DNA of 64,000 nucleotides from NCBI GenBank assembly GCA_964006375.1, contig OZ023269.1, positions 128,225,309 through 128,289,308 of the forward strand. The letters are read 5' to 3'. The DNA is from Tillus elongatus (taxonomy: Eukaryota > Arthropoda > Insecta > Coleoptera > Cleridae). Below, piece after piece: positions 1 to 64,000 of the stretch. The position numbers and the translations under genes were made by a program. The stretch's first letter is position 1. The number at the start of each line of letters is the position of its first letter. The notes beneath the pieces were generated by a model. The model did no database searches, had not been told where the DNA came from, and worked only from the letters and a program-made list of their open reading frames with translations.

Positions 1-87
1 TAAACTAATTGAGTTCAATAAACATATCAGCACTTTTCTACCTGCATTCTATCCTACTTCGTATCTCAACGACGGTTCTTCCGTAGT

Positions 88-1700
88 TTGAAAACAGTCT
101 TTCTAAGTATCTTAATTTCTTTATTTCCTCTACCAAACTACTATCAAGAGACTGCAATTACTGGTTTCAACCTCTTGAAGAAGTCAAACAGTAATTCTTC
201 TAAGAGGGTATGGAATATAGTAAATGAAATTGCCACAGAAGAAACAAAATACATCTTAATTGGAAGGATTAAAACTATTGATGGATGAGAAATTGAGACA
301 TCTGATGAAATACCTGAAATATGTAATAGACATTGCTGTTCTAGTGGAAGACGATTGGCAGAAAAGATCCAGCCAAAAGAGATTCTAGAAAATGCTAAAA
401 GAATATTACATTATATATTTCTCGAACCAATAAACGAGCACGAGATAATTGCTTGCATAAATCAACTTATACTAAAGAAAGCGTGTTAAGGGAGCGGGGG
501 ATAATTAGGGAAGAACTTTTATAACTAGGATAATATGGACATGGTAACGATGTAGTAAAATTTAATAATAAAAAAAATTACAATATTTTACAAACTAATT
601 TAACCGCATGAATTTAAAACCGAAATCTTTACATAATGAAATCTTAATTAAAAGTATCTACTTATCTTTACATAATTAAAATCAAAAGTCTCGCTAACGT
701 TTACCAACACCACTACTTATAACCTTGCATGTTCTACATAATTAACAAATTGCAAACCTCATCAGTCAGCATTCCTTATACTGTGCGCTGCAATTCCAAC
801 TTGTTTATTATTTAGATAAATATGTAATATTATTTCAATACCAATGTTTATGATATCTATGTGACCTACTTCTACATGAAAAATTACATTAATTGTTGTA
901 CCGACTTTTCCTATAACTAATTTTTAATTGTAAATTGAATGATATTAACAATTTATTTTTACGCCTAAGAATGCCCTCCTGCATAGCTTCCTGTTCCCTG
1001 AACAAAGCGCCTGGTCATGCAATGGTAATGGCGGGAAATTTAAGGGAACTAAGACACATCATTGAACCCCCTCTTACGTTTATTTTTACCAGATGTTTGG
1101 AGCGTCGAATCTACCCTACGGTATTAAAAAGCAACAATTAAACCACTGTATAAAGGTGGTGTTATTTCTGAGGCAATTGGTTGCAGTCGCATATGGTTCA
1201 TATCTGACATGGCAGAAATTTTTGAAAAATTAATGTATAAACGTTTGTGCAGTTATGCTGAAAAGTCTGAACTTCTGTGTAAAGTACAGTTTGGTTTTAG
1301 AAAAGGCTTATCTATTCAAAGCGCAGAACATTCCCTCACTTATTTACAAATAAACTCTGTTCTGGATAGAGGTAAATGCCACCTTGTGTTTTTGTTGGCG
1401 TTGAAAAGGCGTTCGACACTGTACACTGTGGCGCCCAGCTTAAAAAATTAGAAAATGTTGGCATCAGATACGATGCATGCACTGATGCAACCTTTTCTTA
1501 CATTAAGGGAATACTATGTGAAAATTGACGACAAATCCAGTATGTATAGACGTCGAATGTGGAGTTCCTCACGGTACAGTTTTGGGTTCTCTTTTATTTA
1601 ATATTTACTTCCAAATTTTTATTTAGCATTTCTAAGTGTGGCACTATTATAGGTTTTGCGGATGATGTGGTATTTTTTATAAGGCTGTAGTTGTAGACCG
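88..1700 (+). pseudogene. Decayed non-LTR retrotransposon reverse transcriptase
   Basis: Frames interrupted by many stops and shifts can be followed through typical non-LTR reverse transcriptase blocks. A linker-like region lies at 88-480 (WNIVNEIATEE), a palm/fingers block at 1209-1450 (AEIFEKLMYKRL then QFGFRKGLS), and a catalytic FADD box at 1655-1666. The order is collinear on the + strand. No element end was found. Clade not resolved (CR1/Jockey-like or RTE-like). Confidence 0.6.
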
Positions 1701-1890
1701 GGGCTATTGTTTTGCCATTGTCAAGGTCTATATTGTGCCCTGTATGAATATAATGCATGGCCAGTGCGGTTGGGGGGTCTATTTTTCTAACTGCGAGGGT
1801 ATGTTCGTATATTCTATGGTGGATACGTTTATTTGCTTATCCTATATACGTTTTGGGTACAGTCGAACAGTCTGCTTATAAATTTCATTA
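1685..1890 (-). pseudogene. Penelope-like element fragment (GIY-YIG C-terminal region)
   Basis: The minus strand reads IYEHTLAVRKIDPPTALAMH then YIHTGHNIDLDN, which is the C-terminal part of a Penelope-type GIY-YIG endonuclease (helix, H-x2-TGH, D-x-D/N). An upstream YIGYANK-like stretch has a stop. It abuts the FADD fragment of the previous element. Confidence 0.5.
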
Positions 1891-2203
1891 ACTGAACCCT
1901 AGAGACGATCTAAAGTTAGATTTAGGGAGTAGGCAGATTAAGGCCACGTAAGTAAGCTACAACAACCTAACCCAGCCTTATCCACCGCTCTAAGGAGTAG
2001 GCAGATTGAGACCTTAGAGTTCATTTCTTTTAGCTTTAGCTTTTGAAAATGACACCACAACAGAAGCTGAAACGTCGAGATTTAATAAATCCTAGACGCG
2101 GTTCCACCCGAGAACTAAATATTTCTCAATAATTGACACAGAAACCACCTTTTCAAACATATAATATAATATAATATCTTTATCAAACGATGCAATTTTA
2201 CAG

Positions 2204-2779
2204 ACGCAGTACAGAATCAAGTGCAAGCGAACACTCGCAATCCAGCTCTGTTCAAATGGAACCTGCAGATCCCTCCAGCGGAGCATCAACTCCAGATGCC
2301 TTCAGCGGAGCATCAGCTCCAGGTACCTTCAGCGGAGCATTAGCTCCAGGTGCCTTCAGCGGAGCATCAGCTCCAGATTCCTTCAGCGGAGCATCAGCTT
2401 CAGGTGCCTTTAGCGGAGCATCAGCTCCAGGTACCTTCAGCGGAGCATCAGCTCCAGATTCCTTCACAGGAGCATCAGCTCAGGGGGCCTTCAGCGGAGC
2501 ATCAGCTCCAGGTGCCTTCAGCGGAGCATCAGCTACCTTCAGCGGAGCATCAGCTCCAGATTCCTTCAGCGGAGCATCAGCTCCAGGTGTCTTCAGCGGA
2601 GCATCAGCTCCAGGTGTCTTCAGCGGAGCATCAGCTCCAGGTTCCTTCAGCGGAGCATCAGCTCCAGATTCCTTCAGCGGAGCATCAGCTGCAGATTCCT
2701 TCAGCGGAGCATCAGCTGCAGATGCCTTCAGCGGAGCATCAGCTCCAGATGCTTTCAGCGGAGCATCAGCTCCTCCATT
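2204..2779 (+). CDS. Exon 1 in window: 9-residue tandem-repeat exon (SGASAPDxF)
   Basis: The acceptor TTTTACAG ends at 2203 and the donor GTAAGTACTTTAGATTA begins at 2780. Phase 2 to phase 2, 192 codons. After a Ser-rich lead (RSTESSASEHSQSSSVQME) come 19 tandem units of a 9-residue repeat, consensus SGASAP[D/G][A/S/T/V]F, encoded by a 27 bp DNA unit. One unit is shortened to seven residues near 2532 and the last ends in PPL at the donor. Units are very similar, so the array is young or homogenised. The repeat is Ser/Ala/Gly/Pro-rich with a periodic Phe and has no predicted fold. An ATG at 2190 lies in frame just before the acceptor, so a promoter within the intron could start here, but the splice-site context fits an internal exon better. 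The array is also open in a second forward frame and one reverse frame because it lacks stop codons in those phases. These are shadows. Confidence 0.75.
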
Positions 2780-3237
2780 GTAAGTACTTTAGATTAGAAA
2801 TGATATCGTAATAGTTAGTTTTATTTTTCATCGCATCGGCCCATTTACAAATTGGTTCTAGATACATAGAAGCCTTAAAGGCTTATTGCGTTTGCTTTGT
2901 TTAAAATGATTTTTACAGTGAGAAATGCAGTATCCCCTGGCAATTCCAGGTGTATTCAAGAACGTAAAAGGAAATTATCCAGTACTATAATTGATTTCTC
3001 TAAAAACACTGTCTTCCATTGTTTAGTGATTCGCATGTGAATAGGACGTACACAGCTATTATAGGTTGCATAATCTTTAATTGAGGTCTCCGTATTTATA
3101 GATTTTTATGAGGTGTACCCTGGCAGTAGTATGTGCTGTCAGGTACTCAATAAAGTTGAGTTCTGGTAAAACGTAGCAGTGCTACGCTCGTTTTGCTGCA
3201 GGGATTTATCGTAAGCTCCCCGCTATGGATTATGCTA
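2780..3237. other. Intron sequence, no gene seen
   Basis: No coding signal. A perfect six-base hairpin, CGTAGC AGT GCTACG, lies at about 3173-3187 after a CTCAATAAAG run, so it could be part of an old LTR, but no matching partner was found. Confidence 0.4.
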
Positions 3238-3700
3238 CTAGCCCAGTAAAGGTAATTTTCCTACAAATCCACCGGTATTTTTTTTTTTACGAAATTCGCG
3301 TTTTGGTATCGGTAAAGCCATATCCATGTATTCTGCATTTGTACCTGGCGTGGCTATAATATCAGCTATATCGTTTCGATCAAGTCCACCTTCACCCAGA
3401 TCAACTTTACTGTGTTCTGGTCCGCTGGTGCTGCAAGTTTTATATGGGATGCTCAAACCAATGCCGACGACACCTTGTAGCTTGTACTTGCTTTGAGGGT
3501 TATTGACCGACTGTCTAGTACAATATAGATCCCCTTATTCAAGTAAGCTCTCTGATTATTATCTTTTGCACGCTTCAGTGTATATACACTTGAAATACAG
3601 TGACATCCCAGTACCCGTCTTGATGTTTGATTCGTGCATATCAAACCAGGCTTGCAAAAAGAAGCTTATGCTGGCTCTGTCGCCTCATTTCGATAGCATA
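3238..3700 (-). pseudogene. Unidentified broken minus-strand ORF
   Basis: One minus frame is open for 72 codons from an ATG (3456 down to 3238). It continues upstream through KYKLQGVVGIGLSIPYKT with stops above that. The end contains an A-run (FRKKKN) and closes KLPLLG before a stop. It looks like the C-terminus of a mobile-element protein, but I do not recognise the family. Confidence 0.3.
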
Positions 3701-3704
3701 TAGC

Positions 3705-4254
3705 AAAATAGTTTCCAAATACAGTCAGCGAGTTATGTAGTTCGTATTTATGTCAAATATGTGCGCGCACCGCACCTCCCGGACGATGCATCATTGTCGC
3801 GTCCCCTATATTTAGTTTTCACAACACTGACTTTTTGAATGAAAATTTAATCCTTGCAAATATCTAAATTTAAAGGGTACAGTGAAAAACGGTCAGTGTC
3901 GAATAACTGTCAATTTAAGGCAACGATAGAAATTGTAGCAAAAGTTTTTCTACGAAAATTCGCTAAAATGTTATATTTTGTGTAATTTACTTCTGCATTT
4001 TTTTTTTACAAGTTGTTTGCAAAAAAGTTAATGTTTATGCTTTTATTTTAACACGATTTTGATACGCATTTTCTTCATAACGTCTTACTGCCAAGTTCAA
4101 TTACTGTCAAATTTTTATTCAAATTGTGGGAGATCCATGAGCATCAATATTTCTTTAGTATAACAATATTTGTTTTTAAATTCAGATCCTAGATAATAAT
4201 TAATTATTCAGCACAAAAATGTTCACATTTCATCTTGGATTTGACCCTTTTTTT
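3705..4254. other. Intron, no gene seen
   Basis: AT-rich sequence without an ORF, splice pair or repeat that I can place. Confidence 0.4.
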
Positions 4255-5605
4255 CCTCCGTAGGGCTGTCCGCGATTACCGCTCCGGTAGCACTGCAGCC
4301 TTGGGCTTATTGTGCACGCCCTATACCTTTTTTTACTTTACCCATTCCATGATTACTGTGCCTTGGACTAGTCGGTACAGCAACTGGTAGGGCCAAGTCT
4401 CAAATTGCTCTGTCTCCGGTCTAGGCTGTCCGTAGATCAGTTGTTCTTTACAGAGCTTTACAGTCGCACAGGATGTGCTGGGCTGATTCTTCCCGCCCGC
4501 CGTCTGCTTGCCAGGTCCCCCTCGAACGGTCCCATTTTATGCAGGTATTTCTTGACAGGCATGTGTCCCGTCAAGAATCCTGTTCTGTTCCTGAGCTGTC
4601 TTCTGCTGAGATTTAGCAGTTCTACAGCTCTCTTTGATCTGGGTTCTCCAATTAATGTCTTCCCATGTCTAAGCCCTGGACAATCTGCCCAGTAAACCTT
4701 GTGTTGGTTCCTGATCCAAGACCTAATGGGTCCCCCGGCAGTGCTCTTCGTCACGCCTAGGACCGGTTTTTTTTTTGATGCAGGAGGGGGAAATGCTCAT
4801 GCAGACCCCATTCACGGCCCCGTAGGTTCCGTGGGATATCGAGGTACTGTGAGACTGTACTCACTACCCCCCCCCCCCCCTGGGAGTACCGGACCTTAGT
4901 CCATACCTCCGTCGGAAAGAATTACACACAATGACATTTTAGGGTATGAATGTTTCCATTCTGTTTTTGCCGCGGGGGCGTTAGCGGGTAAGTATAAGCT
5001 TTGGACGCTTATGCTTGTGTGGAAGTTGCTCGTCGTAGTCGGTGGCACTACGGAAAAGAGCATTTGGGTGCGGCTTCTGGTCCCATAAACAGTCCTGCTG
5101 ATCCTCCCTTCGCGAGTCTGTCAGTGGCCCGGCACCCAGATGAGGGAAACCTCATTCTGCCCGGCCAGGTCTCTCATCTCGTCTAGGCATTCACTAACCA
5201 GTATGTAGTTTACGTGTGGGTTACTTAGAGCCTTGAGGGGCTGCCTGGCTGTCTGTAGCTATGAAGTTCCGCTTGTTGGTGTAGCCCCTCCTCTTGTTCT
5301 CCCGCACGCAGTCGAGGATTGCGTACATTTCGGCCTGTAACACCGTTGCGTGAACCCCGAGAGAAATACTGCGACTTATTCTCGCTCCTTCAGAGTAAAC
5401 ACCGGCACCCGTCCCACGCTCTTCGCCAGATCCATGTGTAAACCAGACGAGCGCGCCTCGGAGTAGGCCCGGCGTCTCCCTCCGCCATGTCTGGCTGTCG
5501 GGGATTATTACTGCAAATCTGCCGACCCTGCGGATTCGCGGGCTCGCAAACTCTGACCCCATTTCACGATCTCCCGAATTTTGCAGTGGCCCCTTTAGCA
5601 TGGTT
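4255..5605 (-). pseudogene. I/R1/LOA-type non-LTR 3' part: RNase H, C-terminal zinc knuckle region and 3' UTR (family A)
   Basis: The minus strand from 5601 carries an RNase H domain: WFTHGS (first catalytic Asp replaced by His), AEMYAIL (Glu) and ATDSQ (Asp). After an interruption it resumes at 4754 with RNQHKVYWADCPGLRHGK and LLNLSRRQLRNRTGFLTGHM, the post-RNase H region of this family. The same protein is better kept at 16791-17360, 42612-43148 and 58361-58630. The segment 4770-4915 is a foreign insert matching the 5' region of the endonuclease fragment at 7370-7510, and includes a 14-base C run. Confidence 0.72.
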
Positions 5606-6243
5606 TTGCCTTTAATCTATTCTTACAAACTAGTCTATATAGTATAGACCCAGCCTGGCCTCCCCCATGATGACTAAATGTGGGGGGGGGGAGGTAGATT
5701 CGACCTTGTATATTGTAGTTGTATGAAAAGTCATAAATTCTTTTTTGGTTTTGAGTACTAGCTTATTCAGCCATTCTCCAGATTTCAAATTGTATATAGG
5801 AATATTCATCATTTACATAAGTATTTTACACCCCAATAAGCAAAGATTATATGGAAGTTTTTGTATATATCAAAGAAGATCAACGGTTAGGTTTATTAGT
5901 CACCTCCTGGGATGGTAATAATGCTAGTAGCGCCAACTACGCAGATCTGAGTAGAATCTAAGGAATGTAAAAACAAATTAAAATTATGGGAAAAAGACAG
6001 GGACACACTTCACTACAGTGGGGCATAGCATGGTGATTTTGGGACGAACAAGGTTTGTCACTAAAATATGGGAATAAACACAAGGATTTTGCAAGATGCT
6101 TACTTCTATACCTAACTTAGATTATCTACGTACTGTACTAATTTGGGTGTAAATATATTGATTAATGTTAGGATTCCTAATAAAGTCATATGAATTTGAT
6201 TTGTCTTTAATGTTTTCACTTACTCTGCACTACAATTTTACAG
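5606..6243. other. Intron, no gene seen
   Basis: AT-rich intron between the family A fragment and exon 2. A nine-base G run is present at about 5682. No coding signal. Confidence 0.4.
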
Positions 6244-6333
6244 AACCATCACAGAGCCCACCGCGACCACAATGCCCCAATCATTCATAAATCAAACTCA
6301 GTCAGGATACGGAAGAATGCCAACCTATCAGTT
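6244..6333 (+). CDS. Exon 2: phase 2-2 micro-exon, 30 codons
   Basis: Acceptor CAATTTTACAG; donor GTAAGTATTTTAGATTAT at 6334. Reads TITEPTATTMPQSFINQTQS, then a Gly/Tyr segment (GYGRMPTYQ) up to the junction Phe. Thr/Gln/Pro-rich, no recognised domain. Its donor-side intron sequence closely matches that after exons 1, 5 and 7, which suggests a shared duplicated origin. It lies between a small non-LTR-free stretch and the endonuclease fragment at 6584. Confidence 0.7.
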
Positions 6334-6583
6334 GTAAGTATTTTAGATTATAAGGATAATACCATTAATGTTAGGTTATACCTATAATGCTCTTTCATCA
6401 AATGCCTTATGTTTTAAATATTTAAACTGATAAAAACCATTATGATTTGTCTCCACAAATTAAAATAATAGCTAGAATCTATTACACGAGAACTGAGCGT
6501 TTGTAAAGGCTAGGGGAGAGGCTGGAAAGTTAACATACTTCACTTTTGAAGGTCAGTATTTTTATAAAATAAAAATTTGGAAG

Positions 6584-7560
6584 CTACATTTCCTGAATTT
6601 TTTCCTCTTGGGGCTCAAAGTCACCCAGACACTGGGTGGAAACTGTTAGATCTAAAACTTCCTCACGCCGCATTGTAACGAAGGTCGGTTTATTACCACT
6701 ATTTAATATGTCTAAGTCAAATGTCATAAAGAATTGTAAAAGTGACTCACCTCTAGAGTTTGTGTCCGTACTTCCCCACAACTCATGGTGCGCGTTCGCA
6801 TCCAAGCCGATGATGGTCAGCTTTCCCCTGGTAGATAAGCCGATACTACAGTAATGTTCCTTGGCCCATCCGCTCCTCCACATCGAATGTTGATAGTTTC
6901 CAGGTCCCTGGAAGAGAAATTCACCAAGGGCAGAAACTCTGACCTGACCTGACCTGACAAAAATGCAGGCCCTCGGGTTCGCACTGGATTTGTTGTAAAT
7001 GAGCTTTCCAGCAGCTTTGCTGAGTCCCTTGATCTCTCCTTTATAAGAGTACGATTCCTGGATGAGGGCCACATCCGTGTTCCTCAGAACCGTTAGTAGT
7101 CCGGCCGTGGCTGCCCTACTGTGTTGAAGGTTGACCTGAAGGAACCTAAGTCCCATTAACCCCCGGTTGCTGCCGCAGTGGGCGGAGACGTGGGACCTCC
7201 AGAGTCCGCGGAAGCTGCCGCCCTCTGGCCTGTCTCCGTTTCCGGAATGCCTCGAGGCACGAATCTGTAGCCGGAGCCACTCCTCGAGCCTCATTTGTTT
7301 TGATATTATATTCGTCTTTCTCCATGTTGTTCCCACGAGAATGGGGGAAATAACTGTCCACACCATCAGAACCCCGCGGTATGGACTAAGGTCCGGTACT
7401 CCCAGGGAGGGGCTTTTAGTGAGTACAGTCTCACAGTACCTTGATATCCTACGCCACCTACGGGGCCGTGAATGGGGTCTGCATGAGCATTTCCCCCTCC
7501 TGTATCCAAAAAAAAACGTCATTTCTTTAGAATTTATCACTACACTGCGGCATGGCCTAC
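6584..7560 (-). pseudogene. Non-LTR retrotransposon 5' region and AP-type endonuclease domain (family A)
   Basis: A 318-codon minus frame contains an exonuclease/endonuclease/phosphatase domain: MGLRFLQVNLQHSRAA (Asn), ALIQESYSYKG (Glu), IIGLDANAHHELWGS (Asp and Asn) and a late LDLTVS. These are the marks of the I/R1/LOA group endonucleases, which nick the genomic target. The domain ends early at 6584 and no reverse transcriptase follows, so this copy is dead. The 5' leader (7370-7560) also occurs at 4770-4915 and 37595-37700. Confidence 0.75.
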
Positions 7561-7758
7561 TCTAACACGTCGCTGCACAAAATGATGGCGGCGCGGGTAG
7601 CCAAACACGCATTTATTGCCTCTGTGCCCGACTATTTCATCCTGCCCACCTACTTTAGCATTGGGCAAGCAGCAAGACAATTATTTTTTTGCTTAATTCA
7701 ACTAGTACTCTAAAATATTCTATCTATTTTTTATTCACCATTCAATGCATTTTTACAG

Positions 7759-7872
7759 CCCCAACATGCAATCATCTCCAATGCCTCCCCCAGGATTTGA
7801 GCATGTACTACCGGGGACCTACAAACCGACAATCCAACAACCGATAAACAGGGGATTGTCGAACTTAGGACT
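7759..7872 (+). CDS. Exon 3: phase 2-2 micro-exon, 38 codons, INRG type
   Basis: Acceptor GCATTTTTACAG; donor GTAAGTATTTTAGA at 7873. The encoded segment begins PNMQSSPMPPPGFEH and ends QQPINRGLSNLG plus the junction Leu. The end INRG-x3-G-L recurs in exons 4 and 6, so these three form one exon subfamily. Downstream intron sequence (about 7905-7935) matches that after exon 4 in the same relative place, so exon and flanking intron were duplicated together. Pro/Gln-rich and probably disordered. Confidence 0.72.
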
Positions 7873-8054
7873 GTAAGTATTTTAGAACCAAAATTTCTAC
7901 TATTCTTTTTATGAAACATATATCTATCATCTCAAAGTTTTTGAAAAATTTTGTTAATTCAACTAGCCAAACCACAGCGATATCTACAAAGACTACAGTG
8001 GTTGCTAGGCAAATGGTGAAACTGTTGACATCTCTATCGCCAAATATAAAATAT

Positions 8055-8285
8055 TATTAATAATCACAACCAAAGTTCTTCTGATAATCCTTAGTTACTT
8101 TCAATAATTGAAGATTATTGTTGGCTATCCTATGTCCCGATTTAATCATATGTTGGGAAACGCTAGATTTTTCTGCTCTATTGAAAGTGTTCTTCAAATA
8201 TTGTTATTATTGACCGCCGGGTTTGTCCAATATAGATTTTCTCAATTATTCCAAGATACACTAAGTGAGTGGTGAGCGTGTCGCC
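8055..8285 (-). pseudogene. Penelope-like GIY-YIG fragment
   Basis: The minus strand reads YIGQTRRSIITIFEEHFQ followed by broken RFPTYD and IIES blocks, typical of the GIY-YIG endonuclease of Penelope-like elements (YIGQT-x-R, EH). Several stops. Confidence 0.5.
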
Positions 8286-8560
8286 ACCTAGTTGCGGAAC
8301 CAAGTAGTATGTTGTCAGGCCAGCTCCAAATAACACAAAGTGTTAAAAATAGTGACTGTATACAACTAACTAACAATTTAATTGAAAGGCTGGCTACTTT
8401 AGCCGTATTACTTTATAGGTGTATTTTCTCTGCAATTAGTATGCCGTACTGACGAGCTCTAATGAGAGCGAAACCGGTCTACGGTTCTAATTGCTGTGAG
8501 AATGCATCTAGCCTTACATACTTTGTCCCTATATTAGGGTAGAAATGCGCCAGGGCTGAC
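8286..8560. repeat. Dispersed repeat (copies at 37830-38058 reversed and 61440-61610)
   Basis: Shared blocks include the sequence around GGAACCAAGTAGTATG, AACACAAAGTGTTA, AACTAACAATTT and CCCTATATTAGGG. No coding capacity. Probably a non-autonomous element. Confidence 0.5.
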
Positions 8561-9405
8561 AATTTCTTAAATTTTACTAAAATATTTGCAGAAAATTCTC
8601 TTCAAATAGACCCGTTCTCTGATGCTTTGGCAGTAGTTTTAAGTTAAGTTTATCGCTTAACGGTCTATAATGTTTAGCTAATTTTCGTAGAAAAAATTCG
8701 TTAATGAGGAGACCTCGACTTTTGAATTTCAAAAAGATTTCTTCAAATGAGGGCAAACTAGGCTCCGTAGAATCCATATCCGCGTTTACGCTCTGTTTAC
8801 ATATATACAGGGTGACGTATTTCTGCGGTAAAGCCCAATATAATTGTTATTATGCAAGATACGAGAAAAAATTGTATATGTTACCTATATGGTGTCTTGA
8901 GCTGCATCTTATAAAATTATGTTGACAATCACAGGATGGCCCATAAGTCGTTGGTGATACCTACAATTTACACCCTTATATTTCATAAATACAATTATTT
9001 TGACAATTATAGGGTGGCCCATAAGTCGTTGGTGATACCTACAAGTTTTTTTTTAACATTCCTTATTGCACTTTTGCATGATTCATCGAAATATGATGCA
9101 TGTTTGTAAAAAAAATCGAGATGCAGTAAGTGCGTTTTGGTAGCTAATTTGCTATTAACTTAAGGTTCGTCGGCTAAGAAACGAGTTTTCTCGGAAACAT
9201 TTAAAGTTTATTTTCGAAAAAATGTTATACATTTTCAAACAATAAGTTATTTTGATAAAATATGGTACATTTTTTCTACTATATAGGTTATACCGGTGAC
9301 CAAATTGATGCCTGCTTGCATTAAAGAGACATATTTACTATTAAAATCATTTTTATCAAAATTCTCTTCCGTAACGCACTTGCTGCGTCCAGACTTTTTT
9401 GATAA
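8561..9405. repeat. Non-autonomous repeat R1, partial copy
   Basis: Matches 15085-15868 and 19580-20340 over most of its length. It carries a GTGGCCCATAAGTCGTTGG motif at both 8940 and 9015, a local duplication, and closes with inverted ends: GCAGTAAGTGCGTTTTGG at 9123 against GTAACGCACTTGCTGC at 9372. Confidence 0.65.
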
Positions 9406-9438
9406 ATTCTTCAATACATTTGATAGTTAGTTATACAT

Positions 9439-9500
9439 CCACTTCGCATTTCAGCACCGTTCGCACAATCCACTTCGCATTTCAGCACCGTTCGCACAAT
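9439..9500. repeat. 31 bp tandem duplication
   Basis: Two identical adjacent copies starting CCACTTCGCATTTCAGCACC at 9439 and 9470. The perfect identity implies a very recent slip. Confidence 0.85.
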
Positions 9501-9714
9501 CCACTATAAGAATGAGCACCACGTGTTGGCAGATAGTATTTGAGGCAGCTGGAGATGGCGCATGAAGCATTTATTCAAATCACCAAAGCATATGACATTG
9601 CACTCTCGGTTTAGACACCGTCCTGACATTCTACTACGTGATTCAGCACCGTCTATAGTTGCATGTAAAATTAGCCAATCAAAATAGGGGCGTTTGCCAA
9701 AATCTAAAGTGGAA

Positions 9715-9760
9715 TGTTTAAACGCGTCGGGGTTCGACTCCCGGTGGTGCCAGTTTCTAT
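9715..9760 (+). repeat. tRNA-like 3' half (possible SINE remnant)
   Basis: GGTTCGACTCCC at about 9730 matches an RNA polymerase III B box and sits in a T-arm-like stem ending GGTGCCA. No convincing A box or cloverleaf upstream, so this is a SINE remnant at most. Confidence 0.35.
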
Positions 9761-9852
9761 CACTGTGTGTTGGGTGTGTGTCCGTGGTCTTTTCTATGTA
9801 ACCCCCACCGCGCAAGCTGCTCAGGGCTTCTGGACGGCAGGTTGTCATTTAT

Positions 9853-11690
9853 GTGGTGTCATTTATCATTTATTATTTATTATATGTTAGTCATCTACCC
9901 CAGGCGTACGCTGATGATGGACTGGTCTTAGTCACCGGCAAATTTCTCGGCGTCGTCTGTGAGTACATGCAAGCTGCCTGTGGCATAATCGAAAGGTGTT
10001 GTGGTGACCAGGGACTCTCCGTAAACCCGACAAAGACGGAGATGATCCTATTTACCAAGAAGAGGAATGTAGAAGGGTTCAGGGTGCCCGTGATGTTTGG
10101 AAAACCTTTAGCTTTAGTGCGGGAGGTCAAATATCTGGGGGGGATCCTGGACCCCAAACTAACATGGGGGTCGTAAATAGAACGAGTAGTGAAGAAGGGA
10201 GTAGCGAACCTCTAGCAGCTGCGTCGAGTGATAGGGAGGACCTGGGGACTTAATCCTCGGATCCTTCATTGGATCTACATTGCGATCGTCAGGCCGAAAA
10301 TCATCTATGGGGCGTTGGTCTGGTGGTGTGGTTTGAAACAAACTACCAGCAGGAATCTGGCCAAACTCCAAAGGCTGGCAATCCTGGGTATCACAGGCGC
10401 TATGAGGACGACACCTTCAGCCGCGCTAGATGTCCTGTTGATGCTGCCACCACTTCCCATCTGTATCAGAAGGGAGGCTATGGCGACGCATCTTAGAATG
10501 CGAGACTCAGGAAACTGGTGTGGAGAGGGAGCAGTAATAGGGCATGCAAGAGTCGCCAAGGAGGTGGAAAAGGAAATTCTGATTTCCGTCATAAAGGTGC
10601 GGGATGCCGAGACCCATATTAGGTTGACTAAGCCATACACCCTCAGGATCCCCAGTAGGGATCAGTAGAGGGAAAATGAGGTTGCATTCGAGCCCGCAAG
10701 CTTGGTCTGTTTCACCGACGGATCGCGGCTGGAGGACCAACAATCCTCCGGGGCAGGAATATACATCGAGGGCCTGGGGGTGCGCGAGAGCTATGCTCTT
10801 GGCGCATATACCACGGCATTCGAAACAGAGGTGTATGCTATTTTGTCTGTGGCCGATAGACAGGATGTGAAGAGGAGTCCCGAGAAATGTGTGTACATCT
10901 GCTCGGATAGCCAGGAGGTCCTCCGGGTAGTCTGCGCGGCCAGAATCAGGTCAACACTGGTTCAGAAGTGCGCTGATGCCCCCAGAGGACTAGCCAGGAC
11001 AAAGGAGATGCAACTGGTGTGGGTTCCGGGACACTGTGGCGTAGCGGGGAATGAGGTGGTGAATAATCTCGCAAGGCTTGGTTCCCGGCGGCCGTTCTGT
11101 GGCCCGGAGCCTGCGATAGGCCTAAGTAGGAAGACAGTCTCTGTCGCCTTAGACAGGTGGACTGAGGAAGCAATGGAGAGGCACTGGGGGTTGGTTGGTG
11201 GCTGCAGGCAGGCGAGGGATTTCGTGGAGGGGCCGGACAGAGATAAAGCTGTCTGGCTACTCGCAAGAAGTCTACGCACGCTTCGCCGCATCCTTGGGGT
11301 GCTGGCAGGCCACTGCGCCCTTAGAAGACACCTCACATTGATAGGCGTAGAGAGGGATCCCATTTGCCAGGAATGCGGCGAGGATGAAGAAACGTCCTAC
11401 CACTACCTGTGTGAATGCTAGGCTTTTGGGAGTCTTCGATAAGAATTGTTCGGATCGAGGATTCTGCAGAGGAATCAGGTAAGTACCGTCCAATTGAAGA
11501 CCGTCACGGCCTTCATTTCGAGGTCGAGGCGGTTTGGCGACGGAACCGAGGAAGAGTAGAGCAAAGGTGCTGGGTTGCTGAGGTTGGAAAAAAGGGTCCA
11601 TTGTGGCCTACTTGCTTGGCGTTGGCCTCCCCACCACTGCTGCTATATTATATATTAGTCATAGATCTATGCCTTATATGAATGTTTTAT
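9853..11690 (+). pseudogene. I/R1/LOA-type non-LTR: reverse transcriptase C-terminus plus RNase H
   Basis: The catalytic YADD box opens at about 9915, followed by a thumb region (VKYLGGILDPKLTWGS, then IVRPKIIYGALVWW at 10284). A second frame at 10702-11421 is a well-preserved RNase H with FTDGS (Asp), FETEVYAIL (Glu), CSDSQ (Asp) and WVPGHCGVAGNE (His). It ends in a cysteine-rich CQECGEDEETSYHYLCEC knuckle. Stops at 10174, 10214 and 10666 split the ORF. 5'-truncated before the fingers. Distinct in sequence from family A. Confidence 0.85.
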
Positions 11691-11958
11691 TTAATGTTAG
11701 TTATAATGTTTTAGTGTGGAAAATTTAAATTTGAAACCAAAATGTTAAATATTAATTATGTGGACTTGTTTATTTATTCGAAGCCCCCATGGGGATGTAC
11801 CTAACAGTTTGAGATCCGCTGTATTTGTTACACTAGAGCTAAACCTCTGCAGAGCCGTATTTAGTATTAGGCAAGAAAATGTTATATTTTTCCTAATTTA
11901 AATAGCATTTAAAATGTATATTTACTTTTTATTTTTACTATTAAATGCATTTTTTCAG
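11691..11958. other. Intron, no gene seen
   Basis: AT-rich intron leading to exon 4. Only the exon 3/4-type acceptor lead is recognisable at its end. Confidence 0.4.
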
Positions 11959-12093
11959 ACCAGAGACACAAGCGAGTCTAAACCTCAGACAACCCGCTGG
12001 TCATAACCTCATGCAACAAGGCTCAACCGGAAACTTAGTAGGCCACTCTGGCTATGATCAAGGCATAAACAGGGAGATATTTACCCCAGGATT
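11959..12093 (+). CDS. Exon 4: phase 2-2 exon, 45 codons, INRG type
   Basis: Acceptor GCATTTTTTCAG; donor GTAAGTACTTTAGGCTA at 12094. Starts PETQASLNLRQPAGHNLMQQ and ends YDQGINREIFTPG plus Leu. The tail aligns with exon 3 (PINRGLSNLGL) and exon 6 (PVNRGMWSSGV). The shared acceptor lead AATGCATTTTTnCAG and shared intron sequence after the donor mark exons 3 and 4 as paralogous. Gln/Asn/Gly-rich, no domain recognised. Confidence 0.73.
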
Positions 12094-12429
12094 GTAAGTA
12101 CTTTAGGCTACAAAAAATATACTAAAAGTCCCACACCATATCATTTTTATGAAACATATTTCTATCATCCCCAAAATGTTAAAAGATATTGTTGCTTTAC
12201 GTAACTACTTCACTTTATACTACTTTTCCCCCCTTAGGTAAAACATTCTCAATGATAAGATCACGATCACACCTCATCTTTTTCAGCTTAGGGTAAGGTC
12301 CGGTATATCGCAGTTAAAATTTGGTTATGGCGAGTGTTAATGTCAATTATCACTATACATATTTATTTATTATAATAATATAAACCGTTCGGCAAATAAC
12401 AATTGGAACATAAAAAAATAATAAAGTGC

Positions 12430-13560
12430 ACATTGCTGCAAAAGGGATACCTCTCTATGGCCTACCACCAAAACTCTGTACCTGGACAGCAAATTTCCTC
12501 TCCAATCGGAGCATTTCTGTTGTCGTGGATGGCCATTCCTCTAAAATGTATACAATTAACGCAGGAGTCCCTCAAGGTTCAGCTTTAGCCCCTACTTTGT
12601 TTCTTCTCCACATCAATGACCTCCTCTCTAGCACATCCAACCCAGTTCACAGTTACGCGGACGACAGCACCCTCCACTCAAATATACAATATTCTAAGCC
12701 TGTGTCTTCAGCTCAGTTAGATGAAGATCGCAGACTCAGGAGGGTTCTGTCTCTGAGGATCTCCAAAAAATATTAGACTGGGAAAGTAGAAATATTGTAC
12801 AATTCAACTCCACCAAATCTCAGTCTTGCTTTCTATCGCATAAGAGATACACCAGCTCTAGACCCATCACAATGAACAACCAAGTTATTCAAGATAATGA
12901 GTCCTTTTCACTTGTTGGCATTTCTGTGAATCGAAATCTGAATTAACACCAACATGGCACATTATTTGCAGAAGCGGCTACTAAGAAATTAGGTTTCCTC
13001 TTTCGGGCTCGCAAATACTTTTCACTAGCTAATCTCTATACCTTATATACTTCACAAATAAGGCTAAACCTCGAATACTACTCCCAAATCTGGGGTGCCG
13101 CTGCCGCTTCTACACTCGCTATCCTGGACTCCCTTCAGCAGAGAGCTATACGTCTCATCGGTGACCCTACCCTCACCCAAAGGCTGCCATCCCTTGCCCA
13201 CCGACGTGCCGTTGGTGACCTCTCGCTCTCTCTTATAGATATCTGCACGGGAATTGCTCAGAGGAGCTTTCTTGCATAGTTCCTCCACATGTTGCCCCCA
13301 ACAGATCTACCAGGGGAACAGAGCAAATGCACCCTTTTACTGTCCAGGTCACCAGACATAGAACATCTTGTTATGCCCGCTCTTTTGTCCCGAGGACTTC
13401 CAAGTTGTGGAATTCCTTGCTGGCACATGTTTTTCCTTCTCCTCCGAACCTCCAAACCTTTAAGTCCAGAATTAACAAGTTGCCTCTTTCCTCCTTGTCG
13501 ACACCCGCGGTACGATAGTAGTTAGGCTGTAAGCCCTCGTGGTGTGTTGTTGAAATATAA
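12430..13560 (+). pseudogene. CR1/Jockey-type non-LTR 3' part (family B)
   Basis: 5'-truncated copy starting inside the reverse transcriptase (LPPKLCTWTANFLSNRSI), with AGVPQGSALAP, a YADDST catalytic box at about 12654, and the thumb RLNLEYYSQIWGAAAASTLA. It ends with the family 3' tail CGTGGTGTGTTGTTGAAAT and an A-run. Several frameshifts. The same family is at 28925-30985, 50010-50990 and 54650-56415. Confidence 0.8.
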
Positions 13561-13609
13561 AAAAGGGTATACTTCGCAAACAAACCAGTACCATTCAGCA
13601 AGGTTCACC

Positions 13610-14700
13610 TCTATTTCAACATCTTTAACTAGAGCATGATCTGTCATTTGTACTTGTGGTGGTTTTGACGTAGTAGCTTTGAGTCGGCTTGTTCATTTTT
13701 ATAGGGGCAGCATTAAAGGTTCTTTAAATTTTAGCGTTGCTGTTCGGGCGTGATGCTAACGTGATTCTCGAGCTAAGGATTTTTGCCTACGTTCTTTTGG
13801 ACGAGCTGCAACACTTTTTTGTACAGAGTGATGCTTAAAATAACTGCAGGCTGGCATAGTCTACTTTTTTTTGCTAATTTGTTCTGGGAGTGAAAGAATC
13901 TCTTGTACGAATACATTGTGTGTTGTTGGTCCCGGTGTAGCTCCAGAATTGTCTGTTTCTAGTGTATTAATTATTACATCATGGTCATCACCTACTGACT
14001 CAGGGGTCACTAGATTCCGCTCATGAGCTGTTTCTGATGCTATCACATTTACATCGTCAGCATTGTTTTCCTTATTTAGTAAAGCATCCACAGCCACAAA
14101 ATCATCCTCACTAAAGACACCCCTATCCATTCGCCATATTCCAATAGCTTTAGATTCATTACTAGTGGTTACTATAGAGGCAGATCGAAAATGCGTCTCG
14201 CTCAAGACAGCTGTGATATTGTATTACGACTCCGCATTTCCTGGGTTTGTTCTTAACCATTTCTGTGTTCTTTTGTATAGAATAGCTTTCTATGGGTTTA
14301 AAGAAACTTAGGGCTAATGGTTGGGTGGTCTGTGCAATAAGATAACTCCATTTTCTTAGACTAATAATATAGCTTCCAAAATTTTGGAGTGGGTTGTGTG
14401 GCCATCTAGCAATAACAAAACTTTATTTTCAATTGAACATATGACGTTACTAATAAAGTGTTTTAACCACTCCAGAAAAAAGTTTGCGTTAATGTAACCT
14501 GTGTCAGAGATTGTCACTATAGCTCCTGGTTGTGCACCATCTTTCAAATTGTTTGCCATACGCTTATGCTTATAGAAAAACACAACTGCCTGCAGCATTG
14601 ACGCAACAAACAATCGTGATTTCGACACCACGCGCTCCACTGGAAGCACCTCCTACTTGATGTTATCCTCTTTTAACCACGATCTTTTTTTGCACAGTGG
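13610..14700 (-). pseudogene. Tigger/pogo-type transposase C-terminal part
   Basis: The minus strand carries the DDE_1 catalytic region: VTISDTGYINANFFLEWLKH and KVLLLLDGHTTH (catalytic Asp). It continues with RTQKWLRTNPGN and ESKAIGIWRMDRGVFSEDDF, the typical pogo/Tigger C-terminal block. Stops at about 14330 and 14205 break it. The DNA-binding N-terminus is missing. Confidence 0.75.
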
Positions 14701-14781
14701 AAAATCTACTTTATATATAGCCAATGATGTAAAGCCATGTTCGTCAACGGTTTTCTCGCGGATGTCATAAAAACTGTAAAC

Positions 14782-15868
<1,087 letters not shown>

Positions 15869-16387
15869 TACTTTTTATAATATGCATACCAAATTTGATA
15901 GCCATATGTTTGTTATTTTCGGAGATATAAAAGTTTTCCAAGAGAAAACCCATAATTTTCCCGGCAAGACTGGTCAGGTTTTCCTGGCTAACAAACCTGT
16001 TTAAGCCACTTACAAAAGTAAGGCACATGCCAGATTTCATAAAATTTCAGAACAGTGTGTGACTACTTAACTACGAATGCTCCCGCACTACGTTGAAAGC
16101 AAAAATTAATTCCGCTTTGAGAAATCGTCAACAGTTGAGTTCCCACCTACAGTCAGCGGTACTGGTGGGCGCATATGTTCACTCAACTATTCAACTGGTG
16201 CCTGGAGAACGCAGTCTTTTTTTTTGATAAACAGAAATAGACAGTATTCATTAGGTACACTTAAACTATATTTTTGACAAAATTTAATTAACCATTTGAC
16301 AAGGCGTATTTTCAATTTTAATAGTACTATAAAAATTATCTATATGTAATTTTATTTTAATGTTTTTACCATACACTAATTTTACAG
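15869..16387. other. Intron, no gene seen
   Basis: Contains a TTCCCGGCAAGACTGG block similar to the lead of the repeats at 27960 and 38420, so partly repeat-derived. The acceptor lead of exon 5 is at the end. Confidence 0.4.
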
Positions 16388-16468
16388 GACCAATTTGCTG
16401 GCCCCTTCAATGCCTTACTTGGGATGTTTTCAAAGACAAGGCTGGGGAGAGAAGCCAAATTATGAATT
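16388..16468 (+). CDS. Exon 5: phase 2-2 micro-exon, 27 codons
   Basis: Acceptor CTAATTTTACAG; donor GTAAGTATTTAAGATTA at 16469. Reads TNLLAPSMPYLGCFQRQGWG then EKPNYE plus Leu. The upstream intron lead (TTTTTACCATRCAC then TTTACAG) is nearly the same as that of exon 7. The end NYEL resembles the DYEL and CEL ends of exons 11 and 12. A (TA)n array follows 150 bp downstream. Confidence 0.7.
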
Positions 16469-16611
16469 GTAAGTATTTAAGATTATAAACCATACGATAA
16501 TGTAAAGTTATAACCCACAACCTACATCAAATACGTTATGTTTAGAATTATTATCATTATCATTACTTTCTTCTTACCTTATTAGCTCAAATTTTACAGT
16601 AATTTTACAAT

Positions 16612-17832
<1,221 letters not shown>

Positions 17833-19265
17833 CAATAGGTATATTACTTGCACTGTCTATTACTACATAATTTAAATAAGGTTACATAAAAAATATTCAC
17901 CAATATGTGAACTGATCAAAATTATAAAGACTAATTTATTAATTTTAATAATTTTTACCCAGCATACACAATTACAAATCAGATACATAAGTGTTACATA
18001 AAACTTGCTATTTATGTATCAAGTAACTTTCATGTAACATAATTGATATCAGAAATGTCAGCAGCTAGATGCTCTCGCATATATGTAACTGATACATTAC
18101 ATGGTTATATTTAATATATAAATTTGGATACATAAATGTTATATTCATTTATCATACATTTAATGATTAAATAAAGCAGGTACCAACCAAGAAACTTTTA
18201 TGTACAGCTGCTAGATGTACAGCTAAATTAATTGGCATTTTATAATATTTAGTCGCTGTGGTAAGAACTCTCGTAAATAAGGCGGTTTGTTAAAAAAATT
18301 TAGGTGCGACCAATCCGCTCCAGTGAAAAATGAACGAAATAATTAAATATAGGTTTGGCTGTATTTTTTATAGTAGAAGCTGATGTTTCTACCATCAAAT
18401 AATTTCTCATTATTATAGCAGTGCTTTCAGATTTAGACTTTCTTTCCAATATATTAAACACTCTTCGCTGTGCAAAACTAACATTGATATCCATTAGAAT
18501 ATGGATGAAACAGCTGTTGGTTATATTGTGTCACCACTGGTAGCGCTAGTTGTCAACGCGCACGCTCCCTATATTGGTGTAACAGATAAACCTGACAATA
18601 AGAACAACTAAATTAATTTTTAATTAGTTTGTCGCTGATCCAAAGAAGATACCTACTTATCTGTGTGCTAATCACAGCAATTGCAGATGGCTACAGAAGT
18701 AAACGCGCGCGGTGTGCTTAAACAATTAGATCATTATGGTAGGACTACGAATGTGAGTGAAAAATACGACACAAAATAAGTAACAAGCTCCTAGATATGT
18801 GTCTTAAGTCGTTATTTTCCTTCACTTCGTTAAACTATGAGCAAAAAAATCCATTGTAAATCAAAATTGTTTTGTGGAAATAGTAAAGACGTTAGACAAT
18901 GAACATGTACTGCGGAATATACCTGCCAGTACATACACGTCGAGCGTAGCCAAGCGGGCTAAACCCTGTACATTGGATAATCGACACCTACATGACGATT
19001 TCTAATCCTAGTTAATGACTTTACTTCTTATAATTTTTTTTAGTCTCATTTCACTTTACTGTTATCTAATCATATTGTTGTTATTCCAGGGAATTTTTTA
19101 GCGAGTTTTTGTATAAAAAATAATTTGATAAAGAGGAGATGAAAGTTTTAAGACTTAATGCAATTTTAATAACATATCTGGTTGTTTGTTCTTGCCCTAA
19201 CTTACTGAAACCATTCCATATTTAATACAGTCGTAGACTTTTCCTGTGGCTTCACAAGTGCTTGT
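17833..19265. other. Intron, no gene seen
   Basis: At 17960-18170 a short motif GATACATAAnTGTTAYAT recurs in direct and partly inverted form. At 18950 a TAGCCAAGCGGG string resembles a polymerase III A box, without a B box. No coding signal. Confidence 0.4.
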
Positions 19266-19301
19266 TTTAGTAAATTTTCTTTAAAAAATTCACTAATGAC
19301 A

Positions 19302-19363
<62 letters not shown>

Positions 19364-20340
19364 GGTGAACCATTTACCAAAATTTAAAATTTAGGTCTGT
19401 AAGTTTAAAGACAAAAAGTTAGAGGCCCTTAAACAAAATCGGGTTTTCCTCAAAACGTAAAAAGTCGCTACTTTAAACGTCAAAATTGGTAACAGTTAGG
19501 CAAAGAACCTGAAAGAAATACGGATATGTAAAGAGTGTTCTGCAAACCCTTAAGTTTCAGCTTCAACCATCATTGGCCTTCATTTTAATAAAAGATCTCC
19601 GGAAAATTCATTTCAAATAGACGCTTTCTCTGATGCTTTGACAGTAGTTTTAGTTAAGTTTATTGTTTAAAAGTCCATAATTTTGAGCTAATTTTCGTAG
19701 AAAAAATTCGTTAATGAGGAGCCCGCGGCTTTTGAATTCTGAAAAGATTTCTTCAAATGAGCGCAAACTAAACTCCCTAGAATCCATATCCGGGTTTACT
19801 TTCTGTTTACATATATACAGAGTGAAGCATTTCTAGGTTAAAGCTCAATATAATTGTTATTATGCAAGATACGGGAAAAAATTGTATACGTTGCTTATAG
19901 GGTGTCTTGAGCTGCATCTTATAACATTATTTTGACAATCACAGTGTGGCTCATAAGTCTATGGTTCCTTATTGCATTTTTGCATTTTTCATCGAAATAT
20001 AATGCATGTTTGTAAAAAAAAATCGAGACGCAGTAAGTGCGTTTTGGTAGCGGATTTTCATTAAATGCTTCACAATTCAATAACTCAATTTGCTATTACC
20101 CTAAGGTTCGTCGGCTAGGAAACGAGTTTTCTCGGAAACATTTTAAGTTTATTTTCGGAAATTTTTTGTACATTTTTTTGTAGTTCTTTTGATAAAATAT
20201 GGTACATTGTTTCTACTATATAGGTTATACCGGTGACCAAATTGATGCCTGCTTGCATTAAAAAGACATATTTGCTATTAAAAACATTTTTATGAAAATT
20301 CACTTCCATAACGCACTTGCTGCGTCCAGACTTTTTTAAA
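19266..20340 (+). repeat. Non-autonomous repeat R1, fullest copy
   Basis: Begins TAGTAAATTTTC then AAAAAATTCACTAATGAC, followed by (TA)n at 19304-19361, then about 970 bp shared with 14888-15868. The end is ATAACGCACTTGCTGCGTCC at 20309-20328. The internal unit 20028-20333 has inverted ends (GACGCAGTAAGTGCGTTTTG against its complement with changes), typical of a MITE. No ORF of note. Confidence 0.7.
19304..19361. repeat. (TA)n microsatellite
   Basis: About 29 TA units inside the R1 repeat. Confidence 0.95.
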
Positions 20341-20735
20341 AATTTATTTAATTTATTTTTATTAGCGAATATTCTTGTGCAAATAGTTATTTTAATAGCG
20401 AATTTTCTTATAAATGAATTTAATTAATTTTCTTTGGAGAAACATTTGAGAATTTTTGTATGAAAAATTATTCAGTTGATGGAACATTTGTCAAATGAAA
20501 TTCGCCGAAAATAAGTTTTTTATGGATTTTCGTGCAATCAAATTATTTTATTTTCAATTTTAATTACAGATTAGATATATAATTTGAATTTTATGTATTC
20601 TTTTAACAGAATTTTGTGTAAAAAATACTTAGCCAAATTTGATGCCTGCTTTCATTAAAAAAAGACATATCTGCCATTAAAAATATGTTTATGAAAATTC
20701 ACTACCATAACGCACTTGCTGCGTCTACCTTTTTT
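20341..20735 (+). repeat. Non-autonomous repeat R2
   Basis: Similar to 26290-26960 and, reversed, to 48440-48600. Shared blocks are ATTAGCGAATnTTCTTGT, AAATTCGnCGAAAATAAG and TTATGTATTCTTTTA. It shares the CACTACCATAACGCACTTGC end with R1. It stops 45 bp before exon 6. Confidence 0.6.
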
Positions 20736-20779
20736 TCATATCGTTATGAGTCTAATATTCATATAATTCGCTTTTACAG

Positions 20780-20935
20780 ACCCCCCATAGAGCCAGCTAG
20801 CAGCTCCAATCCTTCACGAGGCTTCGAGTATGGATTTCCAGTGGCCAGCGGACAGACCATTGACCCAATTAGAAGCCAAACAGCACCCCCCAGATGCGAA
20901 CAACCGGTTAACAGAGGGATGTGGAGCTCAGGAGT
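20780..20935 (+). CDS. Exon 6: phase 2-2 exon, 52 codons, INRG type
   Basis: Acceptor CGCTTTTACAG; donor GTAAGCACTTAAGA at 20936, a slightly weaker donor than its neighbours. Starts PPIEPASSSNPSRGFEYGFP and ends CEQPVNRGMWSSG plus Val. The tail is the third member of the INRG subfamily. The exon begins 45 bp after the end of a non-autonomous repeat (GCACTTGCTGCGTC end at about 20725). Confidence 0.73.
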
Positions 20936-20989
20936 GTAAGCACTTAAGACCAAAAATTTACGGTATACTAAATTATCCTCACCATCGTT

Positions 20990-21850
20990 ACAATTTTAAG
21001 ACGATGTCGCCCTGTCGTTGCAGTGGTGATTCTCTGCCTCTTCATTTAATTGTAACCTCCATATTTCATCAGTTGTGCCAGGTTTTCCAGAAGTTTTTCC
21101 CTTGGTCTACATCTTCCTTTTTTTACAACTATGTTTCTTTCGCACAATGTTGGCAGAAATTTATTATGTCACAGAATGCTTCCAATAATTTTACCGTCTT
21201 CCTTTCAATTTCTTTCAGCAAAATTTTTTCTTCTTTCACTACTTCCAGCACATTTTTATTGACCTTTCTATGCATATAGCGTGTTTTTGTAATTTTTCGC
21301 AATGTCCACGTTTAAAAATCTTCTATTCTCTTCATGTTTTACTGCTTAGGCAATGTAGGTACAGGTTTCCGCCCCATACACTATTATACTCCATATGTAC
21401 AATTTGATTAACTTCTTCCTCAGGTCCATGTTAAAATATTTATTAGTGAGAAAATTAGTTTGTATATTGAATGGTTACTTCTCCATCGCGATTCTTCTTC
21501 TCAGAACCGTGTTAGATTTACCATCATCTGTAATAATACCCCCAAGGTACGTGAACATTTTTACTTGTTCATGTTGTTGACCGTTTAACATTACATCTAT
21601 CTTTATTACTTTAGTTTTCGATATATTGATCTTTGGTTTAATTCGTTTTAACACAATACACTCAGTATCCTTTGTCACTCTTTTGCTGTTTCTTCTATCA
21701 GCGTTATATAATCTGCGAATCTTATACAATGAAATCGTTGTCCATTTATTTTTATTTCTGGTGTCTTTTTCTTTAACGTTTTTATTGTATCCTTTATAAA
21801 TAAGTTGAACAAGTAAGGCAATAATGGGCACCCTTGTAGTACACCTTTCC
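20990..21850 (-). pseudogene. Decayed RTE-like non-LTR reverse transcriptase
   Basis: Reading the minus strand across frames: GCPLLPYLFNLFI, RFHCIRFADY (catalytic FAD-x), INISKTKV, FTYLGGIITDDGKS, LRRRIAMEK, then SIIVYGAETCT and VKKGRCRPREKL. The block order and the YLGGIITDDG motif fit the RTE/BovB-like group. Many stops. Confidence 0.65.
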
Positions 21851-21900
21851 TTATTTTAGCTTAAGTTTCACATTTAGTTAATATCTATTATGATACTTAG

Positions 21901-22440
21901 ATCTTTGGGTGTAAAAAGGTTTTTTCTTTCCAAACAATTTCTTTATTCCTTTTTGCTGACGCGTTTTGACCTTTTTAAGCGGTCATCCTCAGGGGAATCT
22001 AGAATTTACAGCTTACAATGAATCTAAATCTAAAAACCTATAAAAAACTTTAAAAGTCTGAAATTTAGTCTTAGATTTGGATTCATTGTGAGTTTTAAAT
22101 TTCAGGACAAAATTAGCTTTTCTTACAGCTCAATTTGACTTGTGTTCGTATTTTATTGCATGTAGTGGTGTATGATTTTGTACTTGTAATCTTTGATAGC
22201 TGTGTAGTTAGACAGTTTTTAACCTTTACTTTTGACTTAGTGTTGAGGTTTAACTTTGTGTCGCCTCATTTTTATCTTTTATTCTGTATTGTACTCTTGC
22301 AGAAGTAGTCTACCAGAAAACTCAGTTTTTCTGACAAGCCTTTTGTAAATTCTAGATCTAGGTCGAAACGCGTCGGGAAAAAGGAATCAAGAAATTGTTT
22401 GGAAAGAAAAAGCCTTTTTATCCAACACACCCAAAGATGT
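21901..22440. repeat. Inverted-repeat element with hammerhead-like arm
   Basis: Arms of about 75 to 110 bp: 21901-22013 against 22340-22440, sharing ATCTTTGGGTGT, TTTCTTTCCAAACAATTTCT and GACGCGTTTNGACC. On the minus strand the left arm reads CCTGAGGATGACC then GGTCAAAACGCGTC, a hammerhead layout (CUGANGA, stem II, GAAA-like, GUC) with the first G of GAAA changed. The right arm keeps GGTCGAAACGCGTC. Probably a Penelope-derived terminal segment. Confidence 0.55.
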
Positions 22441-22678
22441 CAACCCCAAACATTTTGACGTTTGGGAACAATATGATACTTAGATTTTTGTATGCATTGA
22501 GAATAATGCGCCTATCCCTCAAATCAAGTCCAATTGTGTCAATTATGTGAAACAAAATTTTTCAAACCACGTCATCGAATCTTTTTTCCAGATCTACAAA
22601 AGCAGTTATTGTCATTATGTGAAAACTGGAACCTGTGATGAGCACTGATAAGTACCATCACAACACATATTTTTTAAA

Positions 22679-22723
22679 GACCTTACGATTGTTTCACTAA
22701 CCACGTTAGCATCATCAGAGGAT
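22679..22723 (-). ncRNA. Hammerhead ribozyme motif (type I, Penelope-associated)
   Basis: The minus strand has CCT-CUGAUGA, stem II GCUAAC/GUUAGU with loop GUG, GAAA, a minimal stem III (C-AAUC-G), cleavage triplet GUA and AGG closing stem I. All core positions are kept. Confidence 0.75.
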
Positions 22724-23409
22724 GAACAATTCTAAAGTAAATTAACAGCTACCAATGTATTTATATCATACCTAGATAAACGAATTAAGCCAATGGTAAA
22801 CATTGCAGTCGCAGACCCATCGTTTGTCTATTGTGTCTATATTGCAAGGACAAGGTTGACGAACTACTTTAATCTTCTAGTTGACAAATGTATGAGATTT
22901 TATCTAATTTAAAGGATAATGGGCTTAAAATGAAAGGTGCCACGTTATTTAAGGGAGCTCACGTTTTTTCTTGATCTATAAATTCACTATGTGAATATTG
23001 GAGCCAGTGATGAGCGCCGACAAGCACATCTGGCGAACAAACCAGTAACTCCCGAACATCTCATTCAAAGCAAAAATGACCGTTTCGCACACGATGTTTA
23101 CTCTAACAGAGGATGAATATTCCAACTAAAATTCTACATAAAAACAAGTATTTATCTTGATTTCTTATTCGACATAAAAACAAGTATTTATTGTGATTTC
23201 TTAGATACAAAGAAAACGAAAGGAAATTTTTAACTCGAGAAGTCAACGTAGAGCCTAGTATCTGTATAGACCAGCCGAGTTATTGACAATACTGTATTAT
23301 TCTGCTCGACAGATTAGGGGTGTTTAGCTGGTCAAATGCAAAGTGAGAATAAAGGGCTTGAAATCAAAGGTGCCGCACGATTCAATAATGTTTTGTTCTT
23401 AATCGATCT

Positions 23410-23411
<2 letters not shown>

Positions 23412-23504
<93 letters not shown>
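23412..23504. repeat. (TA)n microsatellite
   Basis: About 46 units inside the left Penelope-like half, at the mirror position of the array at 24604. Confidence 0.95.
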
Positions 23505-23505
<1 letters not shown>

Positions 23506-24292
23506 GCTTTCATAAGCGTCGAGCATAGTTTGATGTGTAACATTTTTGACAAGTTTCAAATTTTCCTTGTCAATGTGGCGATTATTATCCCATACATGTT
23601 GTGCTATACATGATTTGTCTACCGTACCATATCGTAAATGTGCGAGATGTTAACTAAATCTGGTGGCTATGTTTCTCATGGTTTGACCCACGTATTGAAG
23701 ATTACAATCTTTGCAACCTGTCTCATAAATACCCGACATTTCAGTGGCTTTGTCTTTCTCTTTCGTATTACCCAACAAATTTTTTAAATTACTTTTCGTC
23801 GAAAAAGTCAAATGTAAATCGGCTTTTAAAAAATACTTTCCAAACCCTTTGTGATATGTGGTTCAAAAGGTAGACAAACGTTTTTTCTCTATTTTATCTT
23901 TTTTAGATGTCGTGCATTCAGAAAACATTTTCTTTGTTCTGTGTTTGTTAACCAATTTTCCACTAAACAATCCGAATACATTCCAAACGACTCACATCAT
24001 ACGTTTGCACAAAAAACGGCTACTTTAAATTTCTTGGTAAATAGATTGATAAATTTTCCGTTAAGTAAAAGTAGATTTAATATAGAATTAAAGTACATAA
24101 AAAACGTGGCGAGATATAACGGTTATTCGGATCGTTTAATGAAAAAATTGGTTAACAAACACAGAACAAAGAAAATGTTATCTGAATGCACGACATTTAA
24201 GAAACATAAAATAGAAAAAAAAATGTTTGTTTACCTTATGAACCACGTATCACAAAGGGTTTGGAAAGTATTTTTTAAAAGCCGACTTACAT

Positions 24293-24598
24293 TTGACTTT
24301 TTCGACGAAAAGTAATTTAAACAATTTGTTGGGTAATACGAAAGAGAAAGACAAAACCACTGAAATGTCGGGTATTTATGAGACAGGTTGCAAAGGTTGT
24401 AATCTTCAATACGTGAGTCAAACCATGAGAAACATAGGCACCAGATTTAGTGAACATCTCGCACATTTACGATATGGTACGGTAGACAAATCATGTGTTG
24501 CACAACACATATGGGATAATAATCACCACACTGACAAGGAAAATTTGAAAATTGTCAAAAATGTTAGACATCAAACTATGCTTGACGCTTATGAAAGC

Positions 24599-24600
<2 letters not shown>
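24293..24600 (+). pseudogene. Penelope-like GIY-YIG endonuclease, right half
   Basis: Open frame of about 100 codons before the (TA)n run. GIYETGCKGC is the GIY motif with its CX2C, LQYVSQTMR is the YIG block (Val-Ser in place of Ile-Gly), and later SEHL and a CVAQHIWDNNHH metal/catalytic region follow. The upstream frame (23851-24315) holds the thumb-like region. The microsatellite replaces the C-terminus. Confidence 0.75.

Positions 24601-24603
<3 letters not shown>

Positions 24604-24690
<87 letters not shown>
24604..24690. repeat. (TA)n microsatellite
   Basis: About 43 units, continuing the GIY-YIG frame as Tyr-Ile repeats. Confidence 0.95.
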
Positions 24691-24692
<2 letters not shown>

Positions 24693-25380
24693 AGATCGAT
24701 TAAGAACAAAACGTCATTGAATCGTGCGGTGCCTTTGATTTAAAGCCCTTTATTGTCACTTTGCATTTGTCCAGCTGAACACTCCTAATCTGTCGAGCAG
24801 AATAATAAAGTATTTTCAATAATTCGACTGATCTATACAGATACTAGGCTCTACGTTGAGTTCTCGACTTAAAAATTCCCTTTCCTTTTCTTTGTGACTA
24901 AGAAATCAAAATAAATACTTGTTTTTTTATGTAGAATAAGAAATTAATATAAATACTTGTTTTTATGTAGAATTTTAGTTGGAATATTCATCCTCTGATA
25001 GAGTTAATATCGTGTGTGAAACGGTCGATTTTGCTTTGAAAGACATGTGCGGGAGTTATTGGTTTGTTCGCCAGATGTGCTCGTCGGCGCTCATCACTGG
25101 CTCCAATATTCACATAGTGAATTTATAGATCAAGAAAAAACGTGAGCTTCCTTAAATAACGTGGCACCTTTCATTTTAAGCCCATTATCCTTTAAATTAG
25201 ATAAAATCTCATACATTTGTCAACTAGAAGATTAAAGTCGTTCGTCAACCTCGTCCTTGCAATATAGATAACATAGACAAACGATGGGTCTCCGACTACA
25301 ATTTTTACCATGGGCTTAGTTCGTTTATCTAGGTATGATATAAATGCATTAGTAGCTGTTAATATAGTTTAGAATTTTTG

Positions 25381-25425
25381 ATCCTCTGATGATGCTAACG
25401 TGGTTAGTGAAACGATCGTAAGGTC
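25381..25425 (+). ncRNA. Hammerhead ribozyme motif (type I, Penelope-associated)
   Basis: CCU at 25383-25385, CUGAUGA 25386-25392, stem II GCUAAC/GUUAGU around loop GUG, GAAA 25409-25412, stem III C-GAUC-G, GUA 25418-25420, and AGG 25421-25423 pairing back to CCU. The core is complete. A degenerate second copy (CUGAUAG) sits about 400 bp inside at 24985. Confidence 0.8.
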
Positions 25426-25479
25426 TTTAAAAAAGATGTGTTGTGGTGATTTGGGTTCTCCAAGTGTATTTAGCAATTA

Positions 25480-26290
25480 ATGTATTTTAATGAAGCAAAA
25501 TTTTAGGGCCACTAAAAGTCAGTGAAGACGCAATACCAAAATATTGCATGGATTAAGCAAAATCTATTAAATATTACACACAATGTTTATCTTTTCGTTG
25601 CGCAAAAAGATCAAGGAGTATGTGAAAAATTACTTTGGAAATTTTTTAATTTTTCTCCTGTAAATGTCAAACTGGAAAATGGAAACGTAAAAATTAGTAT
25701 AGCTATTGCGGTTTATGAATGCTAAATATTGCATAAAATGTATATTAGAATGTTCTAGACTTATGCTACACTTCTCATTTGTTAAAATCGTTGCAAAAAT
25801 GCCTCTAAAATAAACCTTACCTATTACAAATAAATAACTGAAGACCATAATGGGTGATCTACCTTTTATTACACTTTTCTTGCCACGCCTACGGTAGTCG
25901 AGAGGTTAGACGGCTGCCTCATGAGCGAAAGGACGTCGGTTCAAATCTCACTTTTGACTGATTTTTTATTTCAACTTTTTTTTCATATCTGATTCAATTT
26001 TAACGTTATCTGATCAGATTGTGTAATTACAATATTTTTAGCGACTTTTTGTTAAAAAAATCACTAATGAGAGATAAGGACTTTTAAGACTTTTAATTCA
26101 AGTTTAATAGCAGCTATTATTGCCCTTAGCTGGCAAAAGCGTTCCACAGTTAACACACACATAGAAATTTGTGACTTCAGAAGAGTTTGTTTTCTTCTCT
26201 GCTACCGAATTCAATTGTTACAGCATCCACAGGCAAAATAATTTTCTCTGCGAAGCCACAGAAAAAGTATCTACTTTAGATCAGATTTTG
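25480..26290 (+). repeat. Dispersed repeat R3 with tRNA-like head
   Basis: Homologous to 48620-49480 (reversed) and 59900-60380. Contains a tRNA-derived SINE-like block at 25885-25955: A-box-like TAGTCGAGAGGTTAGACGG and B box GGTTCAAATCTC. The rest has no coding capacity. Confidence 0.6.
25885..25955 (+). repeat. tRNA-derived SINE-like module
   Basis: A-box-like TAGTCGAGAGG and B box GGTTCAAATCT are 40 bp apart, the spacing of a polymerase III internal promoter. The same module is at 48962-49030 (minus) and 60290-60370 (plus). The acceptor stem does not pair well, so it is not a functional tRNA. Confidence 0.6.
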
Positions 26291-26960
26291 AATATTTTTG
26301 AATTTAGTTAATTTATTTTAATTAGCGAATTTTCTTGTACAAAATGTTCTTTTAGTAGTGAATTTTCTTATATATAAATTTAATGAATTTTCTATGAAGA
26401 AATATTTGTTGCGAGATGAAACATTTTTTACGAACGAAATTCGTCGAAAATAAGCTTTTAATGGATTTTAGTGCAAACAAATTATTTTATCTTCAATTTT
26501 ATTCCTAGATTAGGTATATAATTTGTATGTTATGTATTCTTTTAGCAAAATTTTGTGTAAAAAAAATATTTAGCCAGTTTTCGCCGAATTTTTTTTGTGC
26601 TTCTGTAGAAATATTTTTTGTAAGATTTTTTTGTGAAATTTTGGTAACTAATGATAAATGTTTAATAAGTTATTATAAAAAAATGTATTTGGATTTTCTT
26701 GAAAAGTTTGCAAATTTTATAATTTTTTTTTAAAGTTTCGTCGAAAAGGTTTTTCTGAATAACTATATTTTGGTAGGTGGGTAAAGTTCATATTCAGAAA
26801 ATTGTTTTACTATTTCAAACAATAGAGTTATTTTGATGAAAAATCGACCATATATATTACAAATGGTACATTGTTTCTACTATATGGGTAACAGATTTGG
26901 TATTAAAAGATTTTCATAAAAATTTACTACCATAACCCACTTGCTGCGTCCAGACTTTTT
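26290..26960 (+). repeat. Non-autonomous repeat R2
   Basis: Copy of 20341-20735, longer, ending ACCCACTTGCTGCGTCCAGA at about 26955. Confidence 0.6.
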
Positions 26961-27262
26961 TCAATTTTTGTTTTCTTTTGTTAAACTTTTTTTTATATAA
27001 ATTTTTGTTATTTTTTATTTATTTGTTTCTTTTTTGATTGCAGAATTGTGTTTAGGACCTACTGGGACTGCGTGGCAAGAGGCTAAAAATGTTAAATCAG
27101 TTAAAATTTAATACTATTTTTTTAATTATACCTGTTTTTATTAGTGAATTCTTATTTTAAAAAAAAAACACTAATAGAGAGGTATCGATGGTAAGACTTT
27201 GCAAAAATTTTTCAAATGAGCGCGAACTAGGACCCCTAGAACCCATATTCGGGATCAGTTTC

Positions 27263-27265
<3 letters not shown>

Positions 27266-27345
<80 letters not shown>
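27266..27345. repeat. (TA)n microsatellite followed by (GA)n
   Basis: About 40 TA units, then GACAGAGGGAGAGAGAGAGA. Confidence 0.95.
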
Positions 27346-27349
<4 letters not shown>

Positions 27350-27371
27350 GAGGGAGAGAGAGAGAGAGAGA

Positions 27372-27715
27372 GCCTCGGTGGTTCAGGGGCAAGAGCGTGT
27401 GCCTCTGAACTGAAGGGTACTGGATTCAATCCCAGGGTTCTCCTTTCACCTTTTCGGGACAAACTGTAACGTTAACATCAACCAAGGTACTGACATTGTA
27501 TTTGAACAAGTTGAATGTCTGCACGTTCCGCCCTTCGGAGGGGCGTAAAGCCGCCGGTCCCGTGCCCATGTGATGTTGGGCACGTTAAAGATCCCTACCC
27601 TCCTTACAGAAAGTCAAGGATTTGGCAAAATTTCCGGGATAGTGACATAAAACTGCTCCCTGGCGTCGGTGATTAGCGATAGTCGCGGAAATAGGCCGAC
27701 ATTAAAGAAACAAAA
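27372..27715 (+). repeat. tRNA-derived SINE
   Basis: Head at 27372-27442: GCCTCGGTGGTTCAGGGGCA (A-box region) and GGATTCAATCCCAGGG (B box and T-arm). A body with GTCCCGTGCCCATGTGATGT and GGGCACGTTAAAGATCCCTA follows. That body resembles a central domain I associate with SINEs from other invertebrates, so it may belong to a wide SINE superfamily. The tail is (CA)n (27719-27745) then (TA)n. Confidence 0.65.
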
Positions 27716-27719
27716 CCAC

Positions 27720-27877
<158 letters not shown>

Positions 27878-28228
27878 GATAACTTAAAAAGTTATAAACC
27901 GATTTTGATCAAACTCGGTAAGAATCTTTCTTTTATTAATGGCTTGGATGAGTTCGTTATCCAGGAAAATCGGACAAGGTTTTCCGGGAAAATTTTAGGT
28001 TTTCTTTCGAAAAAAAATTTATATCCGAAAATTCAAAAGCTATTTTGATAAAGTTTGGTGGATATGTTGCCTTGGGGAAGATCTTACTAAATACCAAATT
28101 CAACTTTCCATGTTTATCAAGAATTGAGTTAATCCAATTTGAAGCATTTAATGAAAATTCGCTACCATAACGTGCTTGCTGCATACCAAACTTTTTTATT
28201 TTAAATGTTTTTACCATGCACTTTACAG

Positions 28229-28324
28229 GGGCAGTAGCATTGATTCCGCAACGGGCTCAATGGCTCCACCGTGGTTTCAGCAAGAAATGCAACAAGAGGC
28301 GTACGGGGGAGCAGGATTTGAATC
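28229..28324 (+). CDS. Exon 7: phase 2-2 micro-exon, 32 codons
   Basis: Acceptor CACTTTACAG; donor GTAAGTACTTTAGATTATAA at 28325. Starts GSSIDSATGSMAPPWFQQEM and ends in a Gly-rich stretch closing with GFE and junction Ser. Its acceptor lead matches exon 5, and its donor-side intron matches exons 1 and 2. As with exon 6, the repeat ending in a CTTGCTGC motif sits just upstream (to about 28197). Confidence 0.72.
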
Positions 28325-28724
28325 GTAAGTACTTTAGATTATAAGAGATACCATAATATCAGTTATTACCAGATTGACCCTTTACACCAAAAGTCTTATT
28401 TTTGCAATATCTAAATTGATTAAAAATTTATTTATACATTCATAAATTTTGAGGAAGTATACTATATTCAACTATTTAAGAAGCGAGTAAACATCCAACT
28501 TGTTGCATATTGTTGATGATGTTTTATAGGACACATAAACTTTACATTTCGTATACTATTTCATACAAGGAAAACACGGAAACTGAGTTTCTGCAAAAAT
28601 TAATTTAGTAGTAGATAAGGAGCAAGAAAATATTTTACATTGCTTAATTTAAGTAGTAATTAGAAAACTGATTTCTATCCTTTATTTATACCAATTGTTT
28701 TTAAAACGCAATGTATTTTTACAG

Positions 28725-28811
28725 CACTAATAGACAACAGATAACTGCACCCGAATCCCAATCCCTAGACTTTGAGTCAGCAACATACGGAGCAACGTTT
28801 AATTCTGGATT
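28725..28811 (+). CDS. Exon 8: phase 2-2 micro-exon, 29 codons
   Basis: Acceptor GTATTTTTACAG; donor GTAAGTATTTATAAATTA at 28812. Reads TNRQQITAPESQSLDFESAT followed by YGATFNSG plus Leu. It is only 400 bp from exon 7, the shortest intron in the window. Gln/Ser/Thr-rich with a single acidic patch; no domain. Confidence 0.72.
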
Positions 28812-28924
28812 GTAAGTATTTATAAATTATAAGTAGGTATATCATAATAATTACACTCACTTTTATTATCAACATGCTACCCAGCAAACATGAATCTCAT
28901 CCAGATAGACATATATATCATACC

Positions 28925-30985
28925 ATAGGTGTCTGTCTGCTTCTCTCATCCTGACCCATCTGATATCTCACAAAACGTCACCGAAATTATCCAAGCTGGC
29001 ATGGATTTATCTATTCCACATACACAGAAAACCTTTTTAACCACTCAAAAGCCCTGGTTCTCTAAATCCTGTGACAAGGCCAGACTTGAAAAGGTCAAAG
29101 TTCACAAGACGCTTCTACATAATCCCAGTCAAGAAAATCGTCAACCGTTTAACGACGCAAGAAACCGCTATGTCCGTATTCTTTCTGCGGCAAAAAACCA
29201 CATCAAAAACAAAGTCCTCTCAAGCTCCAACGGCGGCAAACCCTTCTGGACTCTTGCTAAATCTATTGGGAATAATTTCTGCAAAAGCACGTTCCCACCC
29301 CTTGTCTCAGGGGAGGAAATTGTTTCTACCGCCCTGGGCAAGGCTGAACTTTTTGCTTCGTTGTTCGCCGGCAATTCTACTCTCAACCCACCTCCAAATG
29401 TTCAACCACCAACAGTCCCCAATGTCGCGCATAAAATGACGGATATCATTTTCAAAACAAAAAAGGTACGAAAGATGCTCTCTTCTCTTAATAACAGGAA
29501 AGCCTCTGGCCTTGACGAGATCCCAGCAATTGTTCTCAAAAAATGCGCACCAGAACTTGCTCCTGTCCTGATTCGTCTGTTTCAGATATCTTACAATAAA
29601 GGCATATTCCTTACTGCTCGAGTACAACCCATCCCCAACAAAGGATCCAAAGCGCTTCCTAGCAACTACAGGCCTATTTCTCTCCTTTCAGTCGTCTCTA
29701 AAGTGATGGAAAAGTATATAAACACCGAATTACTAAAATTTCTTGAAAAACACAGTCTAATCCACGACAGGCAGTATGGATTCCGTCAGCGCAGATCGAC
29801 TGCCGACCTCCTTCCCTTTGTCGCCCATTCTTGGAACAAGTCTTTGGAATTACACGGTGAATCCCAGCTTGTTGCTCTAGACATATCCAAAGCATTTTGT
29901 ACCTGGGCAACAAATTTCCTCTCGAACAGGAGCATTTCTGTTGTTGTGGATGGCCATTCCTCTAAACTGTATCCAATTAATGCAGGAGTTCCTCAAGGTT
30001 CGGCTTTAGCCCCTACTTTGTTTCTTCTCCACATCAATGACCTCCTATCTAGCACATCCAACCCAGTTTACAGTTACGCGGACGACAGCACCCTCCACTC
30101 AAATATACAATATTCTAAGCCTGTCTCTTTAGCCCAATTAGATGAGGATCGCAGACTCATGGAGGGGTCTGTCTCCGTGCATCTCCAAAAAATATTAGAC
30201 TGGGGAAGTAGAAATCTTGTACAATTCAACCCCACCAAATCTCAGTCTTGCTTTCTTTCTCATAAGAGATAAACCAGCCCTAGACCCATCACAATGAATA
30301 ACCAAGCTATTCAAAGTAATGAGTCCTTTTCTCTTGTTGGCATTTCTGTGGATCGAAATCTTAATTGGCACCAACATCTCACATCAATTGCAGAAGCGGC
30401 TGCTAAGAAATTAGGTTTCCTCTTCCGGGCTCGCAAATACTTTTCACCAGTTAATCTCTATACCTTATATACTTCACTAATAAGGCCAAACCTCGAATAC
30501 TGCTCCCACATCTGGGGTGCAGCTGCCGCTTCTACACTCGCTATCCTGGACTCCATTCAAAATACGTCTGATCAGTGACCCTACCCTCACCCAAAGGCCG
30601 CCATCCCTTGCCCACCGACTTGAAGTTGGTGACTTCTCTCTCTTTTATAGATATCTGCACGGGCACTGCTCAGAGGAGCTTTCCTCCATAGTTTTCCCAC
30701 CTGCTGCCCCCAACAGATCTACCAGGGGAACAGAGCGAATGTACCCTTTTACTGTCCAGGTCACCAGACATAGAACATCTTGTTATGCCCGCTCTTTTGT
30801 CCCGAAGACTTCCAAGTTGTGGAATTCCTTATCGGCACATGTTTTTTTTTCTCCTCCGAACCTCCAAACCTTCAAGTCCAGAATTAACAAGTTGCCTCTT
30901 TCCTCCTTGTCAACACCCACGGTATGATAGTATTTAGGCTGTAAGCCCTCGTGGTGTGTTGTTGAAATTAAAAAAAAAAACACAT
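28925..30985 (+). pseudogene. CR1/Jockey-type non-LTR, longest family B copy
   Basis: A 447-codon frame (28929-30272) spans the pre-RT linker (VRILSAAKNHIKNKVLSSSN), the fingers (PSNYRPISLLSVVSKVMEKY, QYGFRQRRSTADLL), the first catalytic block ALDISKAF, AGVPQGSALAP and the catalytic YADDST. About 70 bp are deleted right after ISKAF compared with the 55620-55735 copy, so the Asp-containing loop is shortened and the enzyme is dead. The frame then shifts into the thumb (LVGISVDRNLNWHQHL, SLIRPNLEYCSHIWGAAAAS) and ends with the GTGTTGTTGAAAT tail and A-run. 5'-truncated before the endonuclease. Confidence 0.85.
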
Positions 30986-32208
30986 ACGTGCGTGACTTTG
31001 TGGCCAAATTTTGTAAAACAGGGTTGGTACTCAATTTAAAAAAAAACATTCGAGGCCCGGAAGCAACTAAGGCAGTTAAAGCGGCTATTATAAGCTGTAT
31101 TCACCTTGTTTTTTCGAAAATTTATATAGACGGCGAGGTCAGTTAAAGATGTCAGTATAACGAAAAAATGACGTAAGAATGACGACAATATCTCACAGCC
31201 TTGTGACGTCAATAATTAACATCTAGATGACGTAACAGAATGACGTCATGATTACGTTATAAGTAAGGTCTTAACGACGTCATTTTAACGTTCTGGTGAC
31301 CGTGAATAGAATAGAATAGTCAAAAGTAAGTTTTAATTTAATGAAAATCGAAGTTTGTGGAAATAATCCACAGATTCCATTTAATCTTGCAACCAATTTA
31401 TATTTATCTTCTTGAGAAAATGACTAGTTAAAACATACCGTGGACGGTTCCAAACATGTTGAAAAATGAAACAAATTTCTAGCAGACTCTAAAAAATATT
31501 TCCAGCTTTTCTGTTTACACCATTTTGAAATTAGGGGGTAAAAATAGACAACACTGTTCGTTTAAACGACTTCATTGTAGCTACAACATTAAAAAAATTA
31601 GCAATTCTGAACATAATCACGGATATAAGTTTTAAGTTTTTTAAGTAAAAAACGAGAAAGATCAAATAGGATAATATTGTCAACCACACTACAAGTGTAT
31701 ATAATATAATAATTACTTATAAGCAAAGAAACAAAATAATTCAATATAATTTCTACAATAAAAATTTAAAAAAATGTCTAATAAGTAAAGAAACAAAATT
31801 ATTCATTATAATTTCTACAACAAAAATCAAAAAGAAACGAACCCCAAACGTTCAACTTCGTCCACCGCGTTTAGTAAAACCGGCAACGCATGCGTGAAGT
31901 AAGTAACATAATAATACAGACTAAACAAACCTTTTCTACTATTACAAAATAGCTGATACTTTTCTTGAAAACACACATAAAAAAGCCCGGAGAACTATTG
32001 AACATTGAAAAATAAAGTACATATATTTTTATCCCAGTTCTCATATCATTTCCAAAATGACGTCATAGAGACGTGCAGTAGAATTACCAAAGCTCAATGC
32101 ATTAGAAAATATGTGAAATCAATGTCATTTCTCTGGGCAGTTTGGGTTCCTATATTTGGCCTCCGTTCGGAAAGGAGTTTCATGGCTTCATTCAACAGTA
32201 CTTTAGAA

Positions 32209-32213
<5 letters not shown>
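30986..32213. other. Intron with a cluster of ACGTCA-type palindromes
   Basis: No coding signal. Between 31168 and 31300 there are repeated TGACGT/ACGTCA strings (TGACGTAAG, TGACGTCAAT, TGACGTAAC, TGACGTCATG, CGACGTCATT), with one more at 32057. These are CRE/ATF-like half and full sites. Function unknown. Confidence 0.45.

Positions 32214-32291
<78 letters not shown>
32214..32291. repeat. (TA)n microsatellite, left flank of mariner-like element
   Basis: About 38 units directly abutting the element's first base. Confidence 0.95.
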
Positions 32292-32293
<2 letters not shown>

Positions 32294-34493
32294 TGTCTTT
32301 AAAAGGTGTACAAAATGCTATGATAGATCCCTAAGGCTAAAATATGAGGATCTAGCCCAATTTACTTTAGTCCAAAAGTTGACAGTTTTCGAAATGAAGT
32401 TATTATTTGTTGAAACTCCTTTTCAAATATATATCTTTGTAATGACTAGATTTGCATGAAATGTGGTGCTTAGAGGTTTCTTAGGATGAGCAATCTATAT
32501 TTGATCATAGTTTTGATGTACTTTGCACCACCACCAGCCCTTTGTCTACATTTAAAGCTCAATAATTTTTTTCTGCCTCGATATATCAAATTGCTTATGA
32601 GAAATTTTTATTACCTGATATGTTATCTTCAAAAAAGGTATACTTTGTAGATTTTGATTTTAGGAGCTGTTTCTGCGATAATCGAATTTGTGTTTCATTG
32701 CGTTATAAAATTCATCACAGGAACGACTTCACATTATTAAGTATTGTCATTAGTTACAAAATAGTACTGTCAAACAATTATGTCTGACAAGTTGTCACTG
32801 TAGTTTTAAAAGTTATCATTTCTTTCGTCAATTTCTTGTTATGACCTTACCCTACACCAACGCAGAAATGACCGATATGATATAAGTTTGTGGTTATTGC
32901 CAAGGAAATGGTCAGGAATTGGTCAGAGAATATGGAGAAAGATTTCCAAATAAACACGTTCCAAACCATCAAACATTTGCCGCTGTTAAAAGGCGTCTAC
33001 CAAAAACTGGTATGTTTGTTCCTGCTAAGTTTGGTTATGGACGGAATCGAGCTGTTAGAACAGCAAATATTAAGGGAGAAATTTTAGAACGAGTTGAAGA
33101 AGATCCAAGTATAAGCACCAGACAAATTGGTTTGGGACGGAGTTTCTAAGGATATGGTGAACAGGACTTTAAGAGAACAGTAGTTACATCCATTTCACCT
33201 CCAAACAGTGCAAGAGCTCTTACCTACCGACCTCGAATTAAAACTACGCTTTTGTCGTTTTATTAATGAAAAGATTGAAAATGATCCAAACTTTCATAGA
33301 AATATTCTATTCACCGATGAGGGCTCTTTTACAAGAAGGGCATGACAAATTTGCATAATGAACAGATTTATGCTGACGAAAACTTAATTAACAAAATTAA
33401 CGTGTGAGCAGGAATTATTGACAGATTTATGATAGGTCCTGTCATCTTACCACCTTGCTTAAATGGTTTAAAACTACCAAGAGCATTAAGTTAATTAGCT
33501 AAATTTATTTGATGAATTTCCAACAGCTGTTAGGTAAAATATGTAGTTCATGCCGACGGTGCACCACTACATTTCACACTGAACATCAGAAATCATTCAA
33601 ATGGCAGATTTTGGGATCAATGGATCGGCAAAGGAAACAATGCTCCTGTAAATTGGCCACCTTACTCACCGGATCTAACGACCGTGGATTACATTTTATG
33701 GGGAACACTTAAGCAGTTGCTATATTCTAGACCAATAAACACCAAAGAAGAATTGTGGGTGCAAGTGCAAAATTCAGTAAACATTTTATGGTTAGATGCA
33801 GAGATGATCGATAGGGTGCAGTTCAATTTTCTCCGTAGGATTAATCTTTGCGTAAACAAAAACTTAGAGTTTTATACAACAATAATTAATTTAATAAAAG
33901 TTTGCTGTTTTGGTTTGTTATTGACTTTGTATCCTACTGCTCTTGTTCTTTGCCAGTAAAGTTTTAGTGTTGTTGGTCGATTGGTCCTTAAACATGCTTC
34001 AAACTTCTTGGACCAATCCTAAACCTGGATAAAGTGTGTGTTGTTCCTATGATGAATTTTAGAACGCAATGAAACACTTAAATTCGATTATCACAGAAAT
34101 GGCTCCTCAAATCAAAATCTACAAGGTATACCTTTTTTAAAGATAACATATCAGGTAAAACAAATTTGTAATAAGAAATTTGATATACCGAGGCAGAAAA
34201 AAGTTTTTGAGCTGTAAATGTAGACAAAGGGCTGCTGGTGGCGCTATCTGCAAGGTACATCAAAACTATGATCAAATATGGATTTCTCATCCTGAAAAAC
34301 CTCTAAGTACCAAATTTCATGCAAATCCTGTTATTACAAAGTTAGATATTTCAAAAGGAGTTTCAACAAATAATAACTTCGATAGCTGGTATTTCGAAAA
34401 CTATTAACTTTTGGGCTAAAGTAAATGGCTAGATCCTCATATTTTAGCCTAAGGAATCTGTCATAGCATTTTGTACACACCTTTTAGAGACAT

Positions 34494-34495
<2 letters not shown>
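32291..34495 (+). mobile_element. Mariner-like (Tc1/IS630 superfamily) element with long inverted repeats, decayed
   Basis: Terminal inverted repeats of about 180 bp: 32291-32470 against 34310-34495, opening GGTGTCTTTAAAAGGTGTAC on the left. Both sides are flanked by (TA)n, consistent with TA target choice. Inside, the + strand reads YGERFPNKHVPNHQTFAAVK, RAVRTANIKGEILERVEEDP and STRQIGLGRS (helix-turn-helix region). Later it reads ILFTDEG (first Asp), NWPPYSPDLT (later Asp) and YILWGTLKQLLY. Stops and frameshifts throughout. Confidence 0.8.

Positions 34496-34578
<83 letters not shown>
34496..34578. repeat. (TA)n microsatellite, right flank of mariner-like element
   Basis: About 41 units, ending 26 bp before exon 9. 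Confidence 0.95.
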
Positions 34579-34580
<2 letters not shown>

Positions 34581-34604
34581 CTACAACTTTCTCTCTCATC
34601 CTAG

Positions 34605-34688
34605 AACTGCAGCAGAGTCAACTGGATGCCTGAGACAACCCCCAAGCTATGAAGAAGCGATCTGCAGCAGAATGTCGAGCTTTGGATT
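34605..34688 (+). CDS. Exon 9: phase 2-2 micro-exon with PPSY motif
   Basis: The acceptor is CTCTCTCATCCTAG and the donor GTAAGTACTTAAGATTAG follows at 34689. 28 codons starting TAAESTGCLRQ, then PPSYEEAI (PPSY at 34639-34650), ending SSFG plus Leu. PPxY is the classic ligand of WW domains, as in NEDD4-family ubiquitin ligases, and is often followed by acidic residues as here. Exon 10 is the same length and aligns without gaps at about 10 of 28 positions, including PSYE, so the two are duplicates. It starts 26 bp after a (TA)n array that abuts the mariner-like element. Confidence 0.73.
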
Positions 34689-35494
34689 GTAAGTACTTAA
34701 GATTAGATAGATAGACATATAGACATATAATCTTTATCAGAAATAAAAAACTACAATCAACAAGATATGAACTCAAGCAAAGTAATTTACTTCCTTAGTA
34801 ATTCTGTAACTTGATAAGTCAATGGTGCGGTCAACAAATAATAATTCCACGTATAATATTGACCCATATATTCACACATCAATTAAACAGCAGCAGCACA
34901 GGTATTATGCTTTAATAAAAACAATGTGCTGTGGTAATACATGGGCAATCAATAGTGCTTAGTAACATCAGCTGTGAAATTACTTTTCCGTGAGCTCACC
35001 AAAAAGTCCACATTCAGTGTATAACAATTTAAATAGGGTTAAAATGACCTGCCTGAAGAGCCTGAAGAACGAGAATAATGTTACCTAACAAGTAACCTAA
35101 AACTCCAGTAATAAATTGCAAGGCCCGTGAAGCCTTCTTACAAGCGAAGCAACAACAGATTCACTGGCTGATCTAAATCACTTGCTAAACACTCGGAGGT
35201 GAGTCCCCCTTGTGGATTAATGCCCTTATGACGAAAAGAATTACACATAAACCACCCTGTATGTCAGCAGACTTGAAATATTAACGTAACTATTAGTGGG
35301 GTTATATCTCCAGTAACAAGTGACAGATTAATACATAAGTTAAATTGAACAACACTATGGAGAGGTCAACCAGGTTCAAGTGACATTAAAGGTAGGTCAT
35401 GGCTGACGATGATATTATAAGTCACTATGCGTCAAAGCAGCTTATCTGACTTTATAAAATATATCCCACAAAAAAGGATATTTCATAGGCACTT
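34689..35494. other. Intron, no gene seen
   Basis: Starts with a short (GATA)n/(GACATA)n run at 34702-34730. No ORF or known element recognised up to the satellite. Confidence 0.4.
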
Positions 35495-36735
35495 AACGGC
35501 ACTACAATTAATTGCACTGATAACTGAAAGTGAGACACGTAAGATGGTTATTCTACACTCATCTACTCTCGAGAGACTGGTCTTGACACCCTAGATGGAC
35601 TCTTGCAGCTCAGCATAACTAGCTGACATAATCGTGGCGGTGAACGAAGTGCACATGTCTAATACGACTCTCTGGCCAGCATCCACTCTGCAGGTGACTT
35701 CGTGTCTACGCCACAATGACCTACGGCAGCATGCTCTGACGCACGGCATTACAATTAATTGCACTTATAACTGAAAGTAAGACACATGAGATGGTTATTG
35801 TACACTCATCTACTCTCGAGAGACTGGTCTTGACACCCTAGATGGACTCTTGTAGCTCATCATAACTAGCTGACATAATCGTGGCGGTGAACGAAGTGCA
35901 CATGTCTAATACGACTCTCTGGCCAGCATCCACTCTGCAGGTGACTTCGTGTCTACGCCACAATGACCTACGGCAGCATGCTCTGACGCACGGCATTACA
36001 ATTAATTGCACTTATAACTGAAAGTAAGACACATGAGATGGTTATTGTACACTCATCTACTCTCGAGAGACTGGTCTTGACACCCTAGATGGACTCTTGC
36101 AGCTCAGCATAACTAGCTGACATAATCGTGGCAGTGAACGAAGTGCACATGTCTAATACGACTCTCTGGCCAGCATCCACTCTGCAGGTGACTTCGTGTC
36201 TACGCCACAATGACCTACGGCAGCATGCTCTGACGCACGGCATTACAATTAATTGCACTTATAACTGAAAGTAAGACACATGAGATGGTTATTGTACACT
36301 CATCTACTCTCGAGAGACTGGTCTTGACACCCTAGATGGACTCTTGCAGCTCAGCATAACTAGCTGACATAATCGTGGCAGTGAACGAAGTGCACATGTC
36401 TAATACGACTCTCTGGCCAGCATCCACTCTGCAGGTGACTTCGTGTCTACGCCACAATGACCTACGGCAGCATGCTCTGACGCACGGCATTACAATTAAT
36501 TGCACTTATAACTGAAAGTAAGACACATGAGATGGTTATTGTACACTCATCTACTCTCGAGAGACTGGTCTTGACACCCTAGATGGACTCTTGCAGCTCA
36601 GCATAACTAGCTGACATAATCGTGGCGGTGAACGAAGCGGACATATCTAATACGACTCTCTGGCCAGCATTCACTCTGTAGGTGGCCTCGTGTCTACTCC
36701 ACAATGACCTACGGCAGCATGCTCTGCCGTCCCAT
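35495..36735. repeat. 247 bp satellite, five tandem copies
   Basis: TACAATTAATTGCAC recurs at 35503, 35750, 35997, 36244 and 36491, exactly 247 bp apart. Central copies are almost identical. The first and last carry more changes (for example GAACGAAGCGGACATATC at 36630). GC content is higher than the surroundings. No ORF. Confidence 0.95.
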
Positions 36736-37146
36736 CGACATTTACTTGTAATTATGCTGATATGGCAGCGACCTTAAGAATGTTCGAATTACACCGGCTG
36801 TAAGCACCAGCCTGCATATAAAGATGATTCCATAAGCAGTGTCACACAAAAAAGGCTTCCACGCTACGGCTGCAATAGCACGTACCAGCGCAGCGACCGG
36901 AAGCAGAAGAAGACAGAAAACGGAAGCTCTTCCAACCGACGTTCTCTTCACAGACACTCAAAGACATCGAATCGTACCATCTCCCAGCTAATAACAATAA
37001 ACAACAAAACTAGTTACGACCTCTGGGTTGTAACAACGTATCACGTCGTTTATTCCCCTGGCAAGACTCCCCCAAATACCTCGGGGTTTTCGGCGAGAAA
37101 CGCTCAACATGGCGCCCCTCATGTCCAACATGCCCGACGGAGAGCT

Positions 37147-37455
37147 TCGATGTTCATCTCGAAGCTGTTCCCACTTCTAAATAGAAATTCCAAATTGTTC
37201 ATGAACAATAAACTGCTCATGTACAAAGTCATAATCCGGCCAGCCTTGACTTATGCATTTCCTGCATGGACGACAGCGGCCGACAGACAGATCAAGACTC
37301 CTCAAATCATCCGGAATAAAATGTTGAGAATGGTTACCGGAGCGCTATGGTCTGTCAGAAACAGTCAGATACACTCTGATCTCAAAATGCCTTCGATACT
37401 TGAGTTTATAACTCAACTATCCAACACTTGGTTTACAAAAGCCGCTTCTTAACCA
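37147..37455 (+). pseudogene. Jockey-clade reverse transcriptase C-terminus
   Basis: A 100-codon frame reads YKVIIRPALTYAFPAWTTAA, IIRNKMLRMVTGALW and LKMPSILEFITQLS, the characteristic thumb and C-terminal region of Jockey elements. Nothing of the palm remains. An additional piece at 37595-37700 (GGTATGGACTAAGGTCCGGT) matches the family A 5' leader. Confidence 0.75.
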
Positions 37456-37829
37456 AATGCTCTTCTCCGTAGTGCCACCGACTACGATGAGCAATATCCA
37501 CATAGGCATAAGCGTCCAGAGCTTATCCTTGCCCGATAACGTCCTCGCGGCCAAACAGAATGGAAACATTCAAATCCAAATGTCAAAAATCTTTCCGACG
37601 GAGGTATGGACTAAGGTCCGGTACTCCAGGGAGCGGAGTTTAGTGGGTAGAAGTCCCACAGTACCTCGATATCTCACACAAAATGGTGATGTGAATGAGA
37701 TCTGCATTCAGCATTCACCACTCATGTATGCAAAAAAATTATCGGATGCTCGTAGCTTTTATATATTATCTGTTATCGTGTGTTGTTTATAGATACTTAT
37801 ATTTTAAATCTAGGGTAGGTTGTAAATTT

Positions 37830-38058
37830 TGAAGGTAATATATATTATGTAAGGCTAGATTTATTCTCACTATAATTAGAACCACAGACCGATTTCGCTC
37901 TAATTAGAGCTGTCCCTATATTAGGGAAAAAATGAGCCAGGGCTGACAATTTATAAAATTGTTAGTTGGTTGTACTCAGTCTCTATTTTATAACATTTTG
38001 TATTATTTGGAGCTGTCATGACAACATACTAACTAGGTCCGCACGGAGATGGAGACCA
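37830..38058 (-). repeat. Dispersed repeat, reversed copy of 8286-8560
   Basis: Contains CCCTATATTAGGG, GCCAGGGCTGACAATTT and ACAACATACTA in reversed order relative to 8286-8560. Confidence 0.5.
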
Positions 38059-38225
38059 CGGTGTAAAACACACTTATGGAATAAAATTCATTATTCAGCA
38101 AAAAATAGTTTTTGTGGAAAACGCTGAGACACATGAAGTTTAATTTGTCGAACATTATCTTATAATCATAGTTAAAAAAATTAAACTCCCACCATTTTAC
38201 CCTCACCACTTATCCATTTTTTTAA

Positions 38226-39185
<960 letters not shown>

Positions 39186-40882
39186 CCCTACATGTTTTTA
39201 TCACAATTCGATGGATCACACTTTTCTGAATGCGGAGATACCCCATATGTATGGTCTAATATTACAGTTTTCAATACAGGGTAGAAATTTAATACCGAAA
39301 TATTAAAACTAAACAGTTTAATCTGAAATTCAAATTTCGAAAATAAACTTAATAAAAACGCTCCCTTTCTTATAATAAATGTTCAAAATATTCTCCATTC
39401 ACTTGCAGACAACAAAATAATCTGCTCTGGAGTTCTTCCCTAACTCTGTTCAACACGTCAGGCGTTATGTTCCTAATTTCTGTTATTATTTTCATTTTCA
39501 AATCATCTAAAACAGCAGGTTGCATTTTATACACTCTGTTTTTAAGGTATCCGCATAATAAGAAATCAAGAGTTGTAAGATCTGGTGATCTAGCGGGTCA
39601 TTCTACGAAACCTATTCGTCCAATCTATCTTTGTGGAAAGACTGTGTAAATACTCCCGTACTTAAAGAGCAAAGTGGGGCGGTACACCGTCTTGTTGAAA
39701 CCATATCCTTTCATGGGGAATATTAAGTTCCATTACATTTGGATACAATTCTGCTAACATTGACACAACCTGTTGTCTTAGCATTTATAAATATATTGGA
39801 CCGTTTAGATTTTCTATAAAAACAGGTCCAACTACGTGATCACCAATGATACCAGCCCAAACGTTCAATTTCTGAGGACGCTGAGTAGGTGTTTGTCGCA
39901 TCAAGTGGGGGTTTTCGGCAGCCCAGTATCTGCAATTTTGCCTGTTTACATCGCCATTCAAAATAAATGTTGCTTCATCGGAAAACAGAACGTCAGCAGA
40001 AGAAATAACATTTCTATGTAACATGTCCAGCAGTTATTCACAAAATTGCAGTCTTCTATCAGAATCACCGTCAATCAACTCTTGAACGTGTTGTAGTTTA
40101 TAGGGATGCATTTTTTCGTTTTTGAGACACCTTAAAACTGTTGATTGACTAACATCATTTTCACGTGCAACTTGACTGGTAGAAGTTGTTGGTTCTTTTT
40201 GAAAAGTCAATCAAATATTGAGTTTTACATCTTCTTCAACAAACTTGGGTCTCCTGTGGTTTAACGTGTCCATAATCACGAAACTGTGAATGTATCTTTG
40301 ACACAGTTCCCTGGGTTAGCGACGGCAAATCTGGATGTTTTTCATTAAATAGGTTAACAACTTGTGCCTGTGTTCTAGACATATCACCATACCCAATCAT
40401 CATTAATATTTATGTTCGCAGAGATTCAGTTAAGTATCGTATTATTAGACCAAAAATTAATTCAAATTATCGGAACACAATTACGACTAATTTATTAGGA
40501 GACTGTGCATTCCCCAATACACCACAAAATAAAGCAGAACCGTTAAATTTCACCTTTCACATTGCAAAAATTGGTAGTTAATAAGAAACGATTAATGATA
40601 CCAAGTACGTTTTAGATAAAGAGACAAGATAAGGAATTTAAGATAAGAGTCAGTGAAGAATTTCAGAGCAGATTATTTCGTGGTGTGCAAGTGAATGGAG
40701 AACATTGCTATTTAAAAAACAAATGGATAAAGTGGTGGGGGTAAAATCGTGGGAGTTTAATTTTTTAACTATGATTATAAGATAATGTTCGACAAATTAA
40801 ACTTCACGTCTCTCATCGTTTTCCACAAAAACTATTTTTGCTGAATAATGATTTTTATTCCATACGTGTGTTTCACACTGTA

Positions 40883-41142
40883 TATTCTTTTAACGGTTAG
40901 AGAGAAAAATGTCAAGAGTTTGGGTAATAGGAGAGAGTGCATGTGGAGATGTATGGAAGTAAAAAAGCAAAATTAGTATATCAGAAAAAAGTGTATAGAG
41001 AAATATTGTTAAGAAATGTATAGGGTCTGTGGTTTGCCAACATCTTTATGTAAATGGCGTATTGGGTAGTAGTAACATCAATAGCATCAGTCATAATATA
41101 ATACATTTCGTTTAATACTTGTTCTGAAATGAAATTTTACAG
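40883..41142. other. Intron, no gene seen
   Basis: Only the acceptor lead of exon 10 is recognisable at its end. Confidence 0.4.
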
Positions 41143-41226
41143 AGAGCCACCAGAGTCCACCAGAGATGCAAGTGGCCTACCAAGCTACGAACAAGCGCTC
41201 TATGACAGGGTGATAAATTCCATATT
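41143..41226 (+). CDS. Exon 10: phase 2-2 micro-exon, duplicate of exon 9 type
   Basis: Acceptor GAAATTTTACAG; donor GTAAGTACTTTTGC at 41227. 28 codons starting EPPESTRDASG, then LPSYEQAL, ending VINSI plus Leu. It matches exon 9 in length and in EST, PSYE, A, R and the final Leu. The first Pro of PPSY is Leu here (LPSY), so WW-domain binding may be weakened or lost in this copy. Confidence 0.72.
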
Positions 41227-41499
41227 GTAAGTACTTTTGCTATAACAAAATATTATAAATCACTGAGTTTTTGTATGTAACACCATATTCTTTTAATATA
41301 TCTAAGTTTCTGAAAATATACAGACATTCTAAAATATTCTTGCGTACTATATCAACACAAAGGAGTACCAACAAAATATAAAACGAAGATTCAAATAAGT
41401 AAATATGTTGAAGGGCTCGGGGCAAGAATGCCTTCAAGCCACATTAATATAACTTTGAGAAAATGGAGATAGAAGGTTTTAATTGCTCTGGTGCCTAGT

Positions 41500-43235
41500 C
41501 GTGGTCGGCCTGCTAGGGAGGCTCTCGGGAGGGGGGTATGAAGTACAGGGCTAATGCGGACGACAATGTCATCATAGTCCGAGGAAAGGTTACACAGTCA
41601 GTGTGGGAGCACATGCAGAAAGCACTGAAAGTGGTGGAAAGGTAGGCGCTTAGCCAAGGGCTCGGGGTGAGTCCCGAGAAAGCCACCGTCATACCATTTA
41701 CAAGGAGGAGGAAGTGGGAGGGTCACATAACTCTCATTCTATATGGTAGAAACATCCCGATGGCCAGCGAGGTAACATATTTTGGGGTCGTATTGGACTC
41801 TAAGCTAACCTAGAATGGCCACGTTGTGAAAAATACTGCGCAAGGCAGTTATGACTCTAGCCGTCACTAGGCGGCTATATTGAAAAACGTGGACACTGAC
41901 ACCTAGTACGGCACAGTGGCTGTAACAAGGGTGGTCAGACCATCATTAACATACGCGACACTGGTTTGGTGGCTAAGGTGACACAATCCAGTGCCAAACA
42001 AAAACTGGGCAAGATCCAAAGGATGGCTTGCCTCGGCATCACAGGGGCCATGACTTCAACCCCAACAGCCGCCATAGAGGTGTTGCTGGATCTGCCCCCC
42101 TTCACCTATTTATTATGGGGGAAGCTTGCATAGGACTATACTGCAATGATAGATTGAAAGCCAACCCAAGCTGCATGGGCCACTGCAAGATTCAGGAGAT
42201 CGCGAAGGAGCCCATGCTTATAATCTGTAGGGGAAATAGGCTTGCGAATCTGTAGGGAAAATAAGCTTGTGCATCTGTAGGGAAAATAAGTTTGCAGTGG
42301 TAATCCCCGACCGCAAGGCATGGCGGGGGAGACGCCGGACCTACCACGGGACGCGCTCGTCTGATCCACGGACAAATCCAGCGGGGAGCGTGGAACGGGG
42401 GCATATATTTATTCGGAAGGACTGAGGGTAAGGCACAGTATTTCCCTCGGGGCTCATGCAACGGTCTTTCAGGCCGAAATGTACGGAATCTTGCACTGCG
42501 TGCGGGAGAACAAGAGGAGGGGCTACACCAACAAGCGGATCCTCATAGCCACAGATAGCTAGGCAGCCCTTAAAGCCCTAATTAGCCCACGGGTAAATTC
42601 CAGGCTGGTTAGTGAATGCCGAGACGAGACGAGCGACCTGGCTGGGCAGAATGAAATCACCCTTATCTGGGTGCCGGGTCACTCGGGGGTCAAAGGTAAT
42701 GAAGCAGGTGACAGTCTCGCGAAGAAATGATCAGCAGAACCATTTATGGGACCAGAACCGGCCCTGGGCGTATCGAAAGACACAGCCAGGGGAATCATTA
42801 AGTACTGGGTCAGGGACCAGCATAAGGTATACTGGGCAGATTGTCCAGGGCTCAGACATGGGAAGACACTAATTGGGGATCCCAGTCCCCGGGAACATTA
42901 CAGGACTCTTGACGGAACACATGGCTGTCAAGAAACACCCGCATAAAATGGGGCGGTTTGAGGGGGACTTGGCATGCAGACTCTGCGGCGAGGGGGAGGA
43001 ATCAGTCCCGCACATCTTGGCTCTGGCCCGCCAAAGACAGCTGATCTACGGTCAGTCTAGACCGGAGACAGAGCAATATAAAACTTCACCCTACCAATCG
43101 CTGTGCAGACTAGTTCAAGGCACAGTGATTTTGGAATCGGTGGAGTAGAAAAGACAAAGGGCATGCACAATAAGCTAAAGGCTGCGGTGCTATCGGGGCG
43201 GCAAAGACGCAGACCAGCCCTAAGGAAGAAAAAAA
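41500..43235 (+). pseudogene. Family A non-LTR: end of reverse transcriptase, RNase H and 3' region
   Basis: A catalytic NADDNV box (YADD-type) at about 41556 is followed by VIPFTRRRKWEG and SEVTYFGVVLDSKLT. RNase H follows in changing frames: AEMYGILHCVRENKRRGYTN (Glu), RILIATDS (Asp; stop right after) and LIWVPGHSGVKGNEAGD (His). The C-terminal region is CRLCGEGEESVPHI and [20 protein letters not shown]. The 3' end near 43235 matches 4255, 16740 and 58700. At 42218-42295 a phrase with ATCTGTAGGGRAAATAAG repeats three times. Confidence 0.8.
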
Positions 43236-43488
43236 AAGGTTTTAATGAAATCTTGAAATTACGTGTCAAATTTATCTTCCATTAAATCCGTTGCAGATAG
43301 TTAAGATGTTGGTTTCATTCCTTGATTGAAAATAAAAGAGAGCAACTTTTCTCAAAATAAATTTATTTATGAAAAAATGTCCCTTATCCAACGTAGTACA
43401 TATTTTGGAATATCTAAGCCATAAACTTCCAAGCAAATTAAATATGCCCAAATTATAACACTTTAAAACTAAAAGAAAAATTATACCT

Positions 43489-43660
43489 TCAATATTCATC
43501 TAGTTCATAGTCATCACAATCTTCGTTTCCATCTACTTCCTCCGGTTGCTCCTCTGCCACCTCTACTTCGAATGTTTCGTCTCCCATTACGTGTGTGCAA
43601 AATTTACAGTTTTGTGGCAGATATGACTGAAAAAAGTGATCTGTTGTTGGGCTCTAATTA
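43489..43660 (-). pseudogene. Short acidic C-terminal ORF remnant
   Basis: The minus strand is open for about 55 codons to a TGA at 43489-43491. It reads DHFFQSYLPQNCKFCTHVMG, then a strongly acidic tail (EVEVAEEQPEEVDGNE, DDYELDEY). It abuts a Penelope-type hammerhead segment upstream. It looks like the C-terminus of a transposon protein or retrocopy. Family not recognised. Confidence 0.35.
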
Positions 43661-43694
43661 GATAAAATGTATGATTTGCCTTCCACAATTTTTC

Positions 43695-43740
43695 ATCCTC
43701 TGATGACGCTATCCTTGTTAGTGAAACGATCGTCAGGTAT
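43695..43740 (+). ncRNA. Hammerhead ribozyme motif (Penelope-associated, solo)
   Basis: CCU-CUGAUGA, stem II GCUAUC/GUUAGU (one mismatch), GAAA, stem III C-GAUC-G, GUC cleavage triplet and AGG. Followed by GATGTGTTGTGGTGATTTGG, the same trailing sequence as at 25434. Confidence 0.7.
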
Positions 43741-44317
43741 TTAAAAAGATGTGTTGTGGTGATTTGGGTTCTTCAAGTGTACTTATCAGTGCTTATCACA
43801 TGTTCCAATCTTCACTTATAGTAGTATACTTACTGTATAAGATTTCATGAAAACTTGTGTACGACATAATGTAAAATTTTAATAAATAAAATAATAATAT
43901 TAATAGAAGGAATGTACTACAAGAGTTTCTTCAAGTCTTGAACTTTCTTGGCACCTAAAGTAATTTACTCGTTGTACCTTTGTATTAGGTTTTTGGTTGT
44001 CCGTTGGTTCACTATTTTTTGTCCCCTTTTTCCAACATGACGTCCAGAAATAAGTGACGTGCTTTATAAACATGTAATTTGGATTTTCGCTATCATATAT
44101 TTATTTCTTTGTTATTGTAGTGACACCAGCCTTTTAAAACTCCTATTGTTTCATGACTAGTACATGTTGTTTCGATTTGCTCTACGCACGATGTCAAACC
44201 ACCCTTCTAGACACTACACTTGTTTTATAAGCTTTTTTATGGTAATCAAGTATATTATGGCATTTGTATATTCATTTTAATTGATCTTGTATTGCTACAA
44301 TATTCAAATATTCACAG
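43741..44317. other. Intron, no gene seen
   Basis: Tail of the hammerhead segment to about 43850, then AT-rich intron. Homology with the exon 12 region starts at 44240. Confidence 0.4.
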
Positions 44318-44398
44318 AGATACAGGTGATGAACCGCAGCCCTCTTGTTCTGGTGCAAACGACGCACCAATCGTAAATCAAGAGGCTGATTATGAATT
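44318..44398 (+). CDS. Exon 11: phase 2-2 micro-exon, recent duplicate of exon 12
   Basis: Acceptor AATATTCACAG; donor GTAAGTACTTTTATAG at 44399. 27 codons: DTGDEPQPSCSGANDAPIVN then QEADYE plus Leu. Homology with exon 12 covers the exon and about 75 bp of upstream and 200 bp of downstream intron (44240-44605 against 48087-48440), so this is a recent tandem segmental duplication. Acidic and Pro-containing, no domain. Confidence 0.75.
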
Positions 44399-44605
44399 GT
44401 AAGTACTTTTATAGTTCTTTTATTATATCCCTTATTACAAGCTTTAAAAAATCTATTGTCTTAGACAATTTCCATTACTATTTTTCGTTCTTTTCAACAA
44501 TTAAGTTTAGGCAAAACACATTTTGGCGTGTACCTTCAGAATTCACTTGACTTATTTCCTTAATCGTTCATAGAGCAAGACCTGAGTGCGATACTATTCC
44601 AAAAT

Positions 44606-45064
44606 GTTACAACATTCGTTCCAAAAAGTCCATTCGTGCATGTCATGGTTTTAGTGTAATATAGTCCATATGATATTTGTTGTGACAGACTGTCGATGCT
44701 TAATCCATGCAATAGCGGGGTGAATCGGTTGCTCACGTTATTTGGGCGAATGTCTAGTATAAACTACAACATACAGAAGGTATTTCAACGAAAACTTAAC
44801 CCTTTCTACAAAAAACAATTTGACTGTTTTGATTTTGATGCCGAGCGGAATCAATTTTATTACAAACTTAATGCACGCAACTTCATCTTCTTGCGTGTGA
44901 CAACCCCCTAAAGATTTTTAAATGGCAAGGGGGGTCATGTGACTAATGGGACATATCTATACAACAGTGTACTTTTCTGTACAATCGGTCATGTAGTCTT
45001 CCAAAGAATGAGAATTATACAATTACAGGATACTCTCGGGCGGATCGGCAACACGGATAATACA
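44606..45064. other. Intron, no supported gene
   Basis: A 71-codon + strand frame (44696-44911) is open but matches nothing I know. See the rejected list for the exon possibility. Confidence 0.35.
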
Positions 45065-45067
45065 AAC

Positions 45068-47082
<2,015 letters not shown>

Positions 47083-47173
<91 letters not shown>

Positions 47174-47190
47174 GGGTAGATAGATAGATT
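47083..47190. repeat. (TA)n then (TAGA)n microsatellite
   Basis: About 36 TA units then TAGA units. The TA part flanks the mariner-like element; the TAGA part is the 3' end of the next element. Confidence 0.95.
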
Positions 47191-47905
47191 TATTTGTCAT
47201 GAGCTGATACAAGGTTTCAGATAGACACGTCAATAAAATACAAAAACATAAGAATCAATAAGTAAAATAATATATAAAATATTCACATAAATACTAACAA
47301 TCACACACTATATCCCTGTGAAATCACAAATAAGACACAAAAAAGACTAGAAGTAAGCGCCATCACAACTATGATGATCTTAAGTACTTTTCTAACTCAT
47401 CGACAGAATAAAAACACTGTGAATATAGAGACTGTTTAAGTTTTCTCTCGAATTGCGCGACAGTACGACAATCCCCAATATGATTAGGCAGCAGATTAAA
47501 ATAATAAGAACTCGCATCCAACGGCGACTTTTTGCAAAATTAATTATTAGGTTTATTCAGATATTCCTAAAGCGAATATTATAGCTATGTAAATTGTAAT
47601 TGTGAGGCAAATTCTTTCTTTTCTCAATAACATGAGACATTAGCTTCAGTAAATAAACCCCAACAACTGTCAAAATTTTATTCTTTTTGACAACCTCCCG
47701 ACAAGGTTCCCGAAATTGAAGGTTAAAAATCGGGCGCAAAATGCATTTTTGATGTAGGAGAACCAAAGCTGAATCCGTCGCCTGACCCCACGACATAATG
47801 TTATAATTTATAGCTGAGTGGCCAAGAGCATAGTAAGCAGTCGACAGACTTTTAAATTAAGGTAGGACTTTAAAGCCTTTAAAATGCAAAAGCATCTGTT
47901 CAGCT
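47150..47905 (-). pseudogene. Non-LTR retrotransposon 3' end (CR1/Rex/Jockey-like)
   Basis: The minus strand reads YNIMSWGQATDSALVLLHQK, FREPCREVVKKNKILTVVGV and LHSYNIRFRN, the C-terminal part of reverse transcriptases of this broad group. A 3' UTR and (TCTA)n tail follow. 5'-truncated. Confidence 0.7.
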
Positions 47906-48163
47906 TGAGCAGACTGTATCAACATCACTGGACCAGGAGAATAGCGGCATTTCTGTATCTAGAAACATTTTATAAAAATTGTAACTTCAAAATAACTTGA
48001 GCTGAAAAGTGACATAAATGAAAAGTTGACTTAAATGGTAATAACTTTTGTATTTTTTTGTCTATGTCTAACGAGTTAGAAGAAAAGGTAATGAAGTATA
48101 TTATTGCACTTGTATATTAATCTTAATTGATCTTATATTGTTACAATTTTCCAATATTAACAG

Positions 48164-48247
48164 CGATACAGATGATGAACTGCAGCCCTCTGGTTCTGGT
48201 GCAACAAACAACGCACCAATCTTTAACCAAGAGCCTGGTTGTGAATT
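48164..48247 (+). CDS. Exon 12: phase 2-2 micro-exon, recent duplicate of exon 11
   Basis: Acceptor CCAATATTAACAG; donor GTAAGTACTTGTATAG at 48248. 28 codons: DTDDELQPSGSGATNNAPIF then NQEPGCE plus Leu. Differs from exon 11 by one inserted codon (ATNN against AND) and several substitutions while staying open, which argues that both copies are used. The TTATTACAAG-like intron block after the donor is shared with exons 11 and 13. Confidence 0.75.
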
Positions 48248-48439
48248 GTAAGTACTTGTATAGTTTTTTTATTATATCCATTATTACAAGTTTTTTTATT
48301 TATTATATGCCTTATTACCAGCTTAAAAAAATCTATTATTATCTTAGACAATTTCCATTACTATTTTTCCTTCTTTTCACTTGACTTATTGACTTAATCG
48401 TTCATAGAGCTAGACGTCAGTGTGATACTATTACAAAAT

Positions 48440-49480
48440 TTCGTGTAAAAAATGTTCCATCAATTGAATAATTTTTCATACAAAAATTTGCAACAAATGT
48501 TTCTTCAAAGAAAATACATTAAATTCATTTTTAAGGAAATTCGCTATTGAAAGAACATTTTGTACAAAAATAATTCGCCAATAAAAATAAATTAAATAAA
48601 TAAAAAAAATATTCAACATCTAAATCTAAATACAGAAGTAGATACTTTTTCTGTGGCTTCGCAGAGAAAATTATTTTTCCTGTGGATGCTGTAAAAATTG
48701 AATCCGGTTGTAGAGAAAAAAACAACCTCTTCTCATGTATCAAATCTCTACGTCTATGTTAACTGTGTCACGGTCTTACCAACTTAAGAGCAACAACAGC
48801 TGCTATTAAAATTGAACTTAAAGTCTTAAAAGTCCTTATATTTCATTAGTGATTTTTTCAACAAAAAGTCGCTAAAAATATTGGAATTACACAATCTGAT
48901 CAGATAACGTTCAAATTAAATGAGAGACGAAAAAAAGTTTAAAAACAAATTCAGTTAACAATAAGATTTGAATCCACGTCCCTTCGCTCATGAACCAGCC
49001 GTCTAACCCTTAGTAGCTTAGCAAGGAAAGTGTAATAAAAGGTAGGTAACCCATAATGGTCGTCAGTTATTTATTTGTAATATGTATGGTCTATTTTAGA
49101 GGCATTTTTTGCAACTATTTTAAGAAATGAGAAGTGTAGCATAAATCTTTAGTCTTTAGAGGCATATTTTGCAACTATTTTAACAAATAAGAAGAGTAGC
49201 ATAATCTAGAACATTCTAATATACATTTTATGCAATATTTACCATTTATACACCCCAATACTTATACTAATTGTCATGTTTCAAATCTCCAGTTTGACAT
49301 TTATAGGAGAAAAATTATCAGATTTTCAAAGTAATTTTTCTCGTACTTCCTGATCTTTTTGCGCCATGAAAAAATTAACGTTTTGTGGAATAGTTAATAT
49401 AGTTTCTTTAACATATGCAGAATTTTGGTATTGCGTTTTGTGTGCCTTTTAGTTGCACTTAAAGTTTGCTTCATTAAATG
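48440..49480 (-). repeat. Dispersed repeats R2 and R3, reversed
   Basis: Reversed match to 25480-26600, including the tRNA-like module at 48962-49030. A block with AGGCATnTTTTGCAACTATTTTA is duplicated at 49100 and 49158. Confidence 0.6.
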
Positions 49481-49650
49481 CATATAACATTTTTCTTTTA
49501 ACTTAGAGATTTAAGTTTTGTTGTAGATCTAGATCGATGACAGTGGCAACTTTCTGTACAGAAATTAATTAATCATGCGGCAAAGCAAGTTTATACGGTA
49601 CACTTTGTTTACTTTATAAACTTTTGTATAACTCATTTGATTTATTATAG

Positions 49651-49713
49651 AAACATCCCACAGCCAGCCAGTGGGTGCCCACCACCTGCTAGTCAAAATC
49701 TGGAATACGTGGC
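49651..49713 (+). CDS. Exon 13: phase 2-2 micro-exon, 21 codons
   Basis: Acceptor TTTATTATAG; donor GTAAGTATATATTTATTC at 49714. Reads NIPQPASGCPPPASQNLEYV plus junction Ala. Pro-rich. The following intron (49714-49795) carries a block similar to that after exons 11 and 12, which suggests a more diverged member of the same duplication series. Confidence 0.7.
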
Positions 49714-50009
49714 GTAAGTATATATTTATTCAAAATTATTATTACTATATTTATTATTACACATGGCTTATTACAAATATCTATTGCAATATCAATTTAA
49801 AAGTAACTGAGCCAGCTGGTTTAGATAAACCGATACTACAACTTTTAATGGAAGACTGTGGTAATCTGCTTACTAAAGACTTTATTTGATAATACAATTT
49901 ATTCAAACAATACAACAAAGAAATATTACACATCCATTTACATATATTAGCAGAGCTTTCGTTACACACTATACAACATTATTCGACATACTTTTCAACC
50001 TCTTAACTA

Positions 50010-50990
50010 AACTGTCACTGTCACTTGTAGCCGCTTCTGCAATTGATGTGACATGTTGGTGCCAATTGAGATTTCGATCCACAGAAATGCCAACAAGTGA
50101 AAGGGACTTTGAATAACTTGGTTGTTCATTGTGATGAGTCTAGGACTGGTGCATCTCTTATGAGAAAGAAAGCAAGACTGAGATTTGGTGGGGTTGAATT
50201 GTACAAGATTTCTACTTCCCCAGTCTAATATTTTTTGGAGATCCACAGAGACAGACCCCCCCCCCATGGGTCTGCGATCCTCATCTAATTGGGCTAAAGA
50301 GACAGGCTTAGAATATTGTATATTTGAGTGGAGGGTGCTGTCGTCAGCGTAACTGTGAACTGGGTTGGATGTGCTAGAGAGGATGTCATTGATGTGGAGA
50401 AGAAACAAAATAGGGGCTAAAGCTGAACCTTGAGGAACTCTTGCATTAATTGGATACAGTTTAGGGGAATGGCCATTCACGACAACATAAATGCTCCGGT
50501 TGGAGAGGAAATTTGCTGTCCAGGTATAGAGTTTTGGTGGTAGGCCATAGGCCGGAAGTTTATTAAGCAGCACTGCGTGTCAGACCTGGTCGAATGCTTT
50601 GGATATGTCTAGAGCGACAATCTGGGATTCACCGTGTAGTTCCATAGACTTGTTCCAAGGATGGGTGACAAAGGAAAGGAGGTCGGCAGTTGATCTGCCC
50701 TGACGGAATCCATACTGTCTGTCGTGGATTAGACTGTGTTTTTCAAGAAATTTTAGTAACTCGGTGTTTATATACTTTTCCATCACTTTAGAGACGACTG
50801 AAAGGAGAGAAATAGGCCTGTAGTTGCTCGGAAGTGCTTTGGATCCTTTCTTGGGGACGGGTTGTACTCGAGCAGTTTTCCAGTTACTAGGGAATCTTAC
50901 AGGAGAGAAAATATTATAATCGCTGATTGTTGACATTTCCTTTTCTTTAATGTTTGAATATGATTGCATGCTTGCACCATTTTTTTGTTG
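50010..50990 (-). pseudogene. CR1/Jockey-type non-LTR, internal fragment (family B)
   Basis: Two minus frames: 50969-50580 with FPSNWKTARVQPVPKKGSKA, QYGFRQGRSTADLLSF and ALDISKAFDQV, and 50573-50007 with LPPKLYTWTANFLSNRSIYV, ARVPQGSALAP, SYADDSTLHS and LDWGSRNLVQFNPTKSQSC. Here the ISKAFDQ Asp region is complete, with a single stop between the frames. Neither the 5' part nor the family 3' tail is present. Confidence 0.85.
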
Positions 50991-51026
50991 ATTTTATTAT
51001 TTTAATACAATACTATATTTTTACAG

Positions 51027-51095
51027 CCACAAAGGTTATCCAATACTGCGAAAATTGATTGGACGTCAAGAACTGAATAAACCACAGTACACTAC
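51027..51095 (+). CDS. Exon 14: phase 2-2 micro-exon, 23 codons, basic
   Basis: Acceptor CTATATTTTTACAG; donor GTGAGTATT at 51096, the only GTGAGT donor in the series. Reads HKGYPILRKLIGRQELNKPQ then YT plus Thr. Unlike its neighbours it is basic and not Pro/Ser-rich. It may be the start of a structured linker before the kinase rather than part of the repeated disordered region. Confidence 0.68.
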
Positions 51096-51195
51096 GTGAG
51101 TATTCTTAATATTACGTAGTAGATGAAATGTTGACTGTGACTTTTTTTTACTTTAACTTGTTTTTCTTTGGGAATTGTGTATCATTTCTATGGAA

Positions 51196-51198
<3 letters not shown>

Positions 51199-51266
<68 letters not shown>
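51199..51266. repeat. (TA)n microsatellite
   Basis: About 34 units, just before the hAT remnant and 100 bp after exon 14. Confidence 0.95.
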
Positions 51267-51269
<3 letters not shown>

Positions 51270-51271
<2 letters not shown>

Positions 51272-52580
51272 TCTGCCAGCTGCAATTGAGATCGTAGAAA
51301 CTATGTTTGGAGATAATTTTGCTAAACAATTGCGATCTATATCTCTATCAAATGATACTGTTGCCTGTTGAATTAGTGATAGAGCTGAAGATGTACAGCA
51401 TGCACTTTTCGGCGAGTTGCGTGACAATTTCTTTTTCAATTCAGCCTAATAAGGCAACAGATAGCAATAAAAATGCTTATTTAATTGCCTATGTTCGATT
51501 TTGTGATGGTCAGCAGTAAAAGAACAACTATTCTGCAAACCAATAGAACTCAAAGCAACGGCACTTGCATTATTTGCTATTTTAAATGATTTTCTAAACC
51601 AGGCAAACAGAGTGGAAAACGTCGGAATATGCACCGATGTGTGGAAGCTCCCAAAGTATACAAGCTCTTGTGAAACATAGATTTCCATAGTGTATCTGGA
51701 CACATGATCCACAGAGACGTTCTTGCTTACAAAGTAATGAGTGCTGGTCTGAATATTGTGCCAACGGCGGTGGTAATCGAGTAAATTATATAAAAATCAG
51801 ACCCATAAAATCAAGAATCTTTTCTGCACATTGTAAAGACATGGATGCAGTACAGCGTTACTGTTTTATTGCGAAGCAAGATGGTTATCACGTGGGCATT
51901 CTTCTCAATGTATTTATGAACTAATGAAATCGCTATTTTTCTAGAAGAGGAAACCGACTGGAAGCCGAGAAGTTTCAAGATGATTTAATTGTGATGAAAT
52001 TGATCAACTTGGTCGACATATTCAAGAAAGTAAATACCTTGAATCTTCAACTCCAAGGAACAACCACACATATGTTGGATACGAGTGATAAAGTTAATGC
52101 GAAAACTAGAATTCTGGAGCATAAATCTAAAGCAAAAACCTAGAAATGTTTGCAAATGTGGGTGAAAGTGTTAGGACTTACGAGGCTAAAGAACAACATG
52201 TGGAAGTTGTTTATGTAACCATTGAAAATCATTTAGCCATGCTGGAAAAGAATTTTAAAAAGTATTATATTGCTAACTTCAACTTGATAGCAACTTACGA
52301 GTGGGTTAGGGACCCATTTCAAAATACTCCCGAAGGTCTCTCAATTGCCGAAGAAGAAATCTTTATAGACTTCACAGCAAAAGGCGAAATCAAGAGAGAA
52401 TTTAGTAACAAATCACTCTTTGAATTTTGGGCAGATTGGTATCTATTGCTTTTGCTTCAGTTATTTTTTTAATAATATATTTTTCACATTTTTTCTCAAT
52501 ATGCTCGCGCCTCCCATTTAGTTTTATCACACCCCGTTAGGGTGCCGCACCCCACGGGTTGAGAATTGCTGGCCTAGAAA
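51270..52580 (+). pseudogene. hAT-superfamily transposase remnant (ZBED5-like)
   Basis: Reading across frames on the + strand: AAIEIVETMFGDNFAKQLRS and ISLSNDTVA (SNDTV block), NAYLIAYVRFCDGQQ, WIHCVIHREVLASK-like, INLVDIFKKVNTLNLQLQGT, and a C-terminal FKKYYIANFNLIATYEW with FEFWADWY. These are the ordered landmarks of hAT transposases related to vertebrate ZBED5/EPM2AIP1 proteins. A CCCACGGGTTGAGAATTGCT end follows at 52551, typical of hAT termini. Many stops. Confidence 0.7.
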
Positions 52581-52689
52581 AACAAGCAAGTTGCGATTAA
52601 CAAAGAGTAATAATAAAGCTTTAATGATCGAATTTCAGTATGTTATATTGTAGATAAAACGTGATAGGAGCTATATACATACTATAATA

Positions 52690-53769
52690 TACATTAACTA
52701 AGAAGTGTACTTATTAGCGACCTACATATAATATAATATAATAACGTTTATTTATATCTACATATAAAAATTACAATAAAAATAAATGCAAAGCTACAAA
52801 CTTATTACTAATATAAAACTCAGTTTTAAAACACTTATTACTAATACACTTTTATCACAAAAATTCTATCAAACAACTGATTGCACAACATTAATGGTAA
52901 CAATTTAAAACTGAAACTATCTATATTTTGGTCAGGTACTCTTCAACTTTAGTTTTAAACAACCTAACACTTTCTATGTTTTTTTATATCACTAGGAAGT
53001 GAGTTATATTCCTTAGCACCCTTGAAAAAACTGAATTTTGTGCCATCTTTGTGTTCTTATGTTCTAGAAAGAAGTCACTCTTACGTCTTGTCCCATAATT
53101 GTGCACCTCATTGAAGTATGTTAGACATTCTTTAAGATAGACTGGTGTAATTCCTTTTTTATTTTATGTAGAAAAACAAGTACATTCGATCTTAACAGTC
53201 TCTCCATTCTAGCACCCTCAATATGTTTACAATTTTCTCATATTTACTGCAACCTAATATTATTCTCATTCCTCTATTCTGAAGTAACTGTAATCTATTT
53301 ACAGCTTCCTTATTTGCCAAATACAAAACTGAGGAGGCATAATGAAAATGTGACAGGACTATAGTATTATAAATAGTTTTCCTGGTCCATATGGATAAAT
53401 AAGGACTGGCTCTTTTCAAAACACCTAACTTTTTTGAAATTTTTTTACACAGATAATCTACATGCTCACCAAACATCAAATTGCTATCCACCATTATACC
53501 TAAATACTTTATGGAATCCACTATTTTAATCATTTGTTTAACTATTTGTAGTCCATCTGTGATCTGCATTCCCAACTTGTAAAAATGTTTAAAAACCATC
53601 ATTATCGTTTTTTCAAGATTTAATTTTAATCTATTTATTATCAATCATTTACTTATGTTTTCTAGATCTTCTTGTAACTTTCCAATTATTTCATTATAAT
53701 TATCTCCTGCTATATAAACTACCGCATAAACTGCAAATAAATGACGTGTGCGTTAAGCAGTTTTCAATG

Positions 53770-53863
<94 letters not shown>

Positions 53864-54010
53864 CACGAATAAAAGAGGACCCAGTACGCTGCCTTGAGGA
53901 ATGCCCCATGGAATTTCTTTTATTTCTGATACCTCCGCTTCACACTTATCATTCTCTACCCTCTGGCTTAGGTAACTCTCAAACGATTCATATACAACTC
54001 CCTCCACTCC
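52690..54010 (-). pseudogene. Non-LTR reverse transcriptase with (TA)n expanded inside the palm
   Basis: Minus frame 54007-53863: [20 protein letters not shown] and [16 protein letters not shown]. The frame then runs into (TA)n as Ile-Tyr repeats exactly where LYIND normally occurs. On the far side an FAVYA-like remnant of the catalytic box is followed by frame 53644-53192: RLKLNLEKTIMMVFKHFYKL, IKYLGIMVDSNLMFGEHV and LSHFHYASSVLYLANKEAVN. CR1/Jockey-like order. Confidence 0.78.
53772..53862. repeat. (TA)n microsatellite inside a reverse transcriptase ORF
   Basis: About 45 units at the LYIND-YADD junction of the flanking pseudogene. Confidence 0.95.
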
Positions 54011-54392
54011 CTACATCCTCAATTTCATCAGCAGTCTCTAATTTTCTCTCTCCGTCGTTTTAGCTGCGGCATAATCTTCAGTGCCAAAATACAAGCTGGG
54101 TCATTTGGCTCAATTCTGCATCATGCCCCAAACTGTTGCAGCCTTTAGATCTGGGTTATTAAAAAATTATACAACTATTTTTATCGGTCACTGCTTGACC
54201 AGGTTTATTGACAACACACAAATGACATTTTCTTGAAATAAATGTTTTCAAGGGCTCAAAAACCGACACATCTAAAAGCTGCAACCGGTTAGTCGTATGG
54301 CGCGGAAATCCTACCGTAACTATTCCGTTTTTCATACAGTAGTTTATGATAAGTACACTTTGAGAAACCCAAATCACCACAACACTTATTTC

Positions 54393-54438
54393 AGAGCCAT
54401 TACGATCGTTTCGTTGACAAAGTCAACATCTTCAGAGA
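54393..54438 (-). ncRNA. Hammerhead ribozyme motif, left arm of foldback
   Basis: CUGAAGA core (N7 is free in the consensus), stem II GUUGAC/GUCAAC, GAAA, C-GAUC-G, GUA. Stem I pairing is weaker (AAUGG instead of AAGG). Confidence 0.65.
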
Positions 54439-54446
54439 ATTTATCT

Positions 54447-54492
54447 TCCTCTGAAGATGTTGACTTTGTCAACGAAACGATCGTAAGGTCTC
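54447..54492 (+). ncRNA. Hammerhead ribozyme motif, right arm of foldback
   Basis: CCU-CUGAAGA, perfect 6 bp stem II GUUGAC/GUCAAC with loop UUU, GAAA, minimal stem III C-GAUC-G, GUA triplet and AGG returning to CCU. All invariant core bases present. Confidence 0.72.
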
Positions 54493-54649
54493 TGAAATAA
54501 GTGTTGTGGTGATTTGGGTTTCTCAAATTGTACTTATTAGTGCTCATCACAGGTTCCACTTTTCACATAGTAGTTTATGCCTTACTGGGATGATCGAATA
54601 ATATGCAAAAAGAATGGTTGTCAACTAGAAAAAGCACTGGGTTTTCATT

Positions 54650-56415
54650 TCCATGGGCGTCTGTCTGCTTATCTCATCCTGACCCCTCTGATATATCACA
54701 AAACGTCACCGAAATTATCCATGCTGGCATGAAGTTATTTATTCCACGTACACAGAAAACCTCTTCAGCCACTCAAAAGCTCTGGTTCTCTAAATCCTGT
54801 GACAAGGCCAGACTTGAAAAGATCAAAGCTCACAAAACGCTTCTACACAATCCCAGTCAAGAAAACCGTCAAGCATTTAACGACGCAAGAAACCGCTATG
54901 TCCGCATTCTTTCTGAGGAAAAAAACTCGTTTAATAACCACATCAAAAACAAAGTCCTCTTAAGCTCCAACGGCGGCAAATCCTTCTGGACTCTTGCTAA
55001 ATCTATTGGGAATAATTTCTGCAAAAGCACGTTCCCACCTCTTGTCTCAGGGGATGAAATTGTTTCTACCGCCCTGGGCAAGACTGAACTTTTTGCTTCG
55101 TTGTTCGCCAGCAATTCTACTCTCAACCCACCTCCAAATGTTCAACCACCAACAGTCCCCAGTGTTGCGCATAAAATTACGGATATCATTTTCAAAACTA
55201 AAAAGGTACGAAAGATGCTCTCTTCTCTTAACACCAGGAAACCCTCTGGCCTTGACGAGATCACAGCAATTGTTCTCAAAAAATGCACACCAGAAGTTGC
55301 TCCTGTCCTGACTCGTCTATTTCAGATATCTTACAATAAAGGCATATTCCCTAGTAACTGGAAAACTGCTCGAGTACAACCCATCCCCAAAAAAAGGATC
55401 CAAAGCACTTCCTAGCAACTACATGCCTATTTATCTCCTTTCAGTCGTCTCTAAAGTGATTGAAAAGTATATAAACACCGAATTACTAAAATTTCTTGAA
55501 AAACACAGTCTAATCCACAACAGGCAGTATGGATTCCGTCAGCGCAGATCGACTGCCGACCTCCTTACTTTTGTCACCCATTCTTGGAATAAGTCTATGG
55601 AACTACACGGTTGATCCCAGATTGTCGCTCTAGACATATCCAAAGCATTCGACCAGGTCTGGCACGCAACGCTGCTTAATAAACTTCCGGCCTATGGCCT
55701 ACCACCAAAACTTTGTACCTGGACAGCAAATTTCCTCTCCAACAGGAGCATTTTTGTTGTTGTGGATGTCCATTCCTCTAAACTGTATCCAATTAATGCA
55801 GGAGTTCCTCAAGGTTCAGCTTTAGCCCCTACTTTGTTTCTTCTCCACATCAATGACCTCCTCTCTAGCACATCCAACCCAGTTCACAGTTACGCGGACG
55901 ACAGCACCCTCCACTCAAATATACAATATTCTAAGCCTGTCTCTTTAGCCCAATTAGATAAGGATCGCAGACTCATGGAGGGTTCTGTCTCCGTGGATCT
56001 CCAAGAAATATTAGACTGGGGAAGTAGAAATCTTGTACAATTCAACCCCACCAAATCTCAGTCTTGGTGACCTATTTCTCTTTTATAGATATCTGCACGG
56101 GCACTGCTCAGAGGAGCTTTCCTCCATAGTTCCCCCACCTGCTGCCCCCAACAGATCTACCAGGGGAACAGAGCGAATGCACCCTTTTACTGTCCAGGTC
56201 ACCAGACATAGAACATCTTGTTATGCCCGCTCTTTTGACCCGAGGACTTCCAAGTTGTGGAATTCCTTGCCGGCGCATGTTTCTCCTTCTCCTCCGAACC
56301 TCCAAACCTTCAAGTCCAGAATTAACAAGTTGCATCTTTCCTCCTTGTCAACACCCACGGTACGATAGTATTTAGGCTGTAGGCCCTCGTGGTGTGTTGT
56401 TGAAATTAAAAAAAA
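54650..56415 (+). pseudogene. CR1/Jockey-type non-LTR inserted in Tigger (family B)
   Basis: Frames 54603-55415, 55423-55614 and 55762-56070 cover the linker (CLSHPDPSDISQNVTEIIHA), the fingers, QYGFRQRRSTADLLTFVTHS, a stop at 55612, ISKAFDQVWHATLLNKLPAY, AGVPQGSALAP and the catalytic YADDST. Most of the thumb (about 500 bp relative to 30250-30640) is deleted near 56066. The CGTGGTGTGTTGTTGAAAT tail and A-run end at about 56415, where Tigger sequence resumes. Confidence 0.85.
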
Positions 56416-56700
56416 AAGGCGTGGGGTTCGTATGTTTTCTAAAGTGTTGCAAACATTTCGAGAATGTCTCTATAGACATCCAACCGTTTTTGTGGGCACT
56501 TCTTCTGGAGTCTGGTGGTGTTCCAAGTATCAGTCGTCCTTCATTGGATTTATTCGTATCCTATTGAATATAAAATAGGAGGGACATAATTTCCAAGCGT
56601 ATATACGGCGCAGACTACAGTTGTGTTTTTTCCACGCTCTGCAGTGACTACTTTTACATGTCGAGCTCCGGTAGGACTGACAAGCACGATTGGAGAACCC
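56415..56700 (-). pseudogene. Tigger/pogo transposase, upstream part of the interrupted copy
   Basis: The minus strand reads SPTGARHVKVVTAERGKNTT and VVCAVYTLGNYVPPIL, the start of the DDE_1 catalytic domain, then runs to the junction with the family B insertion at 56415. Confidence 0.7.
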
Positions 56701-56724
56701 AAATCACCACAACACATTTTAAAA

Positions 56725-56768
56725 GACCTAACGATCGTTTCGCTAACCAAGTTAGAGTGATCAGAGGA
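56725..56768 (-). ncRNA. Degenerate hammerhead motif
   Basis: Keeps stem II CUAAC/GUUAG, GAAA, C-GAUC-G and stem I (CCU/AGG), but the core is CUGAUCA, so the invariant G8 is lost. Probably inactive. Confidence 0.6.
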
Positions 56769-57107
56769 TTAAAATATTCTAATTGATTTCTACTTCTACA
56801 CGTATTTATATTCAGGCAAAAGCCAAAAAAAGAGAGGGCAATTTTTAACTAGCAGACGCATCCTTTGTACATTATATCCTCAATTGCCGGAAGAGGTTAT
56901 TGAACTTCCCTTTATTACACCAATCGGCAGCTTAGTGATCCCTTGCTGATATTTTCGTTTGTCGGAAATATCTATTATTTTCTTATCTCTTGGGCGCGCT
57001 TTTGTCTGCATTTATATATTTTTTACAAAGCTCTCTATCAAATGACTGGTGATGGGAGGTGGTGAGAGATTCATACATTTATTATTATTATATTTAGCGA
57101 TATATAT

Positions 57108-57579
57108 TGTTGCGTTTTCTCCGGGTTCTGGATAAGTGAGACTTTTAATTTTAACAAAACAACTTTATTTACTCTCTAAATATGGATACAATAAAAGTTC
57201 TAGAATGTTTCTCTCACCAAACACTTAATTTACTGTCTAAATATGGATACAATAAAAGTTCTAGAATGTCTCTCTCACAAAACACTTAGTTTATCTGGCC
57301 TTACAATCACTAATCTGCACACAAGTTATTATACTGGCACTACAGTAGTTACTCTTTAATACTTCACACTGGTTACTGCTTCTTCAAGTCACTTCAACAT
57401 TCTCTAACTGAACTGTACTGTCTGTCGGGCTGGCTTGCTTTTGCCTTTATATACTCGCCGTACCTTCCACCTCGTTCTGGAGCGTTCCATTCCAGAATGT
57501 TCCAGGACCTTCTTTTACTAGAATCTTCTGTGAATACAGATCGGTCCCGTGTGTATACAGGGGGATGTATATACTAACA
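57108..57579 (-). repeat. Solo LTR with heat-shock-element-like promoter
   Basis: On the minus strand it runs TGTTAGTATATAC to ACGCAACA, with TG and CA ends. It carries GAGTATATAAAGG (TATA box, about 57446-57460), an AGTAAATAAAG polyadenylation region and a 61 bp internal duplication (57165-57290). Upstream of the TATA box are contiguous 5 bp units GGAAC ATTCT GGAAT GGAAC, then GCTCC AGAAC, which match a heat shock element. No internal coding region or second LTR is nearby. No clear target-site duplication. Confidence 0.72.
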
Positions 57580-58139
57580 TTTTAAATTAATTTTGGATTC
57601 TCCTCATTAACATGGTGATTATAATCCCAAATATGTCGAACGACGGTAGATGTATCTATAGTCCCGAATCTAATTGCAATAGATCTTTTTGTTTGTCCGA
57701 CGTATTTAGGATCACAATCTCTACAACTTATTTCATAAATTTCCGACATTTTGGGCGCACTATGCTTGTCTTTTGGGTTACCTTGCAGGTTTTTTAAAGT
57801 ATTTTTTGCCGAAAATGTTAATTGCAAGTTGGCTTTTTTTAAAATGCTATGTAGACCCCTCGTGATTCGAGGTTCAAAAGCTAAGCAAACAAAGGTTTTT
57901 CCGCTTTCTCTCTTATAAACGTAGTTGATTCTGCTAACAACCCAATCCCAACAGAACAGGTTGGAATATAGATCCAGATCACTGGGAAACATCAATATAA
58001 TAGACTGTTTCACAGAACAACTCAATATGACCCCTTTTCAGAACATATTTTTTCAAACAGACATTAATGTTAAATTGAGTCTTTTAATCAGTATATTTTA
58101 GGTTTATTTGATGTGCATGCGCCTGTTAAGTGTAATGCC

Positions 58140-58320
58140 ACCAGAAAACGTAGACCCCCCCCCCTGTTTGACGGACACCATCAGAGAAATGACACAGCTG
58201 AAGGAGTGTGCTTTAAGTAAGTTTAAGACAACACATTCTCAAACAGACTGGCAACATTATAAAAATTTGCGAAATATTACAACATAGGCAATAAGGACAG
58301 AAAAAAGACAGTATTTACAG
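58140..58320 (+). pseudogene. Non-LTR pre-RT linker fragment
   Basis: Reads DTIREMTQLKECALSKFKTT and DWQHYKNLRNITT, which is typical of the region between endonuclease and reverse transcriptase in CR1/Jockey-type elements. Isolated. Confidence 0.5.
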
Positions 58321-58324
58321 AGCG

Positions 58325-58730
58325 TCGCAAGGACAGTTCAGACACAGTTCAAAGAGAGCTGTGGAGCTGCTAAATCTTAGCATAGGACAGCTGAGAAACG
58401 TAACAGGACTCTTGACGGGACACAAGGCCGTTAAGAAACACCTGTATAAAATGGGGCGATTCGAGGTAGACCTGGCATGCAAATCAGCCCAGCACATCTT
58501 TTGCGAGTGTAAAGCTCTGGACCGCAGAAGACAACTGATCTACGGACAGCCTAGACCGGAGACCGAGCAATATAAAACTTCACCCTACCAATTGTTGTGC
58601 AGACTAGTTCAAGGCACAGTGATTTTGTAATGCGTGGAGTAGAAAAGACAAAGGGTATGCACAATAAGCCAAAGGCTGCGGTGCTATCGGGGCGGCAAAA
58701 ACGCGGACGAGCCCTGAGGGAGAAATGACA
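58325..58730 (+). pseudogene. Family A non-LTR 3' end
   Basis: An 89-codon frame with LLNLSIGQLRNVTGLLTGHK and [18 protein letters not shown], followed by the family 3' UTR to about 58730. Part of the zinc-knuckle region (CRLCGEGEE) is deleted. Confidence 0.78.
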
Positions 58731-59292
58731 ACAGTGCGGGTAAGATGACGAAGTTCGTCATTTTACCTGTGCCATCTTATCCGAATAGGTTATGTTTAAA
58801 GCCGGTACCCATATTGTTGTGAAAAACATGATATCGATAAAAATTTAACTGGCATGCAACGAAATACATTAGTTGCTAGCAATTTAGCACAATCAAGTGT
58901 CAACATACCTTGAATAATGGTTAGTTAACCTTACTTGACACAGCGACGATATTACACCAGTTATGCAGGATATACTGACATGGGTTCCAGATACAAAGGC
59001 TACCACAGCCTGTCTGGGCTGCACGGCAAACTTAACTTGCCTGCTTTTGGTAAGATGGCAGCACCATACGGAAAATCGGTATCATCGCCTTTGAAGATAT
59101 GATTATTCATTCATTATCTTACCCTCTTTGTCAACTTACCCAACCTTCCCCTATAAGTTTCATGTGCTGAATGACGAAATATTTTAAAAAGTTACTTAGT
59201 TTAATTTTAACAGTAGTTTGTAATCTTTTGGCCAATTAAATTTTGTTGTTGTATATAATTGTTTGTTAACTGTATTTATTATAATTTTACAG
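58731..59292. other. Intron, no gene seen
   Basis: A TAAGATGRC/GTCATTTTACC pair and several TTACCC/GGGTAAG strings between 58735 and 59150 suggest a non-autonomous repeat with inverted pieces. No coding signal. Confidence 0.35.
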
Positions 59293-59340
59293 AAGTCGCG
59301 AATTCGTCTATCCAATCGAATTCCAATTGACCTACGATCT
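59293..59340 (+). CDS. Exon 15: phase 2-2 micro-exon, 16 codons
   Basis: Acceptor ATAATTTTACAG; donor GTAAGTATTAAC at 59341. Reads SREFVYPIEFQLTYD plus junction Leu. At 48 bp it is the shortest exon. Its content is hydrophobic and aromatic, like the segment just before the kinase, so it probably belongs to the kinase-proximal linker. It lies 8.2 kb after exon 14, across the most heavily nested transposon region. Confidence 0.65.
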
Positions 59341-59403
59341 GTAAGTATTAACTATATTTATATCTAAATTTTATTCTAACAAGAAATCCAAGCAAATTTT
59401 GTT

Positions 59404-60820
<1,417 letters not shown>

Positions 60821-63195
60821 ATGGCTATGTGATTTTTTTAATAAGGTCAATTATCTCAAAAAACGATAAAGATAGGTTAGATGCAATTTGGATCAATTTG
60901 TAAATTTTATGTAGAATTCAAATATGTAATAATATACATGCTGATTGATTTAAAATAGCAAAGTTGATTGTCGTATCGAAGAAATGAACTACCCTTTATA
61001 CATGCAATTATTATCAAATAAAAAACTGCGTGAATATAAACAACTTTTCTATTAGTGAATTTTCATTAAGAAAATTCACTAATAGAGAGGTGTCGATGGT
61101 GAGACTCGGAAAATTTCTTCAAATGAGCGCGAATTGGGGACCCTGGAACTCATTTCCATGGTCAGCTAAAAATTAAAAAACATTTTTTTAAACGCATTAT
61201 CTTTCAAATTATTTAGGTGCATAGTTGTGTACCAATTTTTAAGTCTTTTGATCATAGAAACATAAAGTTGTTCGGAACTAAAATTAAAATAATCCTCGAC
61301 ATCACTTCAAATTCTGTAATGCAATATCTATAATGTTGGACAAAGACAGATGATGTTACCTGTATTGCTATGCTATTTAAATAAATGATGGATAAAAATC
61401 TAAACAATGGAAGTTACAAGTATTGCAACATGTCAGTATGGAGACCATTGTGAAATGTACGACAGGGACGTCATCTCGGTGTGGAACCAGGCAGTATGTT
61501 TTCACGATAGCTCTAGTTAACACAAAATGTTATAGATGGAGACATGTGTACAATCAACTAACAATCTTGTAGATTGTAAGACCTGGTCCATTTCTTTTAT
61601 AATACCGGGACAATGTTTGCTTTCAAAAGCGCTAAATTTTAGCATGTGACAATGTTCTTTGCAAGTATCAACACTTGCTCGCAAAATGAGAACGATACTG
61701 ATAGATAAGTTACTAGATCCATCATTTTTATTATCGATGATTTTCCAGGTTAGTTTTTTTAGTGAGTTTGATAAATAGCACTTAAAGCGTATTTCTGTAC
61801 TTCTCATATTGTACGTTTCAAACAGGTACAGTCTCACGCTTGCAATTAAACAAACCTACGTTTGTTAAGCGTCCATGCCTATCGAGCTTAATTTAAAAGG
61901 TGCTTGCTTTCGCCGTCGACCGGATTTTAGTGTAGTCTTGGACAAAACCAGATTTTTACACTCGCGAATCGCGAAATAGCCGCGAAACGTATTCCTACTG
62001 GTTTATTTAAAATAATATCGTAAAACCGTTATTTTTTATTAGATTTTATACATTTATTTTACTAATTTTTGTGTGCACACAGACACGATCTAAATGTCTT
62101 CTCTACTTTTAAGTTTGTGTAGTTCCAATGTTAGTTAAGGGCCTCCCTTTATTATACTTACTTATCTTGTGCTTATATATGCAATATAAAAATAAAAAAA
62201 GAGTGAAACAACAAGTGAATTTATTTACTTTAGTGCTGCATTCGATATTATCTGAAAAATACATTATAGGCGACAATGTGGAATGTAATTTCGGTAAATT
62301 TACAGTTTACTGCATTTTTTCCCAGAAACATGCTGAGAACCCCCCTTGGATGCACAACCCACAAGGCAAATTTAGTGCAAACAACCCCTAAGAAACTTAG
62401 GCGACCGATAATGAATATGGTTGCTGGGCGGGAAGAAAATCTGAGCGGAAAATGCTAAAAAAAAAACGTTTAGTCGGACTTTGAAAATATGCGTTTTTCA
62501 CATTTTGCAGCAATACTTTCTTTAAAACCTGTCTGCCCCGAACAACACCCATATTCGCCCAGGTTCAGTAACTTTCTTGGGGGTTGCTCCCAAGAAATGT
62601 TTCTTGTGCTTTATGCTTTGAAGGTAGTTTTATGCATGGGCAAGGGGAAGGAGAACCCCCGTGTTTTTGGGTGAGGGGGCAGAAACCCTCTTGGTCCTGG
62701 AGGTTCTTCTTCCTCTTCTGCAGACATAGAATCACCCTCAATGCATGAACCACAGGAATCTTTTTATGTTCCGCTTTCTAGTGTATTTTTGGTTGAGTAT
62801 ATTTTCTGTTTATCAACTGTTTTGTTTGAGTTTTGTATCCAATTTACTCTATAAATATTTATGTCAGAGGTCATGTTTTTGCTTGTCCTTCTTTACCTTA
62901 TTTTTTTACCGTCCCTAGTTAAATAAAGTAACGTTTATTCTTATGAAAATTCACTACAATAACGCATTTGCTGCGTTCCGTACATTTTTAATAATTTTAT
63001 TCAACTATCACAATTTTCCATAAAAACGGTGAGAGGGCATGTTATCTTGAACCGCCTGTACATACAATTTTAAAATACTGTGTCAAGAACCACACTTAAG
63101 AAATCTAAGTTGCTTCTGTGTACTTTTTAAAAAAGCTAGAGAAAACACTTACAGTTCACACATAACAATTATTATTAAAAGGATTTTTTTTACAG
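60821..63195. other. Last intron in window: repeat fragments, no gene seen
   Basis: 61045-61150 is an R4 left end (TTAGTGAATTTTC, AAAATTCACTAATAG). 61440-61610 is a copy of the 8286 repeat. 62941-62980 is an isolated R1/R2 right end (ATAACGCATTTGCTGCG). At 62128-62760 short open frames match nothing I know. The polypyrimidine tract for exon 16 is at 63183-63192. Confidence 0.5.
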
Positions 63196-64000
63196 GCTAA
63201 GACCACTTCCGTTCAGGTCAAATGATATGTTTCAGCCACAATCAGAAGTTGAAGGTAGATGGGTCATTACAACTAAATTAGGAGAAGGAGCTCATGGGCA
63301 CGTTTATAGAGCTTTTGATAAGAAAGATCAGAAATTTGTTGCAATAAAGATATGTTATGAAGGCCTCAGCAGCAATGAAGCAAAGATACTCTTACAACTA
63401 AGGGATAGCCGGCATTTTACAAATTGTATACACCAAAGTATAGCTTCAATGAGGTCTTTTCTAGTTTTTGAACTCACAGGACCAAATTTGGCATCCCTTA
63501 CGGCGGTCTACAAAGGGCTGAGTTACAACACGATTGCCAATTTGGCCTTACAAATGTTGGAGACGGTTGGTGAGTTACACTATATTGGCTACTCACATTG
63601 TGACATTAAAGCCACCAATTTTGTAATCGGACTTCCTCCAACAAAATGGCGCACTGTATTATTGATAGATTTTAGTATAGCCACAACAGATGCAAGCATT
63701 AAGAAATGCGAAGATATCTATGGGGTTATATTAATATTGCTACAGATGGTTACTGATACCACAGACTTGTTTAAATATGGGTTAGGTCTCAAGCCCTCAG
63801 AAAAAGTTGCGATGGCCGCAGATTTAATACAAACCTACCTTGGAGAACCCTTTCTTAAGTTAAAGTGCAAACTTGATAATATGGAGGGAGCGCAGCTACC
63901 AAGACCCATACACTTAAAACGTTATGTTGATGAGTTCATTTATAACAGAAACTTGCGCATTTTTGAGCCTTTCGAATGGGAGCTTAAACCATCTCTAATG
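63196..64000 (+). CDS. Exon 16: degenerate CK1/tau-tubulin-kinase-like protein kinase domain (3' end beyond window)
   Basis: Acceptor TTTTTTACAG ends at 63195. The frame is then open for 268 codons to the window edge. Numbering from the first full codon: glycine loop GEGAHGHV 29-36, VAIK Lys51, helix-C Glu61, ELTGPNL 92-98 (CK1 family ELLGPSL), HCDIKATN 134-141 with catalytic-type Asp136, Lys138 and Asn141, LLIDFS 155-160 with Asp158, helix-F Asp173, and a closing EPFEW 257-261 that matches the EPYDW end of tau-tubulin kinase catalytic domains. HRD is HCD and DFG is DFS. Only 14 residues separate Asp158 from Asp173, where CK1-group kinases have roughly 40 or more, so the activation loop and P+1/APE region are essentially absent. 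Family membership is clear. Catalytic activity is doubtful, though the metal- and ATP-binding residues persist. Large single exon, phase 2 at its start. Confidence 0.88.

Follow-up and report, generated by a model that had tools for sequence, protein, structure and literature searches.

How does a row of short, uniformly phased exons come to stand ahead of a kinase-like exon, and could both belong to one gene? The question is raised by a stretch of 64,000 nucleotides from the beetle Tillus elongatus, analysed here as the window. Between 2204–2779 and 59293–59340 it contains 15 complete exons, all on the forward strand, and reading the DNA there bore out an earlier, sequence-only reading in 15 of 15 cases: each length is divisible by 3, each frame is open, and a codon is split 2+1 at either end (phase 2-2). 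Exon 1 (2204–2779, 576 nt) is largely a 27-bp minisatellite, present in 19 copies and encoding FSGASAPDS-type repeats; once it is excluded, exon length averages 91 nt. It is followed by exon 2 (6244–6333, 90 nt, C-terminal MPTYQ), exon 3 (7759–7872, 114 nt), exon 4 (11959–12093, 135 nt), exon 5 (16388–16468, 81 nt, C-terminal KPNYE), exon 6 (20780–20935, 156 nt), exon 7 (28229–28324, 96 nt), and, across the shortest intron of the array (400 nt), exon 8 (28725–28811, 87 nt). The remaining units are exon 9 (34605–34688, 84 nt), exon 10 (41143–41226, 84 nt), exon 11 (44318–44398, 81 nt), exon 12 (48164–48247, 84 nt), exon 13 (49651–49713, 63 nt), exon 14 (51027–51095, 69 nt), and exon 15 (59293–59340, 48 nt).

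Splicing at these boundaries is a candidate model drawn from the DNA. In a leave-one-out splice-site scan, each exon was set against the strongest competing open phase-2 candidate from both strands, with plus-strand candidates overlapping listed exons excluded, and 14 of 15 exons score above that competitor. Exon 1 reaches 33.1, exon 14 scores 20.3 against 16.3, exon 15 scores 22.1 against 14.8, and exon 9, which has a weak acceptor, passes narrowly (16.2 versus 14.8). The failure is exon 13 (13.4 versus 14.2 and 15.0), the least certain of the set. In a frame-blind scan, 12 of 15 exons have their listed acceptor as the top-scoring one upstream of the donor, and the other three picks yield lengths that are not multiples of three; a cruder test, also blind to phase and using a generic acceptor score, was uninformative, recovering 5 of 15 listed acceptors. 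GTAAGTAYTTWAGA with at most one mismatch occurs eight times in the window, each time at an array donor, against 0.18 expected. The splice consensus had been drawn too broadly: 11 of 15 donors lie within three mismatches of GTAAGTAYTTTAGA, to which nearly all were said to conform, and strict TTnCAG acceptors, likewise ascribed to nearly all exons, also number 11 of 15. The product of open-frame probabilities against each exon's own shuffles, ~2e-12, overstates the case because the exons were picked for openness. The leave-one-out scan and the duplication links described below rule out a chance alignment of open frames, and the contention that a single phase is not fortuitous holds.

Growth of the array by exon duplication, proposed earlier, is strongly supported by DNA matches among units and by alike intron flanks. 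When exon-unit DNA was searched against the window, 29 of 33 non-self matches (15 distinct pairs) fell on another exon unit on the same strand, against a baseline of 6.1% of the window occupied by such units. The resulting homology network joins ten exons, with exon 2, for instance, matching the 16388, 28229, and 41143 units. Exons 11 and 12 form a separate recent pair that is 86% identical across 175 nt; their dN of 0.155 and dS of 0.093 over 26 codons do not indicate constraint. DNA matches within the window linking exons 13, 14, and 15 to the duplicated array were sought and none were found. Since all units are 2-2 symmetric, gain, loss, or skipping of a unit keeps the frame.

Percent identity was abandoned as a measure of intron-flank likeness because gapped alignments of AT-rich DNA reach ~70% without detectable homology; flanks and exons were instead scored as z against dinucleotide shuffles. 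The intron flanks of exons 9 and 10 (34605/41143) are 68 and 72% identical, yet their z-scores are −1.7 and −2.0. Three pairs, exons 3 and 4 (7759/11959, alike in both flanks), 2 and 7 (6244/28229), and 5 and 7 (16388/28229), combine alike flanks (z 4.5 to 10.4) with diverged exons (z 0.3, 0.4, and 1.4, respectively). The reverse pattern, exons alike and flanks not, is seen in exons 3 and 6 (7759/20780) and in 34605/41143. The intron downstream of exon 1 resembles that downstream of exon 7 (z 4.5). Across all pairs, z ≥4 is reached by 5/120 upstream flanks, 6/91 exons, and 6/105 downstream flanks, about equal numbers. An upstream match between exons 6 and 7 (20780/28229, z 9.5) was discounted as duplication evidence because both bear a dispersed repeat, immediately upstream in exon 6, that recurs at 15762, 20237, 60722, and further places. 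Intron edges tag copies independently of coding sequence and so provide a built-in yardstick for exon divergence. The locus documents clearly, at the level of the genome, how copies of a symmetric exon can add up to a long protein region of low complexity.

Bicycle genes are likewise rich in small internal exons, of which nearly all are phase 2 (PMC9168663). Under a bicycle-like model, which we consider unlikely, the gene would encode a secreted, rapidly diversifying exon array shaped by host-parasite conflict, with the kinase as cargo. The three pairs with alike flanks and diverged exons agree with this model, as do the transposon remnants in the window, which we take to be arthropod-like; the two pairs of opposite pattern and the near-equal z counts oppose it. 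The published gene-structure classifier, run with the first exon taken as 60, 150, or 300 nt long on the visible part of a gene cut at both ends, returned logits of −32 to −36 where a positive score is required, and bicycle membership was rejected. The PY motifs of exons 9 and 10 point to a cytosolic site, and the word "kinase" is absent from the main text of PMC9168663.

The array peptide, led in composition by P, S, G, Q, E, and T, is predicted to be disordered, since its P/S/G/Q-rich segments gave no Pfam match; neither Ig nor FN3 domains occur in the visible part. Exons 9 and 10 carry PPSYEEA and LPSYEQA at an equivalent position and are alike (z 5.0) despite their unlike flanks, with dN of 0.62 and dS of 1.42. 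Both contain the [LP]PxY pattern of NEDD4-family PY ligands, a predicted docking site for WW domains. Enrichment in the array is marginal, with two [LP]PxY against 0.32 expected from shuffles (P 0.038) and five PxY against 1.96 (P 0.032).

By analogy with titin PEVK, the array might instead serve as an elastic element or spacer whose length is set by exon number and whose sequence hardly matters, an idea that we find quite improbable. Eight of 15 exons do measure 81–96 nt, or ~27–32 residues, but K (1.2%) and V (2.1%) are scarce in exons 2–15, and the visible array lacks the Ig and FN3 domains. The titin gene also encodes a kinase domain, of a family other than TTBK, whereas the one found here is TTBK-like. 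In favor of the analogy, duplication likewise multiplied the PEVK exons, and LINE insertions are implicated in the process (PMC6469411).

The kinase exon (63196–64000, forward strand) begins right after ttttttttacag, its reading frame requires phase 2 entry, and it stays open to the window end, encoding the kinase in one exon of at least 805 nt. Its Pfam Pkinase match exceeds the cutoff (E 8.3e-14), and the nearest kinases are TTBK1/2 (TTBK1 E 1.6e-15, query residues 20–169), with bit scores of 58–61 versus ~35 for CK1 and DYRK1A. The motifs VAIK, HCD, DFS, and CEDIYG lie at positions 48, 134, 158, and 171; HCD replaces HRD and DFS replaces DFG, departing from the HRD/DFG pattern of TTBK and CK1 kinases. 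The activation segment is very short: the Asp residues of DFS and CEDIYG lie 15 residues apart, compared with the ~36 usual between the matching positions of PKA. The TTBK1 alignment ends just past DFS, leaving the activation segment and remaining C-lobe unmatched, and the 117 residues that close the window, beginning six residues ahead of DFS, matched no chain at E ≤5. The proposed CK1/TTBK-like degenerate kinase stands as to degeneracy, with TTBK the nearest relative, but most catalytic residues are kept. With its Lys, catalytic Asp and Asn, and metal-binding Asp all retained, the domain could be active, and its status as a pseudokinase is likely rather than certain.

A single-sequence structure model of the kinase (pLDDT 34.1) was too poor for use, and 15 NCBIfam kinase models at E ≤1 all fell well short of their cutoffs. 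The window contains no second kinase copy and no Rfam match at gathering score. In a protein collection, the kinase exon matched none of 232 candidates at E ≤1e-10, and the joined protein gave 0 of 1,324 at E ≤1e-3 within the kinase part; these nulls mean little because the collection, possibly poor in animal proteins, did not return even TTBKs. A viral origin of the kinase was not supported by a viral-contig scan that detects close relatives, which gave three pattern matches and none confirmed.

The model is weakest where the array meets the kinase, because exons 13–15 lie outside the duplicated network. Matching phase and splice sites make a single transcript a candidate. In an improbable competing account the locus holds two genes, one made of the exon array and the other a short TTBK-like retrogene that begins at the in-frame ATG at 63225, shortly ahead of the domain; confinement of the kinase to one exon fits such a division, as does the isolation of exons 13–15. 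Against it, a pyrimidine-rich acceptor ending at 63195 is also in phase 2, the frame is open from there to the ATG, and exons 14 and 15 score highly in the same phase.

The best reading, to which we assign a probability of about 0.35, is a disordered array with NEDD4-type docking on a TTBK-like pseudokinase scaffold, encoded by one long host gene that would extend beyond the window at both ends. As read from the sequence, a small phase-2 exon of 27–52 codons was copied together with its intron edges into at least ten copies in a row, one copy being enlarged by a minisatellite; a second exon (exons 11/12) duplicated independently, and transposons and (TA)n arrays lengthened the introns. The array would form an easily altered disordered spacer, in which two exons would be more constant since they bear the NEDD4-type PY motifs PPSY and LPSY, predicted to bring in a ubiquitin ligase of the WW-HECT type. 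The TTBK-like domain at the C terminus, its activation segment presumably lost, would serve as a pseudokinase scaffold that binds ATP or proteins and picks the partner for ubiquitination, and alternative splicing of symmetric exons could tune reach and motif number. If the kinase link is true, the kinase scaffold departs in design from the TTBK layout known so far, and the locus joins bicycle genes as a second example for the view that rapid exon-array growth is favored by phase-2 symmetry.

More doubtfully, the locus may be a case in which the bicycle/megacycle gene style arose a second time, independently, with some exons outpacing their own introns, motif exons held, and a kinase minus its activation segment; if so, a modular, frame-proof evolvable tail would drive a pseudokinase. 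A germline role, in which a rapidly evolving TTBK-like gene would supply sperm with an active or decoy kinase, seems very unlikely; it is argued wholly by analogy with SPE-60, a TTBK that functions in C. elegans sperm (PMC12436626).

Phase-2 exon arrays are themselves known from bicycle genes, found in aphids, phylloxerids, and coccids, and from megacycle genes, found only in aphids (Stern and Han 2022, PMC9168663). The same source describes an apparent origin of the megacycle gene in internal tandem duplications within ~100 kb and no obvious CYC motifs in bicycle homologues outside aphids. The present locus shares with these genes many phase-2 internal exons (15 of 15 visible), tandem duplication, and fast change, and differs in its 91-nt mean exon length, the 576-nt exon aside, and in the kinase that follows; its visible part shows no signal peptide, the 5′ end lying beyond the window. 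The claim that no named kinase gene has this layout needs dividing: the phase-2 multi-exon layout was already published (PMC9168663), whereas a kinase gene with such an array, or a kinase at the array end, has no precedent among the matches listed from open-licence literature. Titin PEVK offers short exons serially duplicated in a very long gene (PMC6469411), though with another composition and with Ig/FN3 domains absent from the visible part here. Schistosome micro-exon genes, with mostly secreted products, likewise have symmetric exons whose omission leaves the frame intact, but their exons measure 6–36 bp (PMC5825161) against 48–576 nt here. TTBK1/2 and Drosophila Asator provide the best match to the kinase, which differs from them in its HCD, DFS, very short activation segment, and N-terminal exon array. 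To our knowledge, Drosophila Commissureless (Comm) has neither a kinase nor an exon array. It is a short transmembrane protein whose PY motifs PPCY and LPSY recruit Nedd4 (PMC12101832), and exons 9 and 10 likewise pair two PY motifs, LPSY among them.

The array comprises 15 complete predicted exons spanning 2204–59340 of the + strand (starts at 2204, 6244, 7759, 11959, 16388, 20780, 28229, 28725, 34605, 41143, 44318, 48164, 49651, 51027 and 59293), separated by introns of 400 to about 8,200 nt. As the sequence-only reading had claimed, all 15, read at their coordinates, have open frames, lengths divisible by three and a 2+1 codon split at either end (phase 2-2). A sixteenth exon encodes a protein kinase; it is entered at 63196, again in phase 2, and extends as far as the window end. 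Because a phase-2 acceptor opens exon 1 and the kinase frame is still open at 64000, the gene should continue past both window ends. Exon GC content is 0.43–0.57 versus 0.18–0.40 in the 200 nt on each side (12 exons measured). The sequence GTAAGTAYTTWAGA, with up to one mismatch, occurs eight times in 64 kb, each time at an array donor, against 0.18 copies expected from shuffles. A leave-one-out splice-site scan of both strands placed 14 of the 15 exons above the best other open candidate; the exception, exon 13 (49651–49713), is the least certain of the predicted exons. With frame disregarded, the predicted acceptor was chosen for 12 of 15 exons, the remaining three choices giving lengths that are not multiples of three; a first version of this test, using a generic acceptor score, chose it in 5 of 15 and was uninformative.

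BLAST of the 15 exon units (exon plus 45 nt upstream and 90 nt downstream) against the window at E up to 1e-3 returned 33 non-self matches, 29 of which hit another unit on the same strand, with units covering 6.1% of the window, bearing out the proposed exon duplication. These 29, most being reciprocal, represent 15 distinct pairs, and 27 keep the exon 3' ends in register to within 6 nt; the other four, from exons 14 and 15, target positions outside the units. Unit matches join exons 1–10 into a single homology network, exons 11 and 12 form a recent duplicate pair (86% over 175 nt), and exons 13–15 show no link to other units in this search.

Local alignment z-scores (upstream flank, exon, downstream flank; splice signals removed from flanks) were compared for exon pairs, named by start coordinates, against a background of 2/250 random intron pairs at z 4. 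By these scores, the coding part looks more altered than its introns in three pairs, two sharing 28229: 7759/11959 (9.2, 0.3, 7.4), 6244/28229 (4.7, 0.4, 10.4) and 16388/28229 (4.5, 1.4, 5.7). The pattern appears reversed, exons being more alike than introns, in 7759/20780 (-0.5, 7.2, 1.0), where a dispersed repeat lies immediately upstream of exon 6 (20780), and 34605/41143 (-1.7, 5.0, -2.0). The full table of 11 pairs is completed by 6244/16388 (4.6, 4.0, 9.0), 44318/48164 (15.0, 22.0, 5.6), 11959/20780 (-1.5, -0.1, 2.6), 28229/28725 (1.5, 1.2, 2.6), 28725/34605 (-0.6, 3.1, 1.7) and 2204/28229 (0.3, exon not scored, 4.5). Over all pairs, z of at least 4 is similarly frequent upstream (5/120), in exons (6/91) and downstream (6/105); exons therefore do not show more change overall. 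NG86 estimates, each from fewer than 30 codons, are dN 0.155 and dS 0.093 for exons 11/12, and dN 0.62 and dS 1.42 for exons 9/10. The picture is mixed, suggesting that change has been relaxed or diversifying in certain spacer exons, with some constraint on the PY-motif exons 9 and 10.

Exon 1 is mainly a 27-bp minisatellite of 19 copies. Exons 2–15 encode 424 residues, among which P, S, G, Q and E are the commonest, and a Pfam search (E up to 1) matched no domain in them; from this composition and absence of a match, we infer a disordered protein. PPSYEEA in exon 9 and LPSYEQA in exon 10 occupy equivalent positions, and the array holds two [LP]PxY motifs against 0.32 expected (P 0.038), an excess that is no more than suggestive. 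PMC12101832 describes recruitment of Nedd4 by the PY motifs PPCY and LPSY of Drosophila Comm.

Transposon remnants are present in the array introns, as are (TA)n arrays. Of 16 open frames searched against Pfam, 8 gave matches, some below cutoff, to reverse transcriptase, RNase H, endonuclease, zf-RVT, DUF4817 and transposase domains. Intronic remnants lie at 28929–30269, 10669–11418, 6587–7561 (-), 16794–17360 (-), 14359–14652 (-) and 45998–46384 (-), with RVT_1, RNase_H, Exo_endo_phos_2 and DDE_1 and, below cutoff, zf-RVT and HTH_Tnp_Tc3_2. We take the window's remnants to be R1-, Jockey-, Penelope- and mariner-like, pointing to an insect. An open frame of 113 codons at 52131–52472 matched nothing in Pfam at E up to 0.01. 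Long (TA)n arrays occur at 15 places (14784, 16615, 19304, 23412, 24604, 27266, 27746, 32214, 34496, 38843, 45104, 47081, 51199, 53772 and 59492), with 12 of the arrays perfect and one stopping 26 nt short of exon 9. A 247-bp tandem repeat (35496–36726; five copies, 97% alike) lies between exons 9 and 10, and a dispersed short repeat recurs at 9300, 15762, 20237, 20633, 28094, 60722 and elsewhere in the window; one copy immediately precedes exon 6 and another lies upstream of exon 7.

Among the best 60 of 127 matches, the top solved relatives of the kinase exon are TTBK1 and TTBK2 (58–61 bits), followed by CK1 and DYRK1A (about 35 bits), in agreement with its initial description as CK1/TTBK-like. 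The match stops shortly past DFS, and a search with the final 117 residues, which begin six residues ahead of that motif, yielded zero chains with E of 5 or less; a single-sequence structure model was of very low quality. The metal-binding Asp of DFS lies 15 residues from the Asp of CEDIYG, which we read as putative helix F; in PKA, about 36 residues usually separate the matching positions. The joint loss of the HRD Arg and activation segment would be coherent because this Arg usually contacts the phosphorylated segment. The proposal of a pseudokinase-like module thus holds in part: the HRD Arg is lost and the activation segment is very short, but VAIK, the catalytic Asp (in HCD), the ATN Asn and the metal-binding Asp are retained, and the domain could be either a pseudokinase or an activation-independent enzyme.

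PMC10129394 presents obscurin PK1 as an insect scaffolding pseudokinase adjoining long disorder. Titin PEVK and schistosome micro-exon genes have single features in common with the array gene, no more. PMC9168663 reports that internal exons of bicycle genes are almost all phase 2 and that a megacycle gene apparently arose through internal tandem duplications in a stretch of about 100 kb. Bicycle membership is unsupported, since the published classifier was far from positive on the visible part of this gene, a caveat being that the gene is cut at its ends; the predicted architecture itself works like that of bicycle and megacycle genes.
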